NCBI GenBank assembly: GCA_963281255.1
Contig: OY725498.1
Coordinates: 4,030,001 to 4,094,000, forward strand
Source of the DNA: Aphrocallistes beatrix
Taxonomy: Eukaryota; Porifera; Hexactinellida; Sceptrulophora; Aphrocallistidae
Length of the DNA: 64,000 nucleotides
Direction: 5' to 3'
This document shows positions 1-64,000 of this stretch, in pieces (position 1 is the first letter of the stretch; each line of letters starts with the position of its first letter). The notes under the pieces are model-generated. The model was given only the letters and a program-made list of their open reading frames with translations, did not search any database and was not told the origin of the DNA. Made by a program: the position numbers and the translations under genes.

Positions 1-88
1 AAAAGTAAGTTTTTATTTCCTTTTTCGTTTTACAGATTTCATCTTCGAAATTGTCCTTATCGCATGAGGCAATACCTGCAGTTGCCAT
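1..88 (-). CDS. NHL-family copy 1, N-terminal 29 codons, cut by window edge
   Basis: The minus strand from 88 down to 1 is open. It encodes the family N-terminus, starting MATAGIASCDKDNFEDE and continuing into the coiled coil. The start is chosen because every family member begins with MATA or MTTA at the same place, just downstream of a conserved AT-rich leader. It belongs to the type I subgroup (IAS-C-DKD) shared with the copies ending at 4661, 8250 and 55659, as opposed to the type II start (DVVSSEE). The rest of the gene lies outside the window, so I cannot say whether it is intact. Confidence 0.75.
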   Translation of the reverse strand, partial: MATAGIASCDKDNFEDEICKTKKEIKTYF

Positions 89-798
89 TAAATAATGTAT
101 GAAGCTAATGGAAAATGTATAATACGAACAAACACAATAATTATTCACAATCAAAGTTCATAAATATGGTGGATACGTGCCTATAAATATCTAGATCATA
201 GACATAGCTAGCATCAGGCAGGATTAGGGTTGTGCGGGATCACTTCATATTTCCACGCGGGGCTCCTTTGCCCCAAATGCGGACAATCAAAATTGGAATC
301 GTTAGGCGTACGGACCACTAAACTTGAGTGGGAAGTAGTGCACGTGGAAAATTGTGCATCACTCAGAAAGAAGATATTTATGATTAAACGTCCTTCTTTT
401 TCTCCCTCACGGTATTACAAAAAACTTGTGTTTTTTTATGACAAAGAAATATTTTTTAAGAGTTTGATCTGAAATTCAATGAACTTCTTTTCTTGTGTAA
501 AACACATGCCTGTGAACATGCACAGTCTGTCCTATAATTTACTATGTACAAGTATATTCTTGGTTATTTTGAGCGTTTTATATATTAGCATTAGGTACTC
601 TAGTTATATTATTGACACCAGACATGGTACGATTACGAAAAATCGCAATTTGCTTTTTCCCTTTTCAAGGTATATAATATGACGTCATGATGACTAGACA
701 GTTTTTACAATTTTCTTCATTTATATTATATTTATTCCAGATTTCAGAGCACTTATTATAATGTCTCAGGAGTCGAAGAGAAGCCAAACAACTTCAAG
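89..798. other. Upstream flank of copy 1, no gene recognised
   Basis: AT-rich sequence. Short open frames at 230-472 and 479-682 show no domain or family signature. An isolated TGACGTCA palindrome lies at 680-687. The first bases upstream of the start resemble the leaders of the other type I copies. Confidence 0.5.
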
Positions 799-1190
799 AT
801 GGTAAATAACATTGTTGGAATGAAATCAGTAATATTGTTGAGGTTATTGCATCCACTTTTTTCAATACAATTTCTAGACCAAAGTCCGAATCGTCCCTTA
901 TTCATAAGCTTGGCGCCGGTAGAACTGGAAAACCACCACCTCGAATTAAAAAATATGTTTGCTCGAGTCGTCAACTTAAATCTGCAATTTAACTGTTAAT
1001 TATCTTAAAAGAACTGATACCGTTCGTCATTGTTTGCACAAACTTGATTGCTCTAAGCCTTACTCGAAACCTATTCCACTAAAATTTAAAAAAATATTTT
1101 TCTTGGGGGAGAATAACATCGAAAAATCAATGCTAGGATCCTATCTTTGTAGATGAAGCATTCGTAAGGTGTAATCGAATGTGGACTAAA
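799..1190 (+). pseudogene. Possible Tc1-like transposase relic
   Basis: No single frame is open. Reading across frames on the plus strand gives pieces that recall the paired helix-turn-helix part of Tc1-type transposases: a basic G-R-T-G-K-P-P-P-R-I-K segment near 910-955, then a segment ending KPYSKPIPLK near 1050-1090. No catalytic triad was found. The resemblance is judged by eye and is weak. It could also be chance similarity in unannotated DNA. Confidence 0.25.
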
Positions 1191-1199
1191 AGAGGCAAT

Positions 1200-1611
1200 T
1201 TGACAATTTTTCACACCGTTTCTATACAATACTATGTACAGCTTCACTCTCACAATAGAAATCATTATACGACACTATTGTAGGCTGTCATTGCTATCAA
1301 TACTTCAAAGCAATAACTTATATAAATGTCTCAATTATATATTATAGTGCAGCGCTGTCCAACAGGCGGCCCGCGTTGCCTGCTTCAATCTCTCCAAAAT
1401 GCCGAGTGCACGCCCCTGTATTGCGGCCCGCCACTAAATGGTATGAAGCAGTTGCGCCCGAAGTAAATATAGTTGGACAGCCCTGTTATAGTGTATGGCA
1501 GCAAAAAAGGTTATTTGTATATTTTCAACAACCCTTTATATACATATTTTCACACGATTTGACGAATTTTGAAAATTATGCTAGAGACTAGCTTCCAACG
1601 GTTGACATGGG
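1200..1611 (+). mobile_element. Helitron-like family B, truncated copy
   Basis: This matches the middle of the family B repeat (compare 2220-2462 and 13010-13265), including the segment with acacctttatatacat and the ctagagactagcttccaacg block. It lacks both the TC 5' end and the GC-rich 3' end. A small hAT-type MITE (1350-1485) interrupts it, and the minisatellite at 1612 replaces its 3' part. Confidence 0.6.
1350..1485. mobile_element. hAT-type MITE with 8-bp target duplication
   Basis: 136 bp. It begins CAGCGCTGTCCAAC and ends GTTGGACAGCCCTG, which are near-perfect inverted repeats. It is flanked on both sides by TTATAGTG (1342-1349 and 1486-1493). Other copies of the host repeat (around 2355 and 13140) show the uninterrupted site. 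An 8-bp duplication and CAG...CTG ends are typical of hAT elements. It has no coding capacity. Confidence 0.85.
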
Positions 1612-1775
1612 GCTACATATGTAGCTACACGTGTAGTTACATATGTAGCTACACATGTAGTTACACATGTAGCTACACGTGTAACTACACATGTAGCTAC
1701 ATATGTAGCTACACATGTAACTACACATGTAACTACATATTTCGCTACACGTGTAGCTACATATTTCGCTACACG
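1612..1775. repeat. 12-bp palindromic minisatellite
   Basis: About 13-14 tandem copies of a 12-bp unit close to GTAGCTACACAT, with the sixth step varying between ACATGT, ACGTGT and ATATGT. The unit contains two self-complementary centres (AGCT and ACATGT), so the array can fold on itself and reads alike on both strands. The long open frames across it on both strands (CSY repeats) follow from the repeat and are not genes. Confidence 0.85.
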
Positions 1776-2044
1776 ACTCGGTCAGTCGAAAGTACAACCA
1801 AGTAATATGTACACGGTTCAAATCTGTACTGATCTCAAAATATGGCATACAAATTTCCATTCGCAAATAATCAATGCTAAAAATCTTCGAATATGAGATA
1901 AGTATAGAGTATAGACACATACTGATGATTGAAGTGTTCACTTAGAGAATATACAAAATACATATACAGTAGTATAATGAATAGTTTTGAAAAATTAAGA
2001 AATTTGAGTTGTTTAATACTGTAATGTATTTTAAAATATAAATA
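1776..2044. other. No feature recognised
   Basis: AT-rich spacer between the minisatellite and the next family B element. No coding pattern or repeat family was recognised. Confidence 0.4.
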
Positions 2045-2494
2045 TCTTATATATTAAAATGCTAGGATTTTTTTGTTTGTTTGTTTGTCTGAATTGATTG
2101 AAGAATTGGCAAGTCGTAGAGATACGAAAATTGGTATGTAGGTGTCAAATGATGAATCTAGGATTAAGTTCGAAAATCTAAGCGAAATTTTCACACCTCT
2201 GCAAAAAAAATGGAAAACAATTTTTCACACCTTTTTTATACAATACTATGTACGGCTTCACTCTCACAATAGAAATCATTATACGACACTATTGTAGGCT
2301 TCATTGTAATTAATACTTCAAAGCAATGACTTATATAAATGTCTCAATTATATATTATAGCGTATGGCATTTGTATATTATCACACCTTTATATACATAT
2401 TTTCACACGATTTGACGAATTTTGAAAATTATGCTAGAGACTAGCTTCCAACGGTTGACATGGGGTTTTCAGGGGTGTAGATTTCGAATATCGT
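2045..2494 (+). mobile_element. Helitron-like family B, 5' part abutting a sulfotransferase relic
   Basis: It starts A|TCTTATATATTAAAATGC, the same 5' end as the copies at 12822, 40867 and 44654. It follows the family consensus to the ttcgaatatcgtat segment. At about 2495 the consensus stops and sulfotransferase-like sequence begins. The GC-rich 3' terminus is missing here; the next one downstream is at 4237, in the family A element. Confidence 0.7.
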
Positions 2495-3467
2495 ATGTTT
2501 TGCACCTATCCCAGATCCGGGACCACATGGTTGCAGCATATCCTGCTCATCATGGTGACTGGTGAGGTTCTAAAGGATTCGTTTTTCACACAATCTCCAT
2601 TTATAGATGTGCCTATGTATGATGATGAGGAGGTTTCTGAAATGCAATTGAAGGGTAGAAAACTACTAAGAGTGAATTTCAAGCATTAGCAGACCCTCGC
2701 ATCCTAAAAACGCATCTACCCTATCAACTAATTCCTAAGAATCCTAAAGTGAAATATATCTATTGCTTTAGAAACCCTAAAGATAACCTAGTGTCTAACT
2801 ATTTCCATACTTGTGGCAAAAAAATGTTTGATTTTGACGGAACACTTCAGCAGTATTTTGAACTATGGATGAGTGGGGAAGTAGCCTATGGGAGTTGGTT
2901 CGATCATATTCAAGGATGGTGGAAAGTTAGGAATGATCCTAATATACTAATTCGGTCTCACGAGAACTACATTGTAATTTCAAATGTAAATTGAAGAATT
3001 TTTAGGACTGAAACTCCCTGAAAAAGTTTTTGAATTGCTTACGAAGGAATCAGATTTCGAAAAAATGAAAACTAACCAGGTTTTTTCTTACAGTGTATTG
3101 AAAGAAAGAGGAAATGAAAACTACCTGCATTTAAGCAGGGGAGTAGTGGGTGAGTGGAAAACTCGATTGACTCAGGAACATGGGTTTATCTAGGTGCTTA
3201 GCCGGTACTTATAGGTGCCAGCCAGGTATCGTCCGAGTTGCATAGGTGCTTGCAGTATGATTCGATTTTGGCGTTGAGTTACTACCACCCATGGAATTAC
3301 AAGATAAATCACTGTTTGCGTGCCATATAACTTTTATCACCTTCAAAAAAAGTGCCGGACTGGGAAATCCTAGAAAAAAACATGCTCAGGAACAGAATCA
3401 GAAAATTGAGATGATGGATACCCAATTGGAAAGAAGTATTTTTGAAAAGCTAATTTTCGACTCATAG
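2495..3467 (+). pseudogene. Cytosolic sulfotransferase (SULT-like) pseudogene, 5'-truncated
   Basis: Three landmarks of PAPS-dependent sulfotransferases appear in order: TYPRSGTTW (PAPS 5'-phosphosulfate loop) at about 2501, YCFRNPKDNLVSNYFH (3'-phosphate site) at about 2761, and the C-terminal G-E-W-K segment at about 3150. The region before the first motif, about 40 residues, is absent. The frame shifts between 2660 and 2690 and again near 2990. A 204-bp insertion with a 10-bp duplication splits the C-terminal tail; the tail resumes at 3385 (QEQNQKIEMMD) and stops at 3465-3467. No introns are seen, so a retrocopy or a captured gene piece are both possible. It is not functional as it stands. 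Confidence 0.85.
3181..3384. mobile_element. Unclassified 204-bp insertion with 10-bp target duplication
   Basis: CTCAGGAACA occurs at 3171-3180 and again at 3385-3394. The sulfotransferase reading continues logically across the pair (LTQE then QEQNQ). The inserted DNA has no coding capacity and no obvious long terminal inverted repeats; it ends in an A-rich stretch (3374-3380). A short SINE-like element is possible, but I recognise no tRNA head. Confidence 0.6.
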
Positions 3468-3507
3468 AATATTAATATCAGTATGTAGTGACAGTTTTAC
3501 TTTCTTA

Positions 3508-4237
3508 TCCTTACCGATTAATGCTTGTATATATATATATACGTATATAGTCGACTCCGCTTAATAGGGTCACATCGGTCAGGGGATATTTTGACCCGAT
3601 TAAGCGGAGAACTCTATCAACCAAAAATATTTTTGTATTAGCCTCTATGTGTGAGAGCTATTCCGGTCCTGCCAAAAGTGGCCCGATTAAGCGGCTGACC
3701 CATTTAAACAGTGACCCCCTATTAAGCGGAGTCGACTGTATATATATATCTGTAACGAATTGATTGAAGAAACTGCCAGGCACAGAAAGCTGATTTTTGG
3801 CATATGGGAGTCTTTTGGCTATGGCTCCACTAAGTTCTGACCTCAGACGAAAATGTCGACTCATCATGAAATTATGACGTCATTGCCATATTTTTATAAT
3901 TAGAAATTTAAGTTTTTCGTCTCTAACTCAGCCATTTTAGGTGATAGAAGGCTGAAATTTTAATAGAATGTGTATATTAATATTTTTCACATGTGATACA
4001 ACTATCATCAAAAAGGATCATCACTCTGTTATGATGTCATCATTACGCATCAAAAATTTAAAAATTGACTAATTTGATGATTTTTCGATTGATATCGATT
4101 TTAACAGTAAGACAGACATATTTAAGAGATGTTATCTCCCTTATAATTAATCAATGTGAGCTCAGGCGAAAAAGGGCGCCTCTAGCAGACACAAAGTGTC
4201 CGCCAGTCGCGCAGCGTAATCAAGCGAAGGGTGCTTG
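3508..4237 (+). mobile_element. Helitron-like family A, with nested Tigger-like MITE
   Basis: The 5' end is A|TCCTTACCGATTAAT and a TA-rich stretch follows. The body runs from gtaacgaattgattgaag to the GC-rich 3' tail with a tgtccgcca hairpin arm, and ends GGGTGCTTG|T. Family copies elsewhere (48659-49211) show the same ends in the opposite orientation. A TGACGTCA site lies at 3875-3882. A 191-bp MITE sits in the TA stretch at 3548-3738. Confidence 0.7.
3548..3738. mobile_element. Tigger/pogo-like MITE, family 1
   Basis: 191 bp with inverted ends (t)AGTCGACTCCGCTTAATAG / TATTAAGCGGAGTCGACTG, inserted in a TA run. The interior repeats the cgattaagcgg motif in both orientations. A second copy lies at 57006-57193. 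Ends of this kind with TA targets are typical of pogo/Tigger-derived MITEs. Confidence 0.8.
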
Positions 4238-4660
4238 TGAATTATTAAATTAAACTGAACATTTAACTTATTTTCGCTTTAATTAATTTTCTATACGTTT
4301 TAATTTTCACGGAACTCACGATCTAAAAATTGTAAATAATTATCGGACACACTGTAGTAGCAATGGTACCGTCCAGAAAATATTTAATCTTATACGCTTA
4401 AATATCGATATACAGCAATTGTCGTTACCTAGAGAAAAGAAAATATCGGACTATAGCGGAATAAAAATGTAATTGGGGTATATATCAAGACTCAATTAAC
4501 ATAATTTGGAGTTTAGTTGAACCTACAAGTATAAGCTTGAAATCATGACATAAACATCAAATTGTCACTCTTAATCTAACAAATTACTAAACAAAAAAAA
4601 CAAAAAATAAAATTAGATAAGAAACAAACATATTTAATCTAGTTAAATATTAAGAAATCA
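4238..4660. other. 3' flank of NHL copy 2
   Basis: AT-rich sequence next to the stop codon of the minus-strand gene. The part nearest the gene (acaaaaaa..aattagataagaaacaaa) recurs at 10430-10490, 50480-50520 and 61400-61440, so it travels with the gene as part of the duplicated unit. No gene is seen. Confidence 0.5.
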
Positions 4661-5908
4661 TTAGAATATCAAAAGATGATGATTGTGACCTACGAGGATG
4701 ATTCTCTCTTTTGCATCTAGTGTGACACCAAGAGGACTCTGTATGCTATCAGTGATTTCATGAACTAAATCTCCTTCTTGATTGAATAGAACAATAGCGG
4801 GTTGGTTAAAATCTGAAATAATAAAGTTACCGCACCCATCTATACAGAATGAATAGGGGGTTTTCAAATGTTTGGAAATAGAATTGAGAACAGTATTCTG
4901 TACCTGAGTCAGGTTATAGTTGAAAGAATAGAGGAAAGGGTTAATGGAGCTCAGCACATAAATGTACTCGTTGGTTAGTTTTATGTCAGAAGGAAACTTC
5001 AGTATTCCTTTTCCAAACTGAGACTTGAATAGGAAATCTTTGGAGAATATTTGGACTTGATTATTACCACAGTCACACACAAATATATCTCCATTCGATT
5101 CATTGATAGTAACGCCATGTGGGGATTTTAATTGTCCTTCTCCATTCCCTGGAGTTCCTACCTGTTTCAGAAATGTTCCAGTCAAATCATAAATTAACAA
5201 ACAGCCAGCTCCATTCTGAGTTACAAACACTTTATTTTGGTAGAAAGCTATGCAAAGAGGAGAATTCATCTTACCATCTCCATCTCTATCTCCAAACTTG
5301 TACAAATACTTTCCATCTTTGTCAAATACTTGCACTCTGTTGTTACTCTGATCTGCTACGAAAATATTACTAGTCTGGCAGTGCACTGATACTCCCCAAG
5401 GAAAATAGAATTGTCCTTCTTTATCACCTGATGTCCCTCCTATACTGAGTACAGGAGTCAATTTTCCTTCATAATCTACTACAGGTAGGCTAGATACTAC
5501 AGAAGTAGAGTTAGTAACAGTAAGTCTACCAATAGTACCAGCTAACTCCAATATTGTCTTGTCAAAGTCAAGACAGATGTGTTTAGATTCAGATTGAGAT
5601 TCAAATTCTTTTCGTTTCTCGGATAATTGTTCGATAATTGAACTTTGGATTTCTTTTAGATTTTCATACTTCACTTCATCTTTGGCACATTCTAACATTC
5701 GTTCAAGTCCTGTTATTGATTGTTTGGGTTTATCTCTTTCTCTTTTGTGAGAACTTAAGATCTCCTCCAATTCTTTCATTAGTTTTTCTTTTCTCTCTTT
5801 CAAACAATCCATCAATTGACAGAAAAAAGTTTCTATTTCCTTTTTCGTTTTAGAGATTTCATCTTCGAAATCGTCCTTATCGTAAGAGGCAATACCCGCT
5901 GTTGCCAT
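4661..5908 (-). CDS. Coiled-coil/NHL propeller protein, copy 2 (intact, type I)
   Basis: 415 aa, single exon. The N-terminus MATAGIASYDKDD is followed by a charged coiled coil to about residue 125, the near-invariant linker around LAGTIGRLTV, and six NHL blades from about residue 160. Family-variable positions read FPW in blade 1 (169-171), N232 in blade 2, PH near 264, and VGHNHHLLIF at the C-terminus. There is no RING, B-box or signal peptide at this start. The frame stays open upstream to 6025 and would add 39 residues with a hydrophobic stretch; I chose 5908 because all family members share this start. By analogy with TRIM-NHL propellers it may bind RNA or protein, but the ligand is unknown. 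Confidence 0.88.
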   Translation of the reverse strand: MATAGIASYDKDDFEDEISKTKKEIETFFCQLMDCLKERKEKLMKELEEILSSHKRERDKPKQSITGLERMLECAKDEVKYENLKEIQSSIIEQLSEKRKEFESQSESKHICLDFDKTILELAGTIGRLTVTNSTSVVSSLPVVDYEGKLTPVLSIGGTSGDKEGQFYFPWGVSVHCQTSNIFVADQSNNRVQVFDKDGKYLYKFGDRDGDGKMNSPLCIAFYQNKVFVTQNGAGCLLIYDLTGTFLKQVGTPGNGEGQLKSPHGVTINESNGDIFVCDCGNNQVQIFSKDFLFKSQFGKGILKFPSDIKLTNEYIYVLSSINPFLYSFNYNLTQVQNTVLNSISKHLKTPYSFCIDGCGNFIISDFNQPAIVLFNQEGDLVHEITDSIQSPLGVTLDAKERIILVGHNHHLLIF

Positions 5909-6164
5909 TAAATAATAAATAAATCTAATATAAATGTATAATACGAACAAACATAATAGAAACAGATGAAGCCGCTTTATTGGGACAGCAAAGTTAACGT
6001 TTTGGTCCGAATAAGCAGTTTTCACTGTGCAATATGAGAAACTGTAAGATCATTATAAAGTTATGAACTAATTGGATAAGTCAATGAATAAACTAAATCA
6101 GTAGAAATACAGTAGATATTGGATCTAGTGATATTATATAATAATAATTTTGTTCGGTTTGAGG
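5909..6164. other. 5' flank of copy 2
   Basis: This holds the AT-rich leader shared by type I copies and a short decayed stretch (5965-6015) recalling the cgcttaatnggg motif of Tigger-like MITEs. The segment taagtcaatgaataaacta near 6080 recurs at 22700 and 53810. No gene. Confidence 0.4.
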
Positions 6165-6535
6165 TGCCTCAGGCGATGACATCTCTAAATACGTCTGTCT
6201 TACTGTTATAATCGATATCACTCGAAAAATCACAAAATTTGTCAATTTTACAATTTTTGATGCACAATGATGACGTCATAACAGAATCATGAGTCATCAT
6301 TTTTGATTATTGTTGTAGCATATGTGAGATTTAATAATATATACATTCTATTAAATTTTAGCCCTTCATGATAGCCTCTAAAATGGCTGACAATGGCACC
6401 ATATTTCCATGATGAGTCGACGTTTTCGTCTGAGGTCAGAACTTAGTGGAGCCATAGTCAAAAGACTTACACATGCCAAAAATCAGCTTTCTGTATCTTG
6501 GCAGTTTATTCAATCAACTCGTTACAGAGATATAT
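6165..6535 (-). mobile_element. Helitron-like family A, truncated copy
   Basis: It matches the family A body in reverse orientation, from the gcctcaggcg segment through gatatcactcgaaaaatcac to caatcaactcgttacagagatata. A TGACGTCA palindrome lies at 6271-6278. The GC-rich 3' tail and the 5' TC end are both missing. Confidence 0.65.
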
Positions 6536-6880
6536 AATATTTCTCGATTTCTGTCTTCAAGCAGGCATTGCATGACATGTTCACGGACTGAACTCCTCTC
6601 TCTACCTGCCCGTCGCCCTCTGGGTGATATGGGGAGCTATGACGTTTTTCAATACCGAACCCATTCAACATTCCCTAACTAACTGTGTAAGTCCAGATAG
6701 GGCGGTAATCAGACACTTCGTCGCTCGGGCATTCGTCGACGGAACTTTCGTCCCTGGAATTTTCGTTCCCGAACCTTTGTCTCATTAGAGGCTAAAATAA
6801 ACAGGCACTAATTTGTAAGGAACGGAAAGTGAGGCTTTTTGAGTGGATTTTGTTTGAAGAAAATGGGTGAAAATGAGGAA
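6536..6880. other. No gene; short ttcgt repeats
   Basis: Unique-looking sequence. Around 6718-6782 it has an imperfect repetition of a ttcgtcnnnggaa-type motif. No coding pattern was recognised. Confidence 0.35.
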
Positions 6881-7510
6881 TTTTCATTGAGAAATCAGTA
6901 AGTTCGAAAGGGACAATCCTTAACCTACATAACTTCACCCTAAGCATCGTTCCAATCTATTTTCCACAAATCCAGAGGATACTCGCGCTCATTAGTTCGA
7001 GTTTGATAGTCTTTATCAAGCCTCTTCCGTCAACTCCCTCAATGTCATCAGCGACGTCTCTCACTTTACCGGAACCTTGCCTTGTATGTTCTTCGGGAGC
7101 TGGGAAGCGAGCATCGAGGCGATAAATTCCATTCCTACCCCCAGGGTGTTGGAACTTACGACGTATCTCGAAAAAGAAGTCATCAATTTGTACTCCAGGA
7201 TCCCAATCTGATCTACAGAGTTGCTGCATGATATGGTAGGGTCAATCGGAGGATACAGAGTCTCTTCTAGGATTTCCAAACCCCCAACAATTGACTCGGC
7301 GCTTCTTACTACATCCCTTACCAATTCCCTCTCCGCTGTCTACGGTTGACGCAGGCTGGTAGGAGTTGAATTGAGTTTTTCTGTCCTTGCTCGCCATTCA
7401 GGATTTGCTGTACGCTGGCTAGGAAAAGATGCTTCCAATCCCCATTCTCGTTCCTTTAGACAATGTTGGGATTGTAGGTCCAGTAGACATCGTGGTCCTT
7501 TGCTTGAGTG
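6881..7510 (-). pseudogene. Gag-like retroelement relic, partial copy 1
   Basis: Homologous to the longer copies at 21510-22640 and 52620-53805. On the minus strand it begins with the MSTGPTIPTL-type start region near 7490. It holds pieces resembling SFSRYVVxxNTxGVGMEF (about 7180-7130) and DVADDIEGVDGR (about 7060-7025), split between frames. The zinc-knuckle half present in the other copies is missing. It is clearly non-functional. Assignment as gag rests on the zinc knuckle of the longer copies. Confidence 0.5.
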
Positions 7511-7680
7511 TGAATTGTAGTATTTAAATACGTAATGTAAAATCGTTTAATATTATGACTATAAACTAGATTGGAAGAAATACTACAATTAAACTAAATA
7601 ACACGAGAGTAAATATATATACTATCCGGTTAGTTGAGTAAAGTTAAAGTTTAAAAGTATACCAATTGAACCTTAACATA
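7511..7680. other. Spacer shared with two other loci
   Basis: This stretch, containing aaataacacgagagtaaata, recurs near 22740 and 53850 beside the other gag-like relics. It marks a duplicated block of gag relic, MITE and NHL 3' end. Confidence 0.5.
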
Positions 7681-7844
7681 CAGTATAACTCGGTTAGTAC
7701 GTACTCGGGATAAGACGTACACCAGCTTAGTACGTACTCATTTCTCTGAATCAGAATTCCTGTAATATAGAGATTCCTAAATGTAATATCAACTCGGTTA
7801 GTTTTCCGCTTCCCAGAGGGGTACGTCTTATCCGAGTTCTATGG
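7681..7844. mobile_element. Tigger/pogo-like MITE, family 2
   Basis: It begins CAGTATAACTCGGTTAGTAC and ends TTATCCGAGTTCTATGG; the inverted ends match the cagtaNaactcgg type. The interior holds repeated tagtacgtactc and a ggtacgtcttatccgag arm. Related copies lie at 53966-54091 and, internally deleted, at 22860-22919; a fragment lies near 57778-57830. Confidence 0.7.
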
Positions 7845-7888
7845 TACTAACAGTCTATGACATTTATCATTTCACATGAATTGTCTAA

Positions 7889-8020
7889 TTATAAAAAAGG
7901 TGACAATGACGCCATAATTCCATGATAAGTCTACATTTTCGTCTGAGGTCAGAACTTACTAGAGCCATAGCCAAAGACTCCCACATGCCAAAAATCAGCT
8001 TTCTACGCCTAACAGTTTCT
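7889..8020 (-). mobile_element. Helitron-like family A, short fragment
   Basis: It matches the family A 5' body in reverse (ccatgataagtctacattttcgtctgaggtcag through gccaaaaatcagctttct). Both ends are missing. Confidence 0.6.
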
Positions 8021-8249
8021 TCCTTCCCTCTTACAAATAAAAGCTCAAAAACTAGAATTTCCAATTGTATGGAAATGTCTATCGATAATAATCAGTGCGA
8101 TTCTAGAGGTGTAAAAATAAAGAAAGGAATCAAAACAAACACAAATCATTGTCACTCTTCAAGTTAATCTGTCAAATTACCAAGGAGAAAACATAAAATA
8201 AAACAGAATAAGAAACAAATATTTATTAGAGTGAAATATCGCGAAATCA

Positions 8250-9475
8250 TCAGAATATCAAAAGACGATAATTGCGACCTACGAGAACAATTCTCCCTCT
8301 GGTATCTAGTGTGATACCAACTGGTTTCTGAATGTATCAGTGATTTTATGAACTAAGTCTCCTTCTTGATTGAATAGAAAAATAGAGTGTAGGGTATAAT
8401 CTGAAATAACAAAGTTGCCAGCACCATCTATACAGAATGAATAGGGTTGTTTTAAATGTTTGGAAATAGAATTGAGAACAGCATTCTGTACCTGAGTGAG
8501 GTTATAGTTGAAAGAATAGAGGAAAGGGTTAGTGCAGCTCAGTACATAAATGTACTCGTTGGTTAGTTTTATGTCAGAAGGAGACTTCAGTATTCCTTTT
8601 CCAAACTGAGACTTGAATAAGAAATCTTTGGAGAATATTTGGACTCGATTATTACTATAGTTACACACAAATATATCTCCATTCGATTCATTGATAGTAA
8701 TACCACGTGGGGAGTTGAATTGTCCTTCTCCATACCCTGGAGTTCCTATCTGTTTCAAAAATGTCTTATTTAAATCATAAACTAACAAACAACCAGCTCC
8801 ATTCTGAGATACAAACACTTTATTTTCATAAAAAGTAACGCAAAGGGGATAATTCATCTTACCAGCTCCATCTCTATCTCCAAACTTGAATAAATACTTT
8901 CTATCTTTGTTAAATACTTGCACTCTGTTGTTACTCTGATCTGCTACGAAAATATTACCAGTCTGGTAGTGCACTGCTACTCCCCAAGGATAAGAGAATT
9001 GTCCTTCCTTACTACCTGATGTTCCTCCTATACTGAGTACAGGAGTCACTTTTCCCTCATAATCTACTACAGGTAGGCTAGATACTACAGAATTAGAGTT
9101 AGTAACAGTAAGTCTACCAATAGTACCAGCTAACTCCAATATTGTCTTGTCAAAGTAAAGACTGATGTGTTTAGATTCGGACTGAGATTCAAATTCATTT
9201 CTTTTCTCTGATAATTGTTCGATAAATGAGCTTTGGATTTCTTTCATATCTTCAGACTTGATTTTATTTTTCGTAAATTGTAAGAGTGCTTCAAGTTCTG
9301 TTAGAGATTGTTTGTGAGACTATAGAATCGAATCCAATTCCTTCATTAGTTTTTCTTTTCTATCTCTCAAACAATCCATCAACTGACAAAAGTAAGTTTC
9401 TATTTTCTTTTTCGTTTTAGAGATTTCATCTTCGAAATCGTTCTTATTGCATGAGGCAATACTTGCTGTTGCCAT
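8250..9475 (-). pseudogene. Coiled-coil/NHL copy 3, broken (type I)
   Basis: The N-terminus starts at 9475 (MATASIASCNKND). It has an in-frame TAG at 9320-9322 within the coiled coil, next to an in-frame loss of about six codons compared with copy 14. The frame then stays open through blades 1-5. A one-base deletion near 8330 (gaatgtatc versus gtatgctatc) shifts the last blade, and the family stop would be at 8250-8252. It has a hydrophobic upstream extension like copy 2 (frame open to 9562). Its 3' end is the same subtype as the fragment at 54783. A TTTATT (AATAAA on the minus strand) lies at 8222-8227, a plausible poly(A) signal. Confidence 0.85.
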
Positions 9476-10506
9476 TAAATAATAAATAAATCTAATAGAA
9501 ATGCATATTAGAACAAAGATAATAAATATCACAATCAAGGATAAATGTGATGGATACGTCACTTTTAGAAATATCTACATCATAGACATAGCTAGCACTT
9601 CTGACAGTGGGAAAGGGATTGCAGGCAGACACACTAGGGTTGCTTACACACCTTAGCTACGCCTATGATCTACATAGGTATGTACATATAAAGTAACAAG
9701 TTAACAATTGGAAATACCTTGAATGTTGAAATCAAAATCATAACAGCCTTGAATGCTTCAGTGAGCAAGGATTGTGGTGGATCCATCTTAAGACATAGTT
9801 CACATAAGTGTCATTGAAATCACAGTTAGTGCCAATGTGATTGTAGTTAGAAGTCCAGATTTCCCTCTTAGCAATTCTTAACAACACAAATCCTACACTC
9901 CAACATCCCTCGAGTTCGATATATTAAGTCTCTAAATCTTGTGATGAAGAATTGTCTAAGATATTTTGCATTAGCATAAACGAAAACACAGCCACAAGCG
10001 TCGCGTCGAATTGGGGTATCTTTGAGCATCTAAATATGTTTTAAAATCGATATAAAACTATGATAATCATTGATTCCCATGATTGTGAATATACAGGGAG
10101 TCATTGATAATATTGAATTCGCAAAAGTTTCTTCTCAACTATCGTTTTATTGTAAAGGTAATAATTACAAATCCCATAGGAAATGGCTTGCAAATGTGTC
10201 GGGGTCTACAAGTCCATTGTCTATAGAAACTTGTCTGATTGAAATCAAACTTAAACCCAAAAGAAAAAATAGGTGGATGAATAATCCTAGGAATTTTCAA
10301 ACACAATCAAACAAAAGCAACAGCAACTGCTCCAGACATACTGGGTACTTCTTGCATATATTACGCACTCGCGCACTATAATATAACATAAACATAGAAA
10401 TTGTCACTCTTGAAAATTCATACAACAAAATATTGAAATGAAAACAAAAAAAACAAAATAGAATAAGAAACAAAAATATGTATTTGAGTTAAATATCACT
10501 AAATAA
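9476..10506. other. Intergenic, no gene recognised
   Basis: The first 100 bases are the type I leader, also seen at 56904-57000. The rest is AT-rich with no recognised repeat. A 103-codon plus-strand frame at 10070-10381 has no family signature. From about 10385 the sequence is the shared 3' flank of the next copy. Confidence 0.4.
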
Positions 10507-11753
10507 TTAGAATATCAAAAGACGATGGTTGTAACCTACGAGGATGATTCTCCCTCTTGCATCTAGTGTGACACCAAAAGGATAATGTATGCTATCAGTG
10601 ATTTTATGAACTAAATCTCCTTCTTGATTGAATAGAACAATAGCATTTTGGCACCGATCTGATATAATAAAGGTACCAACAACGTCTATACAGAATGACC
10701 AAGGTTGTTTCAAATGTTTGGAAATAGAATTGAGAACAGCATTCTGTATCTGAGTGTGGTAATAGTTGAAAGAATAGAGGAAAGGGTTAGTGGAGCTCAG
10801 TACATAAATGTACTCGTTGGTTAGTTTTATGTCAGAAGGAGACTTCAGTATTCCTTTTCCAAACTGAGACTTGAATAGGAAATCTTTGGAGAATATTTGG
10901 ACTCGATTATTACTATAGTCACACACAAATATATCTCCATTCGAGTTATTGATAGTTATGCCATATGGGTGACTCAAATGTCCTTCTCCATTCCCTGGAG
11001 TTCCTATCTGTTTCAGAAATTTTCCATTTAAATCATAAACTAACAAACAATCTGTTCCCAACTGAGATACAAACACTTTATTCAGGTGGAAAGCAATACA
11101 AAGAGGAGAATTCATCTTACCAGCTCCATCTCTATCTCCAACTTGTGCAAATACTTTCCATCTTTGTCAAATACTTGCACTCTGTTGTTACTCTGATCTG
11201 CTACGAAAATATTACCAGTCTGGTAGTGCACTGCTACTCCCCAAGGAGAAAAGAATTGTCCTTCCTTACCACCTGATGTCCCTCCTATACTGAGTACAGG
11301 AGTCACTTTTCCCTCATAATCTACTACAGGTAGGCTAGATACTACATAAGTAGAGTTAGTAACAGTAAGTCTACCAATAGTACCAGCTAACTCCAATATT
11401 GTCTTGTCAAAGTAAAGACTGATGTGTTTACATTCAAATTGAGATTTAAATTCTTTTCTTTTCTCTGATAATTGTTCGATAATTGAACTTTGAATATCTT
11501 TCAAAATTTCAGATTTCATGTTGTTTTTAGTACATTGCAACATTTGTTCAAGTTCTGTTAGAGATTGTTTGTGTTTATCTCTTTCTCTTTTGTGAGAATT
11601 TAATATTCCTTCCAATTCGTTTAATAGTTTTCTTTTTTTCTCTTTCAAACAATCAATCAATTGACAGAAATGAGTTTCTATTTCCTTTTGAACTTTGGAG
11701 ATTTGAACTTCGAAGTCATTTTTTTCGGACGAGACAACATCTGCTGTTGCCAT
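10507..11753 (-). pseudogene. Coiled-coil/NHL copy 4, one-base frameshift (type II)
   Basis: Full family length but 1,247 instead of 1,248 bases. Near 11141 the codons for YKFGDRDG are shifted because tccaaacttg has become tccaacttg. Upstream (residues 1 to about 203) and downstream parts are otherwise open and family-like. Variable positions: FSPW in blade 1, L232 with TDC in place of AGC, LSHPYG in blade 3, DRCQNA in blade 5. The DRCQNA variant is shared with copy 11. A single missing A in a short A run could be a sequencing error, so the gene may be intact in the animal. Confidence 0.85.
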
Positions 11754-12300
11754 TTAATACTAAAATAAATCTAAATAGAAATTGTAGAGCTTAAAATGCT
11801 TTGTTTTTGTCACAAGTAATGCTAACTTGATACAGTACATCTAATCACCCGAAAACCGGGGCCCAGCTCTGGTCCTGAGGTTCCAGTTTTCGGAAGTGGA
11901 CTGTATCAATTACTTTGCTTCGGTAATGTAATCTGAGTCTACACTCTAGCAGAACTTTAGTGAGCTGAAAGCACTAAGGATGTCATCTTGCTAAAGGTAA
12001 AGTTAGGTGCTATCTTTCTTGCCTACTGATAGCCGAGTTTTTCTCTGTAACACGCCATCATATGCACACATACATGCCATAATACATGCCATCATATGCA
12101 TACAGACACGCCGCATGCACACATTCAGCAATTATCAGTAGGTTTAGCACCTCACCCAGATCGTGAACCCCCTGAGAACATATTAGCATGGATTTGGAAT
12201 TTCTATAAATCTATAAACTTTTTTTAACTATTTAAGATCTCAACAACTAATGTAGGTAGGGTATATCACCATCTAGATTCCTATTTTCGTACTTTAACTT
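11754..12300. other. 5' flank of copy 4, no gene
   Basis: It starts with the type II leader (ataaatctaaatagaaattgt). A small MITE lies at 11833-11903. Near 12055-12130 short imperfect repeats of catnatatgca/acatgcc occur. No coding sequence was recognised. Confidence 0.4.
11833..11903. mobile_element. Short Tigger-like MITE, family 3
   Basis: 71 bp between TA dinucleotides. The ends are CAGTACATCT and AAGTGGACTG, and the subterminal arms CGAAAACCGG / CCAGTTTTCGG are inverted. Confidence 0.55.
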
Positions 12301-13640
12301 GCTTGCTTAACTTGCTTGACTTGCTTGATTGCGCTGCGCGGCTAGCGGACACTTTGTGTCCGCCGGAGGCTCCCTTCGGTCGCCTGAGGGTCAAATTGAT
12401 TAATTATAGGGGGATAACATCTCTAAATACGTCTGCCCTACTGTTATAATCGATATCGCACGAAAAATCACCAAATTTGTCAATTTTTAAAATTTTGGTG
12501 AGTAATGATGACGTCATAACAGGGTGATGAGTCATCACTTTTTGATGATAGTTACATCATATGTGAGATATATTAATATACACATTCTATTAAAATTTCA
12601 GCCTTCTATCTCCTATAATGGCTGAGTTATGTCCGAATAACTGTGTTGCTTAACTTTTAAAAATGTGACAATGACGTCATAATTCCATGATGAGTCGACA
12701 TTTTGCTCTGAACTCAGAACTTGCTGGAGCCATAGCCAAAATACTCTCACATGCCAAAAATCAGCTTTCTGCGCCCGGCAGTTTTTTCAATCAATTCGTT
12801 ACAGATATATATATATATATATCTTATATATTAAAATGCTAGGATTTTTTTGTGTGTGTGTTTGTTCGAATTGATTGAAGAATTGGGAAGTCATAGAGGT
12901 GTGAAAATTGGCATGTAGGTGTCAAATGATATGACTACGATTAAGTTCTAAGATCTAAGCGAAATTTTCACATCTCTGCAAAAAAATGGAAAACAATTTT
13001 TCGCACCTTTTCTATACAAAATAAATGGCTACACTATTACAATAGAACTCATTGTACAAGTACGACACTACAATAAATAGAACGTCATTGTTATTAATAC
13101 TTCAAAGCCACAACTTATGTTTGATATCTTAAATGCATTATAGTGTATGGCTATAAAAAAGATTATCTGCATATTTTCACACCTTTATATACATATTTTA
13201 ACACCATTTGATTAATTTTAAAAATAATGCTAGGGACTAGCTTCCAACGGGTGACATGGGGTTTTCAGGGGTGTAGATTTCGAATATCATATTTTCGAGT
13301 AAATTTGATCATCAATTTGTTTACTTTTGTTTACAATAGATACATAAAGTAAACAAATTACAAAAATGGGCTAGAATCTAGCTTTGACATGGGGTTTGTA
13401 GTGCTGTAGATTTTGAATATTATATTTTCGGATCCATATGAGAAATTATTCGTCGACCTTTGTTTACAATATTTATTTAAAGGAAAAAAATCCAAAATAT
13501 GTTTGATTGAGTGACTCCAGGCGCCCGCAGGGCGACTCTGCGGACACGCAGTGTCCGCAAGCCGCGCAGCGCAAGCAAGCGAAGCGTGCTTGTATATATA
13601 TATAAATAAATATACATTAATCGAGTTTTAATAGTAAGGA
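12300..13640 (-). mobile_element. Helitron-like family A, split by a nested family B element
   Basis: Read in reverse, it starts at 13640 with TCCTTACTATTAAAACTCGA, continues to a TA-rich stretch, resumes beyond the nested element at about 12820, and ends in the GC-rich tail near 12300-12400 with the tagcggacactttgtgtccgc hairpin. TGACGTCA sites lie at 12509-12516 and 12672-12679, and an AP-1-type TGAGTCA near 12530. The left boundary is fuzzy because the tail has mutated. Confidence 0.7.
12822..13592 (+). mobile_element. Helitron-like family B, full-length, nested in family A
   Basis: 771 bp from A|TCTTATATATTAAAATGC to GAAGCGTGCTTG|T, inserted in the TA run of a family A copy with no target duplication. 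The 3' part holds a GC-rich hairpin (gcggacacgcagtgtccgc) and the gcgcagcgcaagcaagcgaag segment shared with family A. It has no open reading frame of note, so it is non-autonomous. Confidence 0.8.
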
Positions 13641-14226
13641 TAATGTGAATATTTTATGAGTTATTAACATATTGATGTATACATATTTTCACACCATTTG
13701 AAAAAAATATTTTTAATCTAAAAGCGAACTCTCAACGGTTAATATAGGGTATTTTAATATGTAGATTCCGATTTTCGCACTTTTAAAATTGTAATATGAA
13801 TATTTTATGAGTTATTAACATATTGAGACATTTCCTGGAGCTACACTATCGGTCTGTTGACCGACAATTTCCTCTTATAGATATATAATTTCCAGTGAAA
13901 CGTGGTCTCATTGGGGGCAGATCTAAACATGCCCCGGATTTTAGTCAAAACCCGGAATATCCCGCCGCTGTCCCGTCCCGGATTTTAGTAACCATCACTA
14001 GAAAGGACATTCTCATTTTCAGGGATTTGTTTTAACTGACTAATCACTAATGACATGTTTCTGTCTGGATCAGAAAAAAACTTGTCTGGCGGGACAGGGT
14101 AGTGATGTTGGATATAAAACGCCGATTTACTGCATTTAAATTCAACAAGCCTCTAAAAAAGTAATTTTAAAATAATAAATCTACGTAAGTAAATGCTTAG
14201 AACTCACCCATAGTTTATATTCAATA
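13641..14226. other. Spacer and relic of the NHL 3' unit
   Basis: From about 14030 it matches the conserved 3' flank found before several NHL copies (for example 32640-32830: tctgtctggatcagaaa, ttgtctggc, caagcctctaaaa). No NHL coding sequence follows it here, so this is an orphan piece of a duplicated unit. Confidence 0.55.
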
Positions 14227-14506
14227 AGAATACTTATATGGCGCTGAGCGACAATGTCGCTGACTCTAGAAACAATGGGACTAACTTAAAGATTCCTGAG
14301 ATTCGTGGTTTTTAGGCTCTATTTCCTCACTAAAAAAACCCGCACCATCTACCTTAATAAATGCCCCGCTCGACCACCTGAGAGCCATATCTTCTACCCA
14401 AAATGCTGCTAAATTGGTTTGAAATGGGTAGCATTCTCCACTGAAAACGCTGCGTTATTATCACAAGAGTTAGCGACATTGTCACTTATCGCCATATAAG
14501 TATTCT
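14227..14506. mobile_element. MITE with about 41-bp inverted ends
   Basis: 280 bp. The outer 17 bp AGAATACTTATATGGCG is perfectly inverted at the other end (CGCCATATAAGTATTCT), and the match continues with a few mismatches through gacaatgtcgct. It interrupts the NHL 3' unit, whose sequence resumes at about 14512 (gatattttgtcagtcgtgg). I could not define a clear target duplication. Confidence 0.8.
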
Positions 14507-14599
14507 GGTATTTAATTGGATATTTTGTCAGTCGTGGAACTAACTATGCTCATTCAAGTTAATCTGACTTTATCCAGTACTCTGCTTTATTATTGCCTA

Positions 14600-14640
14600 G
14601 CAGTTTCTTCAATTAATTCGTTACATACACACACATATAT
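14600..14640 (-). mobile_element. Helitron-like family A, short fragment
   Basis: gcctagcagtttcttcaatt followed by aattcgttacata is the reverse of the family A segment that follows its TA stretch. It is placed head to head with the family A copy that starts at 15783. Confidence 0.5.
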
Positions 14641-14651
14641 ATATATATATA

Positions 14652-14973
14652 CACTCGAACCTCTCTTATCCGGACCTCCGATATCCGGGCACCTCTCTCA
14701 ACCGGGCAGCCCTTTCGACATTTAGTCAATATGCATTGTCCTATTTTCAAGTCAATTATTAACCACAATTCCAGCAATCATTATCATGTAATATTATTTT
14801 TTGACATTAATATGTATTTAGTAAACTGTTGGTTTTGCTTACTGAATACTTACGTACTCGTATATTGTCTTGGTACGTAAATCTTATAGAATAACCTCAT
14901 GTGCATAGACATGTTTTCGAATTATCCGGGCACTCTCCGGCCCGGCACTTCCCGGATAAGAGAGGTTCGAGTG
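14652..14973. mobile_element. Tigger/pogo-like MITE, family 4
   Basis: 322 bp between TA runs. The inverted ends are CACTCGAACCTCTCTTATCC and GGATAAGAGAGGTTCGAGTG. The interior repeats ccggnca motifs. This is typical of pogo/Tigger derivatives, with no coding capacity. Confidence 0.85.
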
Positions 14974-14989
14974 TATATATATATATATA

Positions 14990-15762
14990 CAGGGTGGGCC
15001 ATAAGTTCTGTCCCAAGCTTTATTTGGTATAAAATTTCTTATACTCAAACAATATTAGTTATTATTGTCTTTAGTGGTTGTAATTCGAATACTTTCAACG
15101 ATTTAAAAAGATTTTTCGAGTCTGAGACCTAGAACTGTGTTTTGTACGGTAAGTTTGGTGAATAAAAAATGTGTCCTGGTTCGCAGCGAAAATCGCGAAT
15201 CAGAGGCCACTGCTTTTCGAATTATCTTTCTAGAGTCTTCAAATTCTCGGAAAAAATAGCTCTCACATTTTCCTCGAACACTCTAAATTTGTAGAAATAT
15301 ACGATGTGAAGATCAGTGCATTTTGTGGACAAATTGGATCAGATTTTTTTGTGATGTGAAAAAAAGTGCCATTTTAGGGAATTTTGCAAAATATACCTAA
15401 TTTGAACTGCGAATGAATAACTTTTTCTTATGTCTGAAAATGAATTCAGTGGATTCGTGAAATATTTCTATGGTGAATGAAAGGTATCTGGTGTTAAATC
15501 GTCATGGAACATCGATTATGTAGACAATTTATACAGAAGCAGCGGGACCTGATTTGCGATTTTCGCTGCGAACCAGGACACATTTTTTATTCACCAAACT
15601 CACCATACAAAACACAGTTCTAGGTATCAGACTCGAAAAATCTTTTTAAATCGTTGAAAGTATTCGAATTACAATCTCTAAAGACCATAATAACTAAGAC
15701 TGTTTGAGTATAAAAATTTTTATACCTAATGAAGCTTGGGACAGAACTTATGGCCCACCCTG
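14990..15762. mobile_element. Palindromic mariner-type element with about 200-bp inverted arms
   Basis: 773 bp from CAGGGTGGGCCATAAGTTCT to AGAACTTATGGCCCACCCTG, flanked by TA. Inner parts of the arms also match: the ttcgcagcgaaaatcgc segment near 15180-15197 is inverted near 15556-15573. The middle is unique. The ends resemble Tc1/mariner termini, but there is no transposase, so this is a long-arm, foldback-like non-autonomous element. Confidence 0.85.
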
Positions 15763-15986
15763 TATATATATATATATATATAACGAATTGATTAAAGAAA
15801 CTGCTAGGCACAGAAAGCTATTTTTTGCCATGTGAGAGTCGAGAAGTTCCGACCTCAGACGAAAATGTCGGCTCATCATGGAATTATGACGTCATTGTCA
15901 CCTTTTTAGAATTAGAAATTTCAGTTTTTCGACCATAACTCATTCATTTTAGGTGATAGAGGGCAAAAATTTTAATAGAATGTGTA

Positions 15987-16534
15987 TGTTGCAGTCCAAG
16001 TGCGAATTTAGTCTAAGCGCACTTAAACTAGTCTAAGTACACTTAGACTAGAGTAGTTAGTTTAAGTTCACTTAGACTAGTCCAAGTGCGAATGGTATTA
16101 AACTCGACGCAATTGGGTGGCTAAAATCTCTAATAGGACCACTTACGTATATTCAGGATGATTAATTAAGCATAATAATCTAAAGATGATAAACCAATAC
16201 TAACAAGCAGCTGAATTTAAACAGAATACCATGACTTGTGTCATTAAAATCAGCAAAGCACTTCAATAAATAAAATTAATTAATACCATGACTTGTACTA
16301 TCTTATCAAAATAAATCACTTTAATAGTTTCGCGATCATCACTGTCCTCGATAAAATTTGATTAAAAAAAGATTCCTAAACAATTTGGAGCTAATTTTAG
16401 CCACCCAATTGTGTCGAGTTTAATACCATTCGCACTTGGACTAGTCTAAGTGAACTTAAACTAACTACTCTAGTCTAAGTGTACTTAGACTAATTTAAGT
16501 GCACTTGGACTAAATTCACACTTGGACTGCAACA
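15987..16534. mobile_element. Long terminal inverted repeat element (about 140-bp arms)
   Basis: 548 bp. The arms at 15987-16130 and 16393-16534 are inverted and nearly identical. Each starts TGTTGCAGTCCAAGTG and contains alternating agtctaagt / acttagact steps, so an arm also folds on itself. TGTA flanks both ends (15983-15986, 16535-16538), a possible 4-bp target duplication. No coding sequence. The superfamily is uncertain. Confidence 0.8.
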
Positions 16535-16540
16535 TGTATA

Positions 16541-17920
16541 CAGGGTGATTCAAAAAAAATGCAACCCAAAAGGTTTTTGAATCACTCTGTCTTTATTTCT
16601 CTACTAATCCGATTTATTCTTATATTTTCTTATTAGCATGAGTCTAGACAATAGAAAATGCCAAATTGGGTGTTGCAGCACCGAATTTTCTGTGTGGAAC
16701 ATTACTTTAGAACTTCCTCATACGAGTCTGTAAAAACACAATTCCGTACATCGTTCCAGACGGAAGTTGCTCCCGATAAATCGTTGATCTATCGTTGGGT
16801 GGAGAAGTTTAGGAAACATGGGACGGTTCAAAACCTCAATAGCAAGTCAGATGACCGACAAACGCATTCTGGTCGGCCAAAGAAGCGAACAACGGAAGTA
16901 ATTGAGATGGTTCGTAACTCTGTCGAATTCAGCCCAAAACGGTCAATCAGGCGGGGGGGGTCAATCATTGTCATTGGACAGAAAAATCTCTCCAAGCACA
17001 GTCAGAAGGGTCTTAATCAATGATCTTAAGAGGTTTCCATATAGAATTCAGACCAAACAGAAGTTAACAACTGCTAACAAGTCAAAAAGACTTCAAATAG
17101 CCAAGAAATTTTTGGAAAAAATTCAAAGTCAGGGCCGTTTTCTTTCACTGTTGTGGATGTTCGATGAAGCCCACTTTCACTTAAACGGAAAAGTCAACTC
17201 CAAGACAAACGTGTTCTGGGGAACCCAGAGACCAATAGAGGTTGCTGAGAAACCACTACATTCAGAAAAATGTACGGCATGGGCAGCCATTTCGGCTAAA
17301 GGAATCATCGGACCATTCTTCTTTGAGGAAAATCACAAGGCGGTTACCATTACGAAAGAACGGTATGTCCAGGTCCTTGATCTCTTCTTGCAGCAGCTCA
17401 AAATCCTCTATCCATCACTTCTGACTCACTTTTGGTTCCAACAAGATGGAGCAAGCTCACACACCTCGTATTTCTCGAGAGATTGGCTCAAAGAACACTT
17501 TGGCTCAAAAGTTATCAGTCTCAAGACCGATTTTGAGTGGCCCCCCTATAGCCCCAACTTAAGCCCCCCTGACTTCTACTTATGGGGCTTTCTAAAGGAC
17601 CGAGTATATACTACTAAGCCTAGAACCATCAGCGAGTTGAAAGAAAACATCAGGGAAGAAATTAGAAAGATTCCCAGCTCAGTATGCAAAGATGTCATGA
17701 ATAACTTTGTGGTACGGCTCAAGAAATGTACAGAGCTAAAAGGAGGACATTTGGAACATTTGCTATAATTTACAAAATAATGAATTTAGAACGCTGAATT
17801 TTTAATATGCGGTAAATATAATGCCATTCTCCGTATATTTCGAGTTTCGTTGAGTTTAGTTAAGAATTGTGGTCACAGCAGCCATTAACTTTTGGGTTGC
17901 ATTTTTTTTGAATCACCCGG
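16541..17920 (+). mobile_element. Complete mariner-like element, DD41D type
   Basis: 1,380 bp between TA dinucleotides (16539-16540 and 17921-17922). The inverted termini begin CAGGGTGATTCAAAAAAAAT and CCGGGTGATTCAAAAAAAAT and continue alike through gcaacccaaaag, about 32 bp with two differences. One transposase gene fills the interior. The near-identical termini and single coding defect point to recent mobility. Confidence 0.93.
16658..17768 (+). pseudogene. Mariner-like transposase, single frameshift in a G8 run
   Basis: An N-terminal helix-turn-helix region (residues 1 to about 110) leads into the DDE/D catalytic domain. Catalytic carboxylates are seen in FDEAHF, in QQDGASSH, and in the third motif PPYSPNLSPPDFYLWG. 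The third D follows the second D by 41 intervening residues, giving DD41D, the spacing reported for rosa-like Tc1/mariner elements. The frame breaks at 16953-16960, a run of eight G; the upstream frame ends at 17023 and the downstream frame runs to 17768. One G fewer would make one frame of about 369 codons, so the defect may be recent or an assembly error. Confidence 0.9.
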
Positions 17921-18130
17921 TATTAATATACTACACATAAGATGCAACTCTCATAAAAAAAATGGCTACTCATTACTCTGTTATGACGTCATCATTAATC
18001 AGCAAATATTGAAAAATTGACCAATTTGGTGATTTTTCGTGTGATATCGATTATGTCTGACGTATTTAGAGATGTAATCTCCCTTATAATTAATCATTGT
18101 GACCCCAGGGGCCCAAAGAGCGAGAGGTAA

Positions 18131-18536
18131 AAAGGAGCAAATCATGATAATAGTGGATTAGAAAATCCATGGTTTATTTCAACTTTACACGTATCAGTCG
18201 TGTAACTAACTCTGCTCTTTCCAGGCAATTTGACAATTTAGCTTTATCTAGTACTCGTCTACAGTACCACATACTAGCACAATAAAACAATGATGAAAAT
18301 TCTCCAGTTCATCAGCATTACTGGTAAACTATTTATAAGAGATATATCACAACACACCGGAGGCTACGTAGATATTCACGCAACAAGTCTATCAAATTCA
18401 TTAGTTCAGTCAACTAGTCTAGTATCTCATAAATATACAGTACTGTGTGAATTAGTCTAAAAAAATATTGAACAGAAAACTAGAACTAAAACAAAATAAA
18501 CCAGACCCAATTGAAGGAATATTATAAAATTTTTAA
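18131..18536. other. Conserved 3' unit of NHL copy 5
   Basis: It matches the 3' flanks of copies 9, 10, 11, 15 and 16: the blocks with actagcacaa.aaacaatgatg, caccggaggctacg, and the tagtctagtat..ataaatacacag segment. No gene. Confidence 0.55.
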
Positions 18537-19784
18537 TTAGAACATCAAAAGACAATGAGTGTAACCTACGAGGATGATTCTCCCTCTTGCATCTAGTGTG
18601 ACACCAAAAGGATAATGTATGCTATCAGTGATTTTATGAACAAAATCTCCTTCTTGATTGAATAGAACAATAGCGTCTTGACTATAATCGGACATAATAA
18701 AGTTACCAGCACAATCTATACAGAATGAAAAGGGTTGTTTTAAATGTTTGGAAATAGTATTGAGAACAGCATCCTGTACCTGAGTCAGGTTATAGTTGAA
18801 AGAATAAAGGAAAGGGTTAGTGGAGCTCAGTACATAAATGTACTCGTTGGTTAGTTTTATGTCAGATGGAGACTTCAGTATTCCTTTTCCAAACTGAGAC
18901 TTGAATAGGAAATCCTTGGAGAATATTTGGACTCGATTATTACCATGGTCACACACAAATATATCTCCATTCGATTCATTGATAGAAATGCCATATGGGT
19001 GACTCAAATGTCCTTCTCCATTCCCCGGAGTTCCTATCTGTTTCAGAAATGTTCCATTTAAATCATAAACTAACAAACAACCAGCTCCGTACTGAGATAC
19101 AAACACTTTATTTTGGTAGAAAGCAAAGCAAAGAGGATAACTCATCTTACCAGCTTCATCTCTATCTCCAAACTTGTACAAATACTTTCCATCTTTGTCG
19201 AAAACTTGCACTCTGTTGTTTGTCTGATCTGCTACAAAAATATTACCAGTCTGGTAGTGCACTGATACTCCAAAAGGATTATAGAATTGTCCTTCTTTAT
19301 CACCTGATGTCCCTCCCATACTGAGTACAGGAGTCACTTTTCCCTCATAATCTACTACAGGTAGGCTAGATACTACAGAAGTAGAGTTAGTAACAGTAAG
19401 TCTACCAATAGTACCAGCTAACTCCAATATTGTCTTGTCAAAGTCAAGACTGATGTGTTTAGATTCGCACTGAGATTCAAATTCTTTTCGTTTTTCTGTT
19501 ATTTGTTTAATAATGGAGCTTTGGAAATCTGTCAGATTTTCAGATTTCATTTCATTTTTGGTACATTGTAACATTCGTTCAAGTTCTGTTAGAGATTGTT
19601 TGTGTTTATTTCTTCCTCTTTTCTGAGAATTTAACATTTCTTCCAATTCGTTCAACAGTTTTCTTTTTCTCTCTTTCAAACATTCAATCAATTGACAGAA
19701 ATGTGTCTCTATTTCTTTTTGAACTTTGGAGACTTGAATTTCGAAGTCATTTTCTTCAGATGAGACAATATCTGCTGTTGCCAT
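18537..19784 (-). CDS. Coiled-coil/NHL propeller protein, copy 5 (intact, type II)
   Basis: 415 aa, single exon, start MATADIVSSEEND. Coiled coil, linker and six blades are complete. Variable sites: YNPFG (168-172) in blade 1, Y232 in blade 2, SHPYG in blade 3, DHGNN at 279-283, DYSQDA in blade 5, and the C-terminus VGYTHCLLMF. Upstream, on the minus strand, a GTAAGC/TTCTAG pair just before the ATG could be a 5'-UTR mini-intron. The gene is flanked by the conserved 3' unit and the type II leader. Its function is inferred only from NHL propeller relatives. Confidence 0.9.
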   Translation of the reverse strand: MATADIVSSEENDFEIQVSKVQKEIETHFCQLIECLKERKRKLLNELEEMLNSQKRGRNKHKQSLTELERMLQCTKNEMKSENLTDFQSSIIKQITEKRKEFESQCESKHISLDFDKTILELAGTIGRLTVTNSTSVVSSLPVVDYEGKVTPVLSMGGTSGDKEGQFYNPFGVSVHYQTGNIFVADQTNNRVQVFDKDGKYLYKFGDRDEAGKMSYPLCFAFYQNKVFVSQYGAGCLLVYDLNGTFLKQIGTPGNGEGHLSHPYGISINESNGDIFVCDHGNNRVQIFSKDFLFKSQFGKGILKSPSDIKLTNEYIYVLSSTNPFLYSFNYNLTQVQDAVLNTISKHLKQPFSFCIDCAGNFIMSDYSQDAIVLFNQEGDFVHKITDSIHYPFGVTLDARGRIILVGYTHCLLMF

Positions 19785-20441
19785 TTGAGACTAGAATAAA
19801 TATAAATATAATTTTAGAACAATTTGAGCTTACTTTGTACAACAAAGATATACAAGTATTGTGATAAATCTTAATACCATAACGTTATTGAACCAGCTCC
19901 AGCAAGGTGTATCGAGGGACTCGGATATGTGTTTATATTAATCGGCTTGAAGTTAATTACTAGTAGTATATTTGGCTGGTGTGACATGTGCTCATTGCTC
20001 ACCAGATATATGTGATTGATTTTCATTTTTATATTATGTGAATACCCATAGCCACTGGAATTTAGCTTGGTAGCTTAAAATTTAAATTTGTGCAGTGAAG
20101 TTCATGTTTCTATGCACTAAATACAAGTACCGTACATATCTACTTAAATATAGACACATTTTTCGCTCCTGAATATTTGTTCTCATTTTCCAAACTTTCG
20201 TATTATCCGTGTTCGTATTAACGAGGTTCTACTCATGCAAGTAAATAACTGCGAATTCAAGTGGTTTAAGATGAGACATATGAAGAATCATGAAATTGAA
20301 AGAGGCATTTAAAAAGAAGAAGGAGACCGTAGGGTGTCTCCTGGGATATTTCCAGCCTAAATACTCTAAGTTAATTTAACAAAGTACTGAACAAAAACTT
20401 AACTCAAATGGAGATGGTGGGGAACACATGATTATCTTCTT
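19785..20441. other. 5' flank of copy 5, no gene
   Basis: It contains the type II leader and sequence shared with the flanks at 27542-27840, 34477-34780 and 47032-47310 (cgagggac..atatgt, ttgaa.gttaatt, gtgacatgtgc). From about 20205 it matches a repeat also found at 50100-50300 (taacgaggttctact; caaagtactgaacaaaaact). Confidence 0.45.
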
Positions 20442-21190
20442 GGGCCTGTTAGGCCAAAATTGGTCCGGGCCAAACTTGGTCCAGCGGACCAGATTTGGTC
20501 GCCAAAATTGGTCCGGGACCAGTTTTAGCTGCCAAAACTGGTCCGAGGGATCAGTTTTGGCTGCCAAATCTAGTCCGGAGGACCATCTTTAGTGCAGTTT
20601 CTGCAGAGAGATGCCCCTATGGCAAGGACGGTGTACCACATCCGTCCATATGTATGTATGTATCTCCGTATGCTGCGAAATTTGAGTTTTCAAAAATTTA
20701 GCAGTCGCGATGTATTACAATATTCATATATCACGTGCCAAGTCAGCTGCACTATCGGTCTACCGACAGACATTTTTTTTCACATGAATAATGCCAACTT
20801 GAGCCATACTAAAAGCGTGGCGCAGCGTTGAATTTTGCGGGAAATGGCGGGACGAATAGTAGAACTTCTACATACTTGTAGAATTAAAAAAAGTGGATAG
20901 AATAAAACTTCATATAAAAGCGGGACATTCATGAAAAATAGCTCAACAGAAGAATGCAAAAATCGGGACGTCCCGTCAAAAACGGGCAATTGGCAAGTAT
21001 TGAATAGACTCCCTAATAATAGAGACCTCCTAGAGTGATTGTGATGTCATCACATCCTATGAGGAGAGGACTACTTTAGTGTACGTAATAAAATGACACA
21101 AAATTTAACCCGGACCAATTTTGGCAGGGGCGGACCAGTTTTGGCCTGCCAAAATTGGTCCCCCCGGACCAATTTTTTCGTGACAGGCCC
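20442..21190. mobile_element. Inverted-end repeat element rich in GGACCAATTTTGGC
   Basis: It begins GGGCCTGTTAGGCCAAAATT and ends with ACAGGCCC. About 150 bp at the left end and about 80 bp at the right are built from repeated ggnccaaaattggtcc-type palindromic units in both orientations. A smaller element (20792-20995) sits inside. No coding sequence and no clear target duplication. The class is unknown. Confidence 0.6.
20792..20995. mobile_element. Small TGCCAAC...TTGGCA element, copy 1
   Basis: About 204 bp with short inverted ends (TGCCAACTTGAGCCAT; right end ATTGGCA) and an interior rich in gcgggacg and cgggacatt steps. A second copy lies at 63108-63293. Confidence 0.55.
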
Positions 21191-21346
21191 TTGCTTATTC
21201 TCATTTTGATTTCTGACTTCAAAACATCCTGCTGCTCAGTTTTAAATTTATGGATGGTGAATTAGTTTAACAATACGTATAGTGAAAAAAAAACTAATAC
21301 TTGAAATAAAACAAAACTGAGCGGGGAAATATTATAAAATTTTTAA
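21191..21346. other. 3' unit of the NHL fragment
   Basis: The short AT-rich stretch ending ggggaaatattataaaattt equals the bases immediately downstream of the stop in copies 5, 8 and 9. No gene. Confidence 0.4.
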
Positions 21347-21501
21347 TTAGAATATCAAAAGAGGATGGTTGTGGCCAACGAGGATGATTCTTCCTCTTGC
21401 ATCTAGTGTGACACCAAAAGATCTTTGTATGCTATCAGTGATTTTATGAACTAAATCTCCTTCTTGACTGAATTCAGATGAATAGCGTTTTGGTTATAAT
21501 C
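21347..21501 (-). pseudogene. NHL copy 6, C-terminal fragment
   Basis: About 50 codons of the last blades remain, from the DYNQNAI segment of blade 5 to the family stop (TAA at 21347-21349, preceded by PLLIF). A small change near 21465 shifts the frame after NQNAI. Upstream the match stops abruptly at the gag-like retroelement relic. The propeller was therefore cut by that insertion or by a rearrangement. Confidence 0.75.
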
Positions 21502-22640
21502 AGCAATGAGAGCCCAGCACTCGAGCTCCCCGACGCTGTACTTCTCTAGCGCACCTGTGTAAGTCCAGATATGATTATCCCAGTGCCTCAACCTACACAA
21601 CTTCACCTCTGTAAAAGCACCGCTCCAACTGCTACACACGAATCGTCGGTCTGGAGGCAAACTCTAAATGGGACCAGCGTCTGAGTCAGGATTGCTGTTA
21701 TTGATTTCCCGTTTAGTTTACGGACAGGACAACAGATAGTTCCGTACTCATATCCCGGCGTTAGAGGTTCAAGATCTTCCTACCGCCTTTCGAACCGCTT
21801 CTTTTCAGACATTCCTTTAAGTTGTGTTCCTTTCCCTGCACCCTGGACATCTCTTTTCTGGGAAATATTTCCAGACGTGCGACCCCCCACAAAGGTAACA
21901 CCCCGACCGGGGGATGCCGGCCATTTAGGCTGTCGATCTCATCAGGAACTCCGAGGGTTATCCTTGAGTAAGCTACCACGTTATCCGTGCGTGGAGCTAG
22001 ATCCACGACGTCGTTAGTAGGATTGTGTGTTTGGGGGTTCAGTTGTTTCGGACAACACTGCAACTTTCTCAATCTTTTCAAAATCTTTGTTCCTCACATC
22101 CAGAGGATGCCCGCGCTCAGTTAGTTCGAGTTTGATAGTCTTTATCAAGTCTCTTCCATCAACTCCCTCAATGTCATCAGCGACGTCTCTCACTTTACCG
22201 CGAACCTTGCCTTGTATGTCCTTCGGGAGCTGGGAAGTAAGTATCGAGGCGACAAATTTCATTCCTACACCCCGGGTGTTGGGCCTTACGACGTATCTCG
22301 AAAAAGAAGTCATCTATTTGTACCCCAGGATCCCAATCTGATCTACAGAGCTGCTGCATGATATGGTAGGGTCAATCGGAGGATCCAGAGTCTCTTCTAG
22401 GATTTCCAAAGCCCAACAATTGTCTCGGCGCTTCTTGCTACATCTCTTACCAATTCCCTCTCCGTTGTCTACGGTTGACGCAGGATGGTAGGAGTTGAAT
22501 TGATTTTTTTCTGTCTTTGCTCGCCATTCAGGATTTGCTGTACGCTGGCTAGAAAAGATGCTTCTAATCCCCATTCTCGTTCCTTTAGACAATGTTGGGA
22601 TTGTAGGTCCAGTAGACATCGTGGTCCTTTGTTGAGTGTG
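21502..22640 (-). pseudogene. Gag-like retroelement relic, copy 2
   Basis: Read on the minus strand from an ATG at 22619 (MSTGPTIPTL...). Successive frames give a DPPIDPTISC region, a TSFSRYVV...GVGMKFVAS region, GKVRDVADDIEGVDGR, and then a cysteine-rich stretch at about 21900-21800. Across frames the last reads CYLCGGSHVW...RCPGC...EHNLKEC, which fits CCHC zinc knuckles as in Gag or ORF1 proteins. Several frameshifts make it non-functional. I see no reverse transcriptase or long terminal repeats. It abuts NHL fragment 6. Confidence 0.5.
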
Positions 22641-22859
22641 AATTGTAGTATTTAATTACGTAATGTAAGATCGTTTTAAAATTGTGACTAATTGAATAAG
22701 TCAATGAATAAACTAGATCGGAAGAAATAAACTACTACAATTAGACTTAATAACACGAGAGTAAATACATATACAATCCGGTTAGTTGAGTATAAGTGGG
22801 TGGTCCAAGTCTTAAGTAAGAACTTCACAACACACGTATACCAATTGATCCTTAACATA

Positions 22860-22919
22860 CAGGATAACTCAGTTAGTTTTCTGTTTCCCAGAGGGGTACG
22901 TCTTATCCGAGTTCTACTG
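22860..22919. mobile_element. Tigger-like MITE family 2, internally deleted
   Basis: 60 bp: CAGGATAACTCAGTTAG joined to GGGGTACGTCTTATCCGAGT and ending TTCTACTG. It is the two ends of the element at 7681-7844 without its middle. Confidence 0.65.
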
Positions 22920-23059
22920 TACTAGTAGTTGACATTTATCTTTTCACACGATTTCATACATATAACCAGGGGCGCCGAACTTTTTGAAATCCATGGGCAA
23001 TTTTGGAGCTCTAGGGTGGACTCAGCCCTATAATTTGTATTGCGTCTATGGGCCATCTT

Positions 23060-23095
23060 CGAATCCAGGGGGGGCTCAAGCCCCCCCTGGATTCG
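23060..23095. repeat. Perfect GC-rich hairpin
   Basis: The arms CGAATCCAGGGGGGG and CCCCCCCTGGATTCG are perfectly inverted around CTCAAG. It stands out in the AT-rich surroundings. It may be the arm of a small element that includes aggggcgccgaac at about 22972. No poly-T terminator follows. Confidence 0.7.
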
Positions 23096-23804
23096 CCGCA
23101 TATGCATATAACACCGATTAGTATGCACTCAGAAACCTGATCCATCTTCACTAGTTAGAGGGTCAGAGATGCATAGGCAATGTTCAAATAAGTTCAGTAT
23201 TCACAGTATAGAGGTGTCCATTAAAGAGAGATTCTTGCTAATATTATTATATAGGGAAATATTTGGGACCTGAAAATAGTGTTTACTATTTGGAGGTGTT
23301 CACTAATGGAGGTTTGACTGTACTAATTTGTGCCAGGTGTGAATATATGTGTTCACGAACAAGACACTGGTGACGCAATCATTCGTGATGATTGTCATGA
23401 AATCATAATTATTGGAGAGCCGATACAGCATCTGTGTGTGGAAACTAGTATTTGTGTCAATAATATTCCATATAATCAAATTTTAATGCGAAATATTGGC
23501 ATACATAGTAATACAACCATGATTCGTCATTTTTTGTTCACTATGCTCTGCCTCATTATGCGCAAATTGTTATTATAAATCTGTGATTCTCATTTTAAGA
23601 ATTAGGCTCGAAAAACAGGAATTGCCAACTGTACGAAAATGCCGGTCGATAACAATAATACAACTCCATTAAAACACCAACTAGACAAGAAATTGAAGAA
23701 AGGAATAATAACGTATACACAGCATGGTCACTATTCATCCAACCAGTAACTAAAGAGGAAACATAAAATAACAAGAAAAAATTACGTTGAATATCACGAA
23801 ATAA

Positions 23805-25049
23805 TTAGAATATTAAAATACGATGATTGTAACAGGCGAGGATGATTCTCCCTCTTTCATCTAGTGTGATACCAAGAGGATTCTGTATGCCATCAGTGAT
23901 TTTATGAACTAAATCTCCTTGATTGAATAGAACAATAGCGTGTTGGCCATAATCTGATATAATAAAGTTACCAGCACCATCTATACAGAATGAACAGGGC
24001 TCTTTCAAATGTTTGGAAATAGAATTGAGAACAGCATTTTGTGCATGAGTGAGGTTATAGTTGAAAGAATAGAAGAAAGGGTTAGTGTAGCTCAGTACAT
24101 AAATGTACTCGTTGGTTAGTTTTATGTCAGAAGGAGACAGCAGTGTTCCTTTTCCAAACTGAGACTTGAATAGGAAATCTTTGGAGAATATTTGGGCTCG
24201 ATTATTACCATAGTCACACACAAATATATCTCCATTCGATTCATTGATAGTAATGCTACGTGGGGAATTCAACTGTCCTTCTCCATTCCCTGGAGTTCCT
24301 ATCTGTTTCAGAAATGTTCCATTCAAATCATAAACTAACAAACAACCAGCTCCGCTTTGAGATACAAACGCTTTATTTTGGTAGAAAGCAATGAAAAGAG
24401 GATAATTCATCTTGCCAGCTCCATCTCTATCTCCAAACTTGTACAAATACTTCCCATCTTTGTCGAATACTTGCACTCTGTTGTTTGTCTGATCTGCTAC
24501 GAAAATATTACCAGTCTGGTAGTGCACTGATACTCCAAAAGGATTAGAGAATTGCCCTTCCTTACGACCTGATGTTCCTCCTATACTGAGTACAGGAGTC
24601 ACTTTTCCTTCATAATCTACTACAGGTAGGCTAGATACTACAGAAGTAGAGTTAGTAACAGTAAGTCTACCAATAGTACCAGCTAACTCCAATATTGTCT
24701 TGTCAAAGTCAAGACTGATGTGTCTAGATTCGAACTGAGATCCAAATTCTTTTTGTTTCACTGATAATTGATCGATAAATGAGCTTTGAATTTCTTTCAG
24801 ACTTTCAGATTTCATCTTATCTTTAGTACATTGCAACATTTGTTCAAGTTCTGTTAGAGATTGTTTGTGTTTATCTCTTTCTCTTTTGTGAGAATTTAAC
24901 ATTTCTTCCAATTCGTTTAACAGTTTTCTTTTTCTCTCTTTCAAACAATCAATCAATTGACGGAAATGAGTTTCTATTTCTTTTTGAACTTTGGAGACTT
25001 GAACTTCGAAGTCATCTTCTTCGGACGAGACAACATCTGCTGTTGCCAT
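23805..25049 (-). CDS. Coiled-coil/NHL propeller protein, copy 7 (intact, type II)
   Basis: 414 aa, single exon, start MATADVVSSEEDD. All six blades are present. One codon is missing in blade 5 (LFNQGDLV instead of LFNQEGDLV), the same deletion as in copy 14. Variable sites: SNPFG in blade 1, TNN in the blade 1 loop, S232 (with KAFVSQ, a V-to-A change beside it), NSPRS in blade 3, TLLSPS and SYTNPF in blade 4, EPCSF in blade 5, and a divergent end ACYNHRILIF. The missing Glu falls in a turn, so the fold should be kept. Confidence 0.9.
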   Translation of the reverse strand: MATADVVSSEEDDFEVQVSKVQKEIETHFRQLIDCLKERKRKLLNELEEMLNSHKRERDKHKQSLTELEQMLQCTKDKMKSESLKEIQSSFIDQLSVKQKEFGSQFESRHISLDFDKTILELAGTIGRLTVTNSTSVVSSLPVVDYEGKVTPVLSIGGTSGRKEGQFSNPFGVSVHYQTGNIFVADQTNNRVQVFDKDGKYLYKFGDRDGAGKMNYPLFIAFYQNKAFVSQSGAGCLLVYDLNGTFLKQIGTPGNGEGQLNSPRSITINESNGDIFVCDYGNNRAQIFSKDFLFKSQFGKGTLLSPSDIKLTNEYIYVLSYTNPFFYSFNYNLTHAQNAVLNSISKHLKEPCSFCIDGAGNFIISDYGQHAIVLFNQGDLVHKITDGIQNPLGITLDERGRIILACYNHRILIF

Positions 25050-26293
25050 TTGAGACTAAAATAAATCTAAATAGAAATTGTAAAACAAACAATTTTAAGC
25101 TTATACTATTTAACTAGAATCTATAATTATTGTGAGAGAGTGCAACTGAGAAAGGGCCACCCACGAATCAGGATGACCAAAAGTTAACATTACTGATTCA
25201 CTGTGACGCAAAAATCCCTCTACCTTTTTATGTACCAAATTATGACCGCATGTTTCCGGGATGAGACAGGACGATTCCGGAAAATTTAGTTTCTTATTTC
25301 CTGGAAGTGGCGGGTGAAAATGTCTGACCTCTGAACGGGATCAAAATACAAAATTATTCAGTCGAGCCGATTCGGTGTAATCGTGGACACTGAAAAATCG
25401 CGGCAACCACATAACAATGTATATCTAAATACAGTACCAGTGATTTGTATTTTTATGGTTATATGAGGGGGTGGAGACCTCCGAGATGTGACAACATCTA
25501 AGATTCAGCACAAGCATCGACAAATTATGTCGCATCTCGAAGGTTGAAATGTTAGAAGGGCGGTTCAACTTTGATTGTAAAGAGTGGAAGACTTGTTTGT
25601 TGTTGTTTCGTTTTAATTATAAGATCAAAGCGTGGATTATGAATGGCGAGTGCTCATCGCATTGTAGCATCCCAGTTTTGATTGGCGCTATTCTTATGTT
25701 TGTTTTATAGTAGAAATGTAGTGTTAGGAGTCCGCTTTAATTTTATTCCCTGAACCTGTTGCACTAGGGTGATGAGTCCTAGAGACATCTGACCATAGGG
25801 TAACGAATCCGTGGGGACCCTCGGAACTCCGACATATGTATAAATTGGTTTATTTTACAACTGATGAATAACAAGTTTCATAGTCATGCATTGCATACGT
25901 TTAGTCCAATGTGCTATAGTTTCCTGGAATATATACTTTTGCATTACAGGCTTATCAATAACAGGTGACACTAACTAAGCTAAGGTGGACAGGTGCCTCT
26001 GAAATGGCTTAAGATGTGTTTATGCTTTTTGTATTTATTAATTCAGAAAATGGTCGGTCAGAAGCTCTTAATTAGTTTTGCTAGGCAAAAAGACAGATTT
26101 TAACTTGTGTGGCCCAAACGATTATTTAGTTATTTTGTCTTATTCCAGTCAAGATCAATTTTTTTAAATGCATTGGTTCAGTCATATAGTCTAGTATCTT
26201 CTAAATACACAGGACTGTGTGAATTAGTCTAACAAAATACTGAACAGAAAACTAAACAAGATAAAACACGGGGAAATATTATAAACTATGTAA
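25050..26293. other. 5' flank of copy 7 and 3' flank of copy 8
   Basis: No gene recognised. From about 25945 to 26130 it matches a repeat also seen at 55060-55260 and 60230-60440 (gtgacactaactaagc; gttttgctaggc or its variants; cgattatttagttattttgtctta). The final 130 bases are the conserved 3' unit of NHL genes. Confidence 0.45.
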
Positions 26294-27541
26294 TTAGAAA
26301 ATTAAAATACAATCATTGTGACCTACGAGAACAATTCTCCCTCTTGCATCTAGTGTGACACCAAGAGGATTCTGTATGCTATCAGTGATTTGATGAACAA
26401 AATCTCCTTCTTGATTGAATAGAAAAATAGAGTGTTGGACATAATCTGAAATAGTAAAGTTTCCAGCATCATCGATACAGAACGAATGGGGCTGTTTCAA
26501 ATGTTTGGAAATAGAATTGAGAACAGCATTCTGTACTTGAGTGAGGTTATAGTTGAAAGAATAGAAGAAAGGGTTAGTGTGGCTCAGTACATAAATGTAC
26601 TCGTTGGTTAGTTTTATGTCAGAAGGAGGCTTCAGTATTTCTTTTCCAAACTGAGACTTTAATAGGAAATCTTTGGAGAATATTTGGACTCGATTATTAC
26701 CATAGTCACACACAAATATTTCTCCATTCGATGCATTGATAGTAATGCCATATGGGTTATTCAATTGCCCTTCGCCATTCCCTGGAGTTCCTATCTGTTT
26801 CAGAAATGTTCCATTTAAATCATAAACTAACAAACAACTACCACCATTCTGAGATACAAACACTTTATTTTGGTAGAAAGCAATACAAAGAGGATTATTC
26901 ATCTTGCCAGCTCCATCTCTATCTCCAAACTTGTACAAATATTTTCCATCTTTGTCAAATACTTGAACTCTGTGGTTACTCTGATCTGCTACGAAAATAT
27001 TACCAGTCTGATAGTGCACTGCTACTCCCCAAGGTTCAGAGAACTGTCCTTCCTTACCACCTGATGTCCCTCCTATACTGAGTACAGGAGTCACTTTTCC
27101 CTCATAATCTACTACAGGTAGGCTAGATACTACAAAAGTAGAGTTAGTAACAGTAAGTCTACCAATAGTACCAGCTAACTCCAATATTGTCTTGTCAAAG
27201 TCAATACTGATGTGTTTACATTCGAACTGAGATTCAAATTCTTTCCGTTTCTCTGATAATTGTTCGATAAATGAGCTTTGAAAATCTTGTAAAATTTCAG
27301 ATTTCATCTTGTCTTTAGTACATTGCAACATTTGTTCAAGTTCTGTTATTGATTGTTTGTGTTTGTCTCTTTCTCTTTTGTGAGAACTTAATATTTCTTC
27401 CAATTCGTTCAATAGTTTCCTTTTTCTTTCTTTCAAACAATCAATCAATTGACAGAAATGAGTTTCTATTTCCTTATGAACTTTAGAGATTTGAACTTCG
27501 AAGTCATCTTCTTCTGACGAGACAACATCTGCTGTTGCCAT
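26294..27541 (-). CDS. Coiled-coil/NHL propeller protein, copy 8 (intact, type II)
   Basis: 415 aa, single exon, start MATADVVSSEEDD. Complete coiled coil and propeller. Variable sites: SEPWG in blade 1, QSNHR in the blade 1 loop, N232 followed by GGS instead of GAG, NNPYG in blade 3, KPPSD and SHTNPF in blade 4, QPHSF and DYVQHS in blade 5, VGHNDCILIF at the end. The coiled coil is nearly identical to those of copies 9 and 11 (ILQDFQSSFIEQL), while the blades differ. Directly upstream a 45-nt GTAAGC...TTTTAG segment (27592 to 27548) could be a 5'-UTR intron. Confidence 0.92.
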   Translation of the reverse strand: MATADVVSSEEDDFEVQISKVHKEIETHFCQLIDCLKERKRKLLNELEEILSSHKRERDKHKQSITELEQMLQCTKDKMKSEILQDFQSSFIEQLSEKRKEFESQFECKHISIDFDKTILELAGTIGRLTVTNSTFVVSSLPVVDYEGKVTPVLSIGGTSGGKEGQFSEPWGVAVHYQTGNIFVADQSNHRVQVFDKDGKYLYKFGDRDGAGKMNNPLCIAFYQNKVFVSQNGGSCLLVYDLNGTFLKQIGTPGNGEGQLNNPYGITINASNGEIFVCDYGNNRVQIFSKDFLLKSQFGKEILKPPSDIKLTNEYIYVLSHTNPFFYSFNYNLTQVQNAVLNSISKHLKQPHSFCIDDAGNFTISDYVQHSIFLFNQEGDFVHQITDSIQNPLGVTLDARGRIVLVGHNDCILIF

Positions 27542-27941
27542 TTGAGACTAAAATAAATCTAAATAGAAATTGTAAAACAATTTTGAGCTTACTTTGTTTG
27601 TACAACTAAGATCTACAATTATTGTGATCATTCTTAAAGCTATAAAGTTTATTGAACCAACTTCAAGAAGGCGTATCGAGGGACAGGTATATGTATCAGT
27701 CGGCTTGAAAGTTAATTCTATTCGACTGGTGACATGTGCCCGTATGCTCACCAGATATACGTGACTGATTATTTTTATTTGTATACGACGTGAAATACTC
27801 ATATCCACTGAAATTTGGCTTGTAGCTTAAATTTTGTCGAATATACAGGGTGGTCCACGGGAAGTTCTCTCTGTTTTTGCCAGCTAAGGCCAACTGAATT
27901 TCTTCTGTACTACTATGATATTTGCATGAAAAGGCTAACAC
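27542..27941. other. Conserved 5' flank of type II copies
   Basis: Nearly identical to 34477-34872 and 47032-47428. It includes a one-sided terminus like a mariner end (tacagggtggtccacggg, about 27844) and ends in GGCTAACAC, the target duplicated by the 2.0-kb element. No promoter motif can be named with confidence. Confidence 0.55.
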
Positions 27942-28072
27942 ATAGCCTACTGTATATAAGGCCTGCCATCTACTTGAAAAATCTGGACTAGGGATGCACT
28001 AGTGGACGATTATTATAATGAACCACAACTTTTAATAATGATTTTATCACTAGCTTAATCAATGAGCATACA

Positions 28073-28438
28073 TTATGTGAAGTTGTTTCCCCCATATTCT
28101 CTATCACAAATATTTAACCTAGCCTCCATAATCCTTCTCAGCAGCAGATCACTTTCCATTTTAAGATGCAAGAACTCAGAGAGAGACATTTGACCGACGT
28201 TTCGATTCCCGTTCTCCATCCAAAGGATCCTGTTGAAGGGGATACATACAAAACCAAAAGTGGGGCCTGGAGCTAAACCATATTGCCTTTCATGGTGTCC
28301 TCTTAATTGCTCGTCGATATCTAAAATACACGGACTCTGTTCTCTGGAGTAAAAGGAAGAATATTGCTTAACAAGGAGACTCCTAGCTTGAAATATGAAA
28401 TTGAGGAGAAAGAGAAGTACCTTGTCAGGAATTTGCAA
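28073..28438 (-). CDS. Unknown 121-codon ORF inside the 2.0-kb TIR element
   Basis: I do not recognise this protein. The minus-strand frame encodes a mixed-composition sequence containing GHHERQYGLAPGPTFGF and a leucine- and arginine-rich helix (LLLRRIMEARLNI), and ends with GGNNFT. Its balanced composition looks more protein-like than the surrounding AT-rich frames. The plus strand of 28350-28448 also looks exon-like, because a good donor (AAAAG|GTAAGTA at 28449) follows an open stretch reading ETPSLKYEIEEKEKYL. The true strand is therefore unsettled. It may be a captured host gene piece, as in Pack-MULEs, or element-specific. Confidence 0.35.
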   Translation of the reverse strand: MQIPDKVLLFLLNFIFQARSLLVKQYSSFYSREQSPCILDIDEQLRGHHERQYGLAPGPTFGFVCIPFNRILWMENGNRNVGQMSLSEFLHLKMESDLLLRRIMEARLNICDREYGGNNFT

Positions 28439-28449
28439 GCTCTAAAAGG

Positions 28450-29051
28450 TAAGTATATTTGCTTTCAAGTAATACTAGCAAATTGTATTTGTTTCATCTG
28501 ACAATGGTATCCGAATTATTATATTCTGGCAAATCTTAAAAACATCTCGGAGGATGTCATAGACAGCGAATGGGTCCTATCGCCAAGGGGGTGATACTTT
28601 GAAAATAATTGTTTAAAATTTGTGGGAAAATTTGTGGGTTATATTTCACATGCAGGTCGCTTGGCCATAGCAATACCAATACTGATAATTATATATGTAT
28701 TTCAATGAAGTATTTATTTCAGTAAACACAGGGGGGAGCTCCCCGACCTTCGGTGTCTATGATGTTTTCTCGTTTATCCTGAAATAGTCATTTTATCTAC
28801 ATATGTAGAGGGTGCGTCAAAAGCAACAAGGAATAATTTGTATTATTGAAAATTGTTCTACAGAGATCTAATCTGCAAAGTAAAAGTTAATTGTATCTCA
28901 CAGCTTTCAATAAATAAGTGCAACATTTTAGTTCAGTTTAAATTCAGAAGATTATCTAGTAATAGTTTACTATGATCATGGCCCGCGCTATCCAAACAAT
29001 ATTCTTCATAAGTCATGAAAATTATATCTAAGGAAGTTCTTCGGTCTAAAT
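28450..29051. other. Interior of the TIR element, no gene
   Basis: No coding sequence recognised. It contains a potential mariner-like end (gagggtgcgtcaaaagcaac, about 28807) with no partner. Confidence 0.35.
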
Positions 29052-29239
29052 CAGGGTTGCCGTGGGAATGGGAATCCCCATAGGATTCCTATGGGGATTC
29101 ACACAGGGTCCTAAGGAGATTCCCACAGGGTCCTCCCATATGATTGCTGTAGGAATCCTCATGGGGATTCCCATAGGATTCCCACAAGAATTCTATGGGG
29201 ATGGGATCGAATGGGAATTTCATTCCCACGGCAACCCTG
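29052..29239. mobile_element. hAT-type MITE nested in the TIR element
   Basis: 188 bp. The ends CAGGGTTGCCGTGGGAATGG and TTCCCACGGCAACCCTG are inverted. The flanks GTCTAAAT and GTATAAAT give an 8-bp duplication with one mismatch. The interior is built of ccNcataggattcctatgggg-type inverted steps. A diverged relative lies at 52358-52548. Confidence 0.82.
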
Positions 29240-29944
29240 GTATAAATGCATTTGTATTCAATACAGCAAAGACCCTAGCGCAAAAATAGTTGCATCACAG
29301 TTCAGGGTTGGGGTCAATTACAATTATAATTGTGTAATTAGTAATTAATTACAATTACACTGTAATTGAAGTGTAGTTGTAATTGAAAATTTTACTTACC
29401 TTGAAATTGATTCGTGATTATAATTGAACAAATGTAATTGACCCTATTGTTGTTACCCGACTTTTGAAATTATTAACCATTTAATTCAGTTTTGTAGATA
29501 TTATTACTTGTTGACCTCTTTTCTAGAAACAGACCCTTGGAACATCATTTTGGACTGTTCGTGTGATGTCTGTTTCGAGCTATCAAATCTCATATTTTGA
29601 AATATTGAAACGGACGTATTCATATTTTCTATTCACAATGTGTACAGAGCGAGCGAGTAGGATAAAGAAAGAAAGAAAGAAAGAAGAAAAGTATTGAAGA
29701 TCTTTTTTATTGCCATTTTAACCTTTCTATTATGTAATATAATACATGTTGTTCTTAATAATTCATTAAATATGTTCAAAATAAAATATTAACTGTATTA
29801 GAATAGGGAATAATGGAAAACAGACTAAGGCGAAGTTATTTAATGGCCTAATTGGTTAATATACACATTCTTAGAATTTTAATCTCCCGTCCTCTACCGC
29901 ATCCCTGGTACATTAGATGTTAGGCCTTATATACAGTAGGCTAT
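29240..29944. other. Right part of the TIR element, no gene
   Basis: AT-rich. It contains an imperfect aattacaattaca repeat (29320-29440) and a short AAAG microsatellite (29665-29692). No ORF of interest. Confidence 0.4.
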
Positions 29945-30459
29945 GGCTAACACAACAGGTAAAAGTGGAGATAATTCCTGGTATTATGAAAACAACAAAA
30001 GTACGCGTATGATTTCAACACAACGTACTTATAACCACAGACACCTCAAATATCCGACAATATAATATCCAAAATAAGCAGTAATCACCAAAAATGAGGG
30101 ATGGCTAGAACACACAATGAATGGTTAGGAGCTTAACTGGTGATGAAAAACAAAATTGCTAACCATTATCTAGTGAAACCGAAATAATTATCGACGCCCT
30201 ACGGGGGTGCCTAATATAAGTTATGTGAACTAGACAATGGGGATAATGATGTAATTAATTATGATGTGTAAGCATTTGGATTGAAATGAAAGGTTGGAGA
30301 ATACTAGACTGTATCTGTGTGTGTGCGTGAAAAATTGAAATACTCCATTAGCATTTTGCATATTAGGTCCATTTTAGTCGTTTTACTGGATTTTGGTACC
30401 TAATTCTGACAAAGTAATTAAACTATGACTCAGCATTTTTGGTTCATCATGGTGTCACT

Positions 30460-30683
30460 CAGGGTTTCATCCAGCTTTCCGTAAGTCATACGCCTAAATG
30501 GACGTCACCATTTTTCTACGCGCCTAGATTCATTTTTATACAGCATGTTTATGTATGTTTTATGCCACGTGCCTAAATAGGCGTATGCCGCGCTCCTAGC
30601 CCCCAAAATCATACGCCTAATTATGATCCAAGGGATCAAATACGCGCCTCTAGGCGCGCCCAGTACGCCTGGATGAAAGCCTG
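30460..30683. mobile_element. hAT-type MITE (CAGGGTTTCATCCAG family), copy 1
   Basis: 224 bp between perfect 8-bp duplications GTGTCACT (30452-30459 and 30684-30691). The ends CAGGGTTTCATCCAG and CTGGATGAAAGCCTG are inverted. The interior repeats acgcctaa and gcgcctag. It was duplicated with the host unit, giving copy 2 at 36346; copy 3 at 53180 is an independent insertion. Confidence 0.9.
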
Positions 30684-30701
30684 GTGTCACTATAAAGGTA
30701 G

Positions 30702-31862
30702 CTACCTAGAGGTGCAAGATTGCTGCTGGAACCAATCCAGCAAACGTGTATAGTTCTGGAGCAAAGCTCGAATCGCCGGCATCCTAAAGACCCATCGCGT
30801 TGGAGACAACTTCTTCAACTTTTCAGTCTCCGCAGAATCCTCCAGTCCGTTCTCGAATTCAGAAAACGATGCAAGACGTCTCGGGCTGCTCTTAACATAG
30901 ACAGTCACAGACTACACAATGTCAAGAATCTCTGCATTGCCGCACTCTGTCTCACTGCCTCTTTCAAGACGAGGCTAAGGCAGTGACCCTTACACTACCA
31001 AAACCGTGCAAAAGGATCCTTGTTTCCCAGGCGGGTTCGGACTACGTTATTCTTTTCGGTCATGGAAGCTGTGCCACCAAATGCCATCCCGCGCATTCCC
31101 TGAAAGTCAAGGCCTATTGCAGTTAGAGAATCCTCAGCCAGCTTCGCCAGTGTGTCAGCTGTCTCTACAAATCCGAAGAATTGTTCTGAGATTTCAAAGG
31201 TATCCGGATGGACGATACGCACAGCGAAAACCACCTTCTCCTTCACTGTGATATCCTGAGATTCATTCATTGACAGAGACCAAAACCTGCACTTGCGAAC
31301 ATTTTCGACAATACTTCGAAGCACCAAGTGTGAAAGAGTCTGCAAAACATCATTCTGAGTGTCCCAGTTAGTCCAGTTGTATTTTCTAGGATTGGTGGTT
31401 GACGGTTTGCAGATCCACTCTGCTAGAACCGGGTCAAACCTTCCACAAAGTTTGAGAAGTTCGTTTGCATTGCCTGAGTCCTGTAGATTTCCACGAAACA
31501 GAAGTCCTTGTCTGGCCAAAGTTTGTAACACTCAAATATTGCAGTCATGGCGGTTCTTCCCTTGATTTTGATTTCGGACGTCTTGAATGCTTCGCTGAGC
31601 ATCCTCGCAGCATCACTCCCTTGTCGCGAGGTTGTAATTGTAATCAGTGCCTTGGCTTGTGCCATGCTTCGCTCAAGCTTATGGAGACTTCCAGTAGAGA
31701 GCTTTTCAATATACTTCACAGCTCCAGACGCGCTTTCTTCCAGTTGGAGAAACCAGTTACGTTGAATTTGAGAGAAACATGATCAGTAGAGGACCAACGC
31801 CTGCTTTCTGTCATCCACGAGCACATGCTACAAAAACACTTCTGTCCCTTGCCACAAGCCAT
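30702..31862 (-). pseudogene. Decayed hAT transposase (TTF zinc finger + DUF4371 type), copy 1
   Basis: Minus-strand pieces follow the order of ZMYM1-like/DUF4371 proteins. A Cys-rich start (CFCSMCSWM) and TTF-type finger region lie near 31862-31650. SLSMNESQDITVKEKVVF, the first catalytic region, has N where a D is expected (D in copy 3). AFGGTASMTEKNN has G where copies 2 and 3 keep D. A HCLSLVLKEA-type region follows, then PTRWVFRMPAIRALLQNY near 30790. Frameshifts separate the parts, and the C-terminal dimerisation region is absent. It sits about 3-4 kb upstream of an NHL gene in each repeat unit, so it was duplicated with the array. Confidence 0.8.
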
Positions 31863-33228
31863 GGGGACTGCGACTGTCCGCCGCCCTGAGAGGCGGGGAG
31901 TGAGGTTCCGGTTGATGAGTGCTACCCATGAACTGAGTCATCAAAGATTGTCTGCAGCTTCAACTCCACACATGCATTCTTAACGAGTGGAGAGGAGGCT
32001 TGAGACATAAATTAAATTTAATGAAAACTAAACAACAAATTGGAAATTGAATATTTATATATAATACTCTTGATTCTTGAATATGAGCATAGATATGACT
32101 CAGATATTTTGTTTCTAAAGACATTGCGAGGGGCGGAAGTTCAAACGAGATTTTTTTCCATTAACATTACCAATTTATGAAAATGGGTATGGAATGTTGC
32201 TCAACTGACTCCAAGAATGGATACAATCGATATGGGTATCTAAGGATCGATTTTTAAAAATATCCAATACTCATTGAATTCTCATAGCTATTGGAATTTG
32301 GTTACCCCAATTCTCCACGTTATATCAATGCCAATGTTAGGCATAATATTATTCAAGACCGGAGGAAAAAAATTGTCAAAATTCTCGGTTTCATTCAGTT
32401 AACTCACGAATAAGAAAAAAAGACTAGTGAGCAAATGATAAGTACAAAAACGGAATACATATTTTAACCGTGAAATATATCGCTACATTCTTCATAATGA
32501 CGCCAACCGTGTTAAGGTATAATTTTATACTTAATTTCTGTCCACTGAGGCAAAAACTGAATTGTCAAATTGGAATAAGGTCGAAATGATTCACGAAATT
32601 AAACTAGAAACGGACAGTATCATTTTCATCGATTTGTTTAAATTGACTAATGGCAAGAGATATCTGTCTGGATCAGAAAGACCTTGTCTGGGCAGAAAGG
32701 GGGGTAGTAGTGTTGAATATAAAACAATGATTTACAGTATTTAAATTCTACAAGCCTCTAAAAATTGATTTTAAAATAACAAATATGCTAGTAAGTAAAT
32801 ACTAAGTGCTCACGCACAGTTTATATTCAATTGATAATTTTGTCAGTCGTGGAATTAACCATGAACTTTCCAGTCAATTTGACAATTCATCCTCATCCAG
32901 CACTCTACAATACCACATACTAGCACAAACAAAATAATGATGCAAATTCTACAGTCCTTCAGCACCATTGTCACTTATCGCCTATTTATATAGAAATATT
33001 TAACATCACAGTGGAGACTACGTTCGATATTCACATTTAAGTCTTCTTTCATTGGTAGTAGTTCAGTAAACTAGTCTACTTGTAGTATCAAATAAAGAAT
33101 CATTATTCTTGTAAATACACAGCACACTGCGCATTCGCCTAACAAAATACTGAACAAAGAACTACAAGTAAACTGCAACTAAAACAAGATAAACACTTTT
33201 GAACGGGGAAATATTATAAAATATGAAA
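31863..33228. other. Conserved 3' unit of NHL copy 9, no gene
   Basis: Nearly identical to 37750-39128 and, in part, to 44043-45783: blocks aacattaccaatttatgaaa, tctgtctggatcagaaagac and actagcacaaa. A poorly supported 60-codon plus frame at 32562-32744 lies in this repeat. A short gccgccctgagaggcgg hairpin lies at about 31880. Confidence 0.55.
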
Positions 33229-34476
33229 TTAGAATATTAGAAGACGATGATTGTGACTTACGAGGATGATTCTCCCTTTTGGATCTAGTGTGACACCAAA
33301 AGGCTTCTGTATGCTATCAGTGATCTTATGAACTAAATTCCCTTCTTGATTGAATAGAACAATAGCGTTTTGGCTATAATCTGATATAATAAAGTTACCA
33401 ACACCATCTATACAGAATGAAAAGTGTTTTTTCAAATGTTTGGAAATAGAATTGAGAACAGCATTCTCTACCTGAGTGAGGTTATAGTTGAAAGAACAGA
33501 GGAAAGGGTTGGTGTGGCTCAGTACATAAATGTACTCGTTGGTTAGTTTTATGTCAGAAGGAGACTTCAGTATTCCCATTCCAAACTGAGACTTGAATAG
33601 GAAATCTTTGGAGAATATTTGGACTCGATTATTACCATGGTCACACACAAATATATCTCCATTCGATTCATTGATAGTAATGCCATGTGGGGATTTAAAC
33701 TGTCCTTCTTCATTCCCTGGAGTTCCTATCTGGTTCAGAAATGTTCCATTTAAATCATAAACTAACAAAGAACCAGCTCCAACCTGAGATACAAACACTT
33801 TATTTTTGTAGAAAGCTATGAAAAGAGGAGTATTCATCTTACCAGCTCCATCTCTATCTCCAAACTTGTACAAATACTTTCCATCTTTGTCGAATACTTG
33901 AACTCTGTGGTTACTCTGATCTGCTACGAAAATATTACCAGTCTGGTAGTGCATTCCTACTCCAGAAGGATGATAGAATTGTCCTTCCTTACCACCTGAT
34001 GTTCCTCCTATACTGAGTACAGGAGTCACTTTTCGCTCATAATCTACTACAGGCAGGCTAGATACTACAGAAGTAGAGTTAGTAACAGTAAGTCTACCAA
34101 TAGTACCAGCTAACTCCAATATTGTCTTGTCAAAGTCAAGACTGATGTGTTTACATTCGAACTGAGATTCAAATTCTTTCCGTTTCTCTGATAATTGTTC
34201 GATAAATGAGCTTTGAAAATCTTGTAAAATTTCAGATTTCATCTTGTCTTTAGTACATTGCAACATTTGTTCAAGTTCTGTTAGAGGTTGTTTGTGTTTG
34301 TCTCTTTCTCTTTTGTGAGAATTTAATATTTCTTCCAATTCGTTCAATAGTTTCCTTTTTCTTTCTTTCAAACAATCAATCAATTGACAGAAATGAGTTT
34401 CTATTTCCTTTTGGACTTTGGAGATTTGAACTTCGAAGTCATCTTCTTCTGACGAGACAACATCTGCTGTTGCCAT
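33229..34476 (-). CDS. Coiled-coil/NHL propeller protein, copy 9 (intact, type II)
   Basis: 415 aa, single exon, start MATADVVSSEEDD. Variable sites: YHPSG with GMH (blade 1; both W/F171 and the following AV are replaced), QSNHR loop, V232 with AGS, KSPHG in blade 3, DHGNN, GMGILKSPS and SHTNPF in blade 4, KHFSF and DYSQNA in blade 5, VSHNHRLLIF at the end. The linker has one change (DYERKVTP instead of DYEGKVTP). Upstream flank, leader and putative mini-intron are shared with copies 8 and 11. Confidence 0.92.
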   Translation of the reverse strand: MATADVVSSEEDDFEVQISKVQKEIETHFCQLIDCLKERKRKLLNELEEILNSHKRERDKHKQPLTELEQMLQCTKDKMKSEILQDFQSSFIEQLSEKRKEFESQFECKHISLDFDKTILELAGTIGRLTVTNSTSVVSSLPVVDYERKVTPVLSIGGTSGGKEGQFYHPSGVGMHYQTGNIFVADQSNHRVQVFDKDGKYLYKFGDRDGAGKMNTPLFIAFYKNKVFVSQVGAGSLLVYDLNGTFLNQIGTPGNEEGQFKSPHGITINESNGDIFVCDHGNNRVQIFSKDFLFKSQFGMGILKSPSDIKLTNEYIYVLSHTNPFLCSFNYNLTQVENAVLNSISKHLKKHFSFCIDGVGNFIISDYSQNAIVLFNQEGNLVHKITDSIQKPFGVTLDPKGRIILVSHNHRLLIF

Positions 34477-36345
34477 TTGAGACTAAAATAAATCTAAATG
34501 AAATTGTAAAACAATTTTGAGCTTACTTTGTTTGCATAACTAAGATCTACAATTATTGTGATCATTCTTAAAGCTATAAAGTTTATTGAACCAACTTCAA
34601 GAAGGCGTATCGAGGGACAGGTATATGTATCAGTCGGCTTGAAAGTTAATTCTATTCGACTGGTGACATGTGCCCGTATGCTCACCAGATATACGTGACT
34701 GATTATTTTTATTTGTATACGACGTGAAATACCCATATCCACTGAAATTTGGCTTGTAGCATAAATTTTGTCGAATATACAGGGTGGTCCACGGGAAGTT
34801 CTCTCTGTTTTTGCCAGCTAAGGCCAACTGAATTTCTTCTGTACTACTATGATATTTGCATGAAAAGGCTAACACAACAGGTAAAAGTAGAGATAATTTC
34901 TGGTATTATGAAAACAAGAAAAGTACGCGTATGATTTCAACACAACGTACTTACAACCACAGACACCTCAAATATCAATATGCAAAATAAGCAGTAATCA
35001 CCAAAAATGGGGGATGGCTAGAACACATAATGAATGGTTGGAAGCTTAACTGGTGATGAAAAACAAAATTGCTAACCATTATCTATTTATATCCTTTTAG
35101 GAAATTACTTTCGCTTTATTCGTCTTAAAAAATGAGAATATAACGAAATCAGGGAGTTTCCCGCGGACGGGTAACTGGAGAACTCGGCCTAGGTTCTTGG
35201 ATAATTTTCTTATTTAAGTTAAAAATAGAATTTGGAATAAATATTGAAAATGAAAAGTTAATTTATAGCTGGAGCTGCAGATGGGCTATGCTTTTTAACA
35301 GCTGACTTGCTGTTAAGTTGGGTTTTCTATATTCCCGCCACAATTGAAACAATTTGCCCTGGAATGCAAGGGTTTGTTTTTTTTCGGTATTTGCGTAATT
35401 TGTCCTCGTAAACGAGTTGCTGCTGGATAGGGATGAGTATAGTTCGGAATGTAGCATGGAAACTAGAATAAAACGATATATTACTATGATGAGCTCTTGT
35501 GTTTAACCTATTGTGTCATCCCTCGACATCATTATTAGTTCGAATTGCTCTTTTGTAGGCACACTAATCAGCAGGGGCCACAGTTCTGCACATTTGGTGT
35601 TAACATATAGCTATTTAGGTGTTAATTTAATACATAATTACAAAAACCTGAATATCAATGCATTAACATAATAATACAATCCAGTTGAATTAGCTCGAGA
35701 TTGTTTGGGGCTGAGTTCGCCCGTATTTTCCACCATTATACATTATGAGAACAAGTGGATCAAGGTGGCACAATCGATATTAATTCCCTCTGGGGATAAT
35801 TGATGAATAGAAAATTCTAAACTGAGTAACTCCAGTGTGTTGATTTCGAATTTGATATCATATTTTCAGTAGCTGTCGTGAGTTTAATGAATTGACCTCA
35901 ATGGAGAGACCCATTTTAGTATTATTTATGATGCAAAGCAATATGGTGTTCCAATACTTTTGGACAGGTATGTACTTCAGATATAAACACTTTTTCGGTC
36001 CGATTATCACTTCGTATCAGCATGATGAGGCAAACTGTGGACGCCTAGCGAAACCGAAATAATTATCGACGCCCTACGGGGGTGCTTAATATTTTTTAAG
36101 TCATGTGAACTAGACAATGCGGATAATGATGTACTTGTAAATAATTATGATGTGCAAGCATTTGGATTGAAATGAAAGGTTGGAGAATACTAGACTGTAT
36201 CTGTGTGTGTGCGTGAAAAATTGAAATACTCCATTAGCATTTTGCATATTAGGTCCATTATAGTCGTTTTACTGGATTTTGGTACCTAATTCTGACAAAG
36301 TAATTAAACTATGACTCAGCATTTTTGGTTCATCATGGTGTCACT
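34477..36345. other. Duplicated 5' flank of copy 9
   Basis: A near-identical block lies at 47032-48658; the first 400 bases and the last 300 also match 27542-27941 and 29945-30459. It shows the empty site of the 2.0-kb element (ggctaacacaacagg, 34868). No coding sequence recognised; short frames at 34494-34875 and 35263-35457 have no signature. Confidence 0.6.
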
Positions 36346-36569
36346 CAAGATTTCATCCAGCTTTCCGTAAGTCATACGCCTAAATGGACGTCACCATTTT
36401 TCTACGCGCCTAGATTCATTTTTATACAGCATGTTTATGTATGTTTTATGCCACGTGCCTAAATAGGCGTATGCCGCGCTCCTAGCCCCCAAAATCATAC
36501 GCCTAATTATGATCCAAGGGATCAAATACGCGCCTCTAGGCGCGCCCAGTACGCCTGGATGAAAGCCTG
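36346..36569. mobile_element. hAT-type MITE (CAGGGTTTCATCCAG family), copy 2
   Basis: The same insertion as 30460-30683, carried by the unit duplication. The flanking GTGTCACT duplicates are at 36338-36345 and 36570-36577. The left end has decayed to CAAGATTTCATCCAG. Confidence 0.88.
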
Positions 36570-36587
36570 GTGTCACTATAAAGGTAG

Positions 36588-37749
36588 CTACCTAGAGGTG
36601 CAAGATTGCTGCTGGAACCAATCCAGCAAACGTGTATAGTTCTGGAGCAAAGCTCGAATCGCCGGCATCCTAAAGACCCATCGCGTTGGAGACAACTTCT
36701 TCAACTTTTCAGTCTCCGCAGAATCCTCCAGTCCGTTCTCGAATTCAGAAAACGATGCAAGACGTCTCGGGCTGCTCTTAACATAGACAGTCACGGACTA
36801 CACAATGTCAAGAATCTCTGCATTGCCGCACTCTGTCTCACTGCCTCTTTCAAGACGAGGCTAAGGCAGTGACCCTTACACTACCAAAACCGTGCAAAAG
36901 GATCCTTGTTTCCCAGGCGGGTTCGGACTACGTTATTCTTTTCGGTCATGGAAGCTGCGCCATCAAATGCCATCCCGCGCATTCCCTGAAAGTCAAGGCC
37001 TATTGCAGTTAGAGAATCCTCAGCCAGCTTCGCCAGTGTGTCAGCTGTCTCTGCAAATCCGAAGAATTGTTCTGAGATTTCAAAGGTATCCGGATGGACG
37101 ATACGCACAGCGAAAACCACCTTCTCCTTCACTGTGATATCCTGAGATTCATTCATTGACAGAGACCAAAACCTGCACTTGCGAACATTTTCGACAATAC
37201 TTCGAAGCACCAAGTGTGAAAGAGTCTGCAAAACATCATTCTGAGTGTCCCAGTTAGTCCAGATGTATTTTCTAGGATTGGTGGTTGACGGTTTGCAGAT
37301 CCACTCTGCTAGAACCGGGTCAAACCTTCCACAAAGTTTGAGAAGTTCGTTTGCATTGCCTGAGTCCTATAGATGTCCACGAAACAGAAGTCCTTGTCTG
37401 GACAAAGTTTGTAACACTCAAATATTGCAGTCATGGCGGTTCTTCCCTTGATTTTGATTTCGGACGTCTTGAATGCTTCGCTGAGCATCGTCGCAGCATC
37501 ATTTCCTTGTCGCGAGGTTGTAAATGCAATCAGCGCCTTGGTTTGTGCCTCGCTTCGCTCATGCTTCTGGAAACTTCCAGCAGAGAGCTTTCCAATAGAC
37601 TTCACAGCTCTAGACAGCGCTTTCTTCCAGTTGGAGAAACCAGTTACGGTGAATTGGAGAGAAACATGATCAGTAGAGGACCAACGCCTGCTTTCTGTCA
37701 TCCACGAGCACATGCTACAAAAACACTTCCGTCCCTTGCCACAAGCCAC
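36588..37749 (-). pseudogene. Decayed hAT transposase, copy 2
   Basis: Paralogue of the relic at 30702-31862. The N-terminal 146 codons are open from MACGKGRKCFCSMCSW at 37749, through SRRWSSTDHVSLQFTVTG (TTF-type finger) and KHERSEAQTKALI, to 37309. The DUF4371 part then runs from 37231 to 36881 with MNESQ (N at the first catalytic position) and AFDGAASM (D kept). A final piece with PTRWVFRMPAIRALL ends at 36588. Frameshifts lie near 37250 and 36880. No terminal dimerisation domain or element ends were found. Confidence 0.8.
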
Positions 37750-39128
37750 GGGGACTGCGATCGTCCGCCGCCCTGAGAGGCGGCATTAGTATCAGGGAGT
37801 GAGGTTCCAGTTGATGAGTGCTACCCATGAACTGAGTCATCAAAGATTGTCTGCATCTCCAGCTCCGCGCATGCATTTCTTAGAGAGTGGAGAGAAGGCT
37901 TGAGACATAAATTAATATTTATTGAAAACTAAACACAACAAATTGGAAATTGAATATTTATATAATACTCTTGGTTCTTGAATATGAGCATAGATATGAC
38001 TCAGATATTTTGTCTCTACAATAGCCGGATTGACTGAAGACATTGAGAGGGGTGGAAGTTCAAACGAGAATTTTTTTTCAATAACATTACCAATTTATGA
38101 AAATGGGTATGGAATGTTGCTCTATTGACTCCAAGAATGGTTATAATCAATATGGGTATCTAAGGATCGATTTTTGAAAATATCCAATAACCATTGAATT
38201 CTCATAGCTATTGGAATTTGGTCACCCCGATTCCCCACCTTATATCAATGCCAATATTAGGCATAATACGACGTGTTATTCTAGACCAGAGGGAAAAAAA
38301 TATCAAATTCTCAGTTTTATTCCGTCAAATCACGAATAAGAAAAAAAGAGTAGTGAGCAAATGATGAGTACAAAAACGGAACACAGATTTAACCCATGAA
38401 ATATATCGCCTCATTCCCCCGACTCTTCACATTGACGCCAACCGTTGTTAAGTTCTAATTTTCCACTTGAATTTCTGTCCATTGAGGCAAAAACCGAATT
38501 CTCAAATTGGAATAAGGTCGAAAAGATTCACGAAATTAAACTAGAAACGGGCATTCTCATTTTCAGCGATTTGTTTAAACTGACTAATGACAAGAGGTAT
38601 CTGTCTGGTACAGAAAGACCTTGTCTGGACGGAAAACGGGGGTAGTAGTGTTGAATATAAATCAATTTTAAAATTGATTTTAAAATAACAAATATGCTAG
38701 TAAGTAAATACTAAGTGCTCACGCACAGTTTATATTCAATTGATAATTTTGTCAGTCGTGGAATTAATCATGAACTTTCCAGTCAATTTGAAAATTCACC
38801 TTTATCTAACACTCTACAGTACCACATACTAGCACAAAACAAAATAATGATACAAATTCTACATTCCTTCAGCACCATTGTCACTTATCGCCTATTGATA
38901 TAGAAATATTTTACATCACAGTGGAGACTACGTTCGATATTCACGTTTCAAGTACATCAAATTCATTGGTAGCAGTTCAGTAAATGAGTCTAGTATCAAA
39001 TAAAGAATCATTATAAATACACAGCACTGCGCATTCGCCTAAGAAAATACTAAACAAAGAACTACAAGTAAACTGCAACTAAAATAAGATAAACACTTCT
39101 GAACAGAAAAATATTACAAAATATGTAA
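37750..39128. other. Conserved 3' unit of NHL copy 10, no gene
   Basis: Matches 31863-33228 over most of its length with a few indels (a run of about 60 bp around 38660 is missing relative to 32730). Short frames at 38445-38645 and 38715-38903 are repeat sequence. Confidence 0.55.
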
Positions 39129-40376
39129 TTAGAATATTAGAAGACGATTATTGTAACCTACGAGAACAATTCTCCCTTTTGCATCTAGTGTTACACCAAA
39201 AGGCTTCTGTATGCTATCAGTGATTTTATGAACTAAATCTCCTTCTTGATTGAATAGAACAATAGCGTTTTGGCCATAATCTGATATAATAAAGTTACCA
39301 GCACCATCTATACAGAATGACCAAGGTTGTTTCAAATGTTTGGAAATAGAATTGAGAACAGCATTCTGTACCTGAGTGAGATTATAGTTGAAAGAATAGA
39401 GGAAAGGGTTAGTGTAGTTCAGTACATAAATGTACTCGTTGGTTAGTTTTATGTCAGAAGGATACTCCAGTATTCCTTTTCCAAACTGAGACTTGAATAG
39501 GAAATCTTTGGAGAATATTTGGACTCGATTATTACTATAGTCACACACAAATATATCTCCATTCGATTCATTGATAGCAATGCCATTTGGGGAACTTAAC
39601 TGTCCTTCTCCATTCCCTAGAGTTCCTATCTGTTTCAGAAATGTCCCGTTTAAATCATAAACTAACAAACAACCAGCTCCGTTCTGAGATACAAACACTT
39701 TATTTTGGTAGAAAGCAATGCAACGACCAGTATTCATCTTACCAGCTCCATCTCTATCTACAAACTTGTACAAATACTTTCTATATTTGTCAAATACTTG
39801 CACTCTGCGGTTATTCTGATCTACTACGAAAATATTACCAGTCTGATAGTGCACTGCTACTCCAAAAGGATTAGAAAATTGTCCTTCCTTACCACCTGAT
39901 GTCCCTCCTATACTGAGTACAGGAGTCACTTTTCCCTCATAATCTACTACAGGTAGGCTAGATACTACAGAAGTAGAGTTAGTAACAGTAAGTCTACCAA
40001 TAGTACCAGCTAACTCCAATATTGTCTTGTCAAAGTCAAGACTGATGTGTTTAGATTCGAACTGAGATTCAAATTCTTTTCTTTTCTCAGAAAATTGTTC
40101 AATAACTGAGCTTTGAAATTCTTTTAGATTTTCAGATTTCATTTCATTTTTGATACTCTGTAACACTCGTTCCAGTTCTGTTAGAGATTGTTCGTGTTTA
40201 TCTCTTTCTCTTTTGTGAGAAGTTAACATTTCTTCCAATTCTTTTAACAGTTTTATTTTTCTCTCTTCCAAACAATCGATCAATTGACAGAACTGAGTTT
40301 CTATTTCTTTTTGAACTTTGTAGATTTGAACTTCGAAGTCATTTTCTTCAGACGAGACAACATCTGCTGTTGTCAT
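39129..40376 (-). CDS. Coiled-coil/NHL propeller protein, copy 10 (intact, type II)
   Basis: 415 aa, single exon; the start reads MTTADVVSSEEND, the only copy with T at position 2. Variable sites: SNPFG in blade 1, a distinct loop VDQNNRR, KYRKYLYKFVDRD between blades 1 and 2 (G206 replaced by V), NTGRC instead of NxPLC in blade 2, N232, SSPNG in blade 3, DYSNN, LEYPSD and NYTNPF in blade 4, QPWSF and DYGQNA in blade 5, VGYNNRLLIF. The coiled coil differs from the copy 8/9/11 type. Fold intact as far as can be judged. Confidence 0.9.
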   Translation of the reverse strand: MTTADVVSSEENDFEVQIYKVQKEIETQFCQLIDCLEERKIKLLKELEEMLTSHKRERDKHEQSLTELERVLQSIKNEMKSENLKEFQSSVIEQFSEKRKEFESQFESKHISLDFDKTILELAGTIGRLTVTNSTSVVSSLPVVDYEGKVTPVLSIGGTSGGKEGQFSNPFGVAVHYQTGNIFVVDQNNRRVQVFDKYRKYLYKFVDRDGAGKMNTGRCIAFYQNKVFVSQNGAGCLLVYDLNGTFLKQIGTLGNGEGQLSSPNGIAINESNGDIFVCDYSNNRVQIFSKDFLFKSQFGKGILEYPSDIKLTNEYIYVLNYTNPFLYSFNYNLTQVQNAVLNSISKHLKQPWSFCIDGAGNFIISDYGQNAIVLFNQEGDLVHKITDSIQKPFGVTLDAKGRIVLVGYNNRLLIF

Positions 40377-40866
40377 TAGAGACTAAAATAAATCTAAACA
40401 GAAATTGTAAACATTTTGCGTTGATTTACATAACTTTTTGAGATTTACCATTCTTATGGTAAATCTTCGAGACTATACGAGTATAATCCTTACTATTAAA
40501 ACTCAATTAATGTGTGTATACAGTAGAACTCGGATAAGACGTACCCTTCAGGAAGGAATTGTTAGCAAGCAGGGGGGGCGCCCCCCAGAAAATGTTGAAA
40601 GGGGCGCAAGAATGTGGCGGTATTACCGTGGGGAACCGCACATTTGCGTATAGGGTTTTTATTCACAGTTGAGTACAATTAAATCTATATTTGACAGATT
40701 GATACAACTGTAAACTAATAATTCATTAGAATTATAGATAAAAATCTATAAATACATTTGGAGAGGGGAAATTTATAAAATACCATATGGCTACCGATAT
40801 TTATTCATCATTCAGAGTTGTCAAATCTGAGAAGGTACTGGCAAATTATACCACGGTGGATACTTA
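40377..40866. other. 5' flank of copy 10 with a Helitron-like 5' end
   Basis: A family A 5' terminus occurs at 40487 (A|TCCTTACTATTAAAACTCAA) and is cut after about 40520 by cagtagaactcggataagac, a Tigger-like end. A GC-rich stretch (gggggggcgcccccc, about 40570) follows. No gene. Confidence 0.45.
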
Positions 40867-41339
40867 TCTTACATATTAAAATGCTAGGATTTTTTGTTTG
40901 TTTGTCCGAATTGATAGAAGAATTGGCAAGTCGTAGAGATACGAAAATAGGCATGTAGGTGTCAAATGATGAATCTAGGATTAAGTTCGAAAATCTAAGC
41001 GAAATTTTCACACCTCTGCAAAAAAATGGAAAACAATTTTTCACACCTTTTCTAGACAATACTATGTACGGCTTCACTCATAAAGTAAACAAATTACAAA
41101 AATAGGCTAGAGACTAGCTTCCAATGGTTGACATGGAGTTTTTAGTGGTGTCGAATTCGAATATTATATTTTCGGATCCATATGAGAAATTATTCGTTAA
41201 CCTTCGTTTACAATATTTATATACAGTAAAAAAACATCCCAAAATAGGTTAGATTGAGTAATTTCAGGCGCCCGCAGGGCGACTCTGCGGACACACAGTG
41301 TCCGCAAGCCGCGCAGCGCAAGCAAGCGAAGCGCGCTTG
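40867..41339 (+). mobile_element. Helitron-like family B, internally shortened
   Basis: It begins TCTTACATATTAAAATGCTA and ends with the GC-rich hairpin and GAAGCGCGCTTG. An internal stretch between about 41075 and 41080 is deleted compared with 12822-13592. No ORF. Confidence 0.75.
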
Positions 41340-41944
41340 CATATTTAATCCATCGTGGCACTGTGAAAAAGGAATGGCGGAAACAGAGCAAAGTAACGTT
41401 GAGTTAAAACATATGAAGTTCATGCATGGAGAAGATCCAAAGAAAAGTCCACACATTTATACTTCTGGTTATAATAATTAAATTATAATTCCCATTTTAA
41501 AATTGATTAGTATAATAAGTCTGTGTAAAAAAGTAACTAATGTACGCAAACGTGCTAGACCCATTACCACAACCCCCACTCTGGATAAAAAAAGAAATAT
41601 ATAAAGTCAGAATAAATCTAAAATCACTCAAAAATGGTATCTGTTGTTTCTTTCTGCCCTTTGGGCAACCTGGTTCTGTTTCACCAATATGCCTTCGGAA
41701 TCTCTCCATTCATCTACTACATCTTTTATATCGATTTCATCTAAAAGGTCAGCGTGGACGTGACAGATTGTTCCGTGTTGAAACGGGCTTGTCCACAGCT
41801 GCTTCTGAGGTATGTGCACAGCCTCCTCATAACAGAGAAGGCTCCGCAGTACAAGAGCAGTTGAAGCTCGAACAAGGAGAAGACGTAAACAGGAGTAAAC
41901 GTTGGTAGGACAACCGACAACATGGAATAAACCTGAAAGTCTGA
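41340..41944. other. No recognised gene
   Basis: A 114-codon minus-strand frame (41628-41972) has no signature I recognise. Its lower part (DLLDEIDIKDVVDEW) looks protein-like and could be the end of the neighbouring hAT relic or another decayed gene. Confidence 0.3.
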
Positions 41945-42790
41945 CACACAAAGTCCTCAACATTCTATTCATCTCTGTCCGGTTTGATCAGCTTTATTGT
42001 CTTCAACTCGCGTCTAAGGGTTTCTGAATCCACACCAGCTGTAAACACCTCACCCACCGTCCGGATTGTCACCTCTGAATCCTCGGTCCCAGGATAACGA
42101 ATCAGAACATCTTCTAGAGCAACAATAGCCTCATCCACATGGAAGCGTTCTTCGAGCTCATCGAGAGCAGTTTGAAAGAGAGCTTATACTGTGACATGAA
42201 GTACGTCTCGAAGTATGCCTCAGTAACTGGAAAGATTCTCCTTGCCACACGACATATCCTAGAAATTTTAAGACCGCGTGGAACAGTTGGTGTCTCAAGG
42301 TTCATCTCCTCGGATGTAGCCTTACACTCGCGGTAGAACTCACCTCCCTCGATAGCAGCTTCAAGACGCAGTAGTGTCGCTAGCGTCGAGAAGGACGTTT
42401 TGGTCTCTGCATAGCCTATTGCATATAAGGCTTCACAGTAACTTGCGTATTTGGGACTAGGGATGCGGTAGATGGTTGAGCTAATACATGAGCTAACAAA
42501 GCACAATTAGACCTGTAGATGTCCATGAAACGGAAGTCCTTGTCAGGCCAAAATCTGTAACACTCAAACATTGCAGTCATGGCGGTTCTTCTCTTGATTT
42601 CGGACGTCTTGAATGCTTCGCTGAACATCGTCGCAGCATCACTCCCTTGGCGCGAAGTTGTTAAACAAGCAGCGCCTTGGCTTGTGCCATGCTTCGCTCA
42701 TGCTTATGGAGACTTCCAGCAGAGAGCTTTCGAATAGACTTCACAGCTCCAGACAGCGCTTCTCATTGACTTCATCTAATGACAGTCCAC
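41945..42790 (-). pseudogene. Decayed hAT transposase, copy 3 (C-terminal part preserved)
   Basis: The right part (about 42500-42780) matches the N-terminal half of the hAT relics (aagtccttgtc, cattgcagtcatggcggttctt, tcggacgtcttgaatgcttcgctg). The left part (41950-42400) reads VPRGLKISRICRVARR, then ALDELEERFHVDEAIVALED and further to a stop near 41970. This fits the C-terminal section of DUF4371-type hAT transposases, which copies 1, 2 and 4 lack. Between them, at 42410-42480, is a stretch resembling an end of the 2.0-kb TIR element (atagcctattgcatataagg). The DUF4371 core is gone. Confidence 0.65.
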
Positions 42791-43082
42791 AGTCATTAAG
42801 CTTTCTCGCCTTTCCCTCTCTTCTTAGCGGTTAGGATGGGTTATTTCTTCAATTATTCTGTTATTTTTCGCGCAGTAGACATTATCAATAACTAATAATC
42901 TGGAATGACTGAGAGAAGTGTTCTCAAAATTTGAGCAGTTAGAGATAAACGCAAATCACCCAGTGAGGATGATTCTCGAGGGACAAGTACAGCTATTAAT
43001 CGGCTTTGAAATTTTATTCAATTTGGATGGTGAAATATGCTCATATATTCAACAGGTATATGTGACTAATTATTATCTTTAT
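42791..43082. other. No recognised gene
   Basis: It includes part of the conserved NHL upstream flank (cgagggacaagta, tcggctttgaaatt, atgtgactaattatt). The rest is unassigned. Confidence 0.35.
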
Positions 43083-43251
43083 GGTACAACTATAGTAATG
43101 CACACCTTAAGGATTTCTTTAAGTTGGCGTAAAATGGTTGTTGTATTATTATAGAACTCGCTGAATGATGAAGATAGAACCATTGATCACCAAAATCGGG
43201 CAAAAATTGACAAAGTTACATTGATTTTTCCGTTTTAAGCCAAACTCGATG
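43083..43251. repeat. Left arm of a 170-bp inverted repeat
   Basis: Starts GGTACAACTATAGTAATGCA and runs to the assembly gap. Its reverse complement is 43873-44042, identical except for one base in a T run (5 versus 6). Confidence 0.9.
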
Positions 43252-43451
43252 NNNNNNNNNNNNNNNNNNNNNNNNNNNNNNNNNNNNNNNNNNNNNNNNN
43301 NNNNNNNNNNNNNNNNNNNNNNNNNNNNNNNNNNNNNNNNNNNNNNNNNNNNNNNNNNNNNNNNNNNNNNNNNNNNNNNNNNNNNNNNNNNNNNNNNNNN
43401 NNNNNNNNNNNNNNNNNNNNNNNNNNNNNNNNNNNNNNNNNNNNNNNNNNN
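43252..43451. other. Assembly gap (200 N)
   Basis: Exactly 200 N, which suggests a placeholder rather than a measured distance. Open frames reported across it are artefacts. Confidence 0.98.
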
Positions 43452-43872
43452 TAAAAGAAGTTATAGCTGTGGGACATTTTGGAGATCTTTATTTATTTTA
43501 TTTTTTAATTTAATTTAATTTAATTTTTATTTTGGTGAAGGGGCACTGAGAGGCTGATAGCAGCCCAGGTTGCTGGGGTGTTTATATTAAGTAGCCGAGT
43601 TTGCTGGTTAGCAAGCCGTAATTAATTAATAACTACTCACTACAAGTATGTATCTACCTTGAAGAAAACAGCGATGCTATTATAATTATTCAGAATGATT
43701 GACATGCAATGTTGTATAATTGATTCAATATAAAAACCAAAGATACGTATCAGGTTGCATCATCACTACAAAGAGAAGCAAAACATGTGAGTATAGTATG
43801 CAGATAACATCGAACCTACATAACATAGTAATTGGTGCTTAATTGGCTTCATTCTCATTTTCAACATTTTCC
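43452..43872. other. Sequence between gap and right arm, no gene
   Basis: It begins with a taattt-type low-complexity run (43500-43530). A segment reading agcccaggttgctggggtg follows. No coding sequence recognised. Confidence 0.4.
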
Positions 43873-44042
43873 CATCGAGTTTGGCTTAAAACGGAAAAAA
43901 TCAATGTAACTTTGTCAATTTTTGCCCGATTTTGGTGATCAATGGTTCTATCTTCATCATTCAGCGAGTTCTATAATAATACAACAACCATTTTACGCCA
44001 ACTTAAAGAAATCCTTAAGGTGTGCATTACTATAGTTGTACC
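43873..44042. repeat. Right arm of the 170-bp inverted repeat
   Basis: Reverse complement of 43083-43251. Immediately outside, the sequence is the NHL 3' unit (tattattctagaccggagg). Outside the left arm it is NHL 5' flank, so the flanks differ. Confidence 0.9.
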
Positions 44043-44331
44043 GGATAATTATTATTCTAGACCGGAGGAAAAAAAATTGAAGAAAAGAGGAGTGAGCAAA
44101 TGATGAATGCAAAAACGGAACACAGATTTAAACTGTGAAATATATCGTCACATCACACTCTTTACATTGACGCCAACCGTCGTTAAGATCTAATTTTCCA
44201 CCTGAATTTTTGTCCACTGAGACAAAAACCGAATTATCAAATTGGAAAAAGGCCGAAAAGATTTACGAAATTAAACTAGAAACGGACATTCTTATTTTCA
44301 TCGATTTGTTTAAACTGACTAATGGTAAGAG

Positions 44332-44525
44332 CCAGGGATTATACATCCCTCCAGAGATACGCTCCTAACCTAAAATCCCTAAATTTCCATACGCCTAAAT
44401 CGATAAATAACATTATGATATAGGATAAATGGGATAATATTCTGGATTTTCACGCTCTTAAACGCTTTGAGGCAAAAAAAATTATATTCCTAAAGGTGCG
44501 TCTCGCGCTCCTAGATAATCCCTTG
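44332..44525. mobile_element. hAT-type MITE with 8-bp target duplication
   Basis: 194 bp between GGTAAGAG (44324-44331) and GGTAAGAG (44526-44533). The ends CCAGGGATTAT and ATAATCCCTTG are inverted. Paralogous units (32650, 38590, 57890) show the uninterrupted site, ggcaagaggtatctgtctgg or a close variant. Confidence 0.88.
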
Positions 44526-44653
44526 GGTAAGAGGTATCTGTCTGGATCAGAAAGACCTTATTTGGCCGGAAAGGGGGGTAGTGGTGTTGAATAAAACGCA
44601 GATTTACAGTATTCAAATTCTACAAGCCTCAAAAAATTTTAAAATACCAAATA

Positions 44654-45433
44654 TCTTATATATTAAAATGCTAGGATTTTTTTTTTGTGTGTTTGTCCGA
44701 ATTGATTGAAGAATTGGGAAGTCGTAGAGGTGTGAAAATTTGCATGTAGGTGTCAAATGATATGCCTACGATTAAGTTCTAAGATCTAAGCGAAATTTTC
44801 GCATCTCTGCAAAAAAAATGGAAAACAATTTTTCGCACCTTTTCTATACAAAATAAATGACTACACTATTACAATAGAAATCATTGTACAAGTACGACAC
44901 TACAATAAATAGATCGTCATTGTTATTAATACTTCAAAGCCACAACTTATGTTTGATATCTTAAATGTATTATAGTGTATGGCTATAAAAAAGATTATCT
45001 GCATATTTTCACACCTTTATATACATATTTTAACACCATTTGATGAATTTTGAAAATAATGCTAGAGACTAGCTTCCAACGGGTGACATGGGGTTTTCAG
45101 GGGTGTAGATTTCGAATATCATATTTTCAGATCGAAATGATAAATTATTTGTTTACCTTTGTTTACAATAGATACATAAAGTAAACAAATTACAAAAATA
45201 GGCTAGAGACTAGCTTCCAACGGTTGACATAGGTTTTTTAGTGCTGTAGATTTCGAATATTGTATCTTCGGATCGATATGATAAATAAATCGTATACTTT
45301 TGTTTACAATATTCATATAAGGTAAAAAATTCCCAAAATAGGTAAGATTGAGCAACTTCAGGCGCCCGCAGGGAGACTCTACGGACACGCAGTGTCCGCA
45401 AGCCGCGCAGCGCAAGCAAGCGAAGCGCGCTTG
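44654..45433 (+). mobile_element. Helitron-like family B, full-length
   Basis: 780 bp from A|TCTTATATATTAAAATGC to GAAGCGCGCTTG|T. Compared with the empty paralogous site (acaaatatgctagtaagtaa, 32780-32800), the element sits after AAATA with no target duplication. It has the same GC-rich 3' hairpin as the other copies. No ORF. Confidence 0.82.
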
Positions 45434-45783
45434 TAGTAAGTAAATGCTCACGTAAGTGCTCACGCACAGTATATATTCAATTAATAATCTTGTCAGTCGA
45501 GGAATTAACCATGATCTTTCCAGTCAATTTGACAATTCAGCTTTATCCAGTACTCTATTGTACCACACACTAGCACAAAACAAAATAAAAAATTATACAG
45601 TCCCTCAGTACCATTGTATTTTACATCACAGTGGAGACTACGTTCGATATTCACATTTCAAGTTTATCAAATTCATTGGTAGCAGTTCAGTAAACTAATT
45701 TAGCAGCAAATAAAGGATCTTTATAAATCACAAATAAATCAAGATAAGACACTACTTAGAGCGGAAGCATTAGAAAAAAATAA

Positions 45784-47031
45784 TCAGAATATCAGAAGAC
45801 GATGGGTGTAACCTACGAGGATGATTCTTCCTCTTGCATCTAGTGTGACACCAAACGGACTCTGTATGCTATCAGTGATTTTATGAACTAAATCTCCTTC
45901 TTGATTGAATATAACAATAGCATTTTGGCACCGATCTGATATAATAAAGGTACCAGCACCATCTATACAGAATGAATAGGAACACTTTAAATGTTTGGAA
46001 ATAGAATTGAGACCAATATTCTGTACCTGAGTGAGGTTATAGTTGAAAGAATAGAAGAAAGGGTTAGTGTAGCTAAGTACATAAATGTACTCGTTGGTTA
46101 GTTTTATGTCTGAAGGACACTTCAGTATTCCTTTTCCAAACTGAGACTTGAAAATGAAATCTTTGCAGAATATTTGAACTCGATTATTACCATAGTCACA
46201 CACAAATATATCTCCATTCGATTCATTGATAGTAATGCCACGTGAGGAACTCAATTGTCCATCCCCATTCCCTGGAGTTCCTATCTGTTTCAGAAATGTT
46301 CCATTTAAATCATAAACTAACAAACAACCAGCTCCAAGCTGAGATACAAACACTTTATTTTGGTATAAAGCAATGCAAAGAGGATTATTCATCTTACCAG
46401 CTCCATCTCTATCTCCAAACTTGTACAAATACTTTCCATCTTTGTCAAATACTTGCACTTTGTGGTTACTCTGATCTGATACGAAAATATTACCAGTCTG
46501 GTAGTGCACTGCTACTCCATAAGGATGAGAGAATTGTCCTTCCTTACTACCTGATGTCCCTCCTATACTGAGTACAGGAGTCACTTTTCCCTCATAATCT
46601 ACTACAGGTAGGCTAGATACTAAAGAAGTAGAGTTAGTAACAGTAAGTCTACCAATAGTACCAGCTAACTCCAATATTGTCTTGTCAAAGTCAAGACTGA
46701 TGTGTTTAGATTGGAACTGAGATTCAACTTCTTTCCGTTTCTCTGATAATTGTTCGATAAATGAGCTTTGAAAATCTTGTAAAATTTCAGATTTCATCTT
46801 GTCTTTAGTACATTGCAACATTTGTTCAAGTTCTGTTAGAGGTTGCTTGTGTTTATTTCTTTCTCTTTTGTGAGAATTTAATATTTCTTCCAATTCGCTC
46901 AATAGCTTTCTTTTTCTTTCTTTCAAACAATCAATCAATTGACAGAAATGAGTTTCTATTTCCTTTTGAACTTTGGAGATTTGAAGTTCGAAGTCATTTT
47001 CTTCTGACGAGACAACATCTGCTGTCGCCAT
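45784..47031 (-). CDS. Coiled-coil/NHL propeller protein, copy 11 (intact, type II)
   Basis: 415 aa, single exon, start MATADVVSSEEND. Variable sites: SHPYG in blade 1 with loop SDQSNHK, NNPLC and L232 in blade 2, SSSRG in blade 3 (the blade proline is replaced by S), KCPSD and SYTNPF in blade 4, KCSYSF and DRCQNA in blade 5, VGYTHRLLIF at the end. The coiled coil is nearly identical to copies 8 and 9, whereas blade 5 matches copy 4, so this copy looks like a mosaic. Its 5' flank is the long duplicated block shared with copy 9. Confidence 0.92.
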   Translation of the reverse strand: MATADVVSSEENDFELQISKVQKEIETHFCQLIDCLKERKRKLLSELEEILNSHKRERNKHKQPLTELEQMLQCTKDKMKSEILQDFQSSFIEQLSEKRKEVESQFQSKHISLDFDKTILELAGTIGRLTVTNSTSLVSSLPVVDYEGKVTPVLSIGGTSGSKEGQFSHPYGVAVHYQTGNIFVSDQSNHKVQVFDKDGKYLYKFGDRDGAGKMNNPLCIALYQNKVFVSQLGAGCLLVYDLNGTFLKQIGTPGNGDGQLSSSRGITINESNGDIFVCDYGNNRVQIFCKDFIFKSQFGKGILKCPSDIKLTNEYIYVLSYTNPFFYSFNYNLTQVQNIGLNSISKHLKCSYSFCIDGAGTFIISDRCQNAIVIFNQEGDLVHKITDSIQSPFGVTLDARGRIILVGYTHRLLIF

Positions 47032-48658
47032 TTGAGACTAAAATATATCTAAATAGAAATTGTAAAACAATTTTGAGCTTACTTTGTTTGCACAACTAAG
47101 ATCTACAATTATTGTGATCATTCTTAAAGCTATAAAGTTTATTGAACCAGCTCATCGAGGGACAGGTATATGTATCAGTCGGCCTGAAAGTTAATTCTAT
47201 TCGACTGGTGACATGTGCCCGTATGCTCACCAGATATACGTGACTGATTATTTTTATTTGTATACAACGTGAAAATACCCATAGCCACTGAAATTTGGCT
47301 TGTAACTTAAATTTTGTGCAAATGGTCGAATATACAGGGTGGTCCACGGGAAGCTCTCTCTGTTTTTGCCAGCTAAGGTCAGCTGAATTTCTTCTGTACT
47401 ACTATGATATTTGCATGAAAAGGCTAACATAACAGGTAAAAGTGAGATAATTCCTGGTATTATGAAAACAAGAAAAGTACGCGTATGATTTCAACACAAC
47501 GTACTTACAACCACAGACACCTCAAATATCTGACAATATAATATGCAAAATAAGCAGTAATCACCAAAAATGGGGGATGGCTAGAACACATAATGAATGG
47601 TTAGAAGCTTAACTGGTGATGAAAAACAAAATTGCTAACCATTATCTATTTATATCCTTTTAGGAAATTACTTTCGCTTTATTCGTCTTTAAAAAATGAG
47701 AATATAACGAAATCAGGGAGTTTCCCGCGGACGGGTACCTGGAGAACTCGGCCTAGGTTCTTGGATAATTTTCTTATTTAATTTACAAATAGAATTTGGA
47801 ATAAATATTGAAAATGAAAAGTTAATTTATAGCTGGAGCTGCAGATGGGCTATGCTTTTTAACAGCTGACTTGCTATTAAGTTGGGTTTTCTATATTCCC
47901 GCCACAATTGAAACAATTTGCCCTGGAATGCAAGGGTTTGCTTTTTTCGGTATTTGCGTAATTAGTCTTCGTAAACGAGTTGCTGCTGGATGTATAGTTC
48001 GGAATGTAGCATGGAAACTAGAATAAAACGATATATTACTATGATGAGCTCTTGTGTTTAACCTATTGTGTCATCCCTCGACATCATTATTAGTTCGAAT
48101 TGCTCTTTTGTAGGCACACTAATCAGCAGGGGCCACAGTTCTGCACATTTGGTGTTAGCTATTTAGTTAGGTGTTAATTTAATACATAATTACAAAAACC
48201 TGAATATCAATGCATTAACATAATAATACAATCCAGTTGAATTAGCTCGAGATTGTTTGGGGCTGAGTTCGCCCGTATTTGCCACCATTATATATTATGA
48301 GAACAAGTGGATCAAGGTGGCACAATCGATATTAATTCCCTCTGGGCATAATAGATGAATAGAAAATTCTAAACTGAGTAACTCCAGTGTGTTGATTTCG
48401 AATTTGATATCATATTTTCAGTAGCTGTCGTGAGTTTAATGAATTGACCTCAATGGAGAGACCCATTTTAGTATTATTTATGATGCAAAGCAATATGGTG
48501 TTCCAATACTTTTGGACAGGTATGTACTTTGGATATAAACACGTTTTTCGGTCCGATTATCACTTCGTATCAGCATGATGAGGCAAACTGTGGACGCCTA
48601 GTGAAACCGAAGTAATTATCGACGCCCTACGGGGGTGCCTAATATATTTTTTAAGTTA
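47032..48658. other. Duplicated 5' flank of copy 11
   Basis: Near-identical to 34477-36100. It includes the mariner-like half end near 47334 and the empty site of the 2.0-kb element (ggctaacataacagg, 47422). No gene. Confidence 0.6.
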
Positions 48659-49211
48659 CAAGCGCGCTTCGCTTGCTTGCGCTGCGCGGCTGGCGGACAC
48701 AAAGTGTCCGCCAGAGGCTCCCTTCGGTCGCCTGAGGTCACATTGGTTAATTATAAGGGAGAGAGCATCTCTAAATATGTCTGTCCTACTGTGCTAATCG
48801 ATATCACTCGAAAAATCACCAAATTTGTCAATTTTAAAACTTTTGATGCGTAATGATGACGTCATAACAAAGTGATGAGTCATCATCTTTTGATGAAAGT
48901 CGCATCATATGTGAGGTATGTTAGTATAAATATTTTATTAAAATTTCAGCCTTCTATCTCCTATAATAGCTGAGTTATGCCCGAATAACTGTGTTGCTTA
49001 ACTTTTAAAAATGTGACAATGACGTCATAATTCCATGATGAGTCGACATTTTGGTCTGAGCTCAGAACTTACTGGAGCCATATCCAAAAGACTCCCACAT
49101 GCCAAAAATTAGCTTTCTGTGCCCGCCAGTTTCTTCAATCAATTCGTTACATATATATATATATATATATATATATACAAACAAACAATAATCGAGTTTT
49201 AATAGTAAGGA
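48659..49211 (-). mobile_element. Helitron-like family A, full-length
   Basis: 553 bp. On the minus strand it starts A|TCCTTACTATTAAAACTCGA (49211) and ends GCGCGCTTG|T (48659). The paralogous unflanked site at about 30226-30236 (aagttatgtgaac) is reconstituted exactly by removing it, with insertion between A and T and no duplication. TGACGTCA sites lie at 48857-48864 and 49020-49027, and a TA microsatellite at 49151-49178. No ORF. Confidence 0.85.
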
Positions 49212-49459
49212 TGTGAACTAGACAATGTAGATAATGATGTAATTAATTTTGATGTGCAAGCATTTGGATTGAAATGAAAGGTTGGAGAATACTAGACTGT
49301 ATCTGTGTGTGTGTGTGTGAAAAATTGAAATATTCCATTAGCATTTTGCATATTAGGCCCATTTTAGTCGTTTTACTGGATTTTGGTACCTAATTCTGAC
49401 AAGTAATTAAACTATGACTCAGCATTTTTGGTTCAACATGTTTGGTTCAATATGTCATA

Positions 49460-50089
49460 AAGGTAGCTACCTAGAAGTACAAGATTGCTGCTTGAACCAA
49501 TCCAGCAAATGTGTACAGTTCTGGAGTAAAGCTCGCACCGCCGGCATCCTCAAGACCCATCGCGTTGGACACAACTTCTTCAAATTCTCAGTCTCCGCAG
49601 AATCCTCCAGTCCGTTCTCGAATTCCGAAAACGATGCAAGGCGTCTCGGGCTGCTCTTAACATAGACAGTCACAGACTGCACAATGTCAAGAATCTTTTC
49701 ATTGCCGCACCCTGTCTCACTGCCTCTTTCAGGACGAGGTTAAGGCAGTGGGCCTTACACTACGAGAACCGTGCAAAAGGATACTTGTTTCCCAGGCGGG
49801 TTCGTACTCCCTTCTTTCCGGTCATGGAAGCTGCGCCATCAAATGCCATCCGGCGGATTCCCTGAAAGTCAAGGCCTATTGCAGTTAGAGAATCCTCAGC
49901 CAGCTTCGCCAGTGTGTTAGCTGTCTCAAATCCGAGGAATTGTTCAGAGATTTCAAATGTATCTGGATGGACGATACGCACAGCGAAAATCACCTTCTCC
50001 TTCACTGTGATATTCTGAGATTCATCCATTGACAGAGACCAATACCAGCAGTTCATTCTGAGTGTCCTATATCTGTTCTTATTGTCCAT
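49460..50089 (-). pseudogene. Decayed hAT transposase, copy 4
   Basis: The DUF4371 core runs from 50089: SLSMDESQNITVKEKVIF keeps D at the first catalytic position, unlike copies 1 and 2, and AFDGAASM keeps the second. A frameshift follows, then a piece ending at 49467 with CPTRWVLRMPAVRALLQN. The N-terminal zinc-finger half is missing. The CAGGGTTTCATCCAG MITE found beside copies 1 and 2 is absent here, so that MITE arrived after this unit split off. Confidence 0.78.
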
Positions 50090-50542
50090 AGTTTCGTATG
50101 ATTTCCTTGTTAGTATTAACGAGGTTCTACTTAAGAATATAAATACTGCGAATCCAAATGTTTTAGCTGAGATCTATGAAGAATCATGGATATGAAAGTG
50201 TCATTTAAGATGAAGATGGGGACCGTAATGCGTCCACTGGGGCATCTACAGTCTAATTACTGCAAATTACTATAACAAAGTACTGAACAAAAACTACTTA
50301 ACTGGAGTCGTACCACATAGGTCCGTACTTGGGCCCTTACTTTATATCATATTAATATCTGAGCTCATCCATTCTGCTCAGTATTTACATTTATGGACGA
50401 TATTACGTTATCTTGTGAATATCGGAGAGAAGAAAAAATATACGTAGCATTGTCATGGTTAATCTAACCAAACAAATAGACAAACAATGAAATTAGATAA
50501 GAAACAAAAATATATCTAATATAGTTAAATATCACGAAATTA
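50090..50542. other. 3' flank of copy 12, no gene
   Basis: 50100-50300 matches 20190-20400 (taacgaggttctact, gaagaatcatg, caaagtactgaacaaaaact). The last 90 bases are the AT-rich 3' flank also seen before copies 2, 4 and 16. Confidence 0.5.
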
Positions 50543-51790
50543 TTAGAATACCATAAGACGATGGATGCGACTTACGAGGATAATTCTCCCTCTTGCATCT
50601 AGTGTGACACCAGCTGGACTCTGTATGCTATCAGTGATTTTATGAACTAAATCTCCTTCTTGATTGAATAGAAAAATAGCATGTTGATTATAATCTGATA
50701 CAATAAAGTTACCAGCACCATCTATACAGAATGAATAGGGTTGTTGCAAATGTTTGGAAATAGAATTGACAGCAGCATTCTGTATCTGAGTGAGATCATA
50801 GTTGAAAGAATAGAGAAAAGGGTTAGTCCAGGTCATTACATAAATGTACTCGTTGGTTAGTTTTATGTCACAAAGAGATTTCAGTATTCCTATTCCAAAC
50901 TGAGCCTTGAATAGAAAATCTTCGGAGAATATTTGAACTCGATCATTACTATTGTCACACACAAATATATCTCCATTCGATCCATTGATAGTAATGCCGT
51001 ATGGGGAGTTCAATTGTCCTTCTCCATACCCTGGAGTTCCTATCTGTTTCAAAAATGTCTTATTTAAATCATAAACTAACAAACAACCAGCTCCATGCTG
51101 GGATACAAACACTTTATTTTGGTAGAAAGCAATGCAAAGAGGAGAATTCATCTTACCAGCTCCATCTCTATCTCCAAACTTGTACAAATACTTTCCATCT
51201 TTGTCGAATACTTGCACTCTGTTGTTACACTGATCTGCTACGAAAATATTACCAGTTTGGTAGTGCACTGCTACTCCCCAAGGAGAAGAGAATTGTCCTT
51301 CCTTACCACCTGATGTCCCTCCTATACTGAGTACAGGAGTCACTTTTCCCTCATAATCTAGTACAGGTAGGCTAGATACTACAGAAGTAGAGTTAGTAAC
51401 AGTAAGTCTACCAATAGTACCAGCTAACTCCAATATTGTCTTGTCAAAGTCAAGACTGATGTGTTTAGATTCGGACTGAGATTCAAATTCTTTTCTTTTC
51501 TTTGATAATTGTTCGATAAAAGAGCTTTGAATTTCTTTCAGATTTTCAGATTTTAGTTCATTTTTGGTACATTGTAACATTCGTTCAAGTTCTGTTAGAG
51601 ATTGTTTGTGTTTATCTCTTTCTCTTTTGTAAGAATTTATTATTTCTTCCAATTCTTTTAACAGTTTTCTTTTTCTCTCTTTCAAACAATCACTCAATTG
51701 ACAGAAATGAGTTTCTATTTCCTTTTGAACTTTAGAGATTTGAACTTCGAAGGCATTTTCTTCAGATGAGAAAACATCTGCTGTTGCCAT
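50543..51790 (-). CDS. Coiled-coil/NHL propeller protein, copy 12 (intact, type II)
   Basis: 415 aa, single exon, start MATADVFSSEENA. Used here as the numbering reference. Linker to 165, blade 1 SSPWG (168-172) with loop DQCNNR (186-191), blade 2 SPLC (216-219) and H232, blade 3 NSPYG (261-265) with DNSND (279-283), blade 4 KSLCD (304-308) and TWTNP (320-324), blade 5 QQPYS and DYNQHA (366-371), blade 6 QSPAG (390-394) and VSRIHRLMVF (406-415). Blade 4 is the most divergent in the family. Complete; no defect seen. Confidence 0.92.
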   Translation of the reverse strand: MATADVFSSEENAFEVQISKVQKEIETHFCQLSDCLKERKRKLLKELEEIINSYKRERDKHKQSLTELERMLQCTKNELKSENLKEIQSSFIEQLSKKRKEFESQSESKHISLDFDKTILELAGTIGRLTVTNSTSVVSSLPVLDYEGKVTPVLSIGGTSGGKEGQFSSPWGVAVHYQTGNIFVADQCNNRVQVFDKDGKYLYKFGDRDGAGKMNSPLCIAFYQNKVFVSQHGAGCLLVYDLNKTFLKQIGTPGYGEGQLNSPYGITINGSNGDIFVCDNSNDRVQIFSEDFLFKAQFGIGILKSLCDIKLTNEYIYVMTWTNPFLYSFNYDLTQIQNAAVNSISKHLQQPYSFCIDGAGNFIVSDYNQHAIFLFNQEGDLVHKITDSIQSPAGVTLDARGRIILVSRIHRLMVF

Positions 51791-52056
51791 TTGAGACTAA
51801 AATAAATCTAAATAGAAATTGTAGAATAATTTGGAGCTTAAACTACTTTAATCTACAATTATTGTGATCAATTTATTATACTACTGGAGTAATTAAAAAA
51901 AATTAGTAGTGAGGATACTTTAAAAAATTATGGGTATGTTAATGCCCTACCAACATTTTAACGTAAATATTACCTTACAGGCACTCCCAAACTTTGATTT
52001 AGAGCACTTCTCCATCATTTAATTACTCATACTCTCTAAGTCAAACGCCTCACAAC
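51791..52056. other. 5' flank of copy 12
   Basis: Type II leader followed by unassigned AT-rich DNA ending in CTCACAAC, the target of the next MITE. No gene. Confidence 0.4.
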
Positions 52057-52335
52057 CAGCGGTGTTTTGCCAAAAATAGAAGGGGGGGGCGCTTCCTTCC
52101 CGTAAAAAAGTAAATGTTTTTTCGTGAAACTTTAATCCCCTGATGGTATAGAAATGGTGATAATAAGAAAGAGAAAAAGAATATGGTTAGTTTAAAATGG
52201 CAACAATTGATTTGAATTTGTTATGCTACGTAATACATTCTAAGGCTAAAATTAAAATGGTAGTCAGCATGAGGTAAGGAGCGCCCTCCTAAGCGAAAAA
52301 CTTGGGGGGCAGCGCCCCCCCCCAAAACACCACTG
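52057..52335. mobile_element. hAT-type MITE with perfect 8-bp target duplication
   Basis: 279 bp between CTCACAAC (52049-52056) and CTCACAAC (52336-52343). The ends CAGCGGTGTTTTG and CAAAACACCACTG are inverted. G-rich and C-rich runs (gggggggg, cccccccccc) lie just inside the ends. Confidence 0.88.
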
Positions 52336-52357
52336 CTCACAACACAATGGCACTAAC

Positions 52358-52548
52358 CATGGTTGCTGTGAGAATGAGAATCTGTGTATATCCCATATGG
52401 GATGGGAATAGGAATGAGTTTAAGCCTATGGGTATTCCCACATGTGGGTTTCTGTTGTTTTTCGTGGGTTTATATGGGTATTTACACAGAAATCTGGTGG
52501 GAATGGGATAGGAATGGGTACTGAAATTTTATTCCCACGGCAACCTTG
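52358..52548. mobile_element. hAT-type MITE, diverged relative of 29052-29239
   Basis: Ends catggttgctgtgagaatg and attcccacggcaaccttg. The flanks GCACTAAC / GCACGAAT match at 6 of 8. The interior has the same catatgggat / tatgggtattccc composition as the other copy. Confidence 0.65.
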
Positions 52549-52619
52549 GCACGAATTGTCATCAATTTCAATTTGTGTGTTCTTCTCGATCAATAGAAGT
52601 GGCTTGGACCTTCAAATGA

Positions 52620-53805
52620 GGAGCTGCTGTTGTGAAGTGGTCAGTCCAGGATTGCTGTTTTCGAATTCCCGTTTAGTTTACGGACAGAACAACAGAGAGT
52701 TCCGTACTCATATCCCGGCGTTGGAGGTTCAAGATCTTCCTACCGCCTTTCGAACTGCTTCTTTCCAGACATTCCTTTGAGGTGCTCCCTTTCCCCGCAC
52801 CCTGGACACCTCTTTTCTGGGAAATATTTTCAGACGTGCGACCCCCCACGAATGTAACACCCCCGAGCGGGAGATGCCGGCCGTTTAGGCTGTGGATCCC
52901 ATCTGGAACTCAGAGGGTTATCCTTGAGTAAGCTACCACATTATCCGTGTGTGGAGCTAAATCCACGACGTCGTTAGTAGGATTGTGTGAGTTTGAGGAT
53001 TCAGTTGTTTCGGACAACATTGCGACTTTCTTGATCTTTTCAAAATCTTTGCTCCCAAATCCAGAGGATACTCGCGCTCAGTTAGTTCGAGTTTGATAGT
53101 CTTTATCAAGCTTCTTCCGTCAACTCCCTCAATGTCATCAGCGACGTCTCTCACTTCACCGCGAACCTTGCCTTGTATGCAGGGTTTCATCCAGCTTTCC
53201 AAATTCATACGCCTAAATGGACGCCACGATTTTTCAACGCGCCTAGACTCATTTTTATATATGTTTTATGCCGCGCGCCTAGGTAGGAGTATGCCGCGCG
53301 CCTAGCCTAAAAAAAATAATACGCCTAATTATGATCCATGGGATGAAATACGCGCCTCTAGGCGCGCCCAGTACGCCTAGATGAAAGCCTGCTTGAATGT
53401 CCTTCGGGAGCTGGGAAGCGAGTATCGAGGCGACAAATTCCATTCCTACCCCCCGGGTGTTGGGCCTTACGACGTATCTCGAAAAAGAAGTCATCTATTT
53501 ATACCCCAGGTTCCCAATCTGATCTACAGAGTAGCTGCAGGATATGGTAGGGTCAATCGGAGGATCCAGAGTCTCTTCTAGGATTTCCAAAGCCCCACCA
53601 ATTGTCTCGGCACTTCTTACTACATCCCTTACCAATTCCCTCTCCGCTGTCTACGGTTGACGCAGGCTGGTAGGAGTTGAATTGAGTTTTTCTGTCCTTA
53701 CTCGCCATCCAGGATTTGCTGTACGCTGGCTAGGAAAAGATGCTTCTAATCCCCATTCTCATTCCTTTAGACAATGTTGGGATTGTAGGTCCAGTAGACA
53801 TCGTC
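52620..53805 (-). pseudogene. Gag-like retroelement relic, copy 3
   Basis: Homologous to 21510-22640. From the MSTGPTIPTL-type region near 53800 through DPPIDPTIS, SFSRYVVRPNTRGVGMEF (about 53490) and DVADDIEGVDGR (about 53155-53120) to a cysteine-rich part at about 52870-52780, where a frame reads RCPGCGEREHLK, again fitting a zinc knuckle. The element is split by the hAT MITE at 53180-53391. Frameshifts are numerous. No polymerase part was seen. Confidence 0.55.
53180..53391. mobile_element. hAT-type MITE (CAGGGTTTCATCCAG family), copy 3
   Basis: 212 bp inside the gag relic. The duplicates CTTGTATG (53172-53179) and CTTGAATG (53392-53399) differ at one base. The gag copies at 7078-7095 and 22206-22225 show the uninterrupted site. 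This is an insertion independent of the copies at 30460 and 36346. Confidence 0.92.
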
Positions 53806-54782
53806 AACAAGTCAATGAATAAACTAGATAGGAAGAAATCAAACAATTAAACTAAATAACACGAGTAAATAAATATACTAGCCAGTTAGTTGAGTATGAG
53901 TGGGTGGACTCTAAGTCTTAGGTAAGAACTTCACTACACACATATACCAATTGATCCTTAACATACAGTATAACTCGATTAGTACGTACTCATTTCTGAA
54001 TCAAAATTCCAGTAATATAGAGATTTCTATGTAATATCAACTCGGTAGTTTTCCGCTTCCCAGAGGGGCACGTCTTATCCGAGTTCTACTGTACTAGTAG
54101 TCTATGACATTTCTCATTTCACAAGATTTGATTTAACACCGATTATTGTTTATCCAGAAATCTGACCCATCTTCACTAGTTAGAGTCAGAGATACAAAGG
54201 CAATGTTCAACTAAAATGTTCACTATTCACAGTATAGAGGTGTTCATTAAAGAGGTTCTTGTTAATATTATTATACAGTATAGGGAAATATATGGGACCC
54301 AAAAATAGTGTTACTATTTGGAAGTGTTCACTAATGGAGGTTTGACTGTGTAAATTTGTACCAAAGGTGTGAATATGTGTTCATAAACAAGACACTAGTG
54401 ATGCAATAATTCGTGAAATAGCGTCTTTTGCTGTTAAATAATGCATTTTAACGGGAGAAATCGCACAAAAATTGTAAAATTAGTCCGCTTTCCAAAAATC
54501 CAGAGGGAAACACTGCTTCTTTCCATCTTACAAATAAAAGACTTGTGCTCGAAAAACTAGAATTTCCGATTGTATAAAAATGTCGATCGATAATACATAC
54601 AAGTGGAAATGTCCGCGATAATAATTAGTGCGAATCTAGAGTTGTAAATTAAAGAAAGGAATCATAACAAATACATATCATTGTCACCCTTCAGAGTTAA
54701 TCTGTCAAATTACCCAGGAGAAAAATAAAAATAAAACAGAAAAAGAAACAAATATTTATTAGAGTGAAATATCGCGAAATCA
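53806..54782. other. Spacer shared with 7511-8250 and 22641-23804
   Basis: It contains the Tigger-like MITE 53966-54091, then the block with ttcactagttagagtcagag and cactaatggaggtttgactgt, then 3' flank with aaatatttattagagtg as beside copy 3. No gene. Confidence 0.5.
53966..54091. mobile_element. Tigger/pogo-like MITE, family 2
   Basis: Begins CAGTATAACTCGATTAGTAC and ends TTATCCGAGTTCTACTG. Shorter than the copy at 7681-7844 by an internal deletion. Confidence 0.68.
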
Positions 54783-54928
54783 TCAGAATATCAAAAGAAG
54801 ATGATTGCGACCTACGAGAACAATTCTCCCTCTTGCATCTAGTGTGATTCCAACTGGTTTCTGAATGCTATCAGTGATTTTATGAACTAAATCTCCTTCT
54901 TGATTAAATAGAAATATAGAGTGTAGGG
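54783..54928 (-). pseudogene. NHL copy 13, C-terminal fragment
   Basis: From the family stop (TGA, 54783-54785) about 48 codons of the last blades can be read, with the gtgtaggg variant also present in copy 3. The match then ends abruptly in unrelated repeat sequence. Unlike copy 3 it keeps the gaatgctatcagtg segment, so it lacks that copy's one-base deletion. It is a sister of copy 3 rather than a derivative. Confidence 0.75.
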
Positions 54929-55658
54929 AAAAGTGGTCATTCCATGGCCATACTGCCTCCACTGTCCCTGACTATGATCGTGGTCGCTTGGATGGCATCG
55001 GTGCAGCTAGGATCAGAGAGCTGGGTGGATGTGTCCATACTTCCGTACTTCAGGCTACAATAGAGTGACACTAACTAAGCAAGGGTGGATAGGTGCTCTT
55101 GCACTGGCTCTAGTTGTGTTTATGCGTTGTTGTCTTTAGTAAAGTCCAAAAAATGTCTGTTAGAGGATTTTGCTTGGTTTCGTCACAAAACAAGGAAGAT
55201 TTTAACTTTCGTCTCTTTGGTCCAATTCATGTTTTGACCAATTTTCGATCTTATTTCAGGCCAGAAAACATAAATTTCCATCCTAAATGATTGGTTTTAT
55301 TCAGTAAACTCTTCAAATAAGAAAAGAAGAGTAGTGTGCAAACGAAAAGTACAAAAACGGAACACTGATTTGTGTTCCATATGAAACATCAATTCACAGT
55401 TCCCCCCAGGTTTTATTTTCAAAAACGACGCCTATGGTCACATATGTATGTAAATAGAGATAATTCACACCACACCGGAGGCTAAGGTCGATATTTACCT
55501 ATCAAGTCTATCAAATTGATTGGTAGCAGTTCAGTAATCTAGTCTAGTATCAAATAAAGGATCATTATAAATACACAGTACTGTAAATTAGCATAACAAA
55601 ATACTGAATATAAATTAAAACTATAGGCAGCTGAGCGGGGTAATTTATAAATTTGTAA
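54929..55658. other. Repeat block and 3' unit of copy 14
   Basis: 54945-55070 matches 60090-60220. Both can be read as TASTxPDYxRGxLDG then ARIRELG-type peptides, a possible exon relic with no known family. 55060-55260 repeats 25960-26130. From about 55400 the NHL 3' unit follows. Confidence 0.4.
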
Positions 55659-56903
55659 TTAGAACATCAAAAGGCGATGGTTGTAACCTACGAGGATGAT
55701 TCTCCCTCTTGTATCTAGTGTGACACCAAAAGGCTTCTGTATGCTATCAGTGATTTTATGAACTAAATCTCCTTGATTGAATAGAACAATAGCGTTTTGA
55801 CTATAATCTGAAATAATAAAGTTACCAGCACCATCTATACAGAATGAATAGGGTTGTTGTAAATGTTTAGAAATAGAATTGAGAACAGCATTCTGTACTT
55901 GAGTGAGGTTATAATTGAAGGAATAGAAAAAAGGGTTAGTGTGGCTCAGTACATAAATGTACTCGTTGGTTAGTTTTATGTCAGAAGGAGAATTCAGTAT
56001 CTCTTTTCCAAACTGAGACTTGAACAGGAAATCTTTGGAGAAAATTTGGACTCGATTATTACTATAGTCACACACAAATATATCTCCATTCGATTCATCG
56101 ATAGTAATGCCATATGGGGATTTTAATTGTCCTTCTCCACTCCCTGGAGTTCCTATCTGTTTCAAAAATGTTCCATTTAAATCAAAAACAAACAAACAAC
56201 CAGCTCCACTCTGAGATACAAACACTTTATTTTGGTAGAAAGCAATGGAACGAGGAGCATTCATCTTACCAGCTCCATCTCTATCTCCAAACTTGTACAA
56301 ATACTTTCCATCTTTGTCAAATACTTGCACTCTGTTGTTACCATAATCTGCTACGAAAATATTACCAGTCTGGTAGTGCACTGCTACTCCAAAGGGAGAA
56401 GAGAATTGTCCTTCTTTACCACCTGATGTCCCTTCTATACTGAGAACAGGAGTCACTTTTCCCTCATAATCTACTACAGGTAGGCTAGATACTACAGAAG
56501 TAGAGTTAGTAACAGTAAGTCTACCAATAGTACCAGCTAACTCCAATATTGTTTTGTCAAAGTCAAGACTGATGTGTTTAGATTCAGATTGAGATTCAAA
56601 TTCTTTTCTTTTCTCTAATAATTGTCCAATAATTGAACTTTGGATTTCTTTCATATTTTCAGATTTGATTTTATCTTTAGTAAATTGTAAGAGTTCTTCA
56701 AGTTCTGTTAGAGATTGTTTGTATTTATCTCTTTCTTTTTTGTGAGAATCTAGAATAAAATCCAATTCCTTTATTAGTTTTTCAATTCTATCTCTCAAAC
56801 AATCCATCAACTGACAAAAGTAAGTTTCTATTTCCTTTTTCCTTTTAGAGATTTCATCTTCGAAATCGTCCTTATCGCATGAGGCAATACTTGCTGTTGC
56901 CAT
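55659..56903 (-). CDS. Coiled-coil/NHL propeller protein, copy 14 (intact, type I)
   Basis: 414 aa, single exon, start MATASIASCDKDD. The only intact type I copy besides copy 2. One codon is absent in blade 5 (LFNQGDLV), as in copy 7. Variable sites: SSPFG in blade 1 with loop DYGNN, NAPRS and S232 in blade 2, KSPYG in blade 3 with DYSNN, KEILNSPS and SHTNPF in blade 4, QQPYSF and DYSQNA in blade 5, QKPFG and VGYNHRLLMF. The linker reads SIEGTSG where the family has SIGGTSG. Unlike copies 2 and 3, a stop codon precedes the start, so there is no hydrophobic extension. Confidence 0.92.
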   Translation of the reverse strand: MATASIASCDKDDFEDEISKRKKEIETYFCQLMDCLRDRIEKLIKELDFILDSHKKERDKYKQSLTELEELLQFTKDKIKSENMKEIQSSIIGQLLEKRKEFESQSESKHISLDFDKTILELAGTIGRLTVTNSTSVVSSLPVVDYEGKVTPVLSIEGTSGGKEGQFSSPFGVAVHYQTGNIFVADYGNNRVQVFDKDGKYLYKFGDRDGAGKMNAPRSIAFYQNKVFVSQSGAGCLFVFDLNGTFLKQIGTPGSGEGQLKSPYGITIDESNGDIFVCDYSNNRVQIFSKDFLFKSQFGKEILNSPSDIKLTNEYIYVLSHTNPFFYSFNYNLTQVQNAVLNSISKHLQQPYSFCIDGAGNFIISDYSQNAIVLFNQGDLVHKITDSIQKPFGVTLDTRGRIILVGYNHRLLMF

Positions 56904-57441
56904 TGAATAATGAAAAATCTAATAGAAAATAGAAATTACGAACTAACATAATAAATTTCACAATCAAGAGTCATAAATATGATGGGTACGTCACTTTTAT
57001 AAATACAGTCGACTCCGCTTAATAGGGTCACTGTTTAATCGGGTCAACCGCTTAATCGGGCCACTTTTGGCATGACCGGAATAGTTCTCATATATAGAAA
57101 CTAATACAAAATATTTTTGGTTAATAGGGTTCTCCGCTTAATCGGGTCAAAATGTCCCCTGACCGATATGACCCTATTAAGCGGAGTCGACTGTATCTAC
57201 ATCATAGACATAGCTAGCACTCCTGACAGTGACTCGCCAAGGTTTGAATTAACATCGCTATTCACTAGTCTCTGGCATTAGTAACCTCCTCCGATCATTC
57301 TCGAGCAGTAAATCTGTCGTTCTCAGCATGTGGGCAACGAAATTGCAGTGACATCGGTTCTACTCCATAGAATCCATACATTATCCTATAAGGAAAGTAC
57401 TCTGTGCTGGAACTTGGGAGGCACTTGGGGTTGTACTTAAC
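56904..57441. other. 5' flank of copy 14 with a MITE
   Basis: The type I leader (aatagaaat..catgataaa-like; compare 9476-9600) is interrupted by the Tigger-like MITE at 57006-57193. It resumes with ctacatcatagacatagctagcact. The rest is unassigned. Confidence 0.45.
57006..57193. mobile_element. Tigger/pogo-like MITE, family 1
   Basis: 188 bp between TA dinucleotides, ends CAGTCGACTCCGCTTAATAG and CTATTAAGCGGAGTCGACTG. The interior repeats cttaatcgggtc in both orientations. Second copy of the element at 3548-3738, placed in reverse orientation. Confidence 0.88.
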
Positions 57442-57753
57442 CTAACTTCTCGTCAACATTCGCTCCTGATCATTTAACATGATCTTGGGTGGTCCATGTC
57501 TGTATATCCATCCTTGGAGCCAACACTTACGAACTGACTCAGCAGTCTGATCTGCCTTTGGGTAAAGCTCCACGAAATTGGAAAAAAGTTCTGTCATTAA
57601 AAGAAAATATCGACGATTATCTGTTGACCATGGTAAGGCCGAGATATCATAGGAAATCGCGTGTGTCGGTTCCATGGCGACTGTTGTCGGGTCGAGAGGT
57701 TCTCTAGGCAGATTCTTAGGTTTGTTTCTCTGGCATATCCAGCATCCATCGTA
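57442..57753 (-). pseudogene. Ty3/gypsy-type integrase fragment
   Basis: One open minus-strand frame. YDGCWICQRNKPKNLPREP is the end of the H2C2 zinc-binding domain (Cys-x2-Cys). It is followed by a catalytic-core start with the DISALPWSTDNRRYFLLMTELFSNFVELYP region, QTAESVRKCW, and RHGPPKIMLNDQE, where the last D is the second acidic residue of the core. The frame stops at 57442 before the final Glu of the DDE triad, and the rest of the retrotransposon is absent. It is an orphan piece of a retroelement lodged between NHL copies 14 and 15. Confidence 0.8.
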
Positions 57754-58407
57754 CTGGGATAATTATAAATCTTACTCCGGCTTAGTACGTACTCATTTCT
57801 CTGAACCAAATTCCTGTAATATAGAGATTCCATTATAAAATCAACAAGGACATTCTCATTTTCATCGATTTGTTTAAACTGACTAATGGCAAGAGGTATC
57901 TGTCTGGATCAGAAAGACCTTATTTGGGCGGAAATGGGGGTAGTGGTGTTGGATATAAAACAGCGATTTACAGTATTAAATTCTACAAGCCTCTAAAATT
58001 GATTTTAAAAAATAAATATAAGAAGTAAAGTGCTCACGCACAGTTTATACTCAATCGATAATTTTGTTAGCCGAGGAATTAACCGTGATCTTTCCAGTTA
58101 ATTTGACAATTCAGCTTTATCCAGCACTCTACACTACTTCATACTGGAACAAAACAGAATAATGATGCAAATTCTACAGTTCCTCAGCGCTACTGGTCGC
58201 CTATTTACAAGAGATATTTCACACCACACCGGAGGCTACGTAGATATTCACTCAACAAGTCTAACAAATGCATTGGTTCAGTCAACTAGTCTAGTATCTT
58301 ATAAATACGCAGTACTGTATGAATTAGTCTAACAAATACTGAACACAAAACTAAAACTAAAACAAGATAAACCACACCCAATTGAAGGAATATTATAAAA
58401 TTTGTAA
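57754..58407. other. Conserved 3' unit of copy 15
   Basis: After a fragment of Tigger-like MITE family 2 (57778-57830), the NHL 3' unit runs from about 57840 (ggacattctcattttcatcg) to the stop. It shows the uninterrupted ggcaagaggtatctgtctgg site. No gene. Confidence 0.55.
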
Positions 58408-59579
58408 TTAGAACATCAAAAGACGACAGTTATGATCTACGAGGATAATTCTCCCTCTTGCATCTAGTGTGACACCAAAACGATACTGTATGCTATCAGT
58501 GATTTTATGAACTAAATCTCCTTCTTGATTGAATAGGACAATAGCATTTTGACTAGAATCTGATATAATAAAGTTACCGGAACCATCTATACAGAATGAA
58601 TAGGGTTGTTTCAAATGTTTGGAAATAGAATTGAGAACAGCATTCTGTACCTGAGTGAGGTTATAGTTGAAAGAATAGAGGAAAGGGTTAGTGTGGCAAA
58701 GTACACAAATGTACTCGTTGGTTAGTTTTATGTCAGAAGGAAACTTCAGTATTCCTTTTCCAAACTGAGACTTGAACAGGAAATCTTTGGAGAATATTTG
58801 GACTCGATTATTACCATTGTCACACACAAATATATCTCCATTCGATTCATCGATAGTAATGCCATGTGGGGAGTTCAATTGTCCTTCTCCATTCTCTGGA
58901 GTTCCTATCTGTTTCAGAAATGTCCCATTTAAATCATAAATTAACAAACAACCAGCTCCATGCTGAGATACAAACACTTTATTTTGGTAAAAAGCAATGC
59001 AAAGAGGAGTATTCATTTTACCAGCTCCACGAAAATATTACCAGTCTGGTAGTGCACTGCTACTCCCCAAGGAGAAGAAAATTGCCTTTCCTTACGACCA
59101 GATGTCCCTCCTATACTGAGTACAGGAGTCACTTTTCCCAAATAATCTACTACAGGTAGGCTAGATACTTCAGAAGTAGAGTTAGTAACAGTAAGTCTAC
59201 CAATAGTACCAGCTAACTCCAATATTGTCTTGTCAAAGTCAAGACTGATGTGTTTAGATTCGGATTGAGATTCAAATTCTTTTCGTTTCACTGATAGTTG
59301 TTCGATAATTGAGCTTTTAATTTCTTTCAGATTTTCAGATTTTATTTCAATTTTGATACTCTGTAACGCTCTTTCAAGTTCTGTTAGAGATTGTTTGTGT
59401 TTACCTCTTTCTTTTTTGTGAGAATTTAACATTTCTTCCAATTCGTTTAACAGTTTTATTTTTCTCTCTTTCAAACAATCAATCAATTGACAGAAATAAG
59501 TTTCTATTTCCTTTTGAACTTTGGAGATTTGAACTTCGAAGTCATTTTCTTCAGACGAGACAACATCTGCTGTTGCCAT
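58408..59579 (-). pseudogene. Coiled-coil/NHL copy 15, 76-bp deletion (type II)
   Basis: N-terminal 188 codons are open from MATADVVSSEEND at 59579 to GNIFVELVK at 59013. Exactly 76 bp are missing between cagctcca and cgaaaatatt near 59027, removing the blade 1 loop and the start of blade 2 and shifting the frame by one. Downstream, blades 2-6 are again open from MNTPLC (59016) to LLMF (58408). Variable sites: SSPWG, H232, NSPHG, DNGNN, CHTNPF, DSSQNA, QYRFG, VDHNCRLLMF. A split expression as two peptides is conceivable but not expected. Confidence 0.9.
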
Positions 59580-61472
59580 TTAATACTAAAATAAATCTAA
59601 ATAGAAAGCGAAAAAAATTTGAGCTTATACTAGTATTTACAAAACGAAGATCTACAATTATTGAATGGGAATTTAACTGAGATTAGGGCAACACACGAAT
59701 CAAGATGACCAAAAGTTAACACCAATGTGATGTAAAACCCCAAACGAATTCTGACTGCATTATTCTTAAAGCTATGCTACAAGAGTATAATATTCAAAAA
59801 TATGGAATGGAAATGTATCCTTGTACATAGCTATAGATATTTACAATATTTGAATTATTCGGAAAATTGGTTTCATTACTTCAGCTCTCTAAGTTCTTTG
59901 CGCCTCATACCACAATAGTACTAAGAGTTATAAATTTCAATCTCTGTAGGAGGCACAAACAAATTGAAATTGATCTCTCTCAGTACTATTTCGATTGATT
60001 GAGATTCTGTCTTGTTGAGTGGTTCGGACTATGAAGGGAAGAGGAGCTGTTGTTAAGTGGTCAGACTCAAGACTCTTTTGGTATTCAAACAACTAAAGTG
60101 GTCATATCATGACCTGACTGCCTCCACTATTCCTGACTATGGTCGAGGTTGCTTGGATGGCATCAGTGCGACTAGGATCAGAGAGCTGGGTCGATGCGTC
60201 TATATTTTTGTATTATAAGCTTATCAAAGGTAGATGATCACAACTCACTGAGCTAGAGTGGACGTTGAAATGGCTCTAGTTGTGTTTATGCCTTCTAGTA
60301 TTTAGTTAAGTCCAGAAAATGGTCGGGTATCCCCGGTAGAGGCTTTGCATAGTTTTGTTACAGAACAAGGCAGATTTACTTGCGTGTCAAAAACGATTAC
60401 TTTGTCTTATTCTAGTATAGACCAATTTTCGGTTTATTCCAGTCCGGAAAACACAAATTTCAGTCCTAATTTATCAGTCTTATTCACTAAAATTTTCTAC
60501 AAATAAAAAAAGAAGGCTGTAAGTAAATTGAGGCCAAAACCGAATTGTCAAATTGACATAAGGCCGAAAAGAGAAATTAAACAAGAAAGGAAATTTTCAT
60601 TTTCAGCGATTTGATCTCAACTGACCAGTGACGAGAGGTATTTGTCTGGATCAGAAAACCTTATTTCGGGAAAAGGGAGGTAGAAGTGTTGGATATATAA
60701 CGTCCAACATCGATTCAGTGTATTTAAATTCTTCCCGTCTCTAAAATAAACAAATTCGAACCAATAAACCTACCTAAGTAAATCTAGAATACCCACGCAC
60801 ATCTTATATGTATTAAATTGGTAACTTCAACCAAATAACTAACACCTATCTACGAGGTAAAAAGGATCATATCAGAATAAGAGTGGATTAGAAAATCCGT
60901 GGTTTACTATTTCAACTTATAATATCAGTCTTGTAATTACTCCGCTTTTCCAGTCAATTTGATAATTCAGCTTTACTCCTCTACAATACCATACACTAGC
61001 ACAAAACAAATAATGATGCAAATTCTTCGATTCCTCAGCACTACTGGTCACCTATTTATACAGAGATAATTCACACCACACCGGAGGATACTCCCCCATT
61101 TTTGGGTTTAGAGGATAGCTACATGGACCTTAGATTGGGAACAATTGGACCATGTAGTAGACACTCCAATTTGTTCAACAAATCATCAATAAATATAATG
61201 ACGTTTTATATGTTAGCAAGGACCTCTAAATATATGTATTAGATAGAACAATTCTCAACAACTTTGGCACCCACCCCAGCTATACCATTGCTTCAAACGT
61301 TCTTACTTAATATTTAAATTTATGGACGATACCATGCTATCCTGTGGATGACCGGAGAAGAGAAGATTGGAAAAGTAGCATTGACACTCTTAAACTAACA
61401 AATTACTAAACAGAGAAAAAAATATAAAATAAGAAACAAAAATTAGTATTTGAGTTAAAAACGACGAAATGG
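59580..61472. other. 5' flank of copy 15 and 3' flank of copy 16, no gene
   Basis: 60090-60440 is the repeat block also seen at 54945-55260 and 25945-26130. 60520-61080 is a diverged NHL 3' unit (tttgtctggatcagaaa, caccacaccggagg). The final 120 bases are the flank found before copies 2, 4 and 12. No coding sequence recognised elsewhere. Confidence 0.5.
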
Positions 61473-62124
61473 TTAGAATATCAAAAGACGATGATTGTGA
61501 CCTACGAGGATAATTCTCCCTCTTGCATCTAGTGTAACACCAAGAGGACTCTGTATGCTATCAGTGATTTTATGAACTAAATCTCCTTCTTGATTGAATA
61601 GAACAATAGCGTGTTGGCCATAATCTGATATAATAAAGCTACCAGCACCATATATACAGAATGAATAGGATTGTTTCAAATGTTTCAAAATAGAATTGGG
61701 AACAGCATTATGTACCTGAGTGAGGTTATAGTTGAATGAATAGAGGAAAGGGTTAGTGTGGCTCAGTATATAAATGTACTCGTTGGTTAGTTTTATGTCC
61801 GAAGGAGACTTCAGTATTCCTTTTTCAAACTGAGACTTGTATAGGAAATCTTTAGATAATATTTGGACTCGATTATTACCATAGTCACAGACAAATATAT
61901 CTCCATTCGATTCATTGATGGTAATGCTATATGGGAAACTCAATTGTCCTTCTCCATTCCCTGGAGTTCCTATCTGTTTCAGAAATGTTCCATTTAAATC
62001 ATAAACTAACAAACAGCCAGCTCCGAACTGAGATACAAACACTTTATTTTGGTAGAAAGCAATATAGCGAGGAGTATTCATCATACCAGCTCCATCTCGA
62101 TCTCCAAACTTGTACAAATACTTT
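61473..62124 (-). pseudogene. NHL copy 16, 5'-truncated (blades 2-6)
   Basis: From the family stop at 61473 the frame is open through blades 6 to 2 and up to KYLYKFGDRDGAGMMNTP. Homology ends at about 62124 within the KDGKYLYKF segment. The coiled coil, linker and blade 1 are missing. Variable sites: NTPRY and F232 in blade 2, SFPYS in blade 3, DYGNN, SHTNPF, QSYSF, DYGQHA, VGHNHRLLIF. An internal ATG at 62115-62117 would allow a 214-aa propeller fragment, but the five remaining blades are unlikely to close. This is the right-hand end of the array. Confidence 0.85.
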
Positions 62125-63107
62125 GTAACTCTGTAACCAACTGCACTTTATAAATTCACGGTACTTTCCCTGGCAACCAGAAACATTCTGTGGTATGCTC
62201 AGGTGATACAGCATGTGTCCAAACTTAATTATTCATTTATTTCTCTAAACCGAATGTGAATATTATTCAAGTACGAATAAGATGAAGTATTTCAATTAGT
62301 AATTCTGGTCGGTAAAACAAGGAGCAGATGTTTCTTTGGATCCCAAACCACTTCGCACCTGTTCAACTCTTTATGGGCTTCATTCTCGTAGATAGAACAG
62401 TGGTGACTCGAGTCGCGCGATGGAGGACAGAGGTCTTGGCAGTGGTGAGAGGAAGGAAGGGGGCAGAGAGACACGAGTCCGACACACAGCTTCCTGGCGA
62501 ATTGTTGGATTGAGGACACACTCGGATGAGGTGAGATCGCAACTTTATGCGAAGAGTCCCAGGAGATTTCCAGGTCATAGACGCATTGCACAGACTTTAA
62601 CATTCCAAGTCTGCCAATGGAGATACCTAGGCATAGTGTTGTTCATATTTGGACGTACATAGTTCTTTATTAATCACTCCATCCAGCTAGTGACTGCTGT
62701 GGTAGAAGTGTCTCACGGGTCTAAATGGATCGATGGGATCGTGGTGCACTGTTCACTATGGCTGGAAACGAGACTCTGGTACAGGAGATGTTTCAGTAGT
62801 CCGCTTGGTTCTTCTGTTACTCGGGACTACTCTTCTCTGAACGGAAATTCTCCTCACTTCTCTCAGACATATTTGAGGACGACTAAGACACAGAAGCAGC
62901 TCAACCATCTGGCATTCCTATACAAACTCGATTAATCGCCCCCCACCCACAAAGCAGCCGCTAAAATTTTTTTACGAAAAAAATAGTTATTATTCCTTTC
63001 TGTTATTAATTGATTCACTCGTTCGGTAATATTCATTGAAAACTCTCTTAAATCTCAAATATTCCATTTTTCTTTAGTGGCAAATGGAGCTAAAATATAT
63101 TCATACA
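62125..63107. other. No recognised gene
   Basis: 62300-62930 is richer in GC than the rest and has overlapping short frames on both strands (for example 62292-62603 minus and 62420-62662 plus). None carries a motif I recognise. It could contain exons of a gene beyond the array. Confidence 0.3.
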
Positions 63108-63293
63108 TGCCAACCTGAGCCATGATAAAAGCGGGACGCGGCGTTGAATTTGGCGGGACATGACGGGACGCAATAGAAATATACTATACATATGATACAA
63201 AAAAGCGGGACATAATGGGAAAATTTCATGTAAAAGCGGGACACTCGAGAAAATTAGCTCAATAGAAGAGTGAAAAAAGCGGGACAGTTGGCA
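63108..63293. mobile_element. Small TGCCAAC...GTTGGCA element, copy 2
   Basis: About 186 bp, ends TGCCAACCTGAGCCATGATA and GCGGGACAGTTGGCA. The interior repeats aaagcgggac. Related to 20792-20995. Confidence 0.6.
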
Positions 63294-64000
63294 AGTATGT
63301 ATATTGATCACCCGACTACTATTGGAGTATATACGGTGAATACTTGAAATTTTGTAAAATAGGTACTTTTTGATTGAACTTTTGAAAATTCGAATAGTGT
63401 ACATGTTTGATAGAAATGTCTTAATCCACAGAATCACATTTACGAACTGAACCACAACAAACAAACAACTCACTCTAATTCTGTGTCATTAGATGTGAAG
63501 ACATTAGGAACATTCATCATTTTGTTTAGCGACGCTTCTGACCCTACGGAATGTGGCACTTCATACTCAGGGCGGGAAGTGGCGAAGTCGAGGAGTGGAG
63601 AATCTTTTCGGGGGATTTGGGCAGTTTCCGGCGACCACTCAGTGACGAATCGACAGAGGACCTTCGAACGAATTTCGGAGGTGACAAAAATGTGACGTTA
63701 TGCGAACACGTCTCGTGACTGTGAGACAACTACAAGATGGAGCAACTCTCAAATTCTATTAGTTCATTCGAGAATGAAAGTCAGCTGTCTCATACCTTGG
63801 GACTGTGAGTTCCAGCCACTTTCAATGCCATTAAACATATAGTCAAACAGTGAATTAGAAAAAAGGTTTTCAAATGCCAAAGGTTTAAATGGTTTCAAAG
63901 AATAAAATGAACAAAGCAACTGAATGTGTAATATAAATTAGGTTTATTCACGTATTTCAAGGATTCAGTCATTTTGAAAACTCTAAAAATAAATATTTAC
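63294..64000. other. No recognised gene
   Basis: A GC-richer patch at 63540-63720 has short open frames on both strands without signature. The rest is AT-rich. Confidence 0.3.

Follow-up and report, generated by a model that had tools for sequence, protein, structure and literature searches.

A tandem array of TRIM-like NHL genes in Aphrocallistes beatrix as a candidate diversified recognition family

Diversified recognition repertoires occur on immunoglobulins and leucine-rich repeats. They are also described for B30.2 domains and for fungal WD40 propellers, in the available text of PMC2657112 and PMC1805685, respectively. The B30.2 example is that of the finTRIMs of teleost fish, a large clustered TRIM family whose C-terminal domain is positively selected (PMC2657112, available text). 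The array of genes that we describe here, from the hexactinellid sponge Aphrocallistes beatrix, resembles the finTRIMs, as far as that text goes, in being a clustered TRIM-type family with selection on the C-terminal domain. It differs in that finTRIMs carry RING, B-box and, in the long variants, B30.2 domains, with no NHL domain in the available description, whereas all three were undetected in the array copies. In each WD40 repeat of the NWD genes (het-d/het-e) of the fungus Podospora anserina, positively selected codons on the interaction face pair up on either side of a conserved position (8 between 7 and 9, 26 between 25 and 27), and the propeller is under concerted evolution among genes (PMC1805685, available text). 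The array has comparable pairs, 169/171 around P170 and 188/190 around N189, and by the account in that text the two have a mode in common, paired loop sites that diversify together with exchange among genes, which is not homology. The fungal proteins combine WD40 with NACHT and swap repeats within and between genes, whereas the array has NHL domains and swaps the NHL part of the gene.

The closest relatives by domain are the TRIM-NHL proteins (TRIM71/LIN-41, TRIM2/3, Brat and Thin), which have the same NHL domain. The array copies differ from these in standing by the dozen in tandem, with no detected RING or B-box, and in having a contact face that diversifies, whereas LIN41 orthologues have most of their RNA-contact residues in common (PMC5908797, available text). 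Among the matches listed in the open-access literature, outside which most subscription papers lie, there was no diversified NHL family of this kind.

The gene array and its domain make-up

The window, by which we mean the whole 64,000-nucleotide stretch that was analysed, contains 13 NHL gene copies on the minus strand, nine intact and four broken, plus one cut at the window start:

1..88, minus strand, 5' end of the intact copy C12:4028844-4030088, cut by the window start
4661..5908, minus strand, intact coiled-coil and NHL gene, 415 codons from a conserved ATG (the listed ORF extends to 6025)
8306..9475, minus strand, broken copy with an internal stop, query 1-393 matched, left out of all counts
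10507..11753, minus strand, broken copy in two frames, left out of counts
18537..19784, minus strand, intact coiled-coil and NHL gene, 415 aa
23805..25049, minus strand, intact coiled-coil and NHL gene, 414 aa
26294..27541, minus strand, intact coiled-coil and NHL gene, 415 aa, the reference copy and source of all residue numbers
26297..27226, minus strand, exchange cassette of the reference copy (26294..27541), codons 106-415, linker and predicted six-bladed NHL domain
33229..34476, minus strand, intact coiled-coil and NHL gene, 415 aa
39129..40376, minus strand, intact coiled-coil and NHL gene, 415 aa
45784..47031, minus strand, intact coiled-coil and NHL gene, 415 aa
50543..51790, minus strand, intact coiled-coil and NHL gene, 415 aa
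55659..56903, minus strand, intact coiled-coil and NHL gene, 414 aa
58408..59579, minus strand, broken copy in two frames, left out of counts
61473..62129, minus strand, truncated copy with the NHL part alone, query 198-415, left out of counts

Only full-length ORFs entered the comparison, and identical ones were collapsed to one. The main set, clade A, consists of 36 distinct intact copies of one clade from the window, the neighbouring array and contig C1; a second clade, clade B, contributed 12 copies. Four genes in the array are identical and spaced 3,380 bp apart.

The NHL domain (PF01436) was present in 27 of 27 scanned members, and the top match of the family profile among solved structures was TRIM71/LIN41 (E = 1.9e-54); from the full-length alignment with LIN41 we infer a propeller of six blades. 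The TRIM coiled coil (PF25600) was found at E <= 0.01 in nine of the 27 members, and that of the reference copy scored 19.8 bits, under the Pfam cut-off of 30. In the scanned copies Pfam returned no RING finger, B-box, B30.2, WD40 or NACHT. Genome-wide, the RING model PF13445 had 64 matches, one of them within the array yet in a separate ORF, and the B-box had 24, none of them on the array contig. Brat, too, is not known to carry a RING. It is classed as TRIM-like (PMC3503706, available text). No hydrophobic leader was seen when the proteins were inspected by eye.

Variable sites of the NHL domain and the upper face

An earlier note on this DNA had claimed that differences among copies cluster at 35 NHL codons, at two places in each blade: 168/169/171, 216/218/219, 261/262/264, 304/305, 349-352 and 390/391/393 in the first loop set, and 187-190, 232, 280-281, 320-321, 367-370 and 407-410 in the second. 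An entropy test on the 36 copies agrees. Mean amino-acid entropy was 1.64 bits at the listed sites compared to 0.50 in random sets of NHL columns, and none of 20,000 permutations matched it (highest permuted value, 0.88). The exact list stood only in part: it shares 27 columns with the 35 that vary most in the NHL domain, while eight of its columns (189, 320, 349, 369, 390, 407, 409 and 410) rank outside these 35 and eight unlisted ones (162, 174, 233, 283, 339, 342, 373 and 414) rank among them. The proposed period of one blade, about 45 residues, was recovered, since the autocorrelation of variability peaks at lags 16, 87/88, 47 and 45 (lags 1-3 aside), which fits two loops per blade together with a blade period. 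The DNA beside the variable codons had been described as almost unchanged, and within the NHL domain this is right: nucleotide diversity at codon positions 1, 2 and 3 was 0.33, 0.33 and 0.26 at the 35 sites and 0.06, 0.05 and 0.11 at the other 230 NHL codons. The N-terminal part is variable too; over codons 1-90 its differences follow the gene subclades, and codons 1-150 gave an omega of 0.3.

The variable sites had also been predicted to lie on one face of the propeller, the RNA-binding side, and homology to solved structures bears this placement out. When zebrafish LIN41 was aligned with the family, 12 of its 14 RNA-contacting residues fell in the 25 core variable columns (of 260; p = 3e-12). 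Mean entropy was 1.19 in the upper-face loops, 0.29 in the opposite-face loops and 0.34 in the remainder. These results support the assignment of the core variable sites to the two loops per blade that make the upper face of NHL propellers, and the positional agreement with LIN41 makes RNA binding by this face a candidate function.

The same agreement favours a different account of the family, in which the proteins regulate by binding RNA, as Brat and LIN-41 do, and their faces diverged so as to share many endogenous or transposon RNAs among them, with no part in immunity or allorecognition. The composition of the face can be read this way as well: S, Y, N and H are abundant at the core sites, acidic residues are scarce (2.1%, against 8.7% elsewhere in the domain), and the net charge over the 25 sites lies between 0 and +4 in 33 of 36 copies. 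Work on PUF proteins and Brat indicates that a residue set of this kind is suited to base stacking and edge contacts. However, with a median charge of +2 over 25 sites the face is not strongly basic, while Arg or Lys makes up most of the 14 contact residues of LIN41 (PMC5908797, available text), and ongoing diversification with cassette exchange would be unusual for fixed endogenous targets. We regard this account as unlikely.

Selection at the variable codons and exchange of the NHL part

Linkage in the NHL domain is near baseline past 10 bases and no single tree fits, so that recombination weakens tree-based site tests, to which we gave less weight; the main weight was placed on a pairwise codon-model omega, which needs no tree. 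In clade A, this omega was 2.0 (1.5-3.0) at the 25 core codons and 1.5 (1.0-2.5) across all 35, and it was 0.4 in the NHL domain outside the variable sites; the strict top 25 sites gave 2.3. In clade B, it was 1.0 over the 35 sites and 2.0 (0.8-6.0) over 25. Columns defined from LIN41 gave 2.0 in clade A, with an interval (1.0-3.0) that touches 1, and 6.0 (1.6-12) in clade B. NG86 counting of dN/dS was mixed. Over all 35 sites the ratio was 0.95 in clade A (36 copies), 1.48 when restricted to the nine copies of the window and 0.68 in clade B (12 copies); NHL codons off the list had 0.33-0.37, and the second loop set taken by itself had 0.72. Multiple-hit codons probably inflate the NG86 synonymous count, and weaker listed sites probably dilute the signal. 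Thus a dN/dS above 1, on which the diversification claim had been staked, holds for the core sites and not clearly for the full list. On three trees, 12 of 13, 13 of 13 and 8 of 12 sites with a posterior above 0.9 were on the 35-site list; the off-list sites that passed were NHL 162, 174, 211 and 234 and N-terminal 12, 16, 54, 70 and 74.

We consider it very unlikely that the sites are neutral, that is, that the loops accept any residue or mutate as hotspots while conversion homogenises the remainder. Two results would fit such neutrality: the NG86 ratio for the full 35-site list, which is close to 1 in clade A and lower in clade B, and the purely synonymous diversity, which is about twofold higher at core codons (0.18 compared to 0.10). 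In contrast, an omega of 2.0 was reached in none of 60 simulations of neutral hotspots of 14 sites, and in one of 100 runs of an ascertainment null, which had no positive selection but took the 25 sites of highest variability (one tree and no recombination in each case). Residue usage at the core sites is also far from random, with Asp at 1.0% and Tyr, Asn and His at 17.1%, 13.6% and 9.7%, their codons being one base apart. We attribute the raised synonymous diversity to selection keeping linked variants against conversion; the N-terminal part, where conversion is weaker, has nearly the same silent diversity (0.16) as the core codons, and the rise may therefore reflect conversion countered by selection, perhaps with a contribution from locally elevated mutation. 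Targeted hypermutation was set aside on this comparison. Finally, an artefact of decaying pseudogenes or assembly errors, for which the broken copies and the four identical genes might speak, is hardly credible given the restriction to collapsed full-length ORFs, the omega of 0.4 in the rest of the domain and the coincidence of variable columns with structurally defined ones.

Exchange of the NHL part among genes was missing from the earlier note. The upstream DNA, the coiled-coil part and the downstream DNA have a common ancestry that the NHL part does not follow closely: across 25 copies, upstream DNA correlated with the N-terminus (r = 0.72) and the N-terminus with downstream DNA (r = 0.47), and the NHL part correlated at most weakly with any of the three (r = -0.08 to 0.16). 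Agreement between halves was high for the N-terminal part (Mantel r = 0.75) and low for the NHL domain (r = 0.11, p = 0.24). Among 29 copies in four subclades, subclade differentiation was 0.60-0.83 in codons 1-90, whereas past codon 105 it ranged from -0.26 to 0.24. The sequence from about codon 106 onward, then, acts like a cassette that moves among genes. The NHL part retains a small correlation with the N-terminus (r = 0.09, p = 0.03), which at the core sites is 0.12 (p = 0.006). Its last half is weakly tied to the DNA downstream (r = 0.16, p = 0.03). Strictly silent sites, 11 in the NHL domain and 6 in the N-terminal part, were too few for a clear decay of linkage. In a whole-gene run-length test for conversion, the longest tracts span the conserved codons 96-169 and are confounded by uneven conservation; an NHL-only version is fairer.

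A TRIM-like repertoire and its possible meaning

The explanation that we favour, with a probability of about 0.68, is that positive selection and gene conversion together have diversified a repertoire of TRIM-like recognition proteins, whose ligand and immune role are inferred. On this reading the array encodes a multigene family of coiled coil and six-bladed NHL propeller, in which about 25 codons in the LIN41-contact loops are under diversifying selection and the scaffold is under purifying selection. Gene conversion would swap the NHL cassette among genes that retain their own flanks and coiled coil, and new faces would thereby be redistributed and recombined. The proteins are presumably intracellular, and the coiled coil may oligomerise them or bring in a RING-bearing partner. 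Such a germline repertoire could recognise a large, shifting set of RNA or protein ligands, probably non-self or selfish molecules. An additional coding exon may lie upstream of the copies, which weighs against this explanation.

A bolder reading, which we think doubtful, is a combinatorial recognition system of an animal in which NHL cassettes, perhaps including those of the broken copies, are brought by gene conversion into expressed coiled-coil genes, possibly also in somatic cells, as an anticipatory repertoire of faces that bind RNA or antigen. If true, it would do with NHL propellers what antibodies and VLRs do with their own scaffolds. The germline repertoire that we favour would, if true, add the NHL propeller to the scaffolds of diversified recognition, with diversification at the LIN41 RNA-contact residues and exchange of cassettes in tandem. 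It would also provide a natural library from which to learn which face residues set NHL specificity.

The array and its RING-less proteins

A minus-strand gene of ~415 codons, encoding a putative coiled coil and a predicted six-bladed NHL propeller, is present 13 times in the window (C12:4030001-4094000); 9 of these copies are intact, and one further copy is cut by the window start. When one gene copy was used as the query against the genome (100.5 Mb, 28 contigs), we found at least 104 matching stretches, some of which are pieces of one gene. Sixty-one of these are on C12, the contig bearing the window, nearly all at 3.72-4.27 Mb, and the rest are mainly on contigs C1, C3, and C9; other family clusters were seen at C3:2.10-2.25 Mb, C9:0.79-0.85 Mb, and C1:9.04-9.10 Mb. 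NHL repeats are abundant across the genome (of 3,391 first-look candidates, 150 were scored). The presence of RING, B-box, and NHL genes alongside pieces of Tc3-type and DUF4371 transposases suggests that the genome is that of an animal. Directly adjoining the window, a 436-codon frame in the fetched stretch L017 (L017:39-1346, minus strand; C12:4094039-4095346) has only 24% identity to the reference copy and is, judging by its sequence, a distant NHL-type relative within the same array. At C12:4251325-4266170 (L030-L032), four identical NHL genes are spaced at exactly 3,380 bp, with the first three units lacking any difference and the fourth identical for 2,305 bases, which could mean either that they were amplified very recently or that the assembly is at fault here. 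The following other elements were found in the window:

1612-1774: tandem repeat of a 12-bp unit, 13.6 copies
16902-17768, plus strand: transposase ORF with a DDE_3 match and a weak Tc3-type helix-turn-helix match
22014-22313 and 52957-53208, minus strand: related ORF pieces (KVRDVADDIEGVDGR...), a further repeated element between genes
30995-31531 and 36881-37231, minus strand: two near-identical ORF pieces between NHL genes, in raised-GC stretches; the first matches DUF4371, which we take to be hAT-like
45053-45342: 141-bp unit, present about twice

Pfam identified NHL repeats in all 27 scanned members; 9 of these also gave a weak match to the TRIM coiled coil, and none had a RING or B-box. 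None of the 24 B-box matches in the genome is on C12. The family profile matches the solved NHL domains of TRIM71/LIN41, Thin, TRIM2/3, and Brat. The family is TRIM-NHL-like by descent, but its scanned members yielded neither a RING nor a B-box, so we refer to its products as RING-less TRIM-like NHL proteins. One RING model gave 64 genome matches, of which 1 is inside the array, where it belongs to an ORF of its own (389 residues) with a cysteine-rich C-terminus (L028:1592-2761, minus strand; C12:4223592-4224761); this ORF is a possible candidate for an E3 partner of the NHL proteins. An ATG is present at residue 1 in 48/48 distinct copies analyzed, all of which had been selected on the basis that their alignment begins at residue 1. 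In many of 19 upstream sequences inspected, TTTAG or ATTAG lies 10-25 bases 5' of this ATG and could be a splice acceptor, and there may be a coding exon further upstream.

Variable codons and the upper face of the propeller

Our sample consisted of the full-length ORFs among the fetched sequences, which represent part of the 104 places, and left out broken, partial, and more distant copies. It comprised 51 copies, 48 of them distinct (four are identical): 36 in clade A, the clade of the window, and 12 in clade B, from C3, C9, C10, and C1. The earlier note had listed 35 codons, in two loops per NHL blade, at which variability recurs. This pattern was borne out in clade A, where mean entropy at the 35 sites was 1.64 bits (0 of 20,000 random sets were as high) and where, of the 35 NHL columns with the highest variability, 27 were on the list. 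From the clade A table we chose 25 core sites, all within the list and within those 27 (305 and 351 were dropped). Clade B copies vary largely at the same columns: 19 of their 25 most variable NHL columns are core sites, and column entropies correlate between the clades (rho 0.47).

To place these columns, we relied on the fourteen RNA-contacting residues of LIN41 named in PMC5908797, whose letters we confirmed in the solved chain before aligning that chain to the family. Among 260 aligned columns, the 25 core ones took in 12 of the 14 contacts (p = 2.8e-12); for the 35 sites the figure was likewise 12 of 14 (p = 4e-10). The remaining two contacts align to 233 and 307. With loop limits set from the blade pattern, mean entropy was 1.19 in upper-face loops (55 residues), compared to 0.29 in opposite-face loops (68) and 0.34 in the rest (132). 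The variable turns are therefore predicted to gather on the face proposed in the earlier note, the upper one, where Brat- and LIN41-type domains bind RNA according to PMC9070667 and PMC9634614.

Ser accounted for 17.9% of residues at the core sites, Tyr for 17.1%, Asn for 13.6%, and His for 9.7%, while Asp and Glu together made up 2.1%, versus 8.7% in the rest of the NHL domain; net charge of the core sites per copy ranged from -1 to +5 (median, +2). This bias would suit an anionic ligand such as RNA. It also resembles that of antibody paratopes. Acidic residues are not structurally barred from the upper face, since TRIM2/3 carry mixed charged patches there (PMC9634614).

Selection on the variable codons

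By the NG86 method, the 35 sites had a dN/dS of 0.95 in clade A, with 1.22 for the first loop set taken alone and 0.72 for the second; the ratio was 1.27 for the 23 sites of highest variability and 0.33 in the rest of the NHL domain; values were 1.48 versus 0.36 for the nine window copies and 0.68 versus 0.37 for clade B. In a grid test with site-specific rates, counting sites at a posterior of >0.9 for beta > alpha, the whole-gene tree gave 13 sites (12 on the list, one N-terminal), a tree built without the listed sites gave 13 (all on the list), and a tree of the NHL scaffold gave 12 (8 on the list). A likelihood-ratio version gave 10, 10, and 13 sites on the three trees, with 162, 174, and 211 (off the list) in each. 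A tree-free pair fit gave an omega of 2.0 at the core sites (site bootstrap, 1.5-3.0; 1.5 at kappa 1 and 3.0 at kappa 4), 1.5 at the 35 sites (1.0-2.5), 0.4 at other NHL codons, and 0.3 over codons 1-150; in clade B, omega was 2.0 (0.8-6.0) at the 25 and 1.0 at the 35. The dN/dS above 1 expected in the earlier note thus holds for the core sites and not clearly for the full 35, where the clade A NG86 value is below 1 and the pair-fit interval touches it.

Because the core sites had been picked for variability, we made two extra checks. First, when the columns were delimited by LIN41 contacts alone, omega was 2.0 (1.0-3.0) for clade A and 6.0 (1.6-12) for clade B. Second, we simulated data on one tree without recombination: with omega capped at 1 and the top 25 of 265 sites picked, 1 of 100 runs reached 2.0, and with neutral hotspots of 14 sites, 0 of 60 did.

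Exchange of the NHL part and possible function

Linkage among NHL sites was 0.04 beyond 10 bases (baseline, 0.03), compared to near 0.2 still at 250 bases in the N-terminal part. When each region was split into two halves, those of the N-terminal part agreed with each other (r = 0.75), those of the NHL domain did not (r = 0.11, p = 0.24), and the N-terminal part was weakly related to the NHL scaffold (r = 0.09, p = 0.03), scaffold distance being 0.072 within and 0.074 between N-terminal subclades. Long identity tracts inside the NHL domain exceeded those in shuffled order (global p = 0.02). Differentiation among four subclades (29 copies) was 0.60-0.83 over codons 1-90, 0.33 at 91-105, and -0.26 to 0.24 thereafter, which places the switch in ancestry pattern near codon 106.

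In 25 copies with flanks, whose high divergence (mean, 0.44-0.46) makes the flank alignment partly uncertain, distance correlations were 0.72 for upstream/N-terminal, 0.47 for N-terminal/downstream, and 0.31 for upstream/downstream, while none involving the NHL part exceeded 0.16. The NHL part therefore behaves as a piece that is exchanged while its flanks retain a history of their own, the outcome that gene conversion produces. The two copies most alike over codons 1-105 (0.6% different) are identical in the 300 bases upstream; they differ by 4.2% in the NHL scaffold, at 37% of bases in the core codons, and by 18.5% over the 300 bases downstream. A crossover accounts for this pair equally well because the difference continues downstream.

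In mode of evolution, the array bears a striking resemblance to the Podospora NWD genes, for which PMC1805685 describes concerted evolution among genes and selected codons (7 and 9, 25 and 27 per WD40 repeat) lying to either side of conserved residues in the interaction face. This mode also recalls the expansion of finTRIM genes described in PMC2657112. From the pattern of variable sites and exchange, we infer that the NHL array may have an immune or allorecognition function.
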